A stretch of 39,130 bases of DNA, taken from positions 1-39,130 of IMG/VR virus record IMGVR_UViG_3300036406_000978. The stretch is one strand, 5' to 3'. The notes beneath the pieces were generated by a model, which was given only the letters and a program-made list of their open reading frames with translations, ran no database searches and was not told the DNA's origin. Origin of the DNA: a virus. This document shows positions 1 to 39,130 of the stretch, in pieces (positions within the stretch are counted from its first letter, which is position 1; each line of letters opens with the position of its first letter). Made by a program: the position numbers and the translations under genes.

Positions 1-243
1 AGCCCAGTTTTCTGATTGACCAACAGAGAATGAACCTGCTGATGAACCTCCACCTGTATCTGATTGTTCCATAACTAATTGCTTAGCTTGGTTTTCTAAT
101 AATAAAGACATGTTGTTTGCCTCTACATTTGTTAAGCCTTCTAATAGACCCGTTTTGTTCCATTTAGAAGACAATTTAGCTGCGTCACTTTGGAGTGATT
201 TCCAAGGACTAGCTGATTCTAATAATGATTGAATTGTGCTCAT
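1..243 (-). CDS. 23: Major capsid protein, gp23-like (3' end cut by window)
   Basis: Reading leftward from the ATG at 241-243 gives 81 residues before the window edge, so only the N-terminal propeptide region and the start of the mature protein are present. The segment W-N-K-T-G-L-L-E-G-L followed by L-L-E-N-Q-A-K-Q-L is the signature of the T4 gp23 family N-terminus, the shell-forming subunit cleaved by gp21 during head maturation. A plausible cleavage site is V57-M58-E59, followed by a Gly/Ser linker TGGGSSAG and F72-S73-V74-G75. It lies 27 bases downstream of the scaffold gene across an A/T-only gap, as expected for the T4 order 22-23. The family call is firm; the exact cleavage residue is inferred. 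Confidence 0.93.
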   Translation of the reverse strand, partial: MSTIQSLLESASPWKSLQSDAAKLSSKWNKTGLLEGLTNVEANNMSLLLENQAKQLVMEQSDTGGGSSAGSFSVGQSENWA

Positions 244-270
244 TTTTTTAAAATTTTTTTTTAAATTGTT

Positions 271-1359
271 TTATTTAATAATTCCTGCTATTTTTTGCAT
301 TCTTTTGAATGTGTCATTAACTTCTACAATAGGCTTTCTTGCTGTTGGCATGATACCTGTTGTTTTAGATGCTAAACTAGTTTTTAATGATTCATTAACA
401 TGTGATTTAGAAGTTTCTTTTAATCCTTCTGATAATGTTTCGAATACTAATTTAGTTTCTTTTACTGTTGATGCTTTATCAAATGCATTTAAAACCTTTA
501 CTTTTTGTGACTCGGTTAAGTTTTTAGCTTTGAAAATTTTGTTAGTGTAAAGTAATTTCGCATTTAACAAATTAACTTCATTGATATCAGATCTCATAGT
601 AGAAATAGTAGACATAGCTTCTTCTAACTCATTTTTAAGTTTTTTGATTTCTTTTTTGTCTTCTTCGTCTTCTTTGTCTTTTTTGTCTTCGTCTTTTGAT
701 TTAATTAGTTTTTTTCTTTTAGCTTCATCTAATTCGATTTCAGCTAAAATTTCATCAATTGAAATTTCTTCTTCTTCACTTTCCATTTCTTCACCTTCTT
801 CACCTTTCATGTCTTCCATGCCTTCACCAGCTTCTAATTCACCAGCTTCAACCATGTCTTTAATTACGTCTTCAATGAATGATTTTAACTCTTCTTCAGT
901 CATGTCCTCGATGTTGATTTCTTCTTCAGTTTCAACTTCTTCTTCACCTTCTGCTTCGTTTAATTCTTCTTTCTTCATTTTGTCGTCTTCTTTAGCTTCA
1001 TACGCGGATTCTTTTTCCATGTCTTCTTCTAATTCAGCTAATAATTCTTCAAGATTAAGTTCATCTAACGGGTTACCTTCTTCTGTGTCGATGTTACCGT
1101 GATCATACTCAATTTCTTCTTTTTTAACTGGTTTGTAGCCCATTAAGTTTTCATCTTTTTTAGAATACATTTCTTCCATATTATCGTCCATTTCTGCCTC
1201 TTCCTTTTCTTCCATTTCTGCAAGTTTAGCTGATAGCATAGATTTTAATTGTGGAGTAAAGTGTTCTTCAAGAGCAGCTTTTGCGCTTGCTATTGCTGTT
1301 TCTTTAACAACTTTAGCATCTTCGATTGCTTCTTTAAGCAAATCTCTGTTTTTACTCAT
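271..1359 (-). CDS. 22: Prohead scaffold (core) protein, gp22-like
   Basis: This 362-residue protein is extremely acidic: long Glu/Asp-rich stretches fill residues ~60-240 and a coiled-coil-like Lys/Glu segment follows. That composition, and its position between the protease and the capsid gene, fit the T4 gp22 scaffold that fills the prohead and is later digested by gp21. I chose the ATG at 1357-1359 (M-S-K-N-R); the longer frame opens only with a GTG at 1389. The C-terminus ends R-M-Q-K-I-A-G-I-I-K, the same motif that opens four other proteins in this window, but without the final x-Glu. The motif could therefore be a scaffold/core binding element. A late-promoter sequence lies 55 bases upstream of the start. 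Confidence 0.88.
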   Translation of the reverse strand: MSKNRDLLKEAIEDAKVVKETAIASAKAALEEHFTPQLKSMLSAKLAEMEEKEEAEMDDNMEEMYSKKDENLMGYKPVKKEEIEYDHGNIDTEEGNPLDELNLEELLAELEEDMEKESAYEAKEDDKMKKEELNEAEGEEEVETEEEINIEDMTEEELKSFIEDVIKDMVEAGELEAGEGMEDMKGEEGEEMESEEEEISIDEILAEIELDEAKRKKLIKSKDEDKKDKEDEEDKKEIKKLKNELEEAMSTISTMRSDINEVNLLNAKLLYTNKIFKAKNLTESQKVKVLNAFDKASTVKETKLVFETLSEGLKETSKSHVNESLKTSLASKTTGIMPTARKPIVEVNDTFKRMQKIAGIIK

Positions 1360-1413
1360 TTGTCCTAAAATTTTGTTTGGGAAATACACTTATTTGAAGT
1401 GTAATAGAATTGT

Positions 1414-1421
1414 TATTTATA
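1414..1421 (-). promoter_or_regulatory. T4-type late promoter sequence TATAAATA
   Basis: The minus strand reads CTATAAATAAC here, an exact match to the T4 late promoter -10 element. It sits 55 bases before the scaffold start and just after two terminators, which is where a new late unit for scaffold and capsid would start. That late sigma-factor homologues (gp55-like) recognise it is inferred. Confidence 0.65.
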
Positions 1422-1422
1422 G

Positions 1423-1450
1423 ATACTGCAAATGCGATTGCGGGCAGTAT
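1423..1450. repeat. Dyad next to the late promoter
   Basis: ATACTGC (1423-1429) and GCAGTAT (1444-1450) form a perfect 7-base inverted repeat with a 14-base spacer, immediately upstream of TATAAATA in the direction of transcription. It could be an operator or an RNA/DNA hairpin. No regulator is identified. Confidence 0.45.
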
Positions 1451-1462
1451 ATTCTAATATAC
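1447..1462. repeat. Short perfect palindrome GTATATT-CT-AATATAC
   Basis: Two 7-base arms flank a 2-base centre and overlap the outer arm of the neighbouring dyad by four bases. The A/T-rich content makes a chance origin possible, but it lies in one of the few non-coding gaps, between the terminators and the late promoter. Confidence 0.35.
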
Positions 1463-1479
1463 ATATGTCCGGATTTTCT

Positions 1480-1498
1480 AAAAATGCACAGAAGTGCA
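1480..1498 (-). terminator. Intrinsic terminator, second of a tandem pair
   Basis: On the minus strand TGCAC-TTCT-GTGCA forms a 5-bp stem with a 4-base loop and is followed directly by five T residues. It lies just downstream of the stronger hairpin at 1502-1525. Confidence 0.6.
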
Positions 1499-1501
1499 AA
1501 G

Positions 1502-1525
1502 AAAAAGCTCTTCTTTTGGAAGAGC
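1502..1525 (-). terminator. Intrinsic terminator after the secreted nuclease gene
   Basis: On the minus strand GCTCTTC-CAAAA-GAAGAGC forms a perfect 7-bp stem with a 5-base loop followed by TTTTT. It begins seven bases past the nuclease stop codon and should end the upstream head-gene transcript before the scaffold/capsid unit. Confidence 0.8.
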
Positions 1526-1531
1526 CATGTT

Positions 1532-2125
1532 TTATTTACAATTGCACTTAAACGTATTTAAGTCTTTTGATGTAGGGGCGATGTTAGGAAAATAATAACA
1601 ATACTTAGTATTACCTACTTTTAATTCTTTATAAAATCCTTTAGGTATCGCCGCGTTTGTAGGTACACGTTTAGGTACTTTATCATAATCTAATCTAACA
1701 TATACTGATACTGTTGTAGTTTTAGCTTGTTCACGTTCCCATATTTCTAATGTTTTCCAAGGACCACGATTAAGTGATTGTTGTTGCATTGCTGAGTTAA
1801 TATAGGTAAATGTTGAGTATAACATTTCTTTAGTACAATTAAATGAAGCAGCAGGAGCAATATGTCCTTTATCCCATTCATTATTAACATAATCTTCGTT
1901 ATCAGATGTTTTAATATTTTTGTCTGTGTAGAATTCCATACTTGCTCTAGAAGCAGTACCTGTAGGACATTTAACTGTGTAGGTAACCCATTTAGGTTGT
2001 TCTAAAATTTCAGAATAAACAATACGGAAGTTAGGAGTTTGATAGTTAACACTATCTCTTAATTTAGTTTGTCCAAAAACTACTGTTGATAGACAAATTA
2101 ATATTACTAGAAATAAATTTTTCAT
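1532..2125 (-). CDS. Secreted DNA/RNA non-specific endonuclease (NucA-like)
   Basis: The 197-residue product has a cleavable signal peptide (residues ~1-18, ending V-F-G before Q19). It then carries the beta-beta-alpha metal nuclease core: D85-K86-G87-H88 (family DRGH, His as general base) with I-A-P-A after it, and the Asn-containing segment Y-I-N-S-A-M-Q-Q-Q-S-L-N-R-G-P-W at residues 108-123. Such enzymes degrade DNA and RNA with a divalent metal, usually in the periplasm or outside the cell. The ATG at 2123-2125, one base after the protease stop, is chosen over a longer frame that would overlap the protease. Its place between prohead protease and scaffold is unusual for a T4-like head operon. 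Confidence 0.85.
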   Translation of the reverse strand: MKNLFLVILICLSTVVFGQTKLRDSVNYQTPNFRIVYSEILEQPKWVTYTVKCPTGTASRASMEFYTDKNIKTSDNEDYVNNEWDKGHIAPAASFNCTKEMLYSTFTYINSAMQQQSLNRGPWKTLEIWEREQAKTTTVSVYVRLDYDKVPKRVPTNAAIPKGFYKELKVGNTKYCYYFPNIAPTSKDLNTFKCNCK

Positions 2126-2126
2126 G

Positions 2127-2732
2127 TTAGAATAACGGACATGATCCATTAGCACATAAAATATCAGTAATAATTGAATTAATTTTACTGTATTGATTTA
2201 TACTAGGAATATATGATTCATTTAAGCTAGTTGGTAGCATCCATGAACCCGGATTAGAAGGTGTTGAAACGAAATCCCAACATAGTAATTCAAAGTCATC
2301 TTGTACTTCCATTACATTACCTTTTTGTTCTAATGAACCCATTCCTCTTGATGATACACCTACTGTAATACCACTATCGATTAATGCTTTTAAAATGTTA
2401 CCAGATGGAGTAGGTAAGATTTCAATCATACCCATTACATTATTTCCATCCCACCAGCATTTTTTAATATTATGTGAAACATTTTTTAAGTTAATAATTG
2501 AAGAATCTGGGTGGTCTAATTCACCTAAAGCTCTATTCTCACGAATTGATTCCATGTAGCGATCCATTTCACGTTCCCATAATTCTTTAGCGTAATATCT
2601 ACCATTACCGTTTTTTACTTCGACAGTAGCTAATACACCTTTTACTAATAGGTTACCTCCAGGATTAGTTCCTTCAGTTAAGCTAACAGCTTTGGGTGAG
2701 AATAATTGTGTTTCAATTAATACTTGTCTCAT
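2127..2732 (-). CDS. 21: Prohead core serine protease, gp21-like
   Basis: The 201-residue protein matches the T4 gp21 / peptidase S78-type prohead proteases. It has G-E-L-D-H74-P carrying the catalytic His, G-V-S-S-R-G (125-130) carrying the nucleophilic Ser, and C-W-D153-F-V-S-T-P-S, the usual acidic region. In T4 this enzyme sits inside the prohead, cuts after (I/L)-x-E and then itself. A matching site, L170-N171-E172, lies near the C-terminus and could be an autocleavage site. It precedes the nuclease and scaffold genes. Its presence makes the many I/L-x-E tags elsewhere in the window meaningful. Confidence 0.92.
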   Translation of the reverse strand: MRQVLIETQLFSPKAVSLTEGTNPGGNLLVKGVLATVEVKNGNGRYYAKELWEREMDRYMESIRENRALGELDHPDSSIINLKNVSHNIKKCWWDGNNVMGMIEILPTPSGNILKALIDSGITVGVSSRGMGSLEQKGNVMEVQDDFELLCWDFVSTPSNPGSWMLPTSLNESYIPSINQYSKINSIITDILCANGSCPLF

Positions 2733-2738
2733 ATTACG

Positions 2739-4106
2739 TTAATTTGTATTTCTATTACTTATAATTTTTTCAATTGCATTTTTTCTTCCTCCAAATCCCT
2801 TAACACCTTGACCACTTAATATATCTCTCAATTCATCATCTGTTATATTACGATCATTAATTTGCTTTTGGTATTTCATTAACAACATGTTTTCAGATCT
2901 ATTATCTGCCTCTTTACCTAACTCTTCAGGTGATCGCGTTAATGGTGGAAAATCTGGGTTTGAAAGAGGTCTTAATAATATATCTAGGTCATGGATACTT
3001 TCTTTAATAGTTTTAGTTTTAGGTAAATCACCATATCCGCTTGACTTATATTTACCTTTAGGTGCAATTGTTAATTTTTCAGTTTTAAATCCTACTCCTT
3101 TAGTTCCAAACATAGCATTTTTAGCATAATAGTTTATGTCTTTAACCATGTTTTTAAGTACAATTTGTTTTAATTCGTCTACTGTTTTAGTTTTGTTTTT
3201 AGGATCTTTCATTTCAGCATAGTAGCCATTTAAGAAAGATGTACCATAAACATTGTCAATATTTTTCTTATCTTCATTATCAAATTGATCAGCTAAATCT
3301 TTTTGAACTTGTTTAGATGGTTTTGCAAACTCATCATAGTCACCGTATGTTTTTCTATTTGGAACACCAATAACTTCTGATAGATTTTCTTCTTTAGAGT
3401 CATATGAAGATACATAAGCACTACCTTTTGCTAATAATTCTCTACCATCTTTAGTTTTACCTGTAATATGCTTAAGGTTACCAACTTTAGTAATATTTAC
3501 AATTGTTACTACTTCGTCATTTATTTTAGCTTTACTACCTTTTTGGATTTCAGAACCATCACTTAATTTAACACTAAGATTATTACCTTCTTTCACTGTA
3601 TTTGGTTCATTAGCCTTTTTTAAAAGAGGTTTCATATCTTTTATCCATGTTTCAGTATCAGTAAATCTCTTTCCACCAGCCATTATAACCTTACTAAGAT
3701 TTTCTTCTGTAATTTTTCCGGATTTAAGTGCTTTAAATAAAATAATAGCGTCATCCGCTTTAGTAATACCGTTACTCATTAATAAGTTTTTACCATACTC
3801 ATTACTTCGTGATATCCAACCTATAGCATCTCCAAATGGACCAGAAGGAGCTGAAGTCATATCTACTGCTTCATTATTTGTATTTTCTCTAAATATTTCT
3901 AACCATGATGGAGATGGTTTGTGACTAATCACACCACCAATACCTTCACTTAAGATACTTTTTGATTTAAGTACACTTACTGTAGAATCGTAGCTAGAAT
4001 ACTGATTAATATATTCAGGAAATAGATTTTTTGCTTGTTTTAAGAAATGATCTTTATTTCCTTTTCCTTCTTTAATAAGGATGTATTGTTCTTGTAATGT
4101 TTTCAT
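2739..4106 (-). CDS. Putative head-associated polyprotein with N-terminal capsid tag
   Basis: This 455-residue protein has no firm family that I can name. It begins M-K-T-L-Q-E-Q-Y and reaches I11-K12-E13 followed by Gly, strongly resembling the start of T4 internal proteins (MKTYQEFIAE); a second I/L-x-E-G site (L-S-E before G-I-G-G) lies near residue 54. Residues ~178-233 look like a small beta-barrel (K-L-S-D-G-S-E-I ... D-E-V-V-T-I-V). The C-terminus (L-R-D-I-L-S-G-Q-G-V-K-G-F-G-G-R) looks helical. It lies directly upstream of the protease gene, where T4 keeps its core genes 67 and 68, so a core/internal protein is likely. Confidence 0.6.
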   Translation of the reverse strand: MKTLQEQYILIKEGKGNKDHFLKQAKNLFPEYINQYSSYDSTVSVLKSKSILSEGIGGVISHKPSPSWLEIFRENTNNEAVDMTSAPSGPFGDAIGWISRSNEYGKNLLMSNGITKADDAIILFKALKSGKITEENLSKVIMAGGKRFTDTETWIKDMKPLLKKANEPNTVKEGNNLSVKLSDGSEIQKGSKAKINDEVVTIVNITKVGNLKHITGKTKDGRELLAKGSAYVSSYDSKEENLSEVIGVPNRKTYGDYDEFAKPSKQVQKDLADQFDNEDKKNIDNVYGTSFLNGYYAEMKDPKNKTKTVDELKQIVLKNMVKDINYYAKNAMFGTKGVGFKTEKLTIAPKGKYKSSGYGDLPKTKTIKESIHDLDILLRPLSNPDFPPLTRSPEELGKEADNRSENMLLMKYQKQINDRNITDDELRDILSGQGVKGFGGRKNAIEKIISNRNTN

Positions 4107-4119
4107 TTATAATGAGTTA

Positions 4120-4344
4120 TTAATTGTAAAATAATACTGCTCCTGAAGATAAAGAAGCGCTAGTTACATAAATAGGTACAGTAAATCCTGCAGGTACAAC
4201 CCAAGGAGTTGTTAATGAATTTCCATTAAAATCTTTTATACCAGTGAAGGTAGCTGAGCCTGATACTACTGTAAAGCCAGCGTATGAACCAGTGATTGAT
4301 GTTGTAGTTACTATTCCGGTTGTGTTAACAGGTATATTTGCCAT
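4120..4344 (-). CDS. Small Thr/Ser-rich protein in the head operon
   Basis: The 74-residue product is almost all beta-forming and small polar residues (T-G-I-V-T-T-T-S-I-T-G-S-Y-A-G-F) and has no charged tag, Cys or membrane segment. It ends V-L-F-Y-N. It sits one base after the preceding gene and 13 bases before the next, among head genes, so a minor capsid or decoration-type structural role is plausible. I recognise no family. Confidence 0.6.
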   Translation of the reverse strand: MANIPVNTTGIVTTTSITGSYAGFTVVSGSATFTGIKDFNGNSLTTPWVVPAGFTVPIYVTSASLSSGAVLFYN

Positions 4345-4345
4345 A

Positions 4346-4891
4346 TTAGTCTTTAAATAAGTTTATTAAGTCGTTTAAATAATCGTTTGCTAAATCAGTA
4401 CCATATAATACATTAAAATTAGGATTATTTTTATAGTAATCTAATGTTTTTTGTTTTGCGTTTTGTAATAATGGTAATAATTCGTTTAATTTTTGTTCTA
4501 ATGTATCAAATCCTTCTAATCTAGATTTGATAAATGTTTTTAATTCTGGTTTATCTATGTTTAAAGAATCAATATAAGCGTCTACATCTAATTGTGCTTC
4601 GTTTACATTTTCTTTCCACATTTGTTTAACTTCAATTCCCTTTGCCTGTTTATTTAATGCTTTTTGGTTAACTAACTTATATTTAAAGTTTTTAACATAA
4701 ATATTATTTGTTGTACCTTTAGAATTAGTATTTTTTTTATAAGCAGCATCGGTTCCTTCTTTTTTTACTTTTTCTGCTGTTTGTGGTCCTTCACCTGGGC
4801 TAAAAGCACCAGCTGATGCTCCACCTCCTGTGCCTGACTCTTCAGATATCTTTTTTAATGTATCTTTAATAATACGTTTTAAATTATCCAT
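4346..4891 (-). CDS. Putative internal head protein sharing the capsid's mature N-terminus
   Basis: The 181-residue protein begins with a basic amphipathic helix (M-D-N-L-K-R-I-I-K-D-T-L-K-K) ending at I15-S16-E17, a gp21-type site. After this site come E-S-G-T-G-G-G-A-S-A-G-A-F-S-P-G (18-33). The major capsid protein has the same pattern in the same register after V57-M58-E59 (Q-S-D-T-G-G-G-S-S-A-G-S-F-S-V-G). The rest is Lys-rich and helical. The start overlaps the previous gene by eight bases. A gp67/gp68-like core protein or a packaged internal protein fits best; the function is inferred from position and tag. Confidence 0.65.
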   Translation of the reverse strand: MDNLKRIIKDTLKKISEESGTGGGASAGAFSPGEGPQTAEKVKKEGTDAAYKKNTNSKGTTNNIYVKNFKYKLVNQKALNKQAKGIEVKQMWKENVNEAQLDVDAYIDSLNIDKPELKTFIKSRLEGFDTLEQKLNELLPLLQNAKQKTLDYYKNNPNFNVLYGTDLANDYLNDLINLFKD

Positions 4892-5738
4892 TTACTTTAT
4901 GTAATTCTTCTAGTAATTCATAGTAATGAAGTAAATTAGTCATATCATCATTACTAATTTTGTCATTTTTTTCTAATGTAACTAAAATATTAGACACCTC
5001 ATTAATTTTAATTTGAGTTGTCTTGTCTTTAACTTTTTTATTTAATTTAGTTAAGTCAGATTTAATTTCTGTTACTTTAGTATTGTAAAAATCTTTTAAT
5101 TTAGATGGATTATCAACACTATTGATAAATTCTTTTAATACTGATTTTTGTCCTTCATTTAAATTAGCGTATTTAGAATTAAATTTTTCTAATAACGCTC
5201 TATAAGTTAACATACGAATATCTTTATCGTATGACTTAAATTCTTCCATTAATGTATCTTTAGCAACTGTTGTAAGTGGTGCTGAAGTTAAATGTTCTAA
5301 TAGAATTAATTTATTTGAGATTACTTGATTAGCTTCTGGTTGGTTAATACCATCATACATTTCTAATAATGTATAGAACGCTGCTTGTGTTTTGTAATTA
5401 GGGAGTTTAGTTTTAAAAAATTCATCAACGTTATAATTTGCTTTAATTTCTTTAATTAAATTATATTTTTGACGACGTAATGCTGATCTGTTTAAATATT
5501 TACCACTTTCTAATAAAGTATTAATAATGATATCTGCTTTGCCTTCGCTTAGTCTAATGTTGTTTAACAACGTTTCATATAACTTATACTCTTTTCCTAA
5601 CTCTGTTTTTACAAAGTGTTTTTTTAGAATAGTTGCCGCTTTTGAGTCTACGCCTGACAATGTATCAGACGTGATTTGTCTAACTAAAAGCTCAAATAAA
5701 ATGCCAGTATTCTTGTATTTTGAATGTTTAACAATCAT
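4884..5738 (-). CDS. Conserved phage protein next to the portal gene
   Basis: This 284-residue, highly helical, Lys/Leu-rich protein opens K-Y-K-N-T-G-I-L-F-E-L-L-V-R-Q-I-T. I recall that opening from hypothetical proteins beside the portal gene in marine T4-like phages. It has no catalytic motif, signal peptide or membrane segment. The gene lies directly after the portal and before two small head genes, so a head-assembly role (core or portal cofactor) is inferred. The gap upstream carries a TATTTATA element 17 bases before the ATG. Confidence 0.6.
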   Translation of the reverse strand: MIVKHSKYKNTGILFELLVRQITSDTLSGVDSKAATILKKHFVKTELGKEYKLYETLLNNIRLSEGKADIIINTLLESGKYLNRSALRRQKYNLIKEIKANYNVDEFFKTKLPNYKTQAAFYTLLEMYDGINQPEANQVISNKLILLEHLTSAPLTTVAKDTLMEEFKSYDKDIRMLTYRALLEKFNSKYANLNEGQKSVLKEFINSVDNPSKLKDFYNTKVTEIKSDLTKLNKKVKDKTTQIKINEVSNILVTLEKNDKISNDDMTNLLHYYELLEELHKVNG

Positions 5739-5754
5739 TCCTAAAGTGTTTTAT

Positions 5755-5762
5755 TATAAATA
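5755..5762 (-). promoter_or_regulatory. Intergenic TATTTATAATA element
   Basis: The minus strand reads ATATTTATAATAAAA in the 35-base gap between portal and the next gene. The same element recurs ahead of six other genes. It is the reverse complement of the T4 late box, so its direction of action is uncertain. Confidence 0.35.
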
Positions 5763-5773
5763 TATAAGGATTA

Positions 5774-7651
5774 TTATTCTCTAATTTGGGATTCATCTAA
5801 TAGCGAATCTCCTGGTTTTTCTTGACTAAGACATAATTTTTTGTCAACTTGTTCAAACAAACGTTTATTTCTTGCAAAAGCTGATTTAGCACTTTCTAAA
5901 GCAAATGGTTTAGCTGTTGATTTACCATATCCTGATTGGTCATCAGATTTCATATCTTTAACACCTAATCTATCGCGACCTAATGCGTTATCCTGTGTAT
6001 TAATATTAGATACTCTTTCTTTTGGACGACCTAATTGTGTATCATTGTCATATCCTGGTGGCAATTCACCTTCTGGTCCGCCGTTTTTGCTATATAAACT
6101 AGCTAAATCATGTGGTGTACCATAAGATTTACCTGTTTCTACTGGGTCATTACCTTCTTCTCTAATTTGTGCAATTCTAAATTCACGTTTTGCATCTTCA
6201 ATCATCATATCTCTATATTCATCATATGAATCTTCAGAGAATCTGAATACATTGTCATAAACCCAATCAGTAGGCATTAATTTAGTTTCAATGATGTTTT
6301 TAGCTAAATCAACTTTTTCCTTCATTAACATGATACGTTCTTGATCGTATATAATAGACGGTGTAGTTAATGATAACTCAAAGTTAGTTAATTCATCGTT
6401 AGTATAACCTTGAACATATAAATGTACTAATGCAATTTTATATAATTCAGATAATGTAATACGTTGAATACGATCGATTGTACGAGCAAAACGAATATCT
6501 TCTGCTGCTAATGTTGCTTTACCTTGTAAGTCTTTATCGTAACCTAAAAATGCTTTAGGTACCTTTAATGCTGCGAATAACTTATCTCTTAAATATGCAA
6601 CGTCTTGAATACCATCGTAATCTAAACCTTTAGTATTTTCAATACGTGTCGCCTGATCATTACCTCTTACTGGAATATAAAAATCTTCTAGTAAGTTTTG
6701 CATATTATATTTAACATTATATTCACCTGTCTTTTGATCCATTAATGGAGTACGTTTCATTGAACTAATAGTTTTCTGCATAAATGCTTCAACTTCATTA
6801 GGCGGGATAGAACCAACATTAATAAAGAAAGTACGTTTTTCTGGTGAACGAACTACACGATGGATTAACATTGCATCTTCCATTAATGCGTATTGTTTAT
6901 ATAAACGACGAGCTGGTTCTAGATAAGATCTACCATATGGTAAATAGTTAACATCTGTGATTAATCTAAAGTGAGCTACCTCATAGTTTTCAAAGAAAAT
7001 ACCTGGTTCATTTTGACGACCTAAATTAGGTGTGTTGTAATAACCATCACCTGATAAAAATCCTTCAGGTCTGAATTGGAAACGAACAGATGCTGGTTTG
7101 TCTTTGTCATAATTTTCTTGTCTTTCAATATGATATGCTGTGTATGGAATAACATTATATACACCAAATTTTTCAGCAATTTCTAATCTTAAGAAAAAGT
7201 CACCATATTTGCACATTTGACGAATCCAAGACCATAAATTAAATTCAATGTTTAATACATCATAAAATAAGTTATATAAAATTCTTTGAATGTTTTCGTC
7301 TGATGAACGAATAGATAATACTTCACCCATATCATCTTTTAATGTAGATTCATCAGCTACAATATCTAATGCTGAACCAACAATTGCATCCTGATCCATG
7401 ATATCATAGTCTGAATATAATTGGGTACGTAAGTATTGGTAATTTAAATTTAATTGAGCTCCATAAAGTGAAGATGCATTAGTTGAATAGATTCTATTAT
7501 ATCTATCCATTAATGAGTTAGTAGCGATATCACCAGTTTGTTGTATGGTGTTAACGTCCATTACTTTTAATTGATCACCACCCTGATTTCTCATCACTAC
7601 ATCAGTAGAGAATAGTCGTTGTAATCGTGAAAATAAGCCTTTGTCTGCCAT
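5774..7651 (-). CDS. 20: Portal vertex protein, gp20-like
   Basis: The 625-residue protein matches T4-type portal proteins along its length: the N-terminal region with D-I-M-D-Q-D-A-I-V-G-S-A-L-D-I-V-A-D-E, then F-W/L-S-W-I-R-Q-M-C-K-Y-G-D-F-F-L, the R-S-P-E-K-R-T-F-F-I-N-V-G motif and K-V-P-K-A-F-L-G-Y. As a dodecamer it forms the DNA entry vertex, nucleates head assembly and docks the terminase. It is about 100 residues longer than T4 gp20, mostly through a polar, probably disordered C-terminal tail after residue ~500. It directly follows the terminase gene; in T4 the sheath and tube genes 18 and 19 lie between them, so they have been moved elsewhere here. Confidence 0.93.
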   Translation of the reverse strand: MADKGLFSRLQRLFSTDVVMRNQGGDQLKVMDVNTIQQTGDIATNSLMDRYNRIYSTNASSLYGAQLNLNYQYLRTQLYSDYDIMDQDAIVGSALDIVADESTLKDDMGEVLSIRSSDENIQRILYNLFYDVLNIEFNLWSWIRQMCKYGDFFLRLEIAEKFGVYNVIPYTAYHIERQENYDKDKPASVRFQFRPEGFLSGDGYYNTPNLGRQNEPGIFFENYEVAHFRLITDVNYLPYGRSYLEPARRLYKQYALMEDAMLIHRVVRSPEKRTFFINVGSIPPNEVEAFMQKTISSMKRTPLMDQKTGEYNVKYNMQNLLEDFYIPVRGNDQATRIENTKGLDYDGIQDVAYLRDKLFAALKVPKAFLGYDKDLQGKATLAAEDIRFARTIDRIQRITLSELYKIALVHLYVQGYTNDELTNFELSLTTPSIIYDQERIMLMKEKVDLAKNIIETKLMPTDWVYDNVFRFSEDSYDEYRDMMIEDAKREFRIAQIREEGNDPVETGKSYGTPHDLASLYSKNGGPEGELPPGYDNDTQLGRPKERVSNINTQDNALGRDRLGVKDMKSDDQSGYGKSTAKPFALESAKSAFARNKRLFEQVDKKLCLSQEKPGDSLLDESQIRE

Positions 7652-7670
7652 TTTATTATATGTTATTAAT

Positions 7671-7678
7671 TATAAATA
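7671..7678 (-). promoter_or_regulatory. Intergenic TATTTATAATT element before the portal gene
   Basis: The minus strand reads TAATATTTATAATTAATAAC, 20 bases before the portal ATG and directly after the terminase stop. It matches the shared ATATTTATAAT element seen in several gaps. Confidence 0.35.
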
Positions 7679-9256
7679 TTATCGTATTAACCAACTAATG
7701 TCTTCATTTCCACCCATACCATTTTCTATACTATATGGGTTAGGAACATTAGAACCATAAGCACCTGTAAATCCTGTTCTGTTAACAGACATATTACTTA
7801 ATGTTGCTCTAGACATTTCTAGGTTTTGTGATTTAAATCTTAATGATGTATCTCTTAAATACATTCCAATTGCAAAACTCATAATTAAGTCATCATTGTA
7901 TCCTGATTGTGCTTCAGGACGACCATTTTTCCAAATGAATACTTTCATTTCTTCTAGTAAACGTTTAGATTGAATAACAACACTTTTATCACCTATATAC
8001 TCTCTAAATTTATTAACTATTAAAGGACGAGTTTTCAGTGATGTTGTAAAACCAGGTACTAATTTTGAATTATCCATATATTGGTCAAAATAAGCATCAG
8101 CATTATTTCCAGCATCACTTTTAGGCGAAAAATATAAATTCTTATATCCACGTTCTTGAACTGCGTCTAATGTTGACCAACCAATATTAGCATTTTCTAC
8201 TACTAATAAAGCTTGATTGTATTCTGTAGCTAAGCCAACTAAGAAAAATCCAAATTCTTTAGGTGGTAATTGACCTTTATATTCTGCTACTTGTGTATTT
8301 GATTCAACATGTATAACATGAGCTGCGGAAAAATCCTTGCCGTCACCCCGTGCTACATCGGCTATAACCATATATGATTGAGTGTAGTCCGCCGGTTCCC
8401 ATATCCATAAGTTACGGTCAACTCCGCGGCGTTCTAGCGGTTCTTTTATTGTAGTTTGAGATATAAATTCAATCCATTCTGAATAAAATACTGTATCTCC
8501 TGAAGTACTAAAATCACAATCACACTCTTGAGATGCTAATCTAGGATCACCTAATAATTCGTCTTGTTTTTTTCTCCATGCTTCATTTCTTTCAGGATGG
8601 ACAAACCAAGGTAATTTAATAGGTAAGAAATCGTTTTGTTGTGCTTCAGCCTTAACCCATGTTTGATGGAACCAATTACCTGTACCATAAGGAGTAGATA
8701 ATACAATAGCACCACCACCTGTAGCTAAGGTTTGTTGAGCAGAAGCCCAAATTGTGTCAATACCTTCAATAAATGCGGCCTCGTCAATTAGTAGCAAAGA
8801 TACAGCTTCAGATCTACCTGCATCACCAGCAGCTGATACTGCTTTAATTTGAGATCCGTTATTTAATCGTAATGTAAGTTTATTATTTTCATCCGCTGTT
8901 ACTTTCAACCATGATGGTAAATTTTCATACATAAATTTTACCTTAGTTACCATGTTTTTAGCGGTTTCTTGCTTTGTAGCAATACAAAGTACGTTTTTAT
9001 CTTTATGGAATAACATTAACCATAAAGAATAACCAGCAGATAGTGTTGAAATACCTAATTGTCTTGATTTAAGTACTATACTGTATGGATTGTCTTTCCA
9101 TAAATTTAATACTTTATCCTGGAATGGATATAGATTAAACATGATTCTTCCTCTTTGAGGATGTTGGATATAACAGTATTTCTTCATAAAATGAGCCGGA
9201 TCAGAGGCACATTTTACATATTCCTGTCTTATAACTTCACGTAAGTCTTGACTCAT
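7679..9256 (-). CDS. 17: Terminase large subunit, gp17-like
   Basis: The 525-residue protein has both terminase domains. The packaging ATPase shows the Walker A K63-S-R-Q-L-G-I-S-T71 and Walker B L-L-L-I-D-E-A-A-F (154-162). The RNase H-like headful nuclease shows acidic residues D300 (I-A-D-V-A-R-G-D), E354 (V-V-E-N) and D455/D456 (Y-N-D-D-L-I-M). In T4 this motor docks on the portal, translocates DNA and cuts it. The ATG overlaps the stop of the preceding spanin-like gene by four bases (ATGA), implying coupled translation. Confidence 0.95.
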   Translation of the reverse strand: MSQDLREVIRQEYVKCASDPAHFMKKYCYIQHPQRGRIMFNLYPFQDKVLNLWKDNPYSIVLKSRQLGISTLSAGYSLWLMLFHKDKNVLCIATKQETAKNMVTKVKFMYENLPSWLKVTADENNKLTLRLNNGSQIKAVSAAGDAGRSEAVSLLLIDEAAFIEGIDTIWASAQQTLATGGGAIVLSTPYGTGNWFHQTWVKAEAQQNDFLPIKLPWFVHPERNEAWRKKQDELLGDPRLASQECDCDFSTSGDTVFYSEWIEFISQTTIKEPLERRGVDRNLWIWEPADYTQSYMVIADVARGDGKDFSAAHVIHVESNTQVAEYKGQLPPKEFGFFLVGLATEYNQALLVVENANIGWSTLDAVQERGYKNLYFSPKSDAGNNADAYFDQYMDNSKLVPGFTTSLKTRPLIVNKFREYIGDKSVVIQSKRLLEEMKVFIWKNGRPEAQSGYNDDLIMSFAIGMYLRDTSLRFKSQNLEMSRATLSNMSVNRTGFTGAYGSNVPNPYSIENGMGGNEDISWLIR

Positions 9257-9642
9257 ATAACTAGTAAAATACCAACAAAAGCAATAGAACTAACTATAAA
9301 CTTTAATTTGAATTTTTTTATTTGGTTTTGATAATTAGTAATAATATTATCTTTATATTCTAACTGTTTTTGACGATCTGTATCAATTTTTTTATATAAT
9401 GAAATTGATGTGTCTTGATTTTTTATAATAGAATCTTGATTATTTGTAATTGTAACTAAAATATTAACTGAATCTCTAACTACTGTGATTTGATTTTTAA
9501 GATAATCACGTTCATTTTTTACAATTAAAGCGTTTTTTAATGTTTTAGCAGGAACTGTAACTAAATCCTCAGTTGAAAGCGTTTGTGAACTCACTAACAA
9601 GGGCATCATTAGACAAGTTATTAATACGATTATGTTCTTCAT
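9253..9642 (-). CDS. Spanin-like envelope protein (second of an overlapping pair)
   Basis: The 129-residue product has an N-terminal signal sequence (residues 1-18, ending V-S-S before Q), a long polar coiled-coil-like middle rich in Asn, Asp, Gln and Lys, and a C-terminal hydrophobic segment (I-V-S-S-I-A-F-V-G-I-L-L-V-I, ~116-129). A secreted N-terminus plus a C-terminal membrane anchor is the layout of a unimolecular spanin, which fuses inner and outer membranes in the last step of lysis of Gram-negative hosts. A convincing lipobox is missing: the Cys in L-I-T-C is early and the context weak. The first 74 bases overlap the previous gene in another frame, as in Rz/Rz1 pairs. Confidence 0.55.
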   Translation of the reverse strand: MKNIIVLITCLMMPLLVSSQTLSTEDLVTVPAKTLKNALIVKNERDYLKNQITVVRDSVNILVTITNNQDSIIKNQDTSISLYKKIDTDRQKQLEYKDNIITNYQNQIKKFKLKFIVSSIAFVGILLVI

Positions 9643-9916
9643 TGTATTTAGTTTTATATAAATCGGCTTTATATTTTAAACCCGATAATTTGGTTTTATT
9701 TTCAATTACTTGTTTTTTATAAACAGTAGCAACTGAATCTAATTGGGCAATTTTAATTTTAGTAGAGTCAATATTTGCTTGTAGTGAATCTATTTTATTA
9801 TTTAATGCTTCGTTTTCTTTAGCCAAACGGAAATTAGGATTAATGTTAAGAATATTTACAATTAATAACACTAATCCTATGTATCCTAAAAATTTAAGAA
9901 TTTCTTTATACAACAT
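9569..9916 (-). CDS. i-spanin-like protein (membrane anchor plus coiled coil)
   Basis: The 115-residue protein has one N-terminal transmembrane helix (residues ~8-24, L-G-Y-I-G-L-V-L-L-I-V-N-I-L) followed by a heptad-rich coiled coil with D-S-L-Q-A-N-I-D-S-T-K. This is the architecture of inner-membrane spanins (Rz type), which span the periplasm. I chose the ATG at 9914-9916; one codon earlier is a TTG. The start overlaps the preceding gene and the end overlaps the next spanin-like gene by 74 bases. With no endolysin nearby, lysis is a context-based inference. Confidence 0.55.
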   Translation of the reverse strand: MLYKEILKFLGYIGLVLLIVNILNINPNFRLAKENEALNNKIDSLQANIDSTKIKIAQLDSVATVYKKQVIENKTKLSGLKYKADLYKTKYNEEHNRINNLSNDALVSEFTNAFN

Positions 9917-10976
9917 CAAATGTATTTATTAAAGCTTCTACTTCTTTCTTTTCGTTGTTTTTTTCTTTTAATTTAGCTGCTAAATTTGATTTTTCGTCAC
10001 CTTTAGCCTCTTTATATTTATCAAGTAATGCTTGAATTTCTGCTTCTATTTTAATTTTCTTTTTTAAGTTTATATCTAATTCAGAAGTACGTTTAGTTAA
10101 TTTATTAGCTTTTTGAGTTGCTTGTTTATCAATAGCTGTTTCATCTGGTGCTGAATCTTCGTCGCTTACTTTATAGTAGTTGTCTGCTTCTTCTTCACCT
10201 GTCTCCATATCTTTTTCTATCGCTTTAACTGTTTTTTCTATTTTTTCTTTAGATGGTTTAACAGCTGCTGCTTTTGGAGCAGCTCCACCCATTGATACTA
10301 TACCTTTATCTTTTAACATAAGCATAAAGTCTCTAAAGGCACGAGTATTAAAACTAGCTGAATCAGGTAAACCTAAATCATTAGCTACAGTTTTCATAGA
10401 TGGTATTACTTCTTTATCTAAAAGATAGTTTAATACTTTTTTTGTATTACCTTCTTTAGCTTTATCAATTATATCTTTTAACTCTTGAGCTTTATCTACA
10501 TTTAAATTATAAGATACAGCCATTTCATTTAAATTATTTTCTTCATTAAGCAATAATTGTTTTAATTCAGCTGTAGTTGTTAATTTTTTCTTTACAAGAT
10601 ATTTAAGTAACTCTTTTAAAGAGTATTTAAGATCTTTATCTTGTAACCATCCTCTTTTAGTAGCATAATAATCATAAACATCTTTAACTGAATTTAATTT
10701 TTTAATATCCTCAATAAATTCATCTGGGTTTGGAGATACTTCTGATTCAAACTCGTATACTGCTTGTTGTAATAGGGTTAAATTATTATCTTCTTCTAAT
10801 GGTGTAATTTTTGTTATATTAGGATTTTCCTGTCTAAATTTATTAGCATCTGCTAAATCTTTAAATGAAGTTACTGTTTCTTTACCTGATTTGCCTTGTA
10901 TTCTAACTCCTATATTTTCTGACAATGTAGAAATAATTTCTTCACGTATAAAAGATTTAAATTCTTTGATTTTCAT
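9906..10976 (-). CDS. Putative internal head protein with N-terminal tag
   Basis: This 356-residue, very Lys/Glu-rich protein starts with a basic helix M-K-I-K-E-F-K-S-F and reaches I10-R11-E12 and then L18-S19-E20, both gp21-type sites. The remainder is helical; residues ~180-225 (A-N-D-L-G-L-P-D-S-A-S-F-N-T-R-A) could be a winged-helix-like fold. A low-complexity acidic linker and a Lys/Glu coiled coil follow. I recognise no family. The tag suggests packaging inside the head; a cytoplasmic DNA-binding role is the alternative. The gap upstream has an ATATTTATCAG variant of the shared intergenic element. Confidence 0.55.
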   Translation of the reverse strand: MKIKEFKSFIREEIISTLSENIGVRIQGKSGKETVTSFKDLADANKFRQENPNITKITPLEEDNNLTLLQQAVYEFESEVSPNPDEFIEDIKKLNSVKDVYDYYATKRGWLQDKDLKYSLKELLKYLVKKKLTTTAELKQLLLNEENNLNEMAVSYNLNVDKAQELKDIIDKAKEGNTKKVLNYLLDKEVIPSMKTVANDLGLPDSASFNTRAFRDFMLMLKDKGIVSMGGAAPKAAAVKPSKEKIEKTVKAIEKDMETGEEEADNYYKVSDEDSAPDETAIDKQATQKANKLTKRTSELDINLKKKIKIEAEIQALLDKYKEAKGDEKSNLAAKLKEKNNEKKEVEALINTFDVV

Positions 10977-10997
10977 GTTATATTTTTCTGATAAATA

Positions 10998-11528
10998 TTA
11001 TGAAAATATTGTCTCTTTAACTTTTTTAACACGTTCTTCATTAGTTCCGCTAATTTCTACAAAATTTTTCATACGATGTGAATATCTATCAGCAATTCTT
11101 TGAATAAAGAAATCAATTGTTTTTCTAAACTCATTATCAGTTTCACGTACTCCGTTATTTTCCATAACTGTTCCAATAGGATTTACATAAAATATATAAT
11201 CATATTGACTAACAAACAATTTAGCATAATCTTCAAACGCTTCTTTATCTAAAACATTAATAGATTTAGCACATTTAGCAAATGCTATAACATCAATAAC
11301 TGTTCTATCAGTAATTAATTTAGGACGCATTAATTCACTAACACGTTCCGCTAAAAATATAGTTTGACCATTTAAAGTACTATCAGTATTTAATGGAATA
11401 CCTAAATCCTTTAAATATTTACTACGTTCAGTTGTAACATAGTAGTCTTTAAATTCAGGTAATTCACCTAATGATTTTACTAATGTTGTTTTACCAACAC
11501 TCATTGTTCCACAAAAACCTATTTTCAT
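10998..11528 (-). CDS. NadR/AAA_28-like P-loop kinase or ATPase
   Basis: The 176-residue protein is a single P-loop domain: Walker A G7-T-M-S-V-G-K13-T14-T, then L-I-T-D-R-T-V-I-D-V-I-A-F, typical of the AAA_28 family that includes the ribosylnicotinamide kinase domain of NadR and related nucleoside/nucleotide kinases. A phosphotransfer role on a small molecule is likely, but the substrate cannot be read. An NMNAT-like domain is encoded elsewhere in the window (28106-30580), so NAD salvage is a possibility. It is not tagged, so it probably acts in the infected cell. Confidence 0.65.
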   Translation of the reverse strand: MKIGFCGTMSVGKTTLVKSLGELPEFKDYYVTTERSKYLKDLGIPLNTDSTLNGQTIFLAERVSELMRPKLITDRTVIDVIAFAKCAKSINVLDKEAFEDYAKLFVSQYDYIFYVNPIGTVMENNGVRETDNEFRKTIDFFIQRIADRYSHRMKNFVEISGTNEERVKKVKETIFS

Positions 11529-11580
11529 ATATTATAATGTATGTAAAATCTCTAATGAGACCAAGTTGTAATTAATTTGT

Positions 11581-11832
11581 TTAAACTCTAGAACCAGCTG
11601 CATTGCCAGTTGATGATTTGAACCATGGTAAACCTTCACGTTGTTTACAATGTTCTTTAAATAACTTTTCAGTATATTTAATACCATATAGATAATACTC
11701 ACGTTTTTTTCTTTCACCTTGAGGTATTAATGCTGGTCCATCCCAGTTATGGTACTTACCTTCCCAAACATATGCGATTGTTCCGTCTGCTTTTGTTAAT
11801 TTTTTAGTTGGTTCAAATTTTTTATTTTCCAT
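11581..11832 (-). CDS. MORN-like repeat small protein
   Basis: The 83-residue protein carries W-E-G-K-Y-H-N-W-D-G-P-A-L-I-P followed by Y-Y-L-Y-G-I-K-Y-T-E-K-L-F. That is the 'H..DGPA ... YY..G' pattern of MORN/YwqK-like repeats common in phages and in T4-like genomes. No function is assigned to these phage versions. I chose the ATG at 11830-11832 (M-E-N-K-K); the longer frame opening at 11853 runs into the upstream gap. The C-terminal S-S-T-G-N-A-A-G-S-R-V is probably flexible. Confidence 0.6.
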   Translation of the reverse strand: MENKKFEPTKKLTKADGTIAYVWEGKYHNWDGPALIPQGERKKREYYLYGIKYTEKLFKEHCKQREGLPWFKSSTGNAAGSRV

Positions 11833-11870
11833 ATAATTAAATATAACATCCAATTAGTAGGAGGCCAAAC

Positions 11871-12194
11871 TTATACTGCAAAACTTTCACCACATCCACA
11901 TGTTCGTGTTGCATTTGGATTATTGAATTGAAATCCTTTACCATTTAACCCATCTGAAAAATCAAGTTCAGTACCCGCTAGATATAGGAATGATTTCATA
12001 TCTAACACTAATTTTTCTCCGTTATCTTCAAATTCCTGGTCACCTGATTTAATAGTATTGTCAAAGTCTAATTTATAAGATAAGCCAGAACAACCTCCTC
12101 CTTGTACTGATACACGGAGGAAGTATGTTTCATCAAAATTAGATTCTAATTTGATTGCTTTTATTCTGTCTCTAGCTTTATCTGTTATTAACAT
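11871..12194 (-). CDS. A-type iron-sulfur carrier (HesB/IscA family)
   Basis: The 107-residue product has the three conserved Cys of A-type carriers: C35 in G-G-G-C-S-G-L, and C99 and C101 in the T-C-G-C-G-E-S-F ending. These proteins bind a [2Fe-2S] or [4Fe-4S] cluster and hand it to apo-enzymes. I start it at the ATG at 12192-12194 (M-L-I-T-D-K), which gives the family length; a longer in-frame opening would add 25 Lys-rich residues and overlap the previous gene. Phage copies are known in marine T4-like genomes and are taken as auxiliary metabolic genes. IscA and ErpA subtypes cannot be separated from the sequence. Confidence 0.88.
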   Translation of the reverse strand: MLITDKARDRIKAIKLESNFDETYFLRVSVQGGGCSGLSYKLDFDNTIKSGDQEFEDNGEKLVLDMKSFLYLAGTELDFSDGLNGKGFQFNNPNATRTCGCGESFAV

Positions 12195-12204
12195 TATATA
12201 AACA

Positions 12205-12534
12205 TTAATCTTCAGTTTCTTTATTTTCTTTACCTTTATCGGCTGTATGGAATTGATATCCAAATACAATCAACACAATATTTTTTATTAATTCAAATAA
12301 CCCATTACTCATTTCCGGAGTTAATAAAGGTGTTTTAAATGACACTAACTTATCAACTAAAAATAAACCTAAAAATGCTGTTAACATTAAAGCAACAAAT
12401 CTAGTTAACCATTCTTTTTGTGATAAATGTCCGCTAATTTTATAATTAACAAACCAAATTAATCCACCAACAAACACTAGTGATAAAGTAACACCAAATA
12501 TCATTGGTAGAAGTCCTGCGGTATATAAATCCAT
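12205..12534 (-). CDS. Small three-helix membrane protein, holin candidate
   Basis: The 109-residue protein has about three hydrophobic helices: ~9-29 (I-F-G-V-T-L-S-L-V-F-V-G-G-L-I-W-F), ~46-62 (F-V-A-L-M-L-T-A-F-L-G-L-F-L-V) and ~82-96 (L-I-K-N-I-V-L-I-V-F-G-Y). It ends in a short charged tail (D-K-G-K-E-N-K-E-T-E-D). Size, topology and polar C-terminus fit a class I-type holin, and spanin-like genes lie about 2.3 kb further along. No endolysin is adjacent, so another membrane role is equally possible. Confidence 0.5.
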   Translation of the reverse strand: MDLYTAGLLPMIFGVTLSLVFVGGLIWFVNYKISGHLSQKEWLTRFVALMLTAFLGLFLVDKLVSFKTPLLTPEMSNGLFELIKNIVLIVFGYQFHTADKGKENKETED

Positions 12535-12535
12535 A

Positions 12536-13237
12536 TTAGTTATTATTGTATAATTTTAAGGTTCCACTACCTATTTCATAATTAGATAGTTCATATAATA
12601 CATATGATTGATTTTCAATCCAATCTCCTGTATTGATATACCTAATATTATCTATAGTTTTGTCTGCTGGTGTGTGAATATGTCCACAAATAACAGTATG
12701 GCAATTGCGTTTTTTAGCTTGTCTAATCATTTCATGCTCATAATCAACCATAAATGAAACAGCAGCTTTAACATTGTCTTTTAAATACTTAGATAAACTT
12801 GTTTTCTTATTAATTTTCTTTAATAGTCTATCAATAACAATAGCAGCATCATAACCAATTGAACCTAACATACCTAACCAATGCATTTTAATAATACCAT
12901 CGTATTTATCTCCATGACAAAACCAAATACCACCTTCAATAAATTCGTCTACTATTTTAATATTACCTAATTGCATAGGTGTGTATTTTCTTAAGAATTC
13001 ATCATGGTTACCTGATATCCAAATAATTTCTTTTTCTTTAGATATTTTAAACAACTTACGTATTACTTTGTTATGTTCCGCGCTAAACTTCTTATAACGC
13101 TGGAATAACCACCCATCAATAATATCGCCTACTAATATTAAGCGGTCGTATTCTACAGTTTTAAGTAGGTTTATGATGGCTTTAGTATTACAGCCTTTAG
13201 AACCTATATGTAGGTCAGACATTACTAATGTTTTCAT
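12536..13237 (-). CDS. Calcineurin-like metallophosphoesterase (LpxH-like)
   Basis: The 233-residue protein has all metallophosphoesterase motifs: S-D8-L-H10, G37-D38-I-I-D41, G-N77-H78-D79-E, C-H108-G-D and G185-H186-I-H188. Length and layout match the UDP-2,3-diacylglucosamine diphosphatase (LpxH/LpxH2-like) group of lipid A synthesis, but phage members are not proven to use that substrate. It follows the FAD dehydrogenase gene by one base and precedes the holin-like gene by one base, so the three are probably one operon. A role in host envelope chemistry or nucleotide hydrolysis is inferred. Confidence 0.8.
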   Translation of the reverse strand: MKTLVMSDLHIGSKGCNTKAIINLLKTVEYDRLILVGDIIDGWLFQRYKKFSAEHNKVIRKLFKISKEKEIIWISGNHDEFLRKYTPMQLGNIKIVDEFIEGGIWFCHGDKYDGIIKMHWLGMLGSIGYDAAIVIDRLLKKINKKTSLSKYLKDNVKAAVSFMVDYEHEMIRQAKKRNCHTVICGHIHTPADKTIDNIRYINTGDWIENQSYVLYELSNYEIGSGTLKLYNNN

Positions 13238-13238
13238 A

Positions 13239-14561
13239 TTATTTTAATAATGATTCGGCAACATAAATACCATGTGCACCACTAACTGTTATACCTCTTG
13301 CACTTAATGCGTCTCCAACAAAATGTACATTTGGATATTTAGTTAATGATAAATTAGTATAGTTAACTAATGGTTCTGGTGATAAATATTTTACTTCTGG
13401 TATGTAAATTCCCCAATCATCACCTAATGTTGGAAATACTTTTTTCATATCCTCAATAAAATCTTCAATGTATTGGAAATATCCTTGAAATTCTTGTTTT
13501 ATATCTTTTAATCCAATCTCATCAACTTGGGCTGTATTAATAAGAGTTCCTTCAGATGTGGTTGATGGATTACGAGTACCATTAGGTGAATAATATAAAC
13601 CGGTATTGTTAGGTTTAATTTGTAATTTATTTACTAATTCTCTACACCATTTAAATGGATCTTCAATATCCTTAATTTCCATAATGATACCAAAATTAGT
13701 CATTCTATTTAAATATTTAGGATCTTTTTTAGCGTGACCATTGTAAGTAACATCACCATATGTTTCTTCTACAGCTACATAAGCCGCATTATTATTTGTA
13801 CAAAATGAACGTAATGAAACACCATTATCAAATTTACGATACAATTTAAAATCGTAACTAATATCAATTAATTTCTGAAAGTGTTCTTGTGGGGCTTCAA
13901 ATCGAACTCCAATTTGTACTGATTTAGGCTCGTCTGGTAGTTCATATTGATTAGCTAATTGTTGAGCGAAATCAATACCTGATTTACCTACAGCAAATAT
14001 AAGTTCATTATAGTATTTATGTTTGGTTTCTTTAGCAGCTTCATTATTCCAATAATATGAAACTAAATTATTTTCGAAATCAATTTGTTCTACTTTATGT
14101 TCCCAAATAAATTTAACACCTTTAGACACTAAATAATTGTACCAATTTTTAGCAATTTCAGATAGGTAATCTGTACCAACGTGCCATACCGGAAATAAAC
14201 GTAAACCGAAATGTGGTTTAATAAAATCTGGTTCAGCAATTGGATTTGAGCATTGTACTTCTTCAGGTTTAGGGTGGAAACGTTTAAAGTTAGTAATAAC
14301 TTGATCCATTAATTCCATTGCTTTTTCCTCGCCTGTATATTTAGCTAATTGGCCACCAATAGCTGTATGATATGTTAATTTACCATCACTCCATCCACCA
14401 GCGCCTAACATTCCTGTCATTACCTCTTCAGGTAAGCGGTTATATGGGTCTTTACCCATATCAATAATAGTAATTAAACTACCATCATATCCATTATCTA
14501 CTAATTTAGTTACAGCATTAATGCCTGCTACTCCAGCTCCAACGATTACAATTTTCTTCAT
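13239..14561 (-). CDS. FAD-dependent dehydrogenase (COG2509-like)
   Basis: The 440-residue flavoprotein starts with a Rossmann dinucleotide motif (I-V-I-V-G8-A-G10-V-A-G13) and has G-A-G-G-W-S-D-G-K-L at 53-62. A second FAD-contacting segment, N-V-H-F-V-G-D-A-L-S-A-R-G-I, lies near the end. The pattern with S-F-C-T in the middle and S-T-T-S-E-G-T is like the uncharacterised FAD-dependent dehydrogenases of COG2509. No substrate is known. A full-length flavoenzyme of this kind is an unusual cargo for a T4-like phage. A strong hairpin lies 43 bases upstream of its start. Confidence 0.75.
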   Translation of the reverse strand: MKKIVIVGAGVAGINAVTKLVDNGYDGSLITIIDMGKDPYNRLPEEVMTGMLGAGGWSDGKLTYHTAIGGQLAKYTGEEKAMELMDQVITNFKRFHPKPEEVQCSNPIAEPDFIKPHFGLRLFPVWHVGTDYLSEIAKNWYNYLVSKGVKFIWEHKVEQIDFENNLVSYYWNNEAAKETKHKYYNELIFAVGKSGIDFAQQLANQYELPDEPKSVQIGVRFEAPQEHFQKLIDISYDFKLYRKFDNGVSLRSFCTNNNAAYVAVEETYGDVTYNGHAKKDPKYLNRMTNFGIIMEIKDIEDPFKWCRELVNKLQIKPNNTGLYYSPNGTRNPSTTSEGTLINTAQVDEIGLKDIKQEFQGYFQYIEDFIEDMKKVFPTLGDDWGIYIPEVKYLSPEPLVNYTNLSLTKYPNVHFVGDALSARGITVSGAHGIYVAESLLK

Positions 14562-14603
14562 ATATTTTAATATAATTAATTTTTAACTAAAGGCCAAACT
14601 AAG

Positions 14604-14631
14604 GTGGCCCACCTTTTTTAGGGTGGGCCAC
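14604..14631. terminator. Strong GC-rich hairpin, terminator-like
   Basis: GTGGCCCACC (14604-14613) and GGTGGGCCAC (14622-14631) are perfect 10-base arms around an 8-base loop. It lies in the 119-base gap between the end of the tagged-protein block and the FAD gene. No T-run follows on the minus strand, so it may be an atypical terminator, an RNA-stability element or a processing site. Confidence 0.55.
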
Positions 14632-14655
14632 AGCTCCATAATATTTTATAAAATT

Positions 14656-14674
14656 GACAGGCTATGAATCTGTC
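14656..14674. repeat. Short inverted repeat GACAG...CTGTC
   Basis: Two 5-base arms flank a 9-base loop, 7 bases past the stop of the 15730-14681 gene. It is weak alone but lies beside the strong hairpin at 14604-14631. Confidence 0.3.
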
Positions 14675-14680
14675 TGTATG

Positions 14681-15730
14681 TTAGTTATTTAATTTACGAT
14701 AAGATTTTAAAGCTTTATTTACTATTGAATTAATTGATTCCGCTAATACAAGTTTAAATTCATCTCCTTGAGATTCTATTTTGTATTCATTTCCACCAAT
14801 ATCATATGTTTCTCCTGGTTTAAAGTCTTGTCCATCCATTGATCCTTGGCCTAATGCTTCTAGATCATCTATTATATCACTATCATCATAATTAATAATT
14901 TGATTCATTTCAGCTCCATTATGAAAATATTGCCTTCCTTCATTTAATGGTTCTTCTGGGAAGTATTTTTCCATGTATTTTTTATACTCTTCTTTATTAT
15001 AATCAAAATCAGCTAAGCTAGGTTTTGGTTTATAATCTTGTTCATTTCCACCACGATCATCTGTCTCATTTCCCCAATTATCCATGTTTTCTTTAATTCC
15101 ACTAGGAATAATTATTGCAAATTTTCCATTCCATTCTGATGCTTTTGGAATATCAGGATTACCAGGAAACGCGGTTAATAATGAGTAACATTTACCTTCT
15201 TCAATTTTTTTAGCTATTTCAGTGTCTGTTTTAATATCATCAGGTAAGAACTGAGGGTTAGATTTTCTAATAATTAATGATATTCTATTAGATGAAAAAT
15301 CAGATAAAGGTTGTGATGTTGTAATTGAAGAAACTTTTACTTTATTAGGACCTTCTTGTTTTTCTACTTCATCTTCTTTAGCGTCTTTTAATGCTTTAGC
15401 TTTATCCATAGGTAAAACTAGATCATATCCTATACTTGATTTATTTAATTCATAGGCCCCACCGTCTCCTGATACTTTAGGAGCTACTTCTTTAACCATA
15501 TTTATTATTTCATCCTCAGTAACACCAGTTTTAAATACTGAACCCATACCTGGTTTATTATGCTCCATAATATGTTTTTTAGCATAATCTGATACTAAAA
15601 TAATAACACCATCTTTTCCTGATATCTGGTCAGTTACTTCAGTTAATAATACTTTTCTATATTGATTTTCCGTAATAATTCCTGCCAATTTTTGCATTCT
15701 AAGGAATTGTTCGTTTAATAGTTGTTTCAT
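14681..15730 (-). CDS. Tagged putative ejected protein, possible BECR-like nuclease domain
   Basis: The 349-residue protein opens with the class A tag: N6-E-Q-F-L-R-M-Q-K-L-A-G-I-I-T-E21. A second gp21-type site follows at L29-T30-E31, and L-N-E-G occurs again near residue 265. After the tag, Y-A-K-K-H-I-M-E-H-N-K-P-G-M-G-S-V-F (~49-66) and a downstream G-D-G-G-A-Y resemble a domain common in phage polyproteins. The H...H spacing recalls the Barnase-EndoU-ColicinE5/D-RelE (BECR) nuclease folds, but this is only a resemblance by eye. Packaging in the head and delivery with DNA is inferred from the tag. Confidence 0.6.
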   Translation of the reverse strand: MKQLLNEQFLRMQKLAGIITENQYRKVLLTEVTDQISGKDGVIILVSDYAKKHIMEHNKPGMGSVFKTGVTEDEIINMVKEVAPKVSGDGGAYELNKSSIGYDLVLPMDKAKALKDAKEDEVEKQEGPNKVKVSSITTSQPLSDFSSNRISLIIRKSNPQFLPDDIKTDTEIAKKIEEGKCYSLLTAFPGNPDIPKASEWNGKFAIIIPSGIKENMDNWGNETDDRGGNEQDYKPKPSLADFDYNKEEYKKYMEKYFPEEPLNEGRQYFHNGAEMNQIINYDDSDIIDDLEALGQGSMDGQDFKPGETYDIGGNEYKIESQGDEFKLVLAESINSIVNKALKSYRKLNN

Positions 15731-15741
15731 ATGTTTAATTA

Positions 15742-16011
15742 TTATACTTCAGCTGTTAATCTAGTGTAAAGATAGTAAAATACGTCTTTTGGTTCAAAAT
15801 CATTATCTGTTAATGTAGTCATTATATTAGTAGCGGATTGAATAAAGTTATCATAGTCATTTTCATTAACTAAACTATCCATCATTCCATATGCTTCATT
15901 ACTAACTGAATATTGATTATTAAATATATCATCTTCATTAATTTGGTTTTCATTAATTACACCTGCTATTTTTTGCATGCGGATAAATTGTTCGTTTAAT
16001 GTTGGTTTCAT
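15742..16011 (-). CDS. Small protein with class A capsid tag
   Basis: The 89-residue product begins with N6-E-Q-F-I-R-M-Q-K-I-A-G-V-I-N-E21, so about a quarter of it is tag; a further I-N-E site follows at residues 24-26. The remaining ~65 residues are acidic and helical, with no motif I recognise. The start overlaps the preceding gene by four bases (ATGA). Predicted cleavage would release a small acidic polypeptide inside the head. Confidence 0.6.
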   Translation of the reverse strand: MKPTLNEQFIRMQKIAGVINENQINEDDIFNNQYSVSNEAYGMMDSLVNENDYDNFIQSATNIMTTLTDNDFEPKDVFYYLYTRLTAEV

Positions 16012-16268
16012 TTTTTATATATCTTTAATTTTAAATTTCCTGTTCCTTTAATGGCTCTATGCCATTCGTGTCTTGGTATAAATATGGGCTGATTTATAGA
16101 AGTTGGCAATTGGTTTTCAAGTTGTAATTGCCAATCTGTTTTACCTATTACTTCAACTGTTCTATCTTCATCATCACGATGCCACATTAGTTCAATTGGG
16201 TCTATATTTTCATTAAATTCACGAATAATATATTCATCTGTAACTTCTATGTCAGTGTATGGTCTCAT
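16008..16268 (-). CDS. Small cupin-like conserved phage protein
   Basis: The 86-residue protein contains R-E-F-N-E-N, then L-M-W-H-R-D-D-E-D-R-T-V-E-V-I and P-I-F-I-P-R-H-E-W-H-R-A-I-K-G-T-G-N-L. The spacing of His residues and the 'fIP...HRvikG' ending look like a minimal cupin beta-barrel, a form I recall from T4-like marine phages. No N-terminal tag is evident. It overlaps the next gene by four bases. A metal- or ligand-binding role is possible but unproven. Confidence 0.55.
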   Translation of the reverse strand: MRPYTDIEVTDEYIIREFNENIDPIELMWHRDDEDRTVEVIGKTDWQLQLENQLPTSINQPIFIPRHEWHRAIKGTGNLKLKIYKK

Positions 16269-16272
16269 TTAA

Positions 16273-16803
16273 TTATATATTTTTATTTATTAATATATAT
16301 AATTTATATTCATCATCTCCCCAACCGCCGCCTAAAGATTCAACTTTAGTCACATATGGTAATTGTTTCATCATTTTTTCAGCTAGATTTTGATATATTC
16401 TATCTCGTTTACTGTTTCTACTTGTTTCTTCATCCGCCTCATTAGCCGGATGACATTCTAATGTAAATTCACCATAGCCTTTAAAGTCAATTGCAATAAA
16501 TTTTTTTAAAATATCAGCAACAGTATTTAATACTGCTATGCCGTCTCCTGATTCCGTTTGAGCCCATGGATTTCCTTTATTTAAACCAAAACTAACATCT
16601 AATATTAAATTATCATTAGTTATATCTTCAGGTTTAGCTTTAGAATTTACTAAAGATATCCAGTAATCTTCATATGAATTATCTATAGAAACAAAAATAT
16701 TGTTTCCTTTTTTATTTATAAAATTATAACGTACACCATCACTTGTTTTTTTAGGACCTGTGAATGAATAACTTTCTGTTAATAAATTAATAAGTTTGAT
16801 CAT
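16273..16803 (-). CDS. Putative internal head protein with class C tag
   Basis: The 176-residue protein starts M-I-K-L-I-N-L-L-T-E10-S, the ten-residue tag with L8-T9-E10 as the predicted gp21 site. Three genes close by open almost identically. The remainder is mixed alpha/beta, with G-Y-G-E-F-T-L-E-C-H-P-A-N-E and a conserved-looking R-D-R-I-Y motif, but no catalytic signature I can name. Its ATG overlaps the stop of the preceding gene by one base (TAATG). Confidence 0.55.
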   Translation of the reverse strand: MIKLINLLTESYSFTGPKKTSDGVRYNFINKKGNNIFVSIDNSYEDYWISLVNSKAKPEDITNDNLILDVSFGLNKGNPWAQTESGDGIAVLNTVADILKKFIAIDFKGYGEFTLECHPANEADEETSRNSKRDRIYQNLAEKMMKQLPYVTKVESLGGGWGDDEYKLYILINKNI

Positions 16804-17237
16804 TATCCTTTACGTTCTTGCCAGTCATAAGATATAACATCTTTAACTATAGGACCTCCTTTAGCCCATGTTCTACAAGTACGAGCTGAGTGACATTTAA
16901 AACTATGCATCCAACAGTATCCTAATCTACCATCATCATCTGATAGTGGGCCAGGCATACAGTCTTCCATTCTTGGAGAAATATCAAAAGCCGCACAATT
17001 ACCACATAAAGATTGTTCAGCTGCTTCAACTGTTGTGTCCCAATGTTCTGCTAATTCATCCCAAAAGTCTCCAGGTTCATCAACATTTAATGGACCATAT
17101 TTAATATAATCTGCTTTAATAGCTGAGTCTCTATTTTTAGTATTAAGTTCTAAATTTTGAGTAGGTAAAGGACAAGCCATAGCAGCCTCATATAATTTAC
17201 CTTCAGCTAAATACTTTCTTAAATCAAAGTTACTCAT
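16803..17237 (-). CDS. Cysteine-rich conserved phage protein with N-terminal tag
   Basis: The 144-residue protein starts with D5-L-R-K-Y-L10-A11-E12, a gp21-type site, then G-K-L-Y-E-A. Seven Cys follow: C22, C78 and C81 (C-G-N-C), C93, C108, C115 and C121, in a layout suggesting a structural zinc or an iron-sulfur cluster. The C-P-L-P-T-Q ... Y-G-P-L-N and G-N-C-A-A-F-D blocks are ones I recall from uncharacterised marine phage proteins. If packaged, it would bring a metal centre into the virion. Confidence 0.6.
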   Translation of the reverse strand: MSNFDLRKYLAEGKLYEAAMACPLPTQNLELNTKNRDSAIKADYIKYGPLNVDEPGDFWDELAEHWDTTVEAAEQSLCGNCAAFDISPRMEDCMPGPLSDDDGRLGYCWMHSFKCHSARTCRTWAKGGPIVKDVISYDWQERKG

Positions 17238-17242
17238 TTTAT

Positions 17243-17560
17243 TTATTTTTCTCTAATTAACAATTCACCTAATACTTCTAAACGACCAACTTCACGTTGG
17301 AATTCATTTTGAGTCATATCTAATGATATTTTTTTATAGGTTTCATCAAATTCTTTTTTAGCTGCTTCTTTATCAAATTTACCTTTTATAGCTTTTTTAT
17401 AGTAAGATGGTTTTACATTAAAGTGAGTGTAAGTTAATAAAGCATCGCCGCCTTTTTCTTTAGCATTTGCTATGATTTTTTCAGCGCCTGCTAAACGATT
17501 TTTAGCAAATGTTTCAAAACTTTCTTTAGCTTCAGTTAATAATTGAATAAGATTAATCAT
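17243..17560 (-). CDS. Small basic protein with class C tag
   Basis: The 105-residue product opens M-I-N-L-I-Q-L-L-T-E10-A, then a helical Lys/Glu-rich body with A-G-A-E-K-I-I-A-N-A-K-E-K-G-G and L-T-Y-T-H-F-N-V-K-P-S-Y-Y-K-K-A. The second block looks like a conserved phage motif of unknown function. The start overlaps the preceding gene by four bases (ATGA). No enzymatic residues stand out. Confidence 0.55.
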   Translation of the reverse strand: MINLIQLLTEAKESFETFAKNRLAGAEKIIANAKEKGGDALLTYTHFNVKPSYYKKAIKGKFDKEAAKKEFDETYKKISLDMTQNEFQREVGRLEVLGELLIREK

Positions 17561-18609
17561 TTTTTTATTTTTTTAAATGGAGCATATCCTGAACCATATG
17601 GAGCTGATTTGCCAGATTGAGGATCTGGAGTTTCTTTTAATTGAGAAATCTTTATAATTTTTACATTTATATTTTTATTAGATGCTAAACCAGCGTATAA
17701 TCTAGTTCTTCCACCAATAACATATAATACTCCTTTAATTTCAATTAACACAGGAGATTCATAATTTCCTTTTACTACTTGGTCATATAAGTTTCCAATA
17801 TCGTATCCTCTTTGTCTATTATCATCTTTTTTATCTCTCTTAGCCATTAAATCTATATATCCTTGTTTTGGATCTTTAGACTTACTTATGTTAACTATAT
17901 CATTTATAAGAGATTCTTGTCCTGGTTTATGATTAAAATTTTTAAGTTTTAATATTTGAGACGGTGAAATATTAGTTATTGGTGTTTTTTCAATAATAGG
18001 TGTTAGTTTACTAACCGATTCTTCATCATACTTATATCCTGCATCTTTTACTATTTTAGATATATTAGGATCTTTTTGCCCTACTAACTCCCATGCTTCA
18101 TCTGAAGCACCTTCAGTTATTTCTGGTTTAAATCCTTCTTTTTCAAGTCCATCACGAAACCATTGTGGTAAACTATTAAATTTAGCTTTTAAAGATGATT
18201 TACCTCCATTAGCTTCTTCAGGAAACCAATCTGGAAACAGTGTATAATACCCACCTATTTTTTTATATTCTGAAGATATTTGAGATTCAGGTGTAATTTT
18301 TAATGGTTCAGATACTCCTGGAAATTGGTTAGCTGTAAAATCAATGCCAAATCCATCTACAATAGAAAATATATGTGAATCACCATCACCTGATTTACCT
18401 GGAAATTTTTTAATATCTTTAGGTGGAGCTAATAATAAAGCGTCAGGTTCAAATCCTTTATTTTTCTTTACCCACTTTATAAATTCAAAAGTTGAACGTT
18501 TACAATCATGAGATTTATTATAACTGTTAGATTTTATAAATTCATTAGCAATATTAACAATTTCTTGTTTATTTAATGCTTCTTTTAATAAATTAATTAA
18601 CTTAATCAT
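17557..18609 (-). CDS. Tagged ParB-like protein with cysteine-peptidase-like N-domain
   Basis: The 350-residue protein starts at the ATG at 18607-18609 (M-I-K-L-I-N-L-L-K-E10-A), which restores the class C tag and a TAATG overlap; a longer frame adds five residues. Residues ~25-100 show C36 in H-D-C-K-R-S-T, H79 in D-S-H-I-F-S-I-V and D90 in G-I-D-F-T-A-N-Q-F. That is the order of a papain/transglutaminase-like Cys-His-Asp triad. Near the C-terminus, Y-V-I-G-G-R-T-R-L-Y-A-G (299-307 core) matches the ParB/Srx-type nucleotide-binding motif. Both domain calls are by pattern; the combination and the tag suggest an ejected effector. Confidence 0.55.
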   Translation of the reverse strand: MIKLINLLKEALNKQEIVNIANEFIKSNSYNKSHDCKRSTFEFIKWVKKNKGFEPDALLLAPPKDIKKFPGKSGDGDSHIFSIVDGFGIDFTANQFPGVSEPLKITPESQISSEYKKIGGYYTLFPDWFPEEANGGKSSLKAKFNSLPQWFRDGLEKEGFKPEITEGASDEAWELVGQKDPNISKIVKDAGYKYDEESVSKLTPIIEKTPITNISPSQILKLKNFNHKPGQESLINDIVNISKSKDPKQGYIDLMAKRDKKDDNRQRGYDIGNLYDQVVKGNYESPVLIEIKGVLYVIGGRTRLYAGLASNKNINVKIIKISQLKETPDPQSGKSAPYGSGYAPFKKIKK

Positions 18610-18977
18610 TATGATATAGTCCAAGTTTTAGCATCACGTGCTTTTTCTTTTAATTTAAATGTAACTACACCACGAATTGATTTAATATCTTTTTCTACTT
18701 TAGTTACAATAGTAGCTGTATCATTTAATCCTTTAGGGAATGGTGATGGATCAATTTTAATATCTAAATAAGCATATTCATATTGTGATGATGGATTACC
18801 TGATTGATATTCTCTATTATTAACAATAGTTACGCCTAACACAGCTCTAACATCAGATAAAATGTATTTCATTTTAGCAACTTTAGGATTGATAACAATT
18901 ACACCACCAATAGCTAATACTTTTTTTGATGATGAATATTCTTCTTTAATTGCTTTTTTAATTTCTGATAGTTTCAT
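18609..18977 (-). CDS. Putative internal protein with class B tag
   Basis: The 122-residue protein starts at the ATG at 18975-18977: M-K-L-S-E-I-K-K-A-I10-K11-E12, a basic helix ending in a gp21-type site. The upstream in-frame start would overlap the previous gene. The body is an alpha/beta fold resembling a small ferredoxin-like sheet (V-I-V-I-N-P ... Y-A-Y-L-D-I-K-I-D-P-S-P-F-P). The family is unknown. Its stop overlaps the next ATG by one base. Confidence 0.55.
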   Translation of the reverse strand: MKLSEIKKAIKEEYSSSKKVLAIGGVIVINPKVAKMKYILSDVRAVLGVTIVNNREYQSGNPSSQYEYAYLDIKIDPSPFPKGLNDTATIVTKVEKDIKSIRGVVTFKLKEKARDAKTWTIS

Positions 18978-18988
18978 AATTGTAAGTA

Positions 18989-19636
18989 TTACCAAAAACC
19001 GGTAAATGTAGTTTTAAATCCTAATAAGTTAGCATAACGAGGTAATCTACATGACCAGTAACGTGCTGTTGTTTTATCTTTAGCTTGTGGGCAATTCATT
19101 CTGTCTGAAAATGCTTTACGTGCTTTAGGATTGTTTAGTTTTGCTCTTAAAGCTCCACCAGCCATGCCAAATGATATTTTTTTAACTTTATCACCGTCTT
19201 TAACATAAACGTAGAATTTTTTAGATCCACCACGTTTTGGTTTACCTAATGCTACTTCTTTACCTTGGTATTTAGCTTCAGTTATTATTTCCATTAATGG
19301 TAAATCTAAAGGTACAAATTCACCTTCATATTTTGCCCATCTACCAATATCTGTTCGTTCAAATATTTTTTTATCTGTACCTTGTAATTCAATAATACCT
19401 TTAGACCATAACATTCTCGCTTCAGTCAATAATTTTTGATGAGCGAAACTGCCTGGGCGGTATATATTCTCAGTAAGCTGTATTTTACTGTCTATATGGT
19501 AACGCATCGCCTCAGATATCGCCATATTGTACTGCTTAGACTCTACGAGTAAAGGCGGTGTATTGCAGTGTTTGCATGAATCGGTTACTTTGTAATTTTG
19601 CAAAGTTTCTGAGATAAGTTGTTTTAATTTATTCAT
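18989..19636 (-). CDS. Tagged polyprotein ending in a basic Cys-containing domain
   Basis: The 215-residue protein opens with a class C-like tag (M-N-K-L-K-Q-L-I8-S-E10-T). Several more gp21-type sites follow: L-T-E near residue 56, L-L-T-E-A near 72 and I-I-T-E-A near 120. The last one immediately precedes a strongly basic domain, G-K-P-K-R-G-G-S-K-K-F-Y-V-Y-V ... N-P-K-A-R-K-A-F ... Y-W-S-C-R-L-P-R-Y-A. That domain is recurrent in marine phage proteins and probably binds nucleic acid. A CxxC pair (C21, C24) lies after the tag. Processing would release the basic domain as a separate internal polypeptide. A TATTTATA element lies four bases before the ATG. Confidence 0.6.
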   Translation of the reverse strand: MNKLKQLISETLQNYKVTDSCKHCNTPPLLVESKQYNMAISEAMRYHIDSKIQLTENIYRPGSFAHQKLLTEARMLWSKGIIELQGTDKKIFERTDIGRWAKYEGEFVPLDLPLMEIITEAKYQGKEVALGKPKRGGSKKFYVYVKDGDKVKKISFGMAGGALRAKLNNPKARKAFSDRMNCPQAKDKTTARYWSCRLPRYANLLGFKTTFTGFW

Positions 19637-19639
19637 GAT

Positions 19640-19647
19640 TATAAATA
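19640..19647 (-). promoter_or_regulatory. Intergenic TATTTATAATC element
   Basis: The minus strand reads ACATATTTATAATCATG, so the element lies only three bases before the start codon. That is too close for a usual promoter serving this gene, so a leader or translation role is possible. Confidence 0.3.
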
Positions 19648-19649
19648 TG

Positions 19650-20702
19650 TTAAGCTAAATAACATCTAGGATTAATATCTGATGCTAGTTGGAATACTAG
19701 TATACCATTTTCTATTGCTTCTTTAAATTTATTAAAACTTTCAATACAAATATAATTATTTTGATCATTTATAAATAATAACTCTTTATTTTTTAAATAA
19801 CCTTCAGCTAATGCCAATCCTATAGAATCATTTAAAGATTTAGGAGTTGATATATCTACGTTAATTTTTAACCCTGGATATAATTCTGTTAATATATCTT
19901 CTATTTCAGTTTTATCTGCTCCAGTTTGTTGAACTAATTTTATCCAAGGTGTTCCTGGTTTAAGGTCAATATTATATTCTTCAATAAATTTTTTAGATTT
20001 ATCTCCTTTAAAAAGATCTACTTTTTTTGCTCTGCTAATATAATTAGCGGATGCTATAATAGATTTACCTCTTTTTACTTCTAATACATGACCATCTATA
20101 CCTATATCACCGCTTGTATCTTCACTATCTTTGCCTGATTTATATTTTACTGCGTCTTTTAAAAATGTAATTAATGCTAATTCGCCTTTACCAAAAGTAA
20201 CATTGTTTATTGCTCCAGGCATATCAATTATTTTATCTTTAAATGTATCTGAAAGAGGAATTGGAGAAAATAATTTTAAAAGATTATTATTATTTAATAA
20301 ATCAGAATGATTAACTGTTGGTTTAGACATATAGGTTGATAATTCATCTAATTGATTTGCTTTGTCAGCGTAAAATATAATTTGATCTGCTACATTGCCT
20401 GTTATATTTTTTTTATTAAGTTCCTTTGTTATATTTTCTTCTAACTTTTCGTCTTCTTTATCTTCTTTGCTGTTTATTTTATTTAAAAAATTAACTACTT
20501 TCTTTTTAGATTCATCATCAGATAAAGATGTTAAAAGATTTAAAATTTCATCATCATAATTTTTTTCTTCTTCTTTTAAACTAATACCTAAATTATTTAA
20601 TAATGATTCCATTAATAAAATATCCTGTTCATTCTTCATGTCAGGATATCCTTTAGGAAATTTATAAGAATATTGTTTTAAAAACTTATCGATTGGATCC
20701 AT
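19650..20702 (-). CDS. PD-(D/E)XK nuclease-like phage protein
   Basis: The 350-residue protein begins F-L-K-Q-Y-S-Y-K-F-P-K-G-Y-P-D-M, a conserved opening in marine phage proteins, then L-L-M-E-S near residue 29, a possible gp21-type site. A Lys/Glu-rich middle follows. Residues 171-210 show G-K-G-E174 on a helix, S-G-D199-I-G-I-D and L-E208-V-K210, the acidic residues and E-x-K of a PD-(D/E)XK restriction-like nuclease core. DNA cleavage is therefore plausible. The rest of the fold should be tested by structure prediction. Confidence 0.55.
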   Translation of the reverse strand: MDPIDKFLKQYSYKFPKGYPDMKNEQDILLMESLLNNLGISLKEEEKNYDDEILNLLTSLSDDESKKKVVNFLNKINSKEDKEDEKLEENITKELNKKNITGNVADQIIFYADKANQLDELSTYMSKPTVNHSDLLNNNNLLKLFSPIPLSDTFKDKIIDMPGAINNVTFGKGELALITFLKDAVKYKSGKDSEDTSGDIGIDGHVLEVKRGKSIIASANYISRAKKVDLFKGDKSKKFIEEYNIDLKPGTPWIKLVQQTGADKTEIEDILTELYPGLKINVDISTPKSLNDSIGLALAEGYLKNKELLFINDQNNYICIESFNKFKEAIENGILVFQLASDINPRCYLA

Positions 20703-20729
20703 TATTTTGTTTTAAATTGCTTTAAATTA

Positions 20730-21440
20730 TTATTTAAATTGTTTTAAATTATTAAATGCATTTCGTAATTGTTCATCATTAGCGTTTAATAAAGCAATAA
20801 AAGTATTCGCTAATATTGTGTTAGCAGCTGTATTTAACATTTTTTTATTTTTTACTAAACTAATAGTATTATTAAAGTTTGAACGATTAAAATCTTTAAT
20901 TTTTAAATCGTCCCATACATCTGTTTTAATTTGACCTTGAAGTTTTGGACTGTCAATAGTGATTTCTAAAATTTGTTCTTTTATTAATGTTTTAAGTTCT
21001 GACTTTTTCATAATATTTTCTTGTATTCCGGTTATTGTTCTACCTGCGTATGTATTTTTAAGATAATCTACTAGTTTAGCATTCATATTAAAATCATCTT
21101 CTAAAGATTTTGTATCTGGCTCAGATTCAATAGCTTTAGTTATTAATTGTATAAATCCATTTTCAACAGTATCATCAATTATAGCACTTGTTTCATCATC
21201 TACTTGTAATTTATCTAACCAAGTTTTTGTTTTTTTAGTATCTGGGGCTTTAACAAATGCTCTAATAAAGTCAACTGCTGATTTTGCTGTCCCTATACCC
21301 GGTATTATTGTTTTAGCAGCATCTATAGCTGCTTCTATTCCTACATCTAATGCTTTAGAGCCAACACTTCCTGTTTTCTTGGTTAGCTGTATATTTCTAA
21401 TAGCTTTTTTTAAATCACCGTATGTTTCTAAATTAGCCAT
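20730..21440 (-). CDS. Two-part protein joined by an internal class B motif
   Basis: The 236-residue protein has an N-terminal half (1-140) rich in small hydrophobic residues: I-E-A-A-I-D-A-A-K-T-I-I-P-G-I-G-T-A-K, then T-W-L-D-K-L and I-I-D-D-T-V-E-N-G-F. I recall this block from marine phage polyproteins. At 144-160 lies M-K-K-S-E-L-K-T-L-I-K-E-Q-I-L-E-I, the same basic helix that serves as N-terminal tag in other genes, with I-K-E and I-L-E cleavage options. A C-terminal helical domain follows. It looks like a fusion of two packaged units. Function unknown. Confidence 0.55.
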   Translation of the reverse strand: MANLETYGDLKKAIRNIQLTKKTGSVGSKALDVGIEAAIDAAKTIIPGIGTAKSAVDFIRAFVKAPDTKKTKTWLDKLQVDDETSAIIDDTVENGFIQLITKAIESEPDTKSLEDDFNMNAKLVDYLKNTYAGRTITGIQENIMKKSELKTLIKEQILEITIDSPKLQGQIKTDVWDDLKIKDFNRSNFNNTISLVKNKKMLNTAANTILANTFIALLNANDEQLRNAFNNLKQFK

Positions 21441-21446
21441 AGTTTA

Positions 21447-21926
21447 TTATGCTTCTGCTGGAACCGATGCTTCTGCTGGGCCTGGTTCTGTAGCTGCTTC
21501 ATCACCTGAATCTTTAAATGATGCGTTTGCATCTTTTGAAGCACCATATGATAATAATCTAGCTATAGACTCTGTAGCCCGCCCTTCGTCTTTTATATCA
21601 TTTAACCAATATTTTTTACCTTCTGATTTACAAATCCATGTGATGTCATCGTATAGTAAGTAAAAGAATTGATTGTTTGCTAATAATATTTTAAATGTTG
21701 TTGGTTTAGGTGCTATCCATTGTATCTCACTAACAAAATCTTTATATTGAGTTGTTAATAATTGAATGATAGAATCACGTAATGTAGGGAATTTAGCTAA
21801 AATAGGAAACTTATCCAAATCTAAAGAAATATCTGTTTTAGGAACATCTAAATCTATTTTAGATTGGGCTTTGTAAACTTGCTTTACAATAGCGCGTATT
21901 CTATTTTTAAAGTCTTCTTTTACCAT
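21447..21926 (-). CDS. Conserved phage protein of unknown function
   Basis: The 159-residue protein reads M-V-K-E-D-F-K-N-R-I-R-A-I-V-K-Q-V, a basic helix like the class B tags but without an I/L-x-E end. Then come F-P-I-L-A-K-F-P-T-L-R-D-S-I-I-Q-L-L and a beta-rich core (P-K-P-T-T-F-K-I-L-L-A-N-N-Q-F-F-Y-L-L-Y). The C-terminus is an Ala/Pro/Glu-rich, probably disordered tail. It overlaps the preceding gene by one base. It belongs to the coupled block of putative internal proteins, but this member has no clear cleavage site. Confidence 0.55.
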   Translation of the reverse strand: MVKEDFKNRIRAIVKQVYKAQSKIDLDVPKTDISLDLDKFPILAKFPTLRDSIIQLLTTQYKDFVSEIQWIAPKPTTFKILLANNQFFYLLYDDITWICKSEGKKYWLNDIKDEGRATESIARLLSYGASKDANASFKDSGDEAATEPGPAEASVPAEA

Positions 21927-23302
21927 TAGTTTTTATTTTCTTTGTTCCAGTCTGATAAACTCATCATACCTACTTCAGTATCATAATCATCATAATAATT
22001 ATTTTTTACTCGTTGGCCTATTTTTTGAGCTTCAGCTTTTGAATTTAAAGTATGTCTTAATTTTTTACCGGTTTTATCTACATTGATCCATACTACCCAC
22101 TTTTCACCTTCTGTGGCTTCTTCTTTAACCATTGGTTTTTTAAGTTTAGCCATTATCTTTTCAGCTAATGTTGAGTTTGTTGAAGATTTAACTTCATCCA
22201 TGTTCTGTGCATTTACAGCATTGAAAACTGCTTGACTATATTTTGACACTACTTCTTTTTCCGATTTTCCAGCATCAATCATTTTTTTAGCTGCTGCAAT
22301 ATCCTGTTTAAATTGTGTTGGTTTAGATGATTTAACTCTATATTCTTCTTGTGCATCAGTAGCCTCATCCATTGGTTCATCCATTACTGGGATAATATCT
22401 TCGTAATCCTGCATTGATAATGTTTCTTTACTTTTATTAATTTCAATAGCTTTTTCAGCTACATCATGTAAATCCATATCTGCTTTAGCGTCTTCACGAG
22501 CAAATTCTAACATACGAATAAATAAAGGTACATCCATAGTAACTGTATCTACTGCATCTTTAGCTTCTGCTTCTTCTTCATTTACTCCTTCGTTTACTAA
22601 ACCAGCTTTAAGAACCTGCATAATAGCAAAGTAAGCATCATCAACACCGTAACCATAATCTTGAGCTACTTCTCTAATAAAGTCTTCTACTTTTTGTACT
22701 AATTCAAGATTAACATTTTCTTTTGATGCGAAAAATTTAGATTCTTCTTGAATCATAGCATCTAAAGCTGGTTGTTTTTCTTCAAATTCTAAATAATGTT
22801 TAGCTTTGTCCATATAATCAGCAGCTAAATGAATTTTTTCTTGCCACCAATCAGGAAAATCAACTTCTTGATCCATTTGATCATACTTGTCTAGCATTTT
22901 ATATAAACCAGCAGCGTATTGTGCTATACGATAAACAGATGCTTTTAACATATCTGGTTCATCATCTTGATGACCTAAATCAATGTCTTCGTTTTTAAAT
23001 TTAACTCCTCTGCCTATTAGAATATCTTTTCGAGTCACTTCATTATCACCACTTAAGTCAGGGAATTCACCACCTACGGGACCCATAAGAGTCTTCTTAA
23101 TCATTTCACGTACTTTATCTTTATTCATGTTTTCTACTGTTTTTTTAGCTATATTAGTAGCACGTCCATACATTACTTTTTCAGCAATATTACCATAACG
23201 TTTTACTAACGATGATTTTTTTGTTTTAAGTTGTTTAATAACCTGATCACGTTTTTCTAATTCCTTAGGAGTTAATAGTCTTTCAGTGATGCTTTGTTTC
23301 AT
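21926..23302 (-). CDS. Large phage polyprotein of unknown function
   Basis: The 458-residue protein begins M-K-Q-S-I5-T-E7, a short gp21-type site. It has a basic N-terminal 90 residues, then a block D-L-G-H-Q-D-D-E-P-D-M-L-K and V-D-F-P-D-W-W-Q-E-K-I with a following helical repeat Y-L-E-F-E-E-K-Q-P-A-L-D, which I recall from marine phage polyproteins. The middle is acidic. The C-terminus (W-V-V-W-I-N-V-D-K-T-G-K-K-L-R-H) looks like a small separate beta domain. No catalytic motif is evident. One-base overlaps join it to both neighbours. Confidence 0.6.
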   Translation of the reverse strand: MKQSITERLLTPKELEKRDQVIKQLKTKKSSLVKRYGNIAEKVMYGRATNIAKKTVENMNKDKVREMIKKTLMGPVGGEFPDLSGDNEVTRKDILIGRGVKFKNEDIDLGHQDDEPDMLKASVYRIAQYAAGLYKMLDKYDQMDQEVDFPDWWQEKIHLAADYMDKAKHYLEFEEKQPALDAMIQEESKFFASKENVNLELVQKVEDFIREVAQDYGYGVDDAYFAIMQVLKAGLVNEGVNEEEAEAKDAVDTVTMDVPLFIRMLEFAREDAKADMDLHDVAEKAIEINKSKETLSMQDYEDIIPVMDEPMDEATDAQEEYRVKSSKPTQFKQDIAAAKKMIDAGKSEKEVVSKYSQAVFNAVNAQNMDEVKSSTNSTLAEKIMAKLKKPMVKEEATEGEKWVVWINVDKTGKKLRHTLNSKAEAQKIGQRVKNNYYDDYDTEVGMMSLSDWNKENKN

Positions 23303-24648
23303 TATCTTAAAATTCTTTTTAACATTGGAAACATATTTTCATTAATTTGATCTAATTTACCTTTAGCTTTTTTAGCTTCAGCTATGTTAGGATAACTATC
23401 ATCATAAACATCCATACTGTCATCATAATTATCATCATTATCATCACCTGGATTGTCTCCAGCATCATACTGATTTAAGAAATCTTCTAATTTCATTTCT
23501 GGATTTTTCTGTATTGCTGTAAACATATCATTTATTATGTCTTCATTGTCCATGTTTGATAAAATATCATATATAGCATTAGCACTATCATCATTTATAG
23601 CTTCATTAATTGGAGCTGTATCTAAGATATGAGCTTTAGTAAAATAAGTAATTGTATTAGCAATTTGAGTGATTAATTTTTCATCACCTAATGCTTTTGC
23701 TTCAGCATATGCCGCTTGTAAGTTAGCTTGAATACCTGATACTTCAGCTGATTCACCAGCCATCATATCTGATTCAGGAGCATCAACTACTTCAGTATCA
23801 TCTACTGTTACATCTTCAACTTCTTCTTTATCTTTTTTAGCTTCATTAAGGTTAATTAATTTAGCTATTTCATCTTTACCTAATAGATCTTCTAATTCTA
23901 CACGTTGGTTAAGAGAAAGCTCGTCACCATTGTTAAATTTAGCTGAAGAAATATAACCAGTATCATATATATTACCTTCTACATCAATTGATCCAAGATC
24001 AACATCATTTATATCTAAAAGTTTGTAATTACCATCTTCTGCTTCAGCTATTTTTGATTCATTAAAATCGTAAGCATTACTAGTGTCATTGATATTAACA
24101 TCTTCTGTAGAATCTTCATTTAATTCAGCTAAAATCATTTCTTTGATTTGCTCTTTAAGTTTAGATTTAGTCATCTTTTCTTTTTCAATTTTTTTACCAG
24201 CTGCTTTACCTTTTTCATATTCGTAAGCACCTTCACCTTCGCTCATTTGTGTATTATTTAATTTAGATAAATCATTTGGATTAATAACAACTATTAAATT
24301 ATCAATTTCTTGACCATATCCTATTGGACTATCACCTACTTCATTTTTTACTCCAATAGAAGTTAAATAATTACTCATTTCATCTGCTAATTTATCTACT
24401 GTATTATTTAAAAATGATTTTTCTTTATCTTTTAAATAATCTCTATCACCAAAATCCATAGAATTTTCTATTTCTTTAAAATTATCACTGTTAGTAACAA
24501 CTAAATAAAGTTCATTATCTACTTTATAGTATTCAACATTTTTAAATTTACCAAAACTTACTTTTGGATCTTTGTTTAATTGATTTTCTTTAATAATACC
24601 CGCTAATTTTTGCATGCGAGCTAATTGTTCATTTAATGTTGGTTTCAT
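23302..24648 (-). CDS. Tagged polyprotein with class A and internal class B motifs
   Basis: The 448-residue protein opens with N6-E-Q-L-A-R-M-Q-K-L-A-G-I-I-K-E21. A second module begins with A-Y-E-Y-E-K-G-K-A-A-G-K-K (~141-153) and the class B helix M159-T-K-S-K-L-K-E-Q-I-K-E-M-I-L-A, ending at L176-N-E178. The C-terminal part is very acidic and carries A-K-A-L-G-D-E-K-L-I-T-Q-I-A-N-T-I-T-Y-F-T-K-A-H (~315-338), a helix pair recurrent in marine phage polyproteins. The two tags in one chain suggest at least two products after gp21 cleavage. Functions unknown. Confidence 0.6.
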   Translation of the reverse strand: MKPTLNEQLARMQKLAGIIKENQLNKDPKVSFGKFKNVEYYKVDNELYLVVTNSDNFKEIENSMDFGDRDYLKDKEKSFLNNTVDKLADEMSNYLTSIGVKNEVGDSPIGYGQEIDNLIVVINPNDLSKLNNTQMSEGEGAYEYEKGKAAGKKIEKEKMTKSKLKEQIKEMILAELNEDSTEDVNINDTSNAYDFNESKIAEAEDGNYKLLDINDVDLGSIDVEGNIYDTGYISSAKFNNGDELSLNQRVELEDLLGKDEIAKLINLNEAKKDKEEVEDVTVDDTEVVDAPESDMMAGESAEVSGIQANLQAAYAEAKALGDEKLITQIANTITYFTKAHILDTAPINEAINDDSANAIYDILSNMDNEDIINDMFTAIQKNPEMKLEDFLNQYDAGDNPGDDNDDNYDDSMDVYDDSYPNIAEAKKAKGKLDQINENMFPMLKRILR

Positions 24649-24667
24649 GTTTTATATAGTTATATAT

Positions 24668-24675
24668 TATAAATA
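24668..24675 (-). promoter_or_regulatory. Intergenic TATTTATAATA element
   Basis: The minus strand reads CATATTTATAATATATAACTA, 20 bases before the ATG at 24648, in the gap after the basic-protein gene. Confidence 0.35.
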
Positions 24676-24679
24676 TGTA

Positions 24680-24958
24680 TTATTTGTTAAACTTAACTTT
24701 TGCTTTTTTTGTGTTAGGTACAAATTGTTTACCTTTTTTATCTCCCTCAATTTTTTTGCGTGTTGTTGCAGCACGTTCAGCTTTAGTTAAGCTTTTAGCT
24801 TTAGCTGATGGTAAACAACGTTGTGTTGCTTTACCTTTAGGCATTGTACCACAGTCACCTGCGATCTTACCTTGAGTATTTATACGGACCCATTTTTCTT
24901 TTTTAAACCAGTCGTATAATGATTCAGATACTAATTCTTTTAAGCGATTATTATCCAT
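24680..24958 (-). CDS. Small basic Cys-containing protein with tag
   Basis: The 92-residue protein starts N-R-L-K-E-L-V10-S-E12, a tag with a V-x-E end. Then comes K-W-V-R-I-N-T-Q-G-K-I-A-G-D-C36-G-T-M-P-K-G-K-A-T-Q, C48-L-P and an Ala/Lys/Arg-rich C-terminal tail. This block recurs in marine phage small basic proteins. The strong positive charge fits a nucleic-acid-associated internal head protein, comparable in charge and size to T4 internal proteins. It overlaps the preceding gene by one base. Confidence 0.6.
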   Translation of the reverse strand: MDNNRLKELVSESLYDWFKKEKWVRINTQGKIAGDCGTMPKGKATQRCLPSAKAKSLTKAERAATTRKKIEGDKKGKQFVPNTKKAKVKFNK

Positions 24959-25344
24959 TATTTTTTCTTTTTCTTTTTCTTACCTGACATTAAGCCTTTA
25001 CAAACTTTAATACCACGTCCTGATAAATAAGCTGAAGATTTTTCGCCAGCTGCAAGTCTACGTTGACGATATGCTTCGCCTTTAGGGCAAAGTTTTTCAG
25101 TTAATATTTCATTTAATATATTATCAATGCGCTCTTTTAAGTTATTTTGTTTAGGTTTAGGTTTAATAATATTATATATTTTATTAATAAGAACAAAATC
25201 ATTTTTCGCAGATAATGAATTAAGATCTTTACCTTTTAATAAATTCTTAACATTACCTTGATTAGAAGGATTAATTAGTTTTGGAATTAATTTTAAGTTT
25301 TCACGCGCTACATCTTCAAAAGCGTCTTCTTTAATTATGCTCAT
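24958..25344 (-). CDS. Basic internal-type protein with poly-Lys end
   Basis: The 128-residue protein begins M-S-I-I4-K-E6, and a second basic amphipathic helix ends at L81-T82-E83, directly before K-L-C-P-K-G-E-A-Y-R-Q-R-R. The C-terminal domain (C86, C115; G-R-G-I-K-V-C-K-G) and a run of seven Lys at the end are strongly basic. The tag-like helix in the middle, followed by the basic domain, suggests gp21 releases a ~45-residue DNA-binding peptide in the head. Function inferred only. Confidence 0.58.
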   Translation of the reverse strand: MSIIKEDAFEDVARENLKLIPKLINPSNQGNVKNLLKGKDLNSLSAKNDFVLINKIYNIIKPKPKQNNLKERIDNILNEILTEKLCPKGEAYRQRRLAAGEKSSAYLSGRGIKVCKGLMSGKKKKKKK

Positions 25345-25345
25345 G

Positions 25346-25555
25346 TTATTTGCTTAATAGATCATTAATTCTGTAGTGAAATTGTGAATAAAATTTATCA
25401 TTATCTAATAAATCAGGATTATCCTTTAATATTTTGTACAGTTTTTCACTAACATCAAATTTAATTACAGGATTTAATATATCTTCTTCCATCATCTCAT
25501 TATTTTCAACTAAACGACGGTTGTTAAAGTATTTATATGTATTAAAAGTACTCAT
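25346..25555 (-). CDS. Small protein of unknown function
   Basis: The 69-residue product has N-N-R-R-L-V-E-N-N-E near residues 11-20, which contains a possible L-V-E site, then acidic and helical sequence ending F-H-Y-R-I-N-D-L-L-S-K. There is no recognisable domain. It is kept as a gene because it fills the space exactly, with one base on one side and a one-base overlap on the other, in the coupled block. Confidence 0.5.
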   Translation of the reverse strand: MSTFNTYKYFNNRRLVENNEMMEEDILNPVIKFDVSEKLYKILKDNPDLLDNDKFYSQFHYRINDLLSK

Positions 25556-26160
25556 TATTTTTTATTTTTTAAATAATTACTTAGTAGTGTACCTATAGCA
25601 CCTACCTTCTGTCTTATAAATATCCATTCTTCTAGCGTTAATACATGACCTTGATTAACATAATCAATAACTAACACACCTATAAACTGGTCATGCAAAT
25701 CATATATAGCAAGAGCGTAAAATGATTTAGTACCACATGTTTTATCTACTGGGAATAAATTTTGAGCTTTATCAATATCATAATGAGGTAATGTAATTTC
25801 ACCTTCTTTATATAATGTAGAAAATGCTTTACTAAATAATGATGTGGGAATATTTTGGTATACTTCTTTAACAGATGCTACATCAATACCTACTTTTTCA
25901 TATAATATTGAGAATTTTTGTAATGATTTACCTGTAGGATATAAATGCCCACCATTATGGAATTGTGATATCCATACACGATCACAATTTAATTGATCAA
26001 ATAAATTATCAACTTGATGGTCGATTAATGCATTATGTTCAATAGCCTCAGCTAATGGGTCTTGCTTTTTTCTCTCTAATTTATTTTTAACCCATGTCAT
26101 TGCTATTGGTCCTATTACCGCTGTTATAAATGCAACTATCACTGCCGTTATTATATCCAT
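25555..26160 (-). CDS. Membrane-anchored GAF-like sensor domain protein
   Basis: The 201-residue protein has a hydrophobic N-terminus (I-I-T-A-V-I-V-A-F-I-T-A-V-I-G-P-I-A-M, ~3-21), a short Lys/Arg-rich juxtamembrane stretch and a ~150-residue domain. The domain starts C-D-R-V-W-I-S-Q-F-H-N-G-G and later has F-Y-A-L-A-I-Y-D and G-V-L-V-I-D-Y-V-N, the strand order and ending of a GAF domain. GAF domains bind small ligands such as cyclic nucleotides. No output domain is present. It could sit in the host inner membrane during infection, or the anchor may be a virion element. Confidence 0.6.
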   Translation of the reverse strand: MDIITAVIVAFITAVIGPIAMTWVKNKLERKKQDPLAEAIEHNALIDHQVDNLFDQLNCDRVWISQFHNGGHLYPTGKSLQKFSILYEKVGIDVASVKEVYQNIPTSLFSKAFSTLYKEGEITLPHYDIDKAQNLFPVDKTCGTKSFYALAIYDLHDQFIGVLVIDYVNQGHVLTLEEWIFIRQKVGAIGTLLSNYLKNKK

Positions 26161-26729
26161 TACTTTTTTAAACTTTGTAGGTATTCTATTGTTTGTTCTT
26201 TATTCTTTAATAATTGTGCTTTATCTGAGCCATTCCATGATTCCACATCTCCTGCCTCTGTAATATAAGATTCCATTTTGGTATCTATTTTTTCATCAAT
26301 CCAAATATTAAAATCTTTAATTATACTATCAATATCAGAATTTAATATATTTTTTTCATATTCAACCCATAATCCTTTTGCTTTTATTGTACCTTCAAAT
26401 TCTATCTGGCAGTTAAAGCATCTGTTATATTGAATATAAAACTGTTTATCATAACGATGTTTCATTACTTGAGAACATTCAGGGCAAAATAATGGTAAAT
26501 GGATTTGAGCTTTTGCTTTATCCAATTTTGTAACATTTTGTTTTATACCATTTTTAATGGTCCATTTACGACCATCTTCTTCCCATACATCTCCTTCATT
26601 ATGAAACTCTTGTTGTTTGGTAAAACCAATACTAGTACTAGTTTTTTCACCATATTTACCTTGAACTAAATTACGAAGACGTTGTACATCTTTTTCTTTA
26701 AATTCTTTTTTTAAAACTGATTCTGACAT
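26160..26729 (-). CDS. Zinc-ribbon phage protein
   Basis: The 189-residue protein has a clear zinc ribbon: C82-P-E-C85 and C104-F-N-C107. Before it lies T-S-I-G-F-T-K-Q-Q-E-F-H-N-E-G-D-V-W, a conserved-looking stretch, and after it a helical Asp/Lys-rich tail. No tag or catalytic site is visible. The zinc site suggests nucleic-acid or protein binding. It is coupled to both neighbours (a one-base overlap and a three-base gap). I cannot match it to a T4 gene number. Confidence 0.6.
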   Translation of the reverse strand: MSESVLKKEFKEKDVQRLRNLVQGKYGEKTSTSIGFTKQQEFHNEGDVWEEDGRKWTIKNGIKQNVTKLDKAKAQIHLPLFCPECSQVMKHRYDKQFYIQYNRCFNCQIEFEGTIKAKGLWVEYEKNILNSDIDSIIKDFNIWIDEKIDTKMESYITEAGDVESWNGSDKAQLLKNKEQTIEYLQSLKK

Positions 26730-26732
26730 TTA

Positions 26733-27689
26733 TTATTTTATTAGACTTTTTATTTGTTCTCTAATGACTTCTTTTAATTCTTCTTTAGTCATTTTGATTT
26801 TCATGTATTCTGCTTTAGGATTATCAGGTATTTTTTCAATATTACCTAATTTAAATTGTTGCATAAAATATACTTTTGCTTCTTCAGAGTCTGGATCTAT
26901 TTCATCATTTTTAGTTTCATCAATTGAAGGTGAAGACATTTTAGCAAAATCATTTGATCTAATGTATACTTGTACTGTACCATTTTTTAAATCATTTATA
27001 TCATGATCCTCAATATTGTATTTTGTTGATAATTTATCAACAATCTTATTACCTTTTTCTAATGCTAATTTAGCACCTTTTTCGCTTTCTTGACCTGACA
27101 TAGTCTTAGAACCTAAAGCAGTTGAAAATCCAGGACCAGATGGATATTCGATATTGATTAAAAAGACGTTTGGGTCGTTTTTATCTTTACGACTTGTAAT
27201 TTTTAAATTTTCTTTATTTACCATTGCTTCATCTACTGCTTCCTTATCAGCTACTGAATAATCAATTTTAGCATTTTTCATTACTACATCAATCATTTTT
27301 TTAGTTAAATTTTTAGATGGATTTCCTGATTTAGGGAAAACAATAGTATCATCTTTAGCTTTATATTTTAATAATGTAGATTTACTATTAAATGCTTTAA
27401 TAAAAGCAAGATTAGATGAATTAGTGAATTCAGGAAATTTACCTTGATTCGCTTTTACTCTACGCTCAGCGGGTGTTCCAAAATAAGCCTCTTTTGCTTT
27501 TCTCATTTTTGGATCATTATTATTCAGATTAGAAATATATATTCCGTAATTATCTATATTTTCTAAAGCTTTAATTGTATCTTCTACAGAAACACCTTTA
27601 GGAGTAAGTATAATATCGTAATCTACTTGTTCACGATTTGAAGGTGTAGCTTCTGCTTCTGCTTCTCTTAATTTGTATTTGTAAGCCAT
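26733..27689 (-). CDS. Putative internal head protein, class B motif at the C-terminus
   Basis: The 318-residue protein starts M-A-Y-K-Y-K-L7-R-E9, a short gp21-type site, and ends with M300-T-K-E-E-L-K-E-V-I-R-E-Q-I-K-S-L-I-K318. That ending is the same basic helix that starts or interrupts other proteins here. The scaffold also keeps its tag-like motif at the C-terminus, so position at either end may work. The body is mixed alpha/beta with G-P-G-F-S-T-A-L-G-S and V-Y-I-R-S-N-D. No family is recognised. Confidence 0.55.
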   Translation of the reverse strand: MAYKYKLREAEAEATPSNREQVDYDIILTPKGVSVEDTIKALENIDNYGIYISNLNNNDPKMRKAKEAYFGTPAERRVKANQGKFPEFTNSSNLAFIKAFNSKSTLLKYKAKDDTIVFPKSGNPSKNLTKKMIDVVMKNAKIDYSVADKEAVDEAMVNKENLKITSRKDKNDPNVFLINIEYPSGPGFSTALGSKTMSGQESEKGAKLALEKGNKIVDKLSTKYNIEDHDINDLKNGTVQVYIRSNDFAKMSSPSIDETKNDEIDPDSEEAKVYFMQQFKLGNIEKIPDNPKAEYMKIKMTKEELKEVIREQIKSLIK

Positions 27690-27690
27690 A

Positions 27691-28086
27691 TTACTGCTGT
27701 AATTTTTTAATTAATTCTTGAGCTTTTTCTTTTTTAGTTTTAATATCCTCTCTAGATGTTCTAAATTCATCCATTGATGTTTTTAAGTCATCAATTTGGG
27801 TATCACGAGCTTTTAAAGCTTCAGTTGCTGTTCTACTAGCGTCTGATTTATTTTTGAACATACCTAATACATTTTCAAATTTTAATCCGCCTTTAATTTT
27901 ATCAGCAAATTTGAATGCATCAGCATCAAATAAAATATTTTCTTTAGTTGATTTAGTGTCTGGTTTAATAACAACAAAGAATTTACCTACTTCATCAACC
28001 ACATCGTAGTCTTTAGTGATAACTTCTTTTACTTCCATTGTTTTTTCTTCCAAATTTTCTCTTAAAAGGTCAATTAATTTTTTCAT
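27691..28086 (-). CDS. Small coiled-coil protein with class C tag
   Basis: The 131-residue protein opens M-K-K-L-I-D-L-L8-R-E10-N, the ten-residue tag. The first half is beta-rich (Y-D-V-V-D-E-V-G-K-F-F-V-V-I-K-P) and the second half a long charged helix likely to form a coiled coil (A-L-K-A-R-D-T-Q-I-D-D-L-K). Function unknown; the tag places it in the putative internal-protein group. Confidence 0.55.
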   Translation of the reverse strand: MKKLIDLLRENLEEKTMEVKEVITKDYDVVDEVGKFFVVIKPDTKSTKENILFDADAFKFADKIKGGLKFENVLGMFKNKSDASRTATEALKARDTQIDDLKTSMDEFRTSREDIKTKKEKAQELIKKLQQ

Positions 28087-28105
28087 ATTATCTTTTTATT
28101 TTGTT

Positions 28106-30580
28106 TTATTTATTTTTTTTACTGTCTTCATATGTACGTAACATCATATTTCCTAATTTGTAAGCTTCTTCTTCAATTTCAGGTAAATCTCCGTCTTCGT
28201 TTGTATTAGTAGTGTTAATATTATTTAATCTATTTTCTAAATTTTGCATATGATGTACCATTTCATGTGAAAATGAACGTAAAACATCTTTAGGATGTCT
28301 ATTCATAGTAAATAAAGTAATTGATTTTTCTTCTGGGTTGTAAAATGCTGTTTTACCAAATACGTTTTCAGCATTAGCTTTATCATTGTTAATAAATTTA
28401 ACAACAGGTAATGGTTTAATATTCATTCCTTGATCAATCATATATTTAGTTAATCCAGGAATATATTTTTTATAGTCATTATTTTCTTTACCTTCTTTTA
28501 AATCTTCTACTTTATTAACAGCTAAGATATAATTTTTTATGTTATCAATTCCATCTTCAGGACCTTTAAAAGATATTCTTTCTTCTTGTTCATCATAATC
28601 ACCAGTATTATTAAAGAAATCTCTTACTACACTTTCAGGTTCATCTTCTAACCAATTATATTCCCAATTGTCTTCATAGTTCCATCCCGGTCTGTAGGCA
28701 AAAGGTGTTATTTTATATTTGTCAGATAATTTGTCTCCATCTAATGTAATTCTATAATCTGTTTTTACTCCAAAATTAGATCCTTTTTTATAGAAATTTT
28801 TATTACGAGTAAATGAAATATAATATAATTCATTACCTAAATAATTTTCTTCAGAGGTATTTATTTTATTAGACTGAAGGATGCCTTTTAATCCATCGGC
28901 TGATGTGTAGTGATATAAAGGACCAACTTGCTTACCTTCTTCTAATCCACCAGGTGTATCTAATTTTTTACCTGTTTTAACATCTGTATCATAATCACAA
29001 GTTCCTTCATTTAAATTAGGATTATTATCATGTTCACATATACTACCATCTGGTAATTTGTTATGACATATATATAAATCTTTACCTCCATCAGCTATTT
29101 TCCAGGTCCAACCACATTTATCACAAATAACTTTTGTGTTTGTTACTAGTTCTGTAACTACTTTAGATAAAGTATTAAATATTTTTGTTTTTTCTTTTAC
29201 TTCTTCAGGAATAAAAGGCAAAAATGCTTCTTGTCCTTTTTTTAATGCTTGACGAGCGTCTGTTCCACTTTCATCTAATTGAGTATCAATAATAGCTAAT
29301 TCAATATTTTTATAATCACTTATAGCTCCTGTTTTTGACGCTATGTCTGCTAAATCTTTACTATTGTTTGGGCGAACTCCTTCAACCCATATTATATGTT
29401 CATCAGGATGAGTCTCAGCATACTTATAAGTTGCTTTAACTGGTGAACTAGTTAATTGTATTTCTATGTTTGAAGGTAAATATTTTTCATAGATTTCCCA
29501 AATATCTTTTGATTCAAGTGAAGTAATTCCATTTCTTGTTCCTGATCCGACATAAATAATAAATTTATTTATTTGTGGAAATTTTTCTAATACTATTTTA
29601 ACAGCTTTAAAATGACCTTTATGAGGTGGTTTAAAACCACCTGGATAAATTGCTACTGTTTTCTTTGAATCTGCTTCAATTAAAGGCAAGATTAATTCTC
29701 TAACTAATCCTTTAAATAATTTATTTTCTAATAAACTACTAACAGCATCTAATGCTGCTTGTTTATTATCACCTTTAGGTGTATCAACTTCTCCACTTTT
29801 AATAGATACCATTGATTTAAATATACCTTTTATTCTATTTTTAGAACGTTCGTTTTTTAATTTAGATTTTAAATCTTGTAATAATGTTTTAAAATCACCA
29901 TCTATATTGTAATTGTCGAATAATTTTTTAACAACACTCCAATTTGAAGATTTCCAAACCTCAGTTCTATCAAGTTCTTTAAAATTATCTAATGTTACTA
30001 TACGTAATGTTAATCCAGCGCTTGATAAATTGAATTCATATTCTTGATTTGCTTCAAGTTCAGGTACATTAGTAATACCTAATCTAGCGAATATTTTTTT
30101 AGGATCTTCTTCTAAACAAATTACTTTAGCTAAACCTAAAAGTAAACCTTGTACTTCAGCTGGGTAGTCTAAGAATGTATTTTTAAATGTTGATTCTTCT
30201 TCACTAATAGAAACAATGTTATCTATTTGAACAAATTCATCAGGTACACCACTTATAGGATATAATACAGTTACTAATTCACCACTACTAAGTGATTTTT
30301 TTCCTTTATATTTATCACTTTTAAAAGGTACAATAACTGAATCGGGCAAAGAAGCAAAATATTTAGCTAAATCTTGTTTAACTAATTTTTTATCTTTACT
30401 ATCTAAATGAACAATTAAATCAATATCACCAAAATCTTGTTTAGTCCCTGTGTTATAAGAACCAGTTGCCTTAGCGTCCTTAAATCCAGGGAATTTAGAT
30501 AATACATTGTCTATATAATCCTGAACAGTTTTTTCTACCGCCGCCCTAGATATTCTATTTCCACCTGCTGAACCTGACAT
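28106..30580 (-). CDS. Multidomain polyprotein: NTase, NMNAT-like, zinc ribbon, ART-like, zincin
   Basis: This 824-residue protein contains several domains. Residues 40-120: a polymerase-beta-like nucleotidyltransferase with G-S-Y-N-T-G, D52-I-D54 and D120. Residues ~308-465: an NMNAT/cytidylyltransferase fold with G-G-F-K-P-P-H320-K-G-H323 and S438-G-T-D-A-R443. Residues 486-517: a zinc ribbon (C486, C489, C505, C515). From 555: L-Y-H-Y-T-S and later I-S-F-T-R, resembling ADP-ribosyltransferase folds. From ~700: a zincin protease with H772-E-M-V-H776 and a downstream Glu in E-I-E-E-E-A-Y. Possible gp21 sites L-N-E525, L-E-E548 and L-K-E696, each followed by Gly, fall at domain borders. T4 Alt is a packaged ADP-ribosyltransferase, so a cleavable packaged effector chain is plausible. 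Confidence 0.7.
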   Translation of the reverse strand: MSGSAGGNRISRAAVEKTVQDYIDNVLSKFPGFKDAKATGSYNTGTKQDFGDIDLIVHLDSKDKKLVKQDLAKYFASLPDSVIVPFKSDKYKGKKSLSSGELVTVLYPISGVPDEFVQIDNIVSISEEESTFKNTFLDYPAEVQGLLLGLAKVICLEEDPKKIFARLGITNVPELEANQEYEFNLSSAGLTLRIVTLDNFKELDRTEVWKSSNWSVVKKLFDNYNIDGDFKTLLQDLKSKLKNERSKNRIKGIFKSMVSIKSGEVDTPKGDNKQAALDAVSSLLENKLFKGLVRELILPLIEADSKKTVAIYPGGFKPPHKGHFKAVKIVLEKFPQINKFIIYVGSGTRNGITSLESKDIWEIYEKYLPSNIEIQLTSSPVKATYKYAETHPDEHIIWVEGVRPNNSKDLADIASKTGAISDYKNIELAIIDTQLDESGTDARQALKKGQEAFLPFIPEEVKEKTKIFNTLSKVVTELVTNTKVICDKCGWTWKIADGGKDLYICHNKLPDGSICEHDNNPNLNEGTCDYDTDVKTGKKLDTPGGLEEGKQVGPLYHYTSADGLKGILQSNKINTSEENYLGNELYYISFTRNKNFYKKGSNFGVKTDYRITLDGDKLSDKYKITPFAYRPGWNYEDNWEYNWLEDEPESVVRDFFNNTGDYDEQEERISFKGPEDGIDNIKNYILAVNKVEDLKEGKENNDYKKYIPGLTKYMIDQGMNIKPLPVVKFINNDKANAENVFGKTAFYNPEEKSITLFTMNRHPKDVLRSFSHEMVHHMQNLENRLNNINTTNTNEDGDLPEIEEEAYKLGNMMLRTYEDSKKNK

Positions 30581-31560
30581 TATGCTATTTTATATTTAAT
30601 TAAGTTAGAATCCTTTGGTAGTAATTTACCTTTAAGATCTAAACGCTTTTGATTAGCAATCCAGTATTCTTGAAGATCTAAAGGAATATCAGCTCTATTA
30701 GTTGAGTCTAATATTTTTAAATATACATCTAATATTTGATTAAATGTCTTTTCAGATAATTTTTTATTTTCAACACTTTGTCTTAAAACCTCCATTAATT
30801 CAAAATAATCATTTAATACATCTTGAGATAAATTAAGTCCAAATCCTTGATTTAATATAGCTAATGCTTCTTGAGGATTAGTTGCTACTATTTCTTTTGT
30901 TGTTTTATCTTTAACACCAACACCATGACTAAAAATTTTATCTAATACTTTAAACATAGCTACCATTAATTGAGTTCTATGTAAACCTTTTACATTATCT
31001 TTAATAGTATTAGAATAGTAACTAAAATTTAACCAATCTAAATCACCTACATTAATATCTATTTGTACTGCTTTATCATTAAGTATTTCTCCTTTTTCAT
31101 TATATTGAGGAAAATTGCAAAATATTGAGCCATTACCCGCTGATTTTAAATTAGTATCTATATAATCTGATTTCTTTTCAATATCAATAGCTATTAATTC
31201 TAACATAGCTCTTAATTTACTTTGAGCTTCTTTTGCAGATTTTGCATTTTTTCTGATTTTTTCATATAACCTATTAAATTCAACTTTATCAATACCCCAA
31301 TTAGATAATAATGGATTACCGTTTTCATCTATAAATTGATCACTACTCATACCTAAATCAATATCACCTGAATCCTCGCTTTTGCCTGCTGATCCTAAAG
31401 TATTAAAGTTAAATTTTACTTTTGGATATATTTTACTTAATTCAGCGGTAAATTTTTTAAGAGTTGGTTGAACATATTCCTTTTTAATACGTGAGGTGGT
31501 GCCAAATACGTTGCCACCTTCTAAAGTTATTGATTTTAAAAGCTCAATTAAAGAAATCAT
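30580..31560 (-). CDS. Phage nucleotidyltransferase-like protein
   Basis: The 326-residue protein starts M-I-S-L-I-E-L-L-K-S-I-T-L-E-G-G-N-V-F-G, a class C-like opening whose Glu at 14 does not match the strict site. It then has a nucleotidyltransferase motif at 56-68: G-S-A-G-K-S-E-D-S-G-D66-I-D68-L. The 'EGGNVF ... G.SGD.D' combination recurs in marine phages. It is related in fold to the first domain of the next gene and overlaps it by one base (TAATG). The target (tRNA, nucleotide or protein) is unknown. Confidence 0.62.
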   Translation of the reverse strand: MISLIELLKSITLEGGNVFGTTSRIKKEYVQPTLKKFTAELSKIYPKVKFNFNTLGSAGKSEDSGDIDLGMSSDQFIDENGNPLLSNWGIDKVEFNRLYEKIRKNAKSAKEAQSKLRAMLELIAIDIEKKSDYIDTNLKSAGNGSIFCNFPQYNEKGEILNDKAVQIDINVGDLDWLNFSYYSNTIKDNVKGLHRTQLMVAMFKVLDKIFSHGVGVKDKTTKEIVATNPQEALAILNQGFGLNLSQDVLNDYFELMEVLRQSVENKKLSEKTFNQILDVYLKILDSTNRADIPLDLQEYWIANQKRLDLKGKLLPKDSNLIKYKIA

Positions 31561-31573
31561 CTTAATGTTTATA

Positions 31574-31581
31574 TATAAATA
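31574..31581 (-). promoter_or_regulatory. Intergenic TATTTATATATAA element
   Basis: The minus strand reads TAATATTTATATATAAACA, 14 bases before the nucleotidyltransferase ATG, in the gap that separates replication genes from the tagged-protein block. Confidence 0.35.
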
Positions 31582-31588
31582 TTAATAC

Positions 31589-32377
31589 TTATACTCCTAT
31601 TTGAATTTCTGTAGGATACTGTTCAGATGATGGGCGAGGATTTGGATTTTCTAATTTAAATAAATTATGAATTGAATGAAATAATGTTAAATTATCTTCA
31701 ATGCTACGCTCAGATTCTGCTAATTCCCAACCTTTACCTTGGATTTTTTTATTGTTTTTATCAGGACCGTGTTTAGCTGACTTTAACCATAATATACCTG
31801 CGCGTTCTATTTTTTCTTCAAAATTTTCATTCCACGCTTGTGAGTAAGCAGCTAATTGTAATTCTTGACTTGTATGTAATGATTTTGATGTTTTAATATC
31901 TACCATCCATTTTTCACCATTAATTTCAAGTACTAAATCGCAAGTACCAGCGTATATGAATTGATCTGAAAATAAATGGATTTCGCTTTCTACTAATGTT
32001 GGTTTATAAGTATTCCAAAAATCATGGAATTTTAAAATCATTTTCCATACATCTAATGAATAAATAGATGTTCCGTTCTCATCAAACCATTGTAGTTTTT
32101 CACCTTTAAGATATCTTTCAGCAGCGTCATGTACTTGAGTACCTTCTTCAGCTGCTCTACGAGCAATAATATCTGCGTTATGTCCTACATCTTTAAGCCA
32201 GTTTTCAAAATATTTATTTTTTGGCATAAATTGCAATATATTAGTAACAGATGGATAATAATTTCCATTTCTACTATAGAATCTACTGTCTAATATATTA
32301 ACTCGTTTAGAATCTACATCCGCTTCTAAAATACGTTTAACGTGTTTTTTGTTAATGTTTACATTTTTTTCTATCAT
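31589..32377 (-). CDS. RecB-like PD-(D/E)XK nuclease
   Basis: The 262-residue protein has the RecB/Cas4-type nuclease signature: G-T-Q-V-H83 on the first helix, E130 (V-E-S-E), Y-A-G-T-C-D147, V-D160-I-K162-T-S-K and Q174-L-A-A-Y178. Such enzymes are DNA exonucleases or nicking nucleases in phage replication or recombination. It overlaps the primase stop by four bases (ATGA), so it is translated with the primase and probably acts in DNA metabolism in the cell, not in the virion. No T4 gene number is assigned. Confidence 0.82.
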   Translation of the reverse strand: MIEKNVNINKKHVKRILEADVDSKRVNILDSRFYSRNGNYYPSVTNILQFMPKNKYFENWLKDVGHNADIIARRAAEEGTQVHDAAERYLKGEKLQWFDENGTSIYSLDVWKMILKFHDFWNTYKPTLVESEIHLFSDQFIYAGTCDLVLEINGEKWMVDIKTSKSLHTSQELQLAAYSQAWNENFEEKIERAGILWLKSAKHGPDKNNKKIQGKGWELAESERSIEDNLTLFHSIHNLFKLENPNPRPSSEQYPTEIQIGV

Positions 32378-33303
32378 AATGATAATTTTTTCTCAAGTAA
32401 GCCTGAGAAGGTTAGGGGATAGGTGTTCTGTATCAATTCAGTAAAATGTCTAAATCCTAATTCGCTTGGATCTTTACCATCTAAATCTACTAAATATACT
32501 TCTTTGCCTTCATTTATTAATTGTTCACAAAATTGTAATGCTTCTCTTAATGCGTCTCTATCTAAAGCTACGTAAATTTTCTTAACTGATGATGCTACTA
32601 GCTTTAACATCAACGTAGACTGTATATTCTTGCCTAATAACGGTATAACATTTCGTTTAATAGCAATGGCGTCAAACATTCCTTCGCACAGTATAATCGG
32701 TGTATTCCAGTTTATAAACAGTTCGAATGGTATAACGTTACGTGACACATCTGGATTCTTATATTTAAGGCTTGATGTTTTATCAAAATTACGAGCAGTA
32801 AAATAATTTAATTTACCTGTAGCATCATATGATGGTAAAATAATCATTTTATTAAATTTACCACCCTCACAATAACCTATATTATATTTTAATATATCGT
32901 CTTCTGTTATACCTCGTTTTTTAATATAATTTAAAGCATGTTTACCTATGATATTACTATCAGATATATTAGCTAATGGTTTAAATTCTTGAGGTAATTT
33001 TAAAATAGTTGTAGTTTGTACTATTTTTTCACCTGATGTGTACTTAACTAATGGTCTTAGTTCTGCTAACTTATCAGGATCGGCATGTATTGCTTTAAAT
33101 AGATTAATTAATGATTTACCTTTTTTATTACAACTCCAACAATGCCATGGATTTTCACTTTTATCTGATTCAGTAAAATTGATTTCTAACTTAGGTTTAT
33201 GGTGATTACAAAAAGGACAATGATATGCGTAGTTGCCTTTTGATGTAGATTTACTAATGCCTAAAACCGAGTTTACTAAATTTACAAGTAGTTGATTTAC
33301 CAT
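32374..33303 (-). CDS. DNA primase, DnaG/gp61-like
   Basis: The 309-residue protein has a zinc-binding domain with C29-P-F-C32 and C55-W-S-C58, then a TOPRIM domain: I-I-L-C-E207-G-M-F-D, V-A-L-D248-R-D250 and D-L-D-G-K-D-P-S-E. This is the layout of DnaG-type primases that make RNA primers for lagging-strand synthesis; T4 gp61 is the counterpart. I start it at the ATG at 33301-33303 (M-V-N-Q-L-L) because the longer frame would begin inside the terminator hairpin just upstream. No helicase is adjacent. Confidence 0.88.
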   Translation of the reverse strand: MVNQLLVNLVNSVLGISKSTSKGNYAYHCPFCNHHKPKLEINFTESDKSENPWHCWSCNKKGKSLINLFKAIHADPDKLAELRPLVKYTSGEKIVQTTTILKLPQEFKPLANISDSNIIGKHALNYIKKRGITEDDILKYNIGYCEGGKFNKMIILPSYDATGKLNYFTARNFDKTSSLKYKNPDVSRNVIPFELFINWNTPIILCEGMFDAIAIKRNVIPLLGKNIQSTLMLKLVASSVKKIYVALDRDALREALQFCEQLINEGKEVYLVDLDGKDPSELGFRHFTELIQNTYPLTFSGLLEKKLSL

Positions 33304-33318
33304 ACCTTGTACTATAAC

Positions 33319-33343
33319 AAAAAAAGCTTGGTTTCCCAAGCTT
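33319..33343 (-). terminator. Intrinsic terminator before the primase gene
   Basis: On the minus strand AAGCTTGG-GAAA-CCAAGCTT is a perfect 8-bp stem with a 4-base GAAA loop, followed by a run of T. It ends 15 bases before the primase start, so the primase unit would need its own promoter or rely on read-through. Confidence 0.8.
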
Positions 33344-33364
33344 AACTTAATATAATTTTATATT

Positions 33365-33604
33365 TTAAAATTCTCCATGTTGTAATGTAAACAATACTTC
33401 TTTTAATTGTTTAGCGAATTCTTCTTGTATTTTTTGATATTCATCGTCTTTAGGATTTTCAAATACTTCTATTTCATATAAATCAACATATTGTTCAAAA
33501 GCGGGCATGAATTCTTGTTTAAGTTTAAACAAGGTGCTGTCAACTGATTCTGGCTCTTCTTTAATTATACCAGCTAATTGTTGCATTCTTGTAATGTCTT
33601 TCAT
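33365..33604 (-). CDS. Small acidic protein with class A tag
   Basis: The 79-residue product starts M-K-D-I-T-R6-M-Q-Q-L-A-G-I-I-K-E16, the class A tag reduced at its front, with E16 as predicted cleavage site. The remaining ~63 residues are acidic and helical (F-E-Q-Y-V-D-L-Y-E-I-E-V-F). It lies outside the main block of tagged genes, between a nuclease and the terminator before the primase. A TATTTATA element lies 15 bases before the ATG. Confidence 0.6.
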   Translation of the reverse strand: MKDITRMQQLAGIIKEEPESVDSTLFKLKQEFMPAFEQYVDLYEIEVFENPKDDEYQKIQEEFAKQLKEVLFTLQHGEF

Positions 33605-33618
33605 TTTAATAATTTTAT

Positions 33619-33626
33619 TATAAATA
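33619..33626 (-). promoter_or_regulatory. Intergenic TATTTATAATA element
   Basis: The minus strand reads GGTATTTATAATAAAATTATT in the 35-base gap before the small tagged gene at 33604. Confidence 0.35.
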
Positions 33627-33639
33627 CCTGTAAAATTAA

Positions 33640-34098
33640 TTAAGATATAAAATCCTTAGTAAAGAACTTACCTAATATGTTATCATTGTAGAATGATTCT
33701 GGTTGTTCTAGTACTTTATAGGTAAATAGTGCTTGTGTTTCGTAGTAAGTTAGTAATTTTTTATTAGGAGCTAATTTAATTATAGTACGAGTAAACAAAT
33801 CTTGTTTACCATCTTTAATTAATTGCATTACTTCTTTATTAGAACCGTAATATGTTTCCCAATCTGATTCTTTAGTTACTATTTTAGTAGTTGGTTTACG
33901 GCCAACACCAGTTAGTTCGGCTACTTCTTTTTTACCTAATTTTACTTTTTTATTATGGTATAATACTTTTTTACCTATATAAGATTTATTAGTATCGTTA
34001 TTTTTAACAATATAAATAAATCCGAATGTGTCTTTAGGAAAATCGTTAAGGTTAGTGATGGGCTTACTATTGTAAACCCAAGTTGGTAATGTTAACAT
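33640..34098 (-). CDS. GIY-YIG-like endonuclease
   Basis: The 152-residue protein has G26-F-I-Y29 and S-Y40-I-G42-K-K, the two halves of the GIY-YIG core, and Y-Y-E120-T with a later Asn in F-Y-N-D-N. The stretch K-E-S-D-W-E-T-Y-Y-G-S-N-K is typical of the single-domain version conserved in T4-like phages, there usually a general endonuclease and not a mobile intron enzyme. No intron or split gene is next to it. It overlaps the structural gene before it by one base. Confidence 0.72.
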   Translation of the reverse strand: MLTLPTWVYNSKPITNLNDFPKDTFGFIYIVKNNDTNKSYIGKKVLYHNKKVKLGKKEVAELTGVGRKPTTKIVTKESDWETYYGSNKEVMQLIKDGKQDLFTRTIIKLAPNKKLLTYYETQALFTYKVLEQPESFYNDNILGKFFTKDFIS

Positions 34099-35102
34099 TA
34101 TCTGTCTAAATTAATTAATATTGTTGTATCTGTAGTAGGTGATACGGGTAGGGGTTGAGATAGTTTTCCTACTGCTAATAAGTTTTGATTTTCATCATAT
34201 AAACCTACTGTTGTAACATAAGGTGAAAAATAAGAACCTGTTACGTTATCTGTTAAATATTGTCCTGGGGTAAAGAAAGTACCCATTGAGCTTGATATTA
34301 ATGTACTACCTGAGGATAAACTTGGGTTTTGAGAAAAATTAAATTCATTTTCTCTCATTGTACATTTATATTGTGTTTCATATATTTTATATGAACTAGA
34401 AAATGAACAAGTTATATTAGATGCTGTTATATAATTTAATATAGAATCATTATCTCCTGTAGCACCGCCATAAATAGCAGTACCATAAGTTACAAATCCA
34501 TAACCAGCTGCTTGTTCTGATACTATTGTGATTAAACCATGATAGTAAAATATATTTCCTACAATATCATCTGTTTCATCTAATATATTACCTTCACCAT
34601 CATCTCTTAAACTACCACTAGGAGCTGTAAATGTAAATGATTTAGGCTGGATATAATCTCCAAATAAACGAGATGGGATAGATATGACACCAATAATATC
34701 ATCAGACGCTGTAGGAAAATATTTTGGATATGATAAAGTAGTTTGTAAATAATTAAAATAGTTAGGTGTTTGAGTAATACCTACATATCTATCTCCGGCT
34801 GTGTCTGCTCCAGGAATTAAACTAGCTGTAGCTACGTTATCACCATAACTTGAACTTAAGTAATTTGAATAATATAATTCTTGAATTGAATTATAAATTA
34901 AACTTTGATATTGAGTTGATATTTGTCCTGTTGTAGGAGCTGTAGTTGGATTAAAAGTACCTGTTATATTTGTACCTAAAAATCTATCAATTCCAACACC
35001 AGAAGCAGTTAATGCGGCCGCTCCCTCGAAGTTGAATGCTTTATTCACTTCGAAGGGAGTTACTACGATATCAGATGCTAAAAATTGTTTGTAAGCGCCC
35101 AT
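34098..35102 (-). CDS. Virion structural protein, tail/neck type, paralogue of the next gene upstream
   Basis: The 334-residue protein is rich in Ser, Thr, Tyr and Gly and has no charged tag or signal peptide. It opens L-A-S-D-I-V-V-T-P-F-E-V-N-K. Its last ~80 residues (from F254-N-F-S-Q-N-P-S) align with the end of the 36140-35106 product: Y-V-T-T-V-G-L-Y-D, L-L-A-V-G-K-L-S and a final short beta strand. The composition and shared domain suggest a tail-completion or fibre-type structural protein; the exact T4 equivalent is not clear. Confidence 0.65.
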   Translation of the reverse strand: MGAYKQFLASDIVVTPFEVNKAFNFEGAAALTASGVGIDRFLGTNITGTFNPTTAPTTGQISTQYQSLIYNSIQELYYSNYLSSSYGDNVATASLIPGADTAGDRYVGITQTPNYFNYLQTTLSYPKYFPTASDDIIGVISIPSRLFGDYIQPKSFTFTAPSGSLRDDGEGNILDETDDIVGNIFYYHGLITIVSEQAAGYGFVTYGTAIYGGATGDNDSILNYITASNITCSFSSSYKIYETQYKCTMRENEFNFSQNPSLSSGSTLISSSMGTFFTPGQYLTDNVTGSYFSPYVTTVGLYDENQNLLAVGKLSQPLPVSPTTDTTILINLDR

Positions 35103-35105
35103 TCA

Positions 35106-36140
35106 TTAGAAATCTAATTTTACTCTAATAAGAGCTTCTTTTGTAAAGTCTTTTAATAATGGTCTAGATAATTTTGCTACCGCTAATAATTCGTTAGTGT
35201 CATTATATAAACCCACTGTTGTAATGTATGTTTGTGGGTTATTAATAAATGAAGGATATAATACTTCACCAGTTGAACCTGAAATAAATGATGGATTTTC
35301 TGAGTAATTAAATTCAGCACTTCTAGGTCTTACAAAAATATAATCTGAAGAAATAGTTTCTTGGGAGTTAATTGTAAATGATTTAGCGGTTGAACCACTT
35401 ATAGCTCTATATAATTTACTATTATTATCTCCATCAGCATTTGATACTACACTATAATTTAATCCAATACCGCCTGAAGCTAATGAACCACTTAGGGCAA
35501 AAGGATTTAATAAAATAGTTCCAATATCTGGCAATAGCCAGCCATATGAACCTGAGTTTAAACTATATCCATTTGTTGTTGTAGCTGCTGTAACTGTTAC
35601 AACACCGGCTGAACCTGAAATTAATTGAAATACTCTACCAGCTTCATTAAATGTTTGAGAGGCAACATAATTACTATTATCAGTTAATGAAATAACTCCT
35701 AAACTACCTGATAATTTTAATGTTAAAGAACCAGGAAATAATGATTGTTTATATCTTGCTCTTTCAAATGATATAGCCCAAAATTGTGAAGAAGTATAAG
35801 CCCCAAATACAAAATTTGTATTTTCATCTCCTAACACTATATTTTGGTATTGACCATAAATAGTTGATGTAGGTGATAATCCATTTACTGCTGAGTTATA
35901 TAATGCACTTCCACTTCCTGCTGCGTTACCATAAGCTATAGCAAATTGAATTGAAGCTGTAGTTGATGCTACTGGGTCAGCTTGGAAAACGTTTAAATAA
36001 TAATCTCCACTTGAACCAGCTTCTTGAACTGATGAAGTAAAAAATGTAGTTAATGTAGGTAAAGCTCCAGACCATAACGTTGCTGTTATTGAATCTGAAC
36101 TTACTACAAAATCTGATGGATCTAATCTATTAAAAGACAT
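35106..36140 (-). CDS. Virion structural protein, tail/neck type
   Basis: The 344-residue protein opens F-N-R-L-D-P-S-D-F-V-V-S-S-D and is Ser/Gly/Tyr-rich throughout. From F277-N-Y-S-E-N-P-S to the end it has the domain shared with the neighbouring gene (T-T-V-G-L-Y-N-D, L-L-A-V-A-K-L-S-R-P-L, L-I-R-V-K-L-D-F). Two adjacent paralogues with different front halves suggest duplication and divergence of a structural component, such as a baseplate or neck/fibre protein. There is no enzymatic motif. Confidence 0.65.
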   Translation of the reverse strand: MSFNRLDPSDFVVSSDSITATLWSGALPTLTTFFTSSVQEAGSSGDYYLNVFQADPVASTTASIQFAIAYGNAAGSGSALYNSAVNGLSPTSTIYGQYQNIVLGDENTNFVFGAYTSSQFWAISFERARYKQSLFPGSLTLKLSGSLGVISLTDNSNYVASQTFNEAGRVFQLISGSAGVVTVTAATTTNGYSLNSGSYGWLLPDIGTILLNPFALSGSLASGGIGLNYSVVSNADGDNNSKLYRAISGSTAKSFTINSQETISSDYIFVRPRSAEFNYSENPSFISGSTGEVLYPSFINNPQTYITTVGLYNDTNELLAVAKLSRPLLKDFTKEALIRVKLDF

Positions 36141-36150
36141 ATGTTATATA

Positions 36151-36810
36151 TTAAGCTGTTTTTGTTACTGTTACTGGGATTGTTTGTCTTGCACCACTAT
36201 CTCTACCTACTATTGTTAATGTAGCTTGTAATTGAGTATAAGTTTGGAATAATGTATTTACTGTTGTAGCTCTTAAATTAAGTACTGTTCCTACTACTGT
36301 TTGAGACACTGTTGTACCTAATGTTGTAGTTGAATTAGATACATTTAAAGCTGTTACAGCTGGTGTATTAACTCCTACACCTTCAAATGTACTCATTAAA
36401 CGAACATCTGAAATTGTAAATGTATATCCTGATGGTTCTACTGTGTTAGCACCTAAATAATTTAATGTTTGAGGTGAAATTGCTTGTGAAGCACCTTGTA
36501 GTAAACTAATTGAAGGAGGTACTGATAATATAGGTAATCTAGCTGTACCACGAGGTAAAGTTACTAACTTATATTTCATAGTTTGAGTAGTTTCAGCAAA
36601 CGCCTCTAATAAAGGCATGTTTTCAATTGCTTGACCATAGTAAGCAGAACCTGAGGGATTGTTTGGATTATATAATGTATAATCAATTTCATCATCAGCT
36701 AAAGCAAATTGTGTGATTCTAAACGTTCCGTCGTTTTGAGCTAGTAACTGACGACCTGTTGTTGTTAATATCGCGTCAACTGTTACTATAGTATTATTTA
36801 AATATCCCAT
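36151..36810 (-). CDS. Conserved virion structural protein
   Basis: The 219-residue protein begins M-G-Y-L-N-N-T-I-V-T-V-D-A-I-L-T-T-T-G-R-Q-L-L-A, with F-A-L-A-D-D-E-I-D-Y-T-L-Y and K-L-V-T-L-P-R-G-T-A following. I recall this opening from structural genes of marine phages. The C-terminal half is beta-rich and Thr-rich (T-L-T-I-V-G-R-D-S-G-A-R-Q-T-I-P-V-T-V-T), like an Ig-type domain. A tail or baseplate part is the likely role. A TATTTATA/TATAAATA palindrome lies directly upstream. Confidence 0.65.
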   Translation of the reverse strand: MGYLNNTIVTVDAILTTTGRQLLAQNDGTFRITQFALADDEIDYTLYNPNNPSGSAYYGQAIENMPLLEAFAETTQTMKYKLVTLPRGTARLPILSVPPSISLLQGASQAISPQTLNYLGANTVEPSGYTFTISDVRLMSTFEGVGVNTPAVTALNVSNSTTTLGTTVSQTVVGTVLNLRATTVNTLFQTYTQLQATLTIVGRDSGARQTIPVTVTKTA

Positions 36811-36820
36811 TGGTTATTAT

Positions 36821-36836
36821 TATTTATATATAAATA
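36821..36836. promoter_or_regulatory. Back-to-back TATTTATA-TATAAATA palindrome
   Basis: Bases 36821-36828 read TATAAATA on the minus strand (T4-type late box, 10 bases before the ATG), and 36829-36836 carry the opposite orientation. Together they form a 16-base perfect palindrome in a 45-base gap. A late start here would give a very short leader. Confidence 0.45.
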
Positions 36837-36855
36837 TTATTAAATTTTATTTTTA

Positions 36856-38883
36856 TTATATTACACCAGCTCTTCTAGCTATTGTTATTGGATCATAATC
36901 TGGGTTAAAATTAGCAGGTATTAATAATCCTTCATTATCTAATGTTATAGTTTTATCTATAACTACATAGTTTTCTGAAGGTATTCTTCTATAAATAATA
37001 TAAGATTGAGAATATATTGAACCTAGATTAGATATAGTTCCATTAAGAATTAATGAACCTGAATAATAATATCCACCACTACTAACTGGAGTGTATGTGT
37101 CAATTATTTGATATGTTGTAGAAGATGATGGGTTAAATAAAGAAGAATATGAAGCCGATGTACTGAGTCTTATATAATCATTAGCTTTAATAGGACTAAT
37201 TAAATCTTGCCATAAAACTGATCCAGTAGCAGTAGAGCTACCGGTTATTATTGTATTAGTATTTTTATTATAAATTGAAGCTGATTGAGCAACATCTACT
37301 CGTGCAAATGGAGCTTTAGTTATAGGACCAGAAGCAGGTACATAATATGATTGTAAAAATGGTGATAACCAATTACTATATGAATCATCACTATTAAAAG
37401 TTACTAAAGTATTAGAAGAAGATAATGCAAAACCAAGAGTAGTTTGAGATGTAGGAGTAAAACCTCCTAAAAGTGGATATTCTAAACTTCCATTATACCA
37501 TATATAGGGTATAAAAGTAGGATTACTAGGGTAAGGTCCAAAGTTTCCTCTAAATGATAATATAGTTTGATAATAAGCACCAGCGTCAAATACAGTTGCT
37601 GAAGCTACTAATCCACTTCCTGTAACTGCTGAAAAGTTATATATATTAACTTCAGTACCTTTAAAAAAATTATAAGCTACATCTAGTAAATATTTATTTT
37701 CACTTAATGATAATCTATTACCATTTATATCAATCAATTCAGTTATATAAACATTACTACCACCTAAAATTTCAGGTGATGAAGAAGTTATATTAATAAA
37801 TTTAGCGAAATAATTACTATAAATATCAATAGATGTTTGTTTACCATATGATTGATCTCCAGGCCATGAACCGGTATATCCAAAAATAGAAGTATCAGAT
37901 ATAAAAGTAACTTGTTGAGTAGTAAAAGAATAATAACCTTTTGAACCTGTATATTCTGTAGCAGGAGTATAAGTATTATAATCTATACTACTTACTTTTG
38001 TACCATTATATCTAGCATTAATCCAACCAGTATTTGTATAATTTGAGTCTTGTACTGCTGCTCTAGTTGCTGAACCTGATATAATTGATGCTGAGTTTGT
38101 AGCTTGAATAGTATTAGTAGTGTAATCTACATCCATATAAAGTGCGCTATAACGAGGTATAACAGCGTTTCCTGCTAATACATTATATTCACTAACATAA
38201 AAATCTTCATCAATATATGGTTGCAAAACCACTAAATCTGAAATAGAAGCAGTAGGAGGTACTGATTGAGTAACATAAAAACTTCCAGTAAATTTAGAAG
38301 TAACTGTACTATTTATAGCTAAATAAAAATATTCTCCATATATTGCTGTTGTAGTATATGATCCAATTAATAATGCTTGAGTAGCAGTACTATTTGTAGC
38401 CACTGTACCTTGAATATTAGATATTAATTTAACTGATGTTGGAATACCATCTGATGAAGTAACTGAAGCTGAATATACTATTGTTATAGGAATATTAGTT
38501 AAATTACTTAAAGTATATCGACCTGATGAAGTATTAAAATAATTTAAATCATCCCAAGCTTCAGTTCCGTATGTACCGTAATTAGTTAATGCTTCATCAC
38601 CACTAGTAATTCCAAAATCTCTAGTATATGAAGCTGAAAATCTATAGTTTAGTACTTGGTTATCTGTTGATGATGTAATATTAGTTGTTGCGACTCCAAA
38701 TAAAAAATAAGTATCATATTTTGAAATTGAAGTAATAGGATATTCTATTATACCAGTATCACTATAATCAATTCTAATACTATTTATTTCTTGTAAAGAC
38801 AAAGTATTATCCTTACCTTGATCGTCTATACGAGCAATTTTAATAAATTTAACACCTTGTGAGTAATATGGGGTATATGGCAT
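36856..38883 (-). CDS. Large Ser/Thr/Tyr-rich virion structural protein
   Basis: The 675-residue protein begins M-P-Y-T-P-Y-Y-S-Q-G-V-K-F-I-K-I-A-R and ends P-A-N-F-N-P-D-Y-D-P-I-T-I-A-R-R-A-G-V-I. The centre is a long series of Ser-, Thr-, Tyr- and Asn-rich beta segments (Y-T-G-S, S-S-S-T types) as in tail fibre and baseplate proteins. No signal peptide, enzyme motif or chaperone domain is evident. It is the largest gene of the structural group at this end; adsorption or baseplate function is inferred. Confidence 0.65.
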   Translation of the reverse strand: MPYTPYYSQGVKFIKIARIDDQGKDNTLSLQEINSIRIDYSDTGIIEYPITSISKYDTYFLFGVATTNITSSTDNQVLNYRFSASYTRDFGITSGDEALTNYGTYGTEAWDDLNYFNTSSGRYTLSNLTNIPITIVYSASVTSSDGIPTSVKLISNIQGTVATNSTATQALLIGSYTTTAIYGEYFYLAINSTVTSKFTGSFYVTQSVPPTASISDLVVLQPYIDEDFYVSEYNVLAGNAVIPRYSALYMDVDYTTNTIQATNSASIISGSATRAAVQDSNYTNTGWINARYNGTKVSSIDYNTYTPATEYTGSKGYYSFTTQQVTFISDTSIFGYTGSWPGDQSYGKQTSIDIYSNYFAKFINITSSSPEILGGSNVYITELIDINGNRLSLSENKYLLDVAYNFFKGTEVNIYNFSAVTGSGLVASATVFDAGAYYQTILSFRGNFGPYPSNPTFIPYIWYNGSLEYPLLGGFTPTSQTTLGFALSSSNTLVTFNSDDSYSNWLSPFLQSYYVPASGPITKAPFARVDVAQSASIYNKNTNTIITGSSTATGSVLWQDLISPIKANDYIRLSTSASYSSLFNPSSSTTYQIIDTYTPVSSGGYYYSGSLILNGTISNLGSIYSQSYIIYRRIPSENYVVIDKTITLDNEGLLIPANFNPDYDPITIARRAGVI

Positions 38884-38894
38884 TTGTTAATATT

Positions 38895-39130
38895 TTATAA
38901 ATTTGAACTATTGTCAAATGGAGATAATATAGAACCGGTATCATAAAATAAATATATTTGACCTGATCCTGGTATTGTTGTATTTGATAAAAAATCTCCT
39001 GATGATACTGTATCTGAATTATAGAATACAGGAGAATAATTAGTTGGTGTTTTAGGATATTGTAAAAATGTATTAGTACCATTTAAATTACCATCTGTTA
39101 CTTCTAGATTTGTTCCTTCTAATTCACCGT
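38895..39130 (-). CDS. Structural protein, 5' part beyond the window
   Basis: Reading leftward from the window edge, an open frame of 77 codons (first full codon starts at 39128) runs to a TAA at 38895-38897. The peptide G-E-L-E-G-T-N-L-E-V-T-D-G-N-L-N-G-T-N ... P-G-S-G-Q-I-Y-L-F-Y-D-T-G-S has the same Ser/Thr/Asn/Tyr-rich character as the following structural genes. No start is visible. Another frame here is also open (38849-39082), but its Ile/Gln/Tyr-rich product and its overlap with the next gene make it a shadow. Confidence 0.6.
   Translation of the reverse strand, partial: GELEGTNLEVTDGNLNGTNTFLQYPKTPTNYSPVFYNSDTVSSGDFLSNTTIPGSGQIYLFYDTGSILSPFDNSSNL

Follow-up and report, generated by a model that had tools for sequence, protein, structure and literature searches.

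The viral DNA analysed here, a 39,130-nucleotide stretch of record IMGVR_UViG_3300036406_000978 (hereafter the window), begins with head genes encoded on the minus strand. Positions 1-243 encode the start of the major capsid protein (MCP), whose gene is truncated by the window end, with a predicted propeptide site V-M-E at 67-75; at the corresponding aligned site, NQAKQLVxE, the Glu is present in 46 of the 47 sequences counted, two scaffold loci (L060 and L069) having no readable MCP start. A gp21-type prohead protease (Peptidase_S77; PF03420, E = 4.9e-30; phrog_207, E = 9.8e-57) is encoded at 2127-2732. The gene between them (271-1359) encodes the prohead scaffold, which has the features of a gp22-type scaffold, i.e. 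a location between gp21 and gp23, an acidic composition and a mostly helical structure. It aligns with gp067 of Flavobacterium phage immuto (tblastn, 56% identical across 43% of the query) and also belongs to an alignment of 34 (A2). At a threshold of 0.01 it matched nothing in Pfam or PHROGs, so no homology to known scaffold families was detected.

The element at the scaffold end and its copies in the window

The scaffold terminates in ...KPIVEVNDTFKRMQKIAGIIK, with the stop codon at 271-273, and its C-terminal element (NDTFKRMQKIAGIIK, 274-318) is closely preceded by I-V-E (322-330), a gp21-type site and predicted cut. Related peptides open four further proteins, likewise on the minus strand: MKQLLNEQFLRMQKLAGIITE (15668-15730) in a 349-aa protein (14681-15730), MKPTLNEQFIRMQKIAGVINE (15949-16011) in an 89-aa protein (15742-16011), MKPTLNEQLARMQKLAGIIKE (24586-24648) in a 448-aa protein (23302-24648), and the shorter MKDITRMQQLAGIIKE (33557-33604) in a 79-aa protein (33365-33604). 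The distance from the N-terminus to the Glu closing each tag is thus 16-21 residues; as an earlier note on this DNA had stated, the first three tags are spaced alike, with the Glu at residue 21, and the fourth has it at residue 16.

That note had also recognized one element common to the four N-termini and the scaffold C-terminus, and this was confirmed: the core expression [RK][MFWI][QRK]x[LIM]AG[ILVM], run on the six-frame translation, matched 5 times in the window, compared with a mean of 0.025 and a maximum of 1 in 40 first-order Markov windows, which rules out chance or composition as the source of the motif. Its quoted consensus, NEQFxRMQKLAGIIxE, is exact for the first copy and the others deviate from it, the fourth having no NEQF and the scaffold copy reading NDTFK and K-I-A-G.

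The 349-aa protein has homologues in other records, with bodies 74-85% identical and the tag present as MNLQFLKMQKLAGLITE or MSQQFLKMQKLAGLITE. Partial homologues of the 448-aa protein occur among the loci, most of them tagged and some untagged, and the body of the 79-aa protein had no homologue among these loci besides itself. A PDB sequence search gave no match for the 349-aa protein or for the scaffold profile, and an AlphaFold2 cargo model was unusable (pLDDT 32). The AlphaFold2 model of the scaffold, of low overall confidence (pTM 0.28), has a helix at residues 349-357, closed by 5 terminal residues and preceded by a linker (320-342) whose pLDDT stays under 50; pLDDT is 83 in the block 351-360 and drops to 59 over the final two residues.

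Spread of the element and its association with gp21

The element is widespread in a group of T4-like phages. Among 89 loci examined, it ends the scaffold in all 71 with a closed scaffold ORF, the 18 loci where this ORF was cut or not found being left out of the count. The final residues are GIIK in the window and GLRK, GLKK, GLK or GIKK, among others, elsewhere. Named phages with the element at the scaffold end are immuto (RWQKLAGIIK), Microcystis phage Mel-JY01 (RMKKLAGIVK) and the jumbo phage LR756508 (RMQKLADIS); it is absent from the scaffolds of Cr30 and cyanophage S-MbCM100. In the 160-kb genome of immuto, only the scaffold and two N-terminal copies scored above noise (56, 34, and 27; next match 22); its tagged proteins are gp230 and gp083, whose predicted site reads IITE. 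No cargo copy was detected in the Mel-JY01 genome, and scaffold use of the element is therefore probably older than cargo use. A profile search found no cargo copies in LR756508 either, but this absence carries little weight since the same profile missed even the scaffold end of that phage.

A looser form of the core gave 204 distinct matches (129 N-terminal, 60 C-terminal, and 15 internal) in 2.37 Mb comprising the window, immuto and relatives; control contigs, 1.04 Mb in all, gave 2 dissimilar ones. The copy counts include related sequences, and 10 of the 15 internal copies belong to one body cluster. One early expression also matched an unrelated KFRELMGM family, which was excluded afterwards. 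By profile search, each of five records longer than 120 kb carries four or five copies. The presence of internal and C-terminal copies in relatives amends the picture of a cargo tag confined to N-termini.

The cargo copies sit on 76 body clusters from 132 proteins, mutually unrelated by BLAST (two bodies were joined when a hit at E 1e-5 covered 40% of the shorter one; bodies below 60 aa were set aside, as were those of the window and immuto). The position class of the tag varies between members in 4 of the 76 clusters, and some homologous body stretches have no tag. Likeness of tags to the scaffold of their own record was 7.23 of 13, against 6.84 for scaffolds of other records (16 records), and was reached in 70 of 5000 permutations; this co-variation, weak and confounded by ancestry, was dropped as support.

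The co-occurrence with gp21 that the earlier note had proposed to examine proved strong. Of the contigs listed that reach 50 kb, gp21 was found in 14 of 16 with a tag and in 1 of 12 controls. The wider comparison took 44 contigs on each side, namely those of 15 kb or longer among the 80 listed (119 stretches had been fetched); here the counts above the cut-off were 24 for tag contigs and 4 for controls (5 at E 0.001).

The same note had allowed that the motif might be common in non-packaged proteins, and this was not borne out. A DNA pattern search of 84,980 cellular genomes returned 2 matches, ruling out the motif as a common feature of cellular proteins: one (L380), binned with a metagenome-assembled genome, is in fact a phage contig and has gp21, scaffold, MCP and a real tag, and the other (L381) seems to be a chance match in a GC-rich frame. 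Nor did the 76 cargo representatives show a strong replication or metabolism family when compared with Pfam and PHROGs. Their matches were DUFs and weak hits, the weak non-DUF names including VipA (0.0011), haloacid dehalogenase-like (0.0018), rhodanese-related (0.00099) and DnaB-like helicase (0.0048), each in one member.

Predicted protease sites beside the element

Judged from sequence, almost every copy has a gp21-type site separating tag and body. In 122 of 126 N-terminal copies the core is closely followed by a Glu-ended site, the four others being in L123, L140 (two copies) and L147. Loci L126-L244 had been fetched by a pattern already containing ITE, which the profile likewise includes; among loci retrieved only through gp21 or the scaffold, the site followed the core in 17 of 17 N-terminal copies.

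At the scaffold end, the candidate site lies on the other side. Of 53 distinct scaffold C-termini, 50 have an [LIM]-x-E site upstream of the core at a spacing of 5-6 residues. The spacing is exactly 6 residues in 46 and 5 in L189 and L200, L085 and L167 were read from their individual rows, and three tails (L078, L087, and L090, with IIK or IIA) have no upstream Glu. Internal copies have both, with [LIM]xE exactly 3 residues before the core and a site after it in 15 of 15. Glu residues at position -4 occur in all 15 internal copies, in 5 of 6 C-terminal non-scaffold copies and in 48 of 65 long N-terminal copies, compared with only 2 of 57 copies in which the Met at -6 starts the protein, i.e. 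with nothing upstream. The earlier note was right that the scaffold copy has no x-Glu; we add that I-V-E bounds this copy on its upstream side, and a C-terminal copy without x-Glu is thus as expected under the rule.

A proposed packaging tag taken from the scaffold, and how it compares with known systems

The reading we favour, at a probability of about 0.7, is that the element is a gp21-removable packaging tag copied from the C-terminal tail of the scaffold, with the MCP as its most likely partner. The element, NxxFx[RK]MQxLAG[IL], would be a short helix-plus-end peptide whose original place was the extreme scaffold C-terminus, on a flexible tether, where it probably docks the scaffold on the inner face of the immature shell, most likely on the MCP. 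In the lineage of the window, many unrelated proteins would have acquired copies of this peptide as packaging tags. Tagged proteins would occupy scaffold-type docking sites during prohead assembly and so end up inside the prohead, where gp21 would cut the hydrophobic-x-Glu site separating tag and body and free the cargo within the head for injection with the DNA. The earlier note had proposed a co-assembly handle by which scaffold and cargo bind the same core partner, gp21 then freeing the cargo; indirect evidence supports the shared handle on unrelated bodies, and we amend the partner, more likely the MCP than a separate core protein.

A broader formulation, to which we give about even odds, treats the element as a position-independent, protease-excisable module: a copy of the scaffold docking tail placed at the start, middle or end of a protein, with a gp21 site on each protein-bearing side, would bring injected proteins, a set particular to each phage, into the head by way of the docking sites for the scaffold. 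Under this reading, a precursor with an internal copy would be split into two cargo proteins.

The main rival to the MCP as partner is a component of the core (a scaffold-scaffold contact, a gp67/gp68-like protein or the portal), the same packaging tag then holding cargo to the core as in T4. The accessible part of the T4 literature lends this some weight, describing the capsid-targeting sequence (CTS) with affinity for the core, co-purification of the internal proteins (IPs) with gp22, and prohead assembly beginning from the portal and core (PMC9026906). The analogy with phage 80alpha and SaPI1 points instead to the capsid protein, which in the text available to us the scaffold C-terminal tail binds. 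Scaffold C-terminal tails bind the capsid protein in other phages too. The scaffold model agrees in placing its tail on a disordered linker, but its pTM is low. A core partner thus seems to us rather unlikely, and the MCP, after 80alpha and SaPI1 CpmB, is probably the shared partner.

Two other explanations appear very improbable. If the element were mainly a docking or recognition peptide marking substrates for gp21, with cargo entering the head otherwise, the sites within a few residues of nearly all copies would fit, but no such element adjoins the predicted MCP site, and the Mel-JY01 scaffold keeps the element in a genome where no cargo copy was found. In the other explanation the N-terminal copies stay unpackaged, either as remnants of paralogy or as a domain that does something else in the host cell during infection (regulation or membrane binding). 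This would suit bodies that mostly have no known family, and is hard to square with a tag on so many body clusters, nearly absent from cellular genomes, tied to gp21 and followed by a protease-type site before the body in nearly all copies.

The T4 literature, in its accessible part, names the core and gp22 co-purification and no defined binding site for the CTS (PMC9026906). A packaging tag that visibly copies the scaffold end would offer a direct, testable answer for the phages studied here, and its signature flags which proteins of aquatic T4-like phages, otherwise of unknown function, are probably packaged and injected. Immuto, on Flavobacterium, provides a cultured model, for which our literature search found no virion proteome, and the tag might be of use for bringing chosen proteins into phage heads. 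The strings RMQKLAG, QKLAGI, MQKLAGII and LNEQFLRMQ occurred in no paper of a text search covering mostly non-subscription literature, and within that scope we found no description of a cargo tag taken from a scaffold tail.

Among known systems, P1 (the N-termini of DarA and MCP) and the giant phage SPN3US (its ejection proteins) are similar in having internal proteins with propeptides removed by a prohead protease; they differ in that the accessible text describes no scaffold-tail copy, P1 being said to lack a separate scaffold, and several SPN3US propeptides exceed 100 residues, one having 20 (PMC12810830, PMC5694885, PMC7411985). T4 is closer, being a phage with gp21, a scaffold in the gp22 position and gp23. 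Its CTS propeptides (IPI-IPIII, Alt), said to bind the core with some affinity and to be removed by gp21 at L/I-x-E (PMC9026906, part of the text), are likewise short N-terminal peptides on different proteins with a hydrophobic-x-Glu end. A Glu-to-Asp change at the CTS site is reported to block cutting but not packaging (PMC9026906). By eye, however, MKTYQEFIAE (IPII and IPIII) and MKTFKEF (IPI) share only the type of terminal site with the tag. Nor does the T4 scaffold tail, VYAKVASRF, resemble the CTS by eye, and it was rejected as the source of the latter; here, unlike in T4, the tag is the same as the scaffold C-terminus. Unlike the CTS, the element also has internal and C-terminal copies in relatives, with a site towards each neighbouring stretch.

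For the scaffold end itself, the nearest parallel is 80alpha, in which the last 16 scaffold residues form an amphipathic helix and a hook (RIIK) in a cleft of the capsid protein; SaPI1 CpmB also uses the RIIK motif and competes with the scaffold for its place on the capsid protein (PMC5644958, accessible text). The scaffold model suggests a similar helix-then-end layout (pTM 0.28); RIIK is not present here, and the likeness is one of analogy. CpmB, for its part, acts as a scaffold and alters capsid size, with a C-terminal copy and no cutting described in that part of the source (PMC5644958), whereas here the copies lie on diverse cargo-like proteins, mostly at the N-terminus and beside protease-type sites.

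A portable element at scaffold ends and protein starts

Translation of the window confirmed the five copies of the element, NxxFx[RK]MQxLAG[IL], reported in the earlier note: at the N-termini of the proteins starting at 15730, 16011, 24648 and 33604, and at the C-terminus of the scaffold, which ends in RMQKIAGIIK (stop codon 271-273). The closing Glu is residue 21 in the first three proteins and residue 16 in the fourth, and the 5 core matches compare with 0.025 expected per simulated window. The record, a 39-kb fragment, carries a T4-type head module here, with terminase, portal, gp21 (PF03420), scaffold and the start of the major capsid protein (MCP). A TGGG(S/A)SAG(S/A)FS stretch is common to the MCP (1-243, after its predicted cut site) and a 181-aa protein (4346-4891, near its start).

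We compared 89 loci, counting the window and Flavobacterium phage immuto (9 by scaffold search and the best 80 of 593 by gp21 search). The element formed the scaffold end in all 71 loci with a closed scaffold ORF, some contigs being near-identical; typical ends were IIEVNDAFARMQRLAGLRK, IVEVNDTFKRMQKIAGIIK and IIETDPMVARFQKLAGLK. A tblastn search of 50,697 phage records with the tag gave matches only in four immuto records. Position and sequence indicate that immuto gp067 (NC_055915.1, 125626-126867; annotated 'DNA polymerase phi-like'), which ends in SEQVSRWQKLAGIIK, is the prohead scaffold. The N-termini of gp230 and gp083 read MKKQILSEQF(K/R)RMQ(F/K)LAGIITES, and these three copies stood clearly above noise in the six-frame proteome.

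The scaffolds of Microcystis phage Mel-JY01 and of a 484-kb uncultured jumbo phage end in ILNESNNVVERMKKLAGIVK and ILNEDVEMKSRMQKLADIS, respectively. Mel-JY01 showed no second copy (its scaffold end scored 51, the next best 25). The tag profile matched 13 of 14 records, one of them (G008) at the scaffold end only; it found no match in the jumbo phage, a weak absence given that it also missed that scaffold end. The element was absent from the scaffolds of T4, Cr30 and cyanophage S-MbCM100. Because both scaffolds end in the element and no cargo copy was found beside them (weakly so for the jumbo phage), the cargo tag seems to be derived from an older use at the scaffold end.

Viral contigs searched with a DNA pattern of the tag gave at least 119 matching stretches. 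Strict copies, counted with related sequences included, numbered 126 N-terminal, 59 C-terminal (53 in scaffolds, 6 elsewhere) and 15 internal. When proteins of at least 60 aa from loci other than the window and immuto were clustered without the tag, 132 tagged non-scaffold proteins (cargo) fell into 76 body clusters, and the position class of the tag varied between members in 4 of these. The 76 representatives gave weak single family matches only, none to a strong replication or metabolic family. Each of five records over 120 kb held four or five copies, scaffold ends excluded, some of them twice in one open frame.

Placement of gp21-type sites

A Glu-ended site directly follows the core in 122 of 126 N-terminal copies: in 17/17 from loci retrieved with gp21 or the scaffold as sole query, and in 84/87 from loci retrieved with a pattern containing ITE, a set biased to ITE. 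All 15 internal copies, 10 of which belong to one body cluster, have this site and also an upstream [LIM]-x-E, its end exactly three residues from the core. In scaffold tails, [LIM]-x-E lies five or six residues before the core in 50 of 53 (46 at exactly 6) and is missing in L078, L087 and L090. The upstream Glu at position -4 occurs in internal (15/15), other C-terminal (5/6) and long N-terminal copies (48/65), and in just 2 of 57 short N-terminal copies; these have their nearest Met at -6, and with this Met as the presumed start no upstream stretch needs freeing. Met at that place does not preclude a site, as three internal copies show. The MCPs of the same phages carry V-x-E (Glu in 46/47), the next residue usually being A, S, Q or T, at the place expected, from its position in T4, for the gp23 propeptide cut.

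Tags deep inside proteins, with a gp21-type site on either side, occur in L097, L105, L163, L196, L207, L210 and other loci; cutting at both sites would yield two proteins from one precursor. Three non-scaffold proteins carry the element, with V/L/I-N-E before it, no more than three residues from the C-terminus (L240:3232-4188, L107:1501-2148 and L238:8728-9165).

Further elements and neighbouring genes

Five other window proteins, all encoded on the minus strand, start with MIKLINLLTE (16273-16803), MINLIQLLTE (17243-17560), MIKLINLLKE (17557-18609), MNKLKQLISE (18989-19636) and MKKLIDLLRE (27691-28086). Their hydrophobic-x-Glu ends at residue 10, the same length as the T4 capsid-targeting sequence, and judged by these starts they may form a second tag class. 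Immuto gp082, similar to the 17243-17560 protein, begins MRLLELLRE. By eye, a third recurrent amphipathic element (MKKSELKxLIKEEIxxxL type) was seen at protein starts (9906-10976, 18609-18977), in interiors (20730-21440, 23302-24648) and at an end (26733-27689). The 824-aa protein at 28106-30580 has nucleotidyltransferase-like, cytidylyltransferase-like and HYD1-type ADP-ribosyltransferase-like matches, all under Pfam cut-offs, and a HExxH-like stretch, HEMVHH; it is possibly an Alt-like injected enzyme. Adjoining the cargo region are proteins that, judged by motifs, resemble an A-type Fe-S carrier (11871-12269), a metallophosphoesterase (12536-13237) and an FAD/NAD oxidoreductase (13239-14561).

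Linkage to gp21 and a proposed mechanism

The co-occurrence of tag and gp21, a check proposed in the earlier note, was borne out: among contigs of at least 15 kb, PF03420 exceeded the cut-off in 24 of 44 tag contigs vs 4 of 44 controls (5 at E 0.001), and at 50 kb or more in 14/16 vs 1/12. It is missing from two large tag contigs, of 98.8 and 65.6 kb, possibly because they are fragments. The tag pattern matched twice in a search of 84,980 genomes of bacteria and archaea: one match is a real tag, on a contig of phage origin that had been binned into a Flavobacteriaceae MAG, and the other looks like a chance match.

In the structure model of the window scaffold, which is of low overall confidence, a helix of nine residues follows a disordered linker and leaves five residues at the end. 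Because of this layout, the T4 propeptides and the 80alpha and CpmB tails, we read the tag as a gp21-removable copy of the scaffold's capsid-docking tail. It would seat cargo inside the prohead and afterwards be cut off by gp21, and the packaged proteins would then probably be injected. If it is a packaging tag, we put the capsid protein as docking partner at about two in three. In T4, according to PMC9026906, N-terminal propeptides of 10-19 residues target internal proteins to the core and are removed by gp21 at L/I-x-E, and Asp at the cut position stops cutting, not targeting. For 80alpha, PMC5644958 describes a capsid-protein cleft that holds the last 16 scaffold residues as a helix and hook, and SaPI1 CpmB, which has the same motif, competes with the scaffold.
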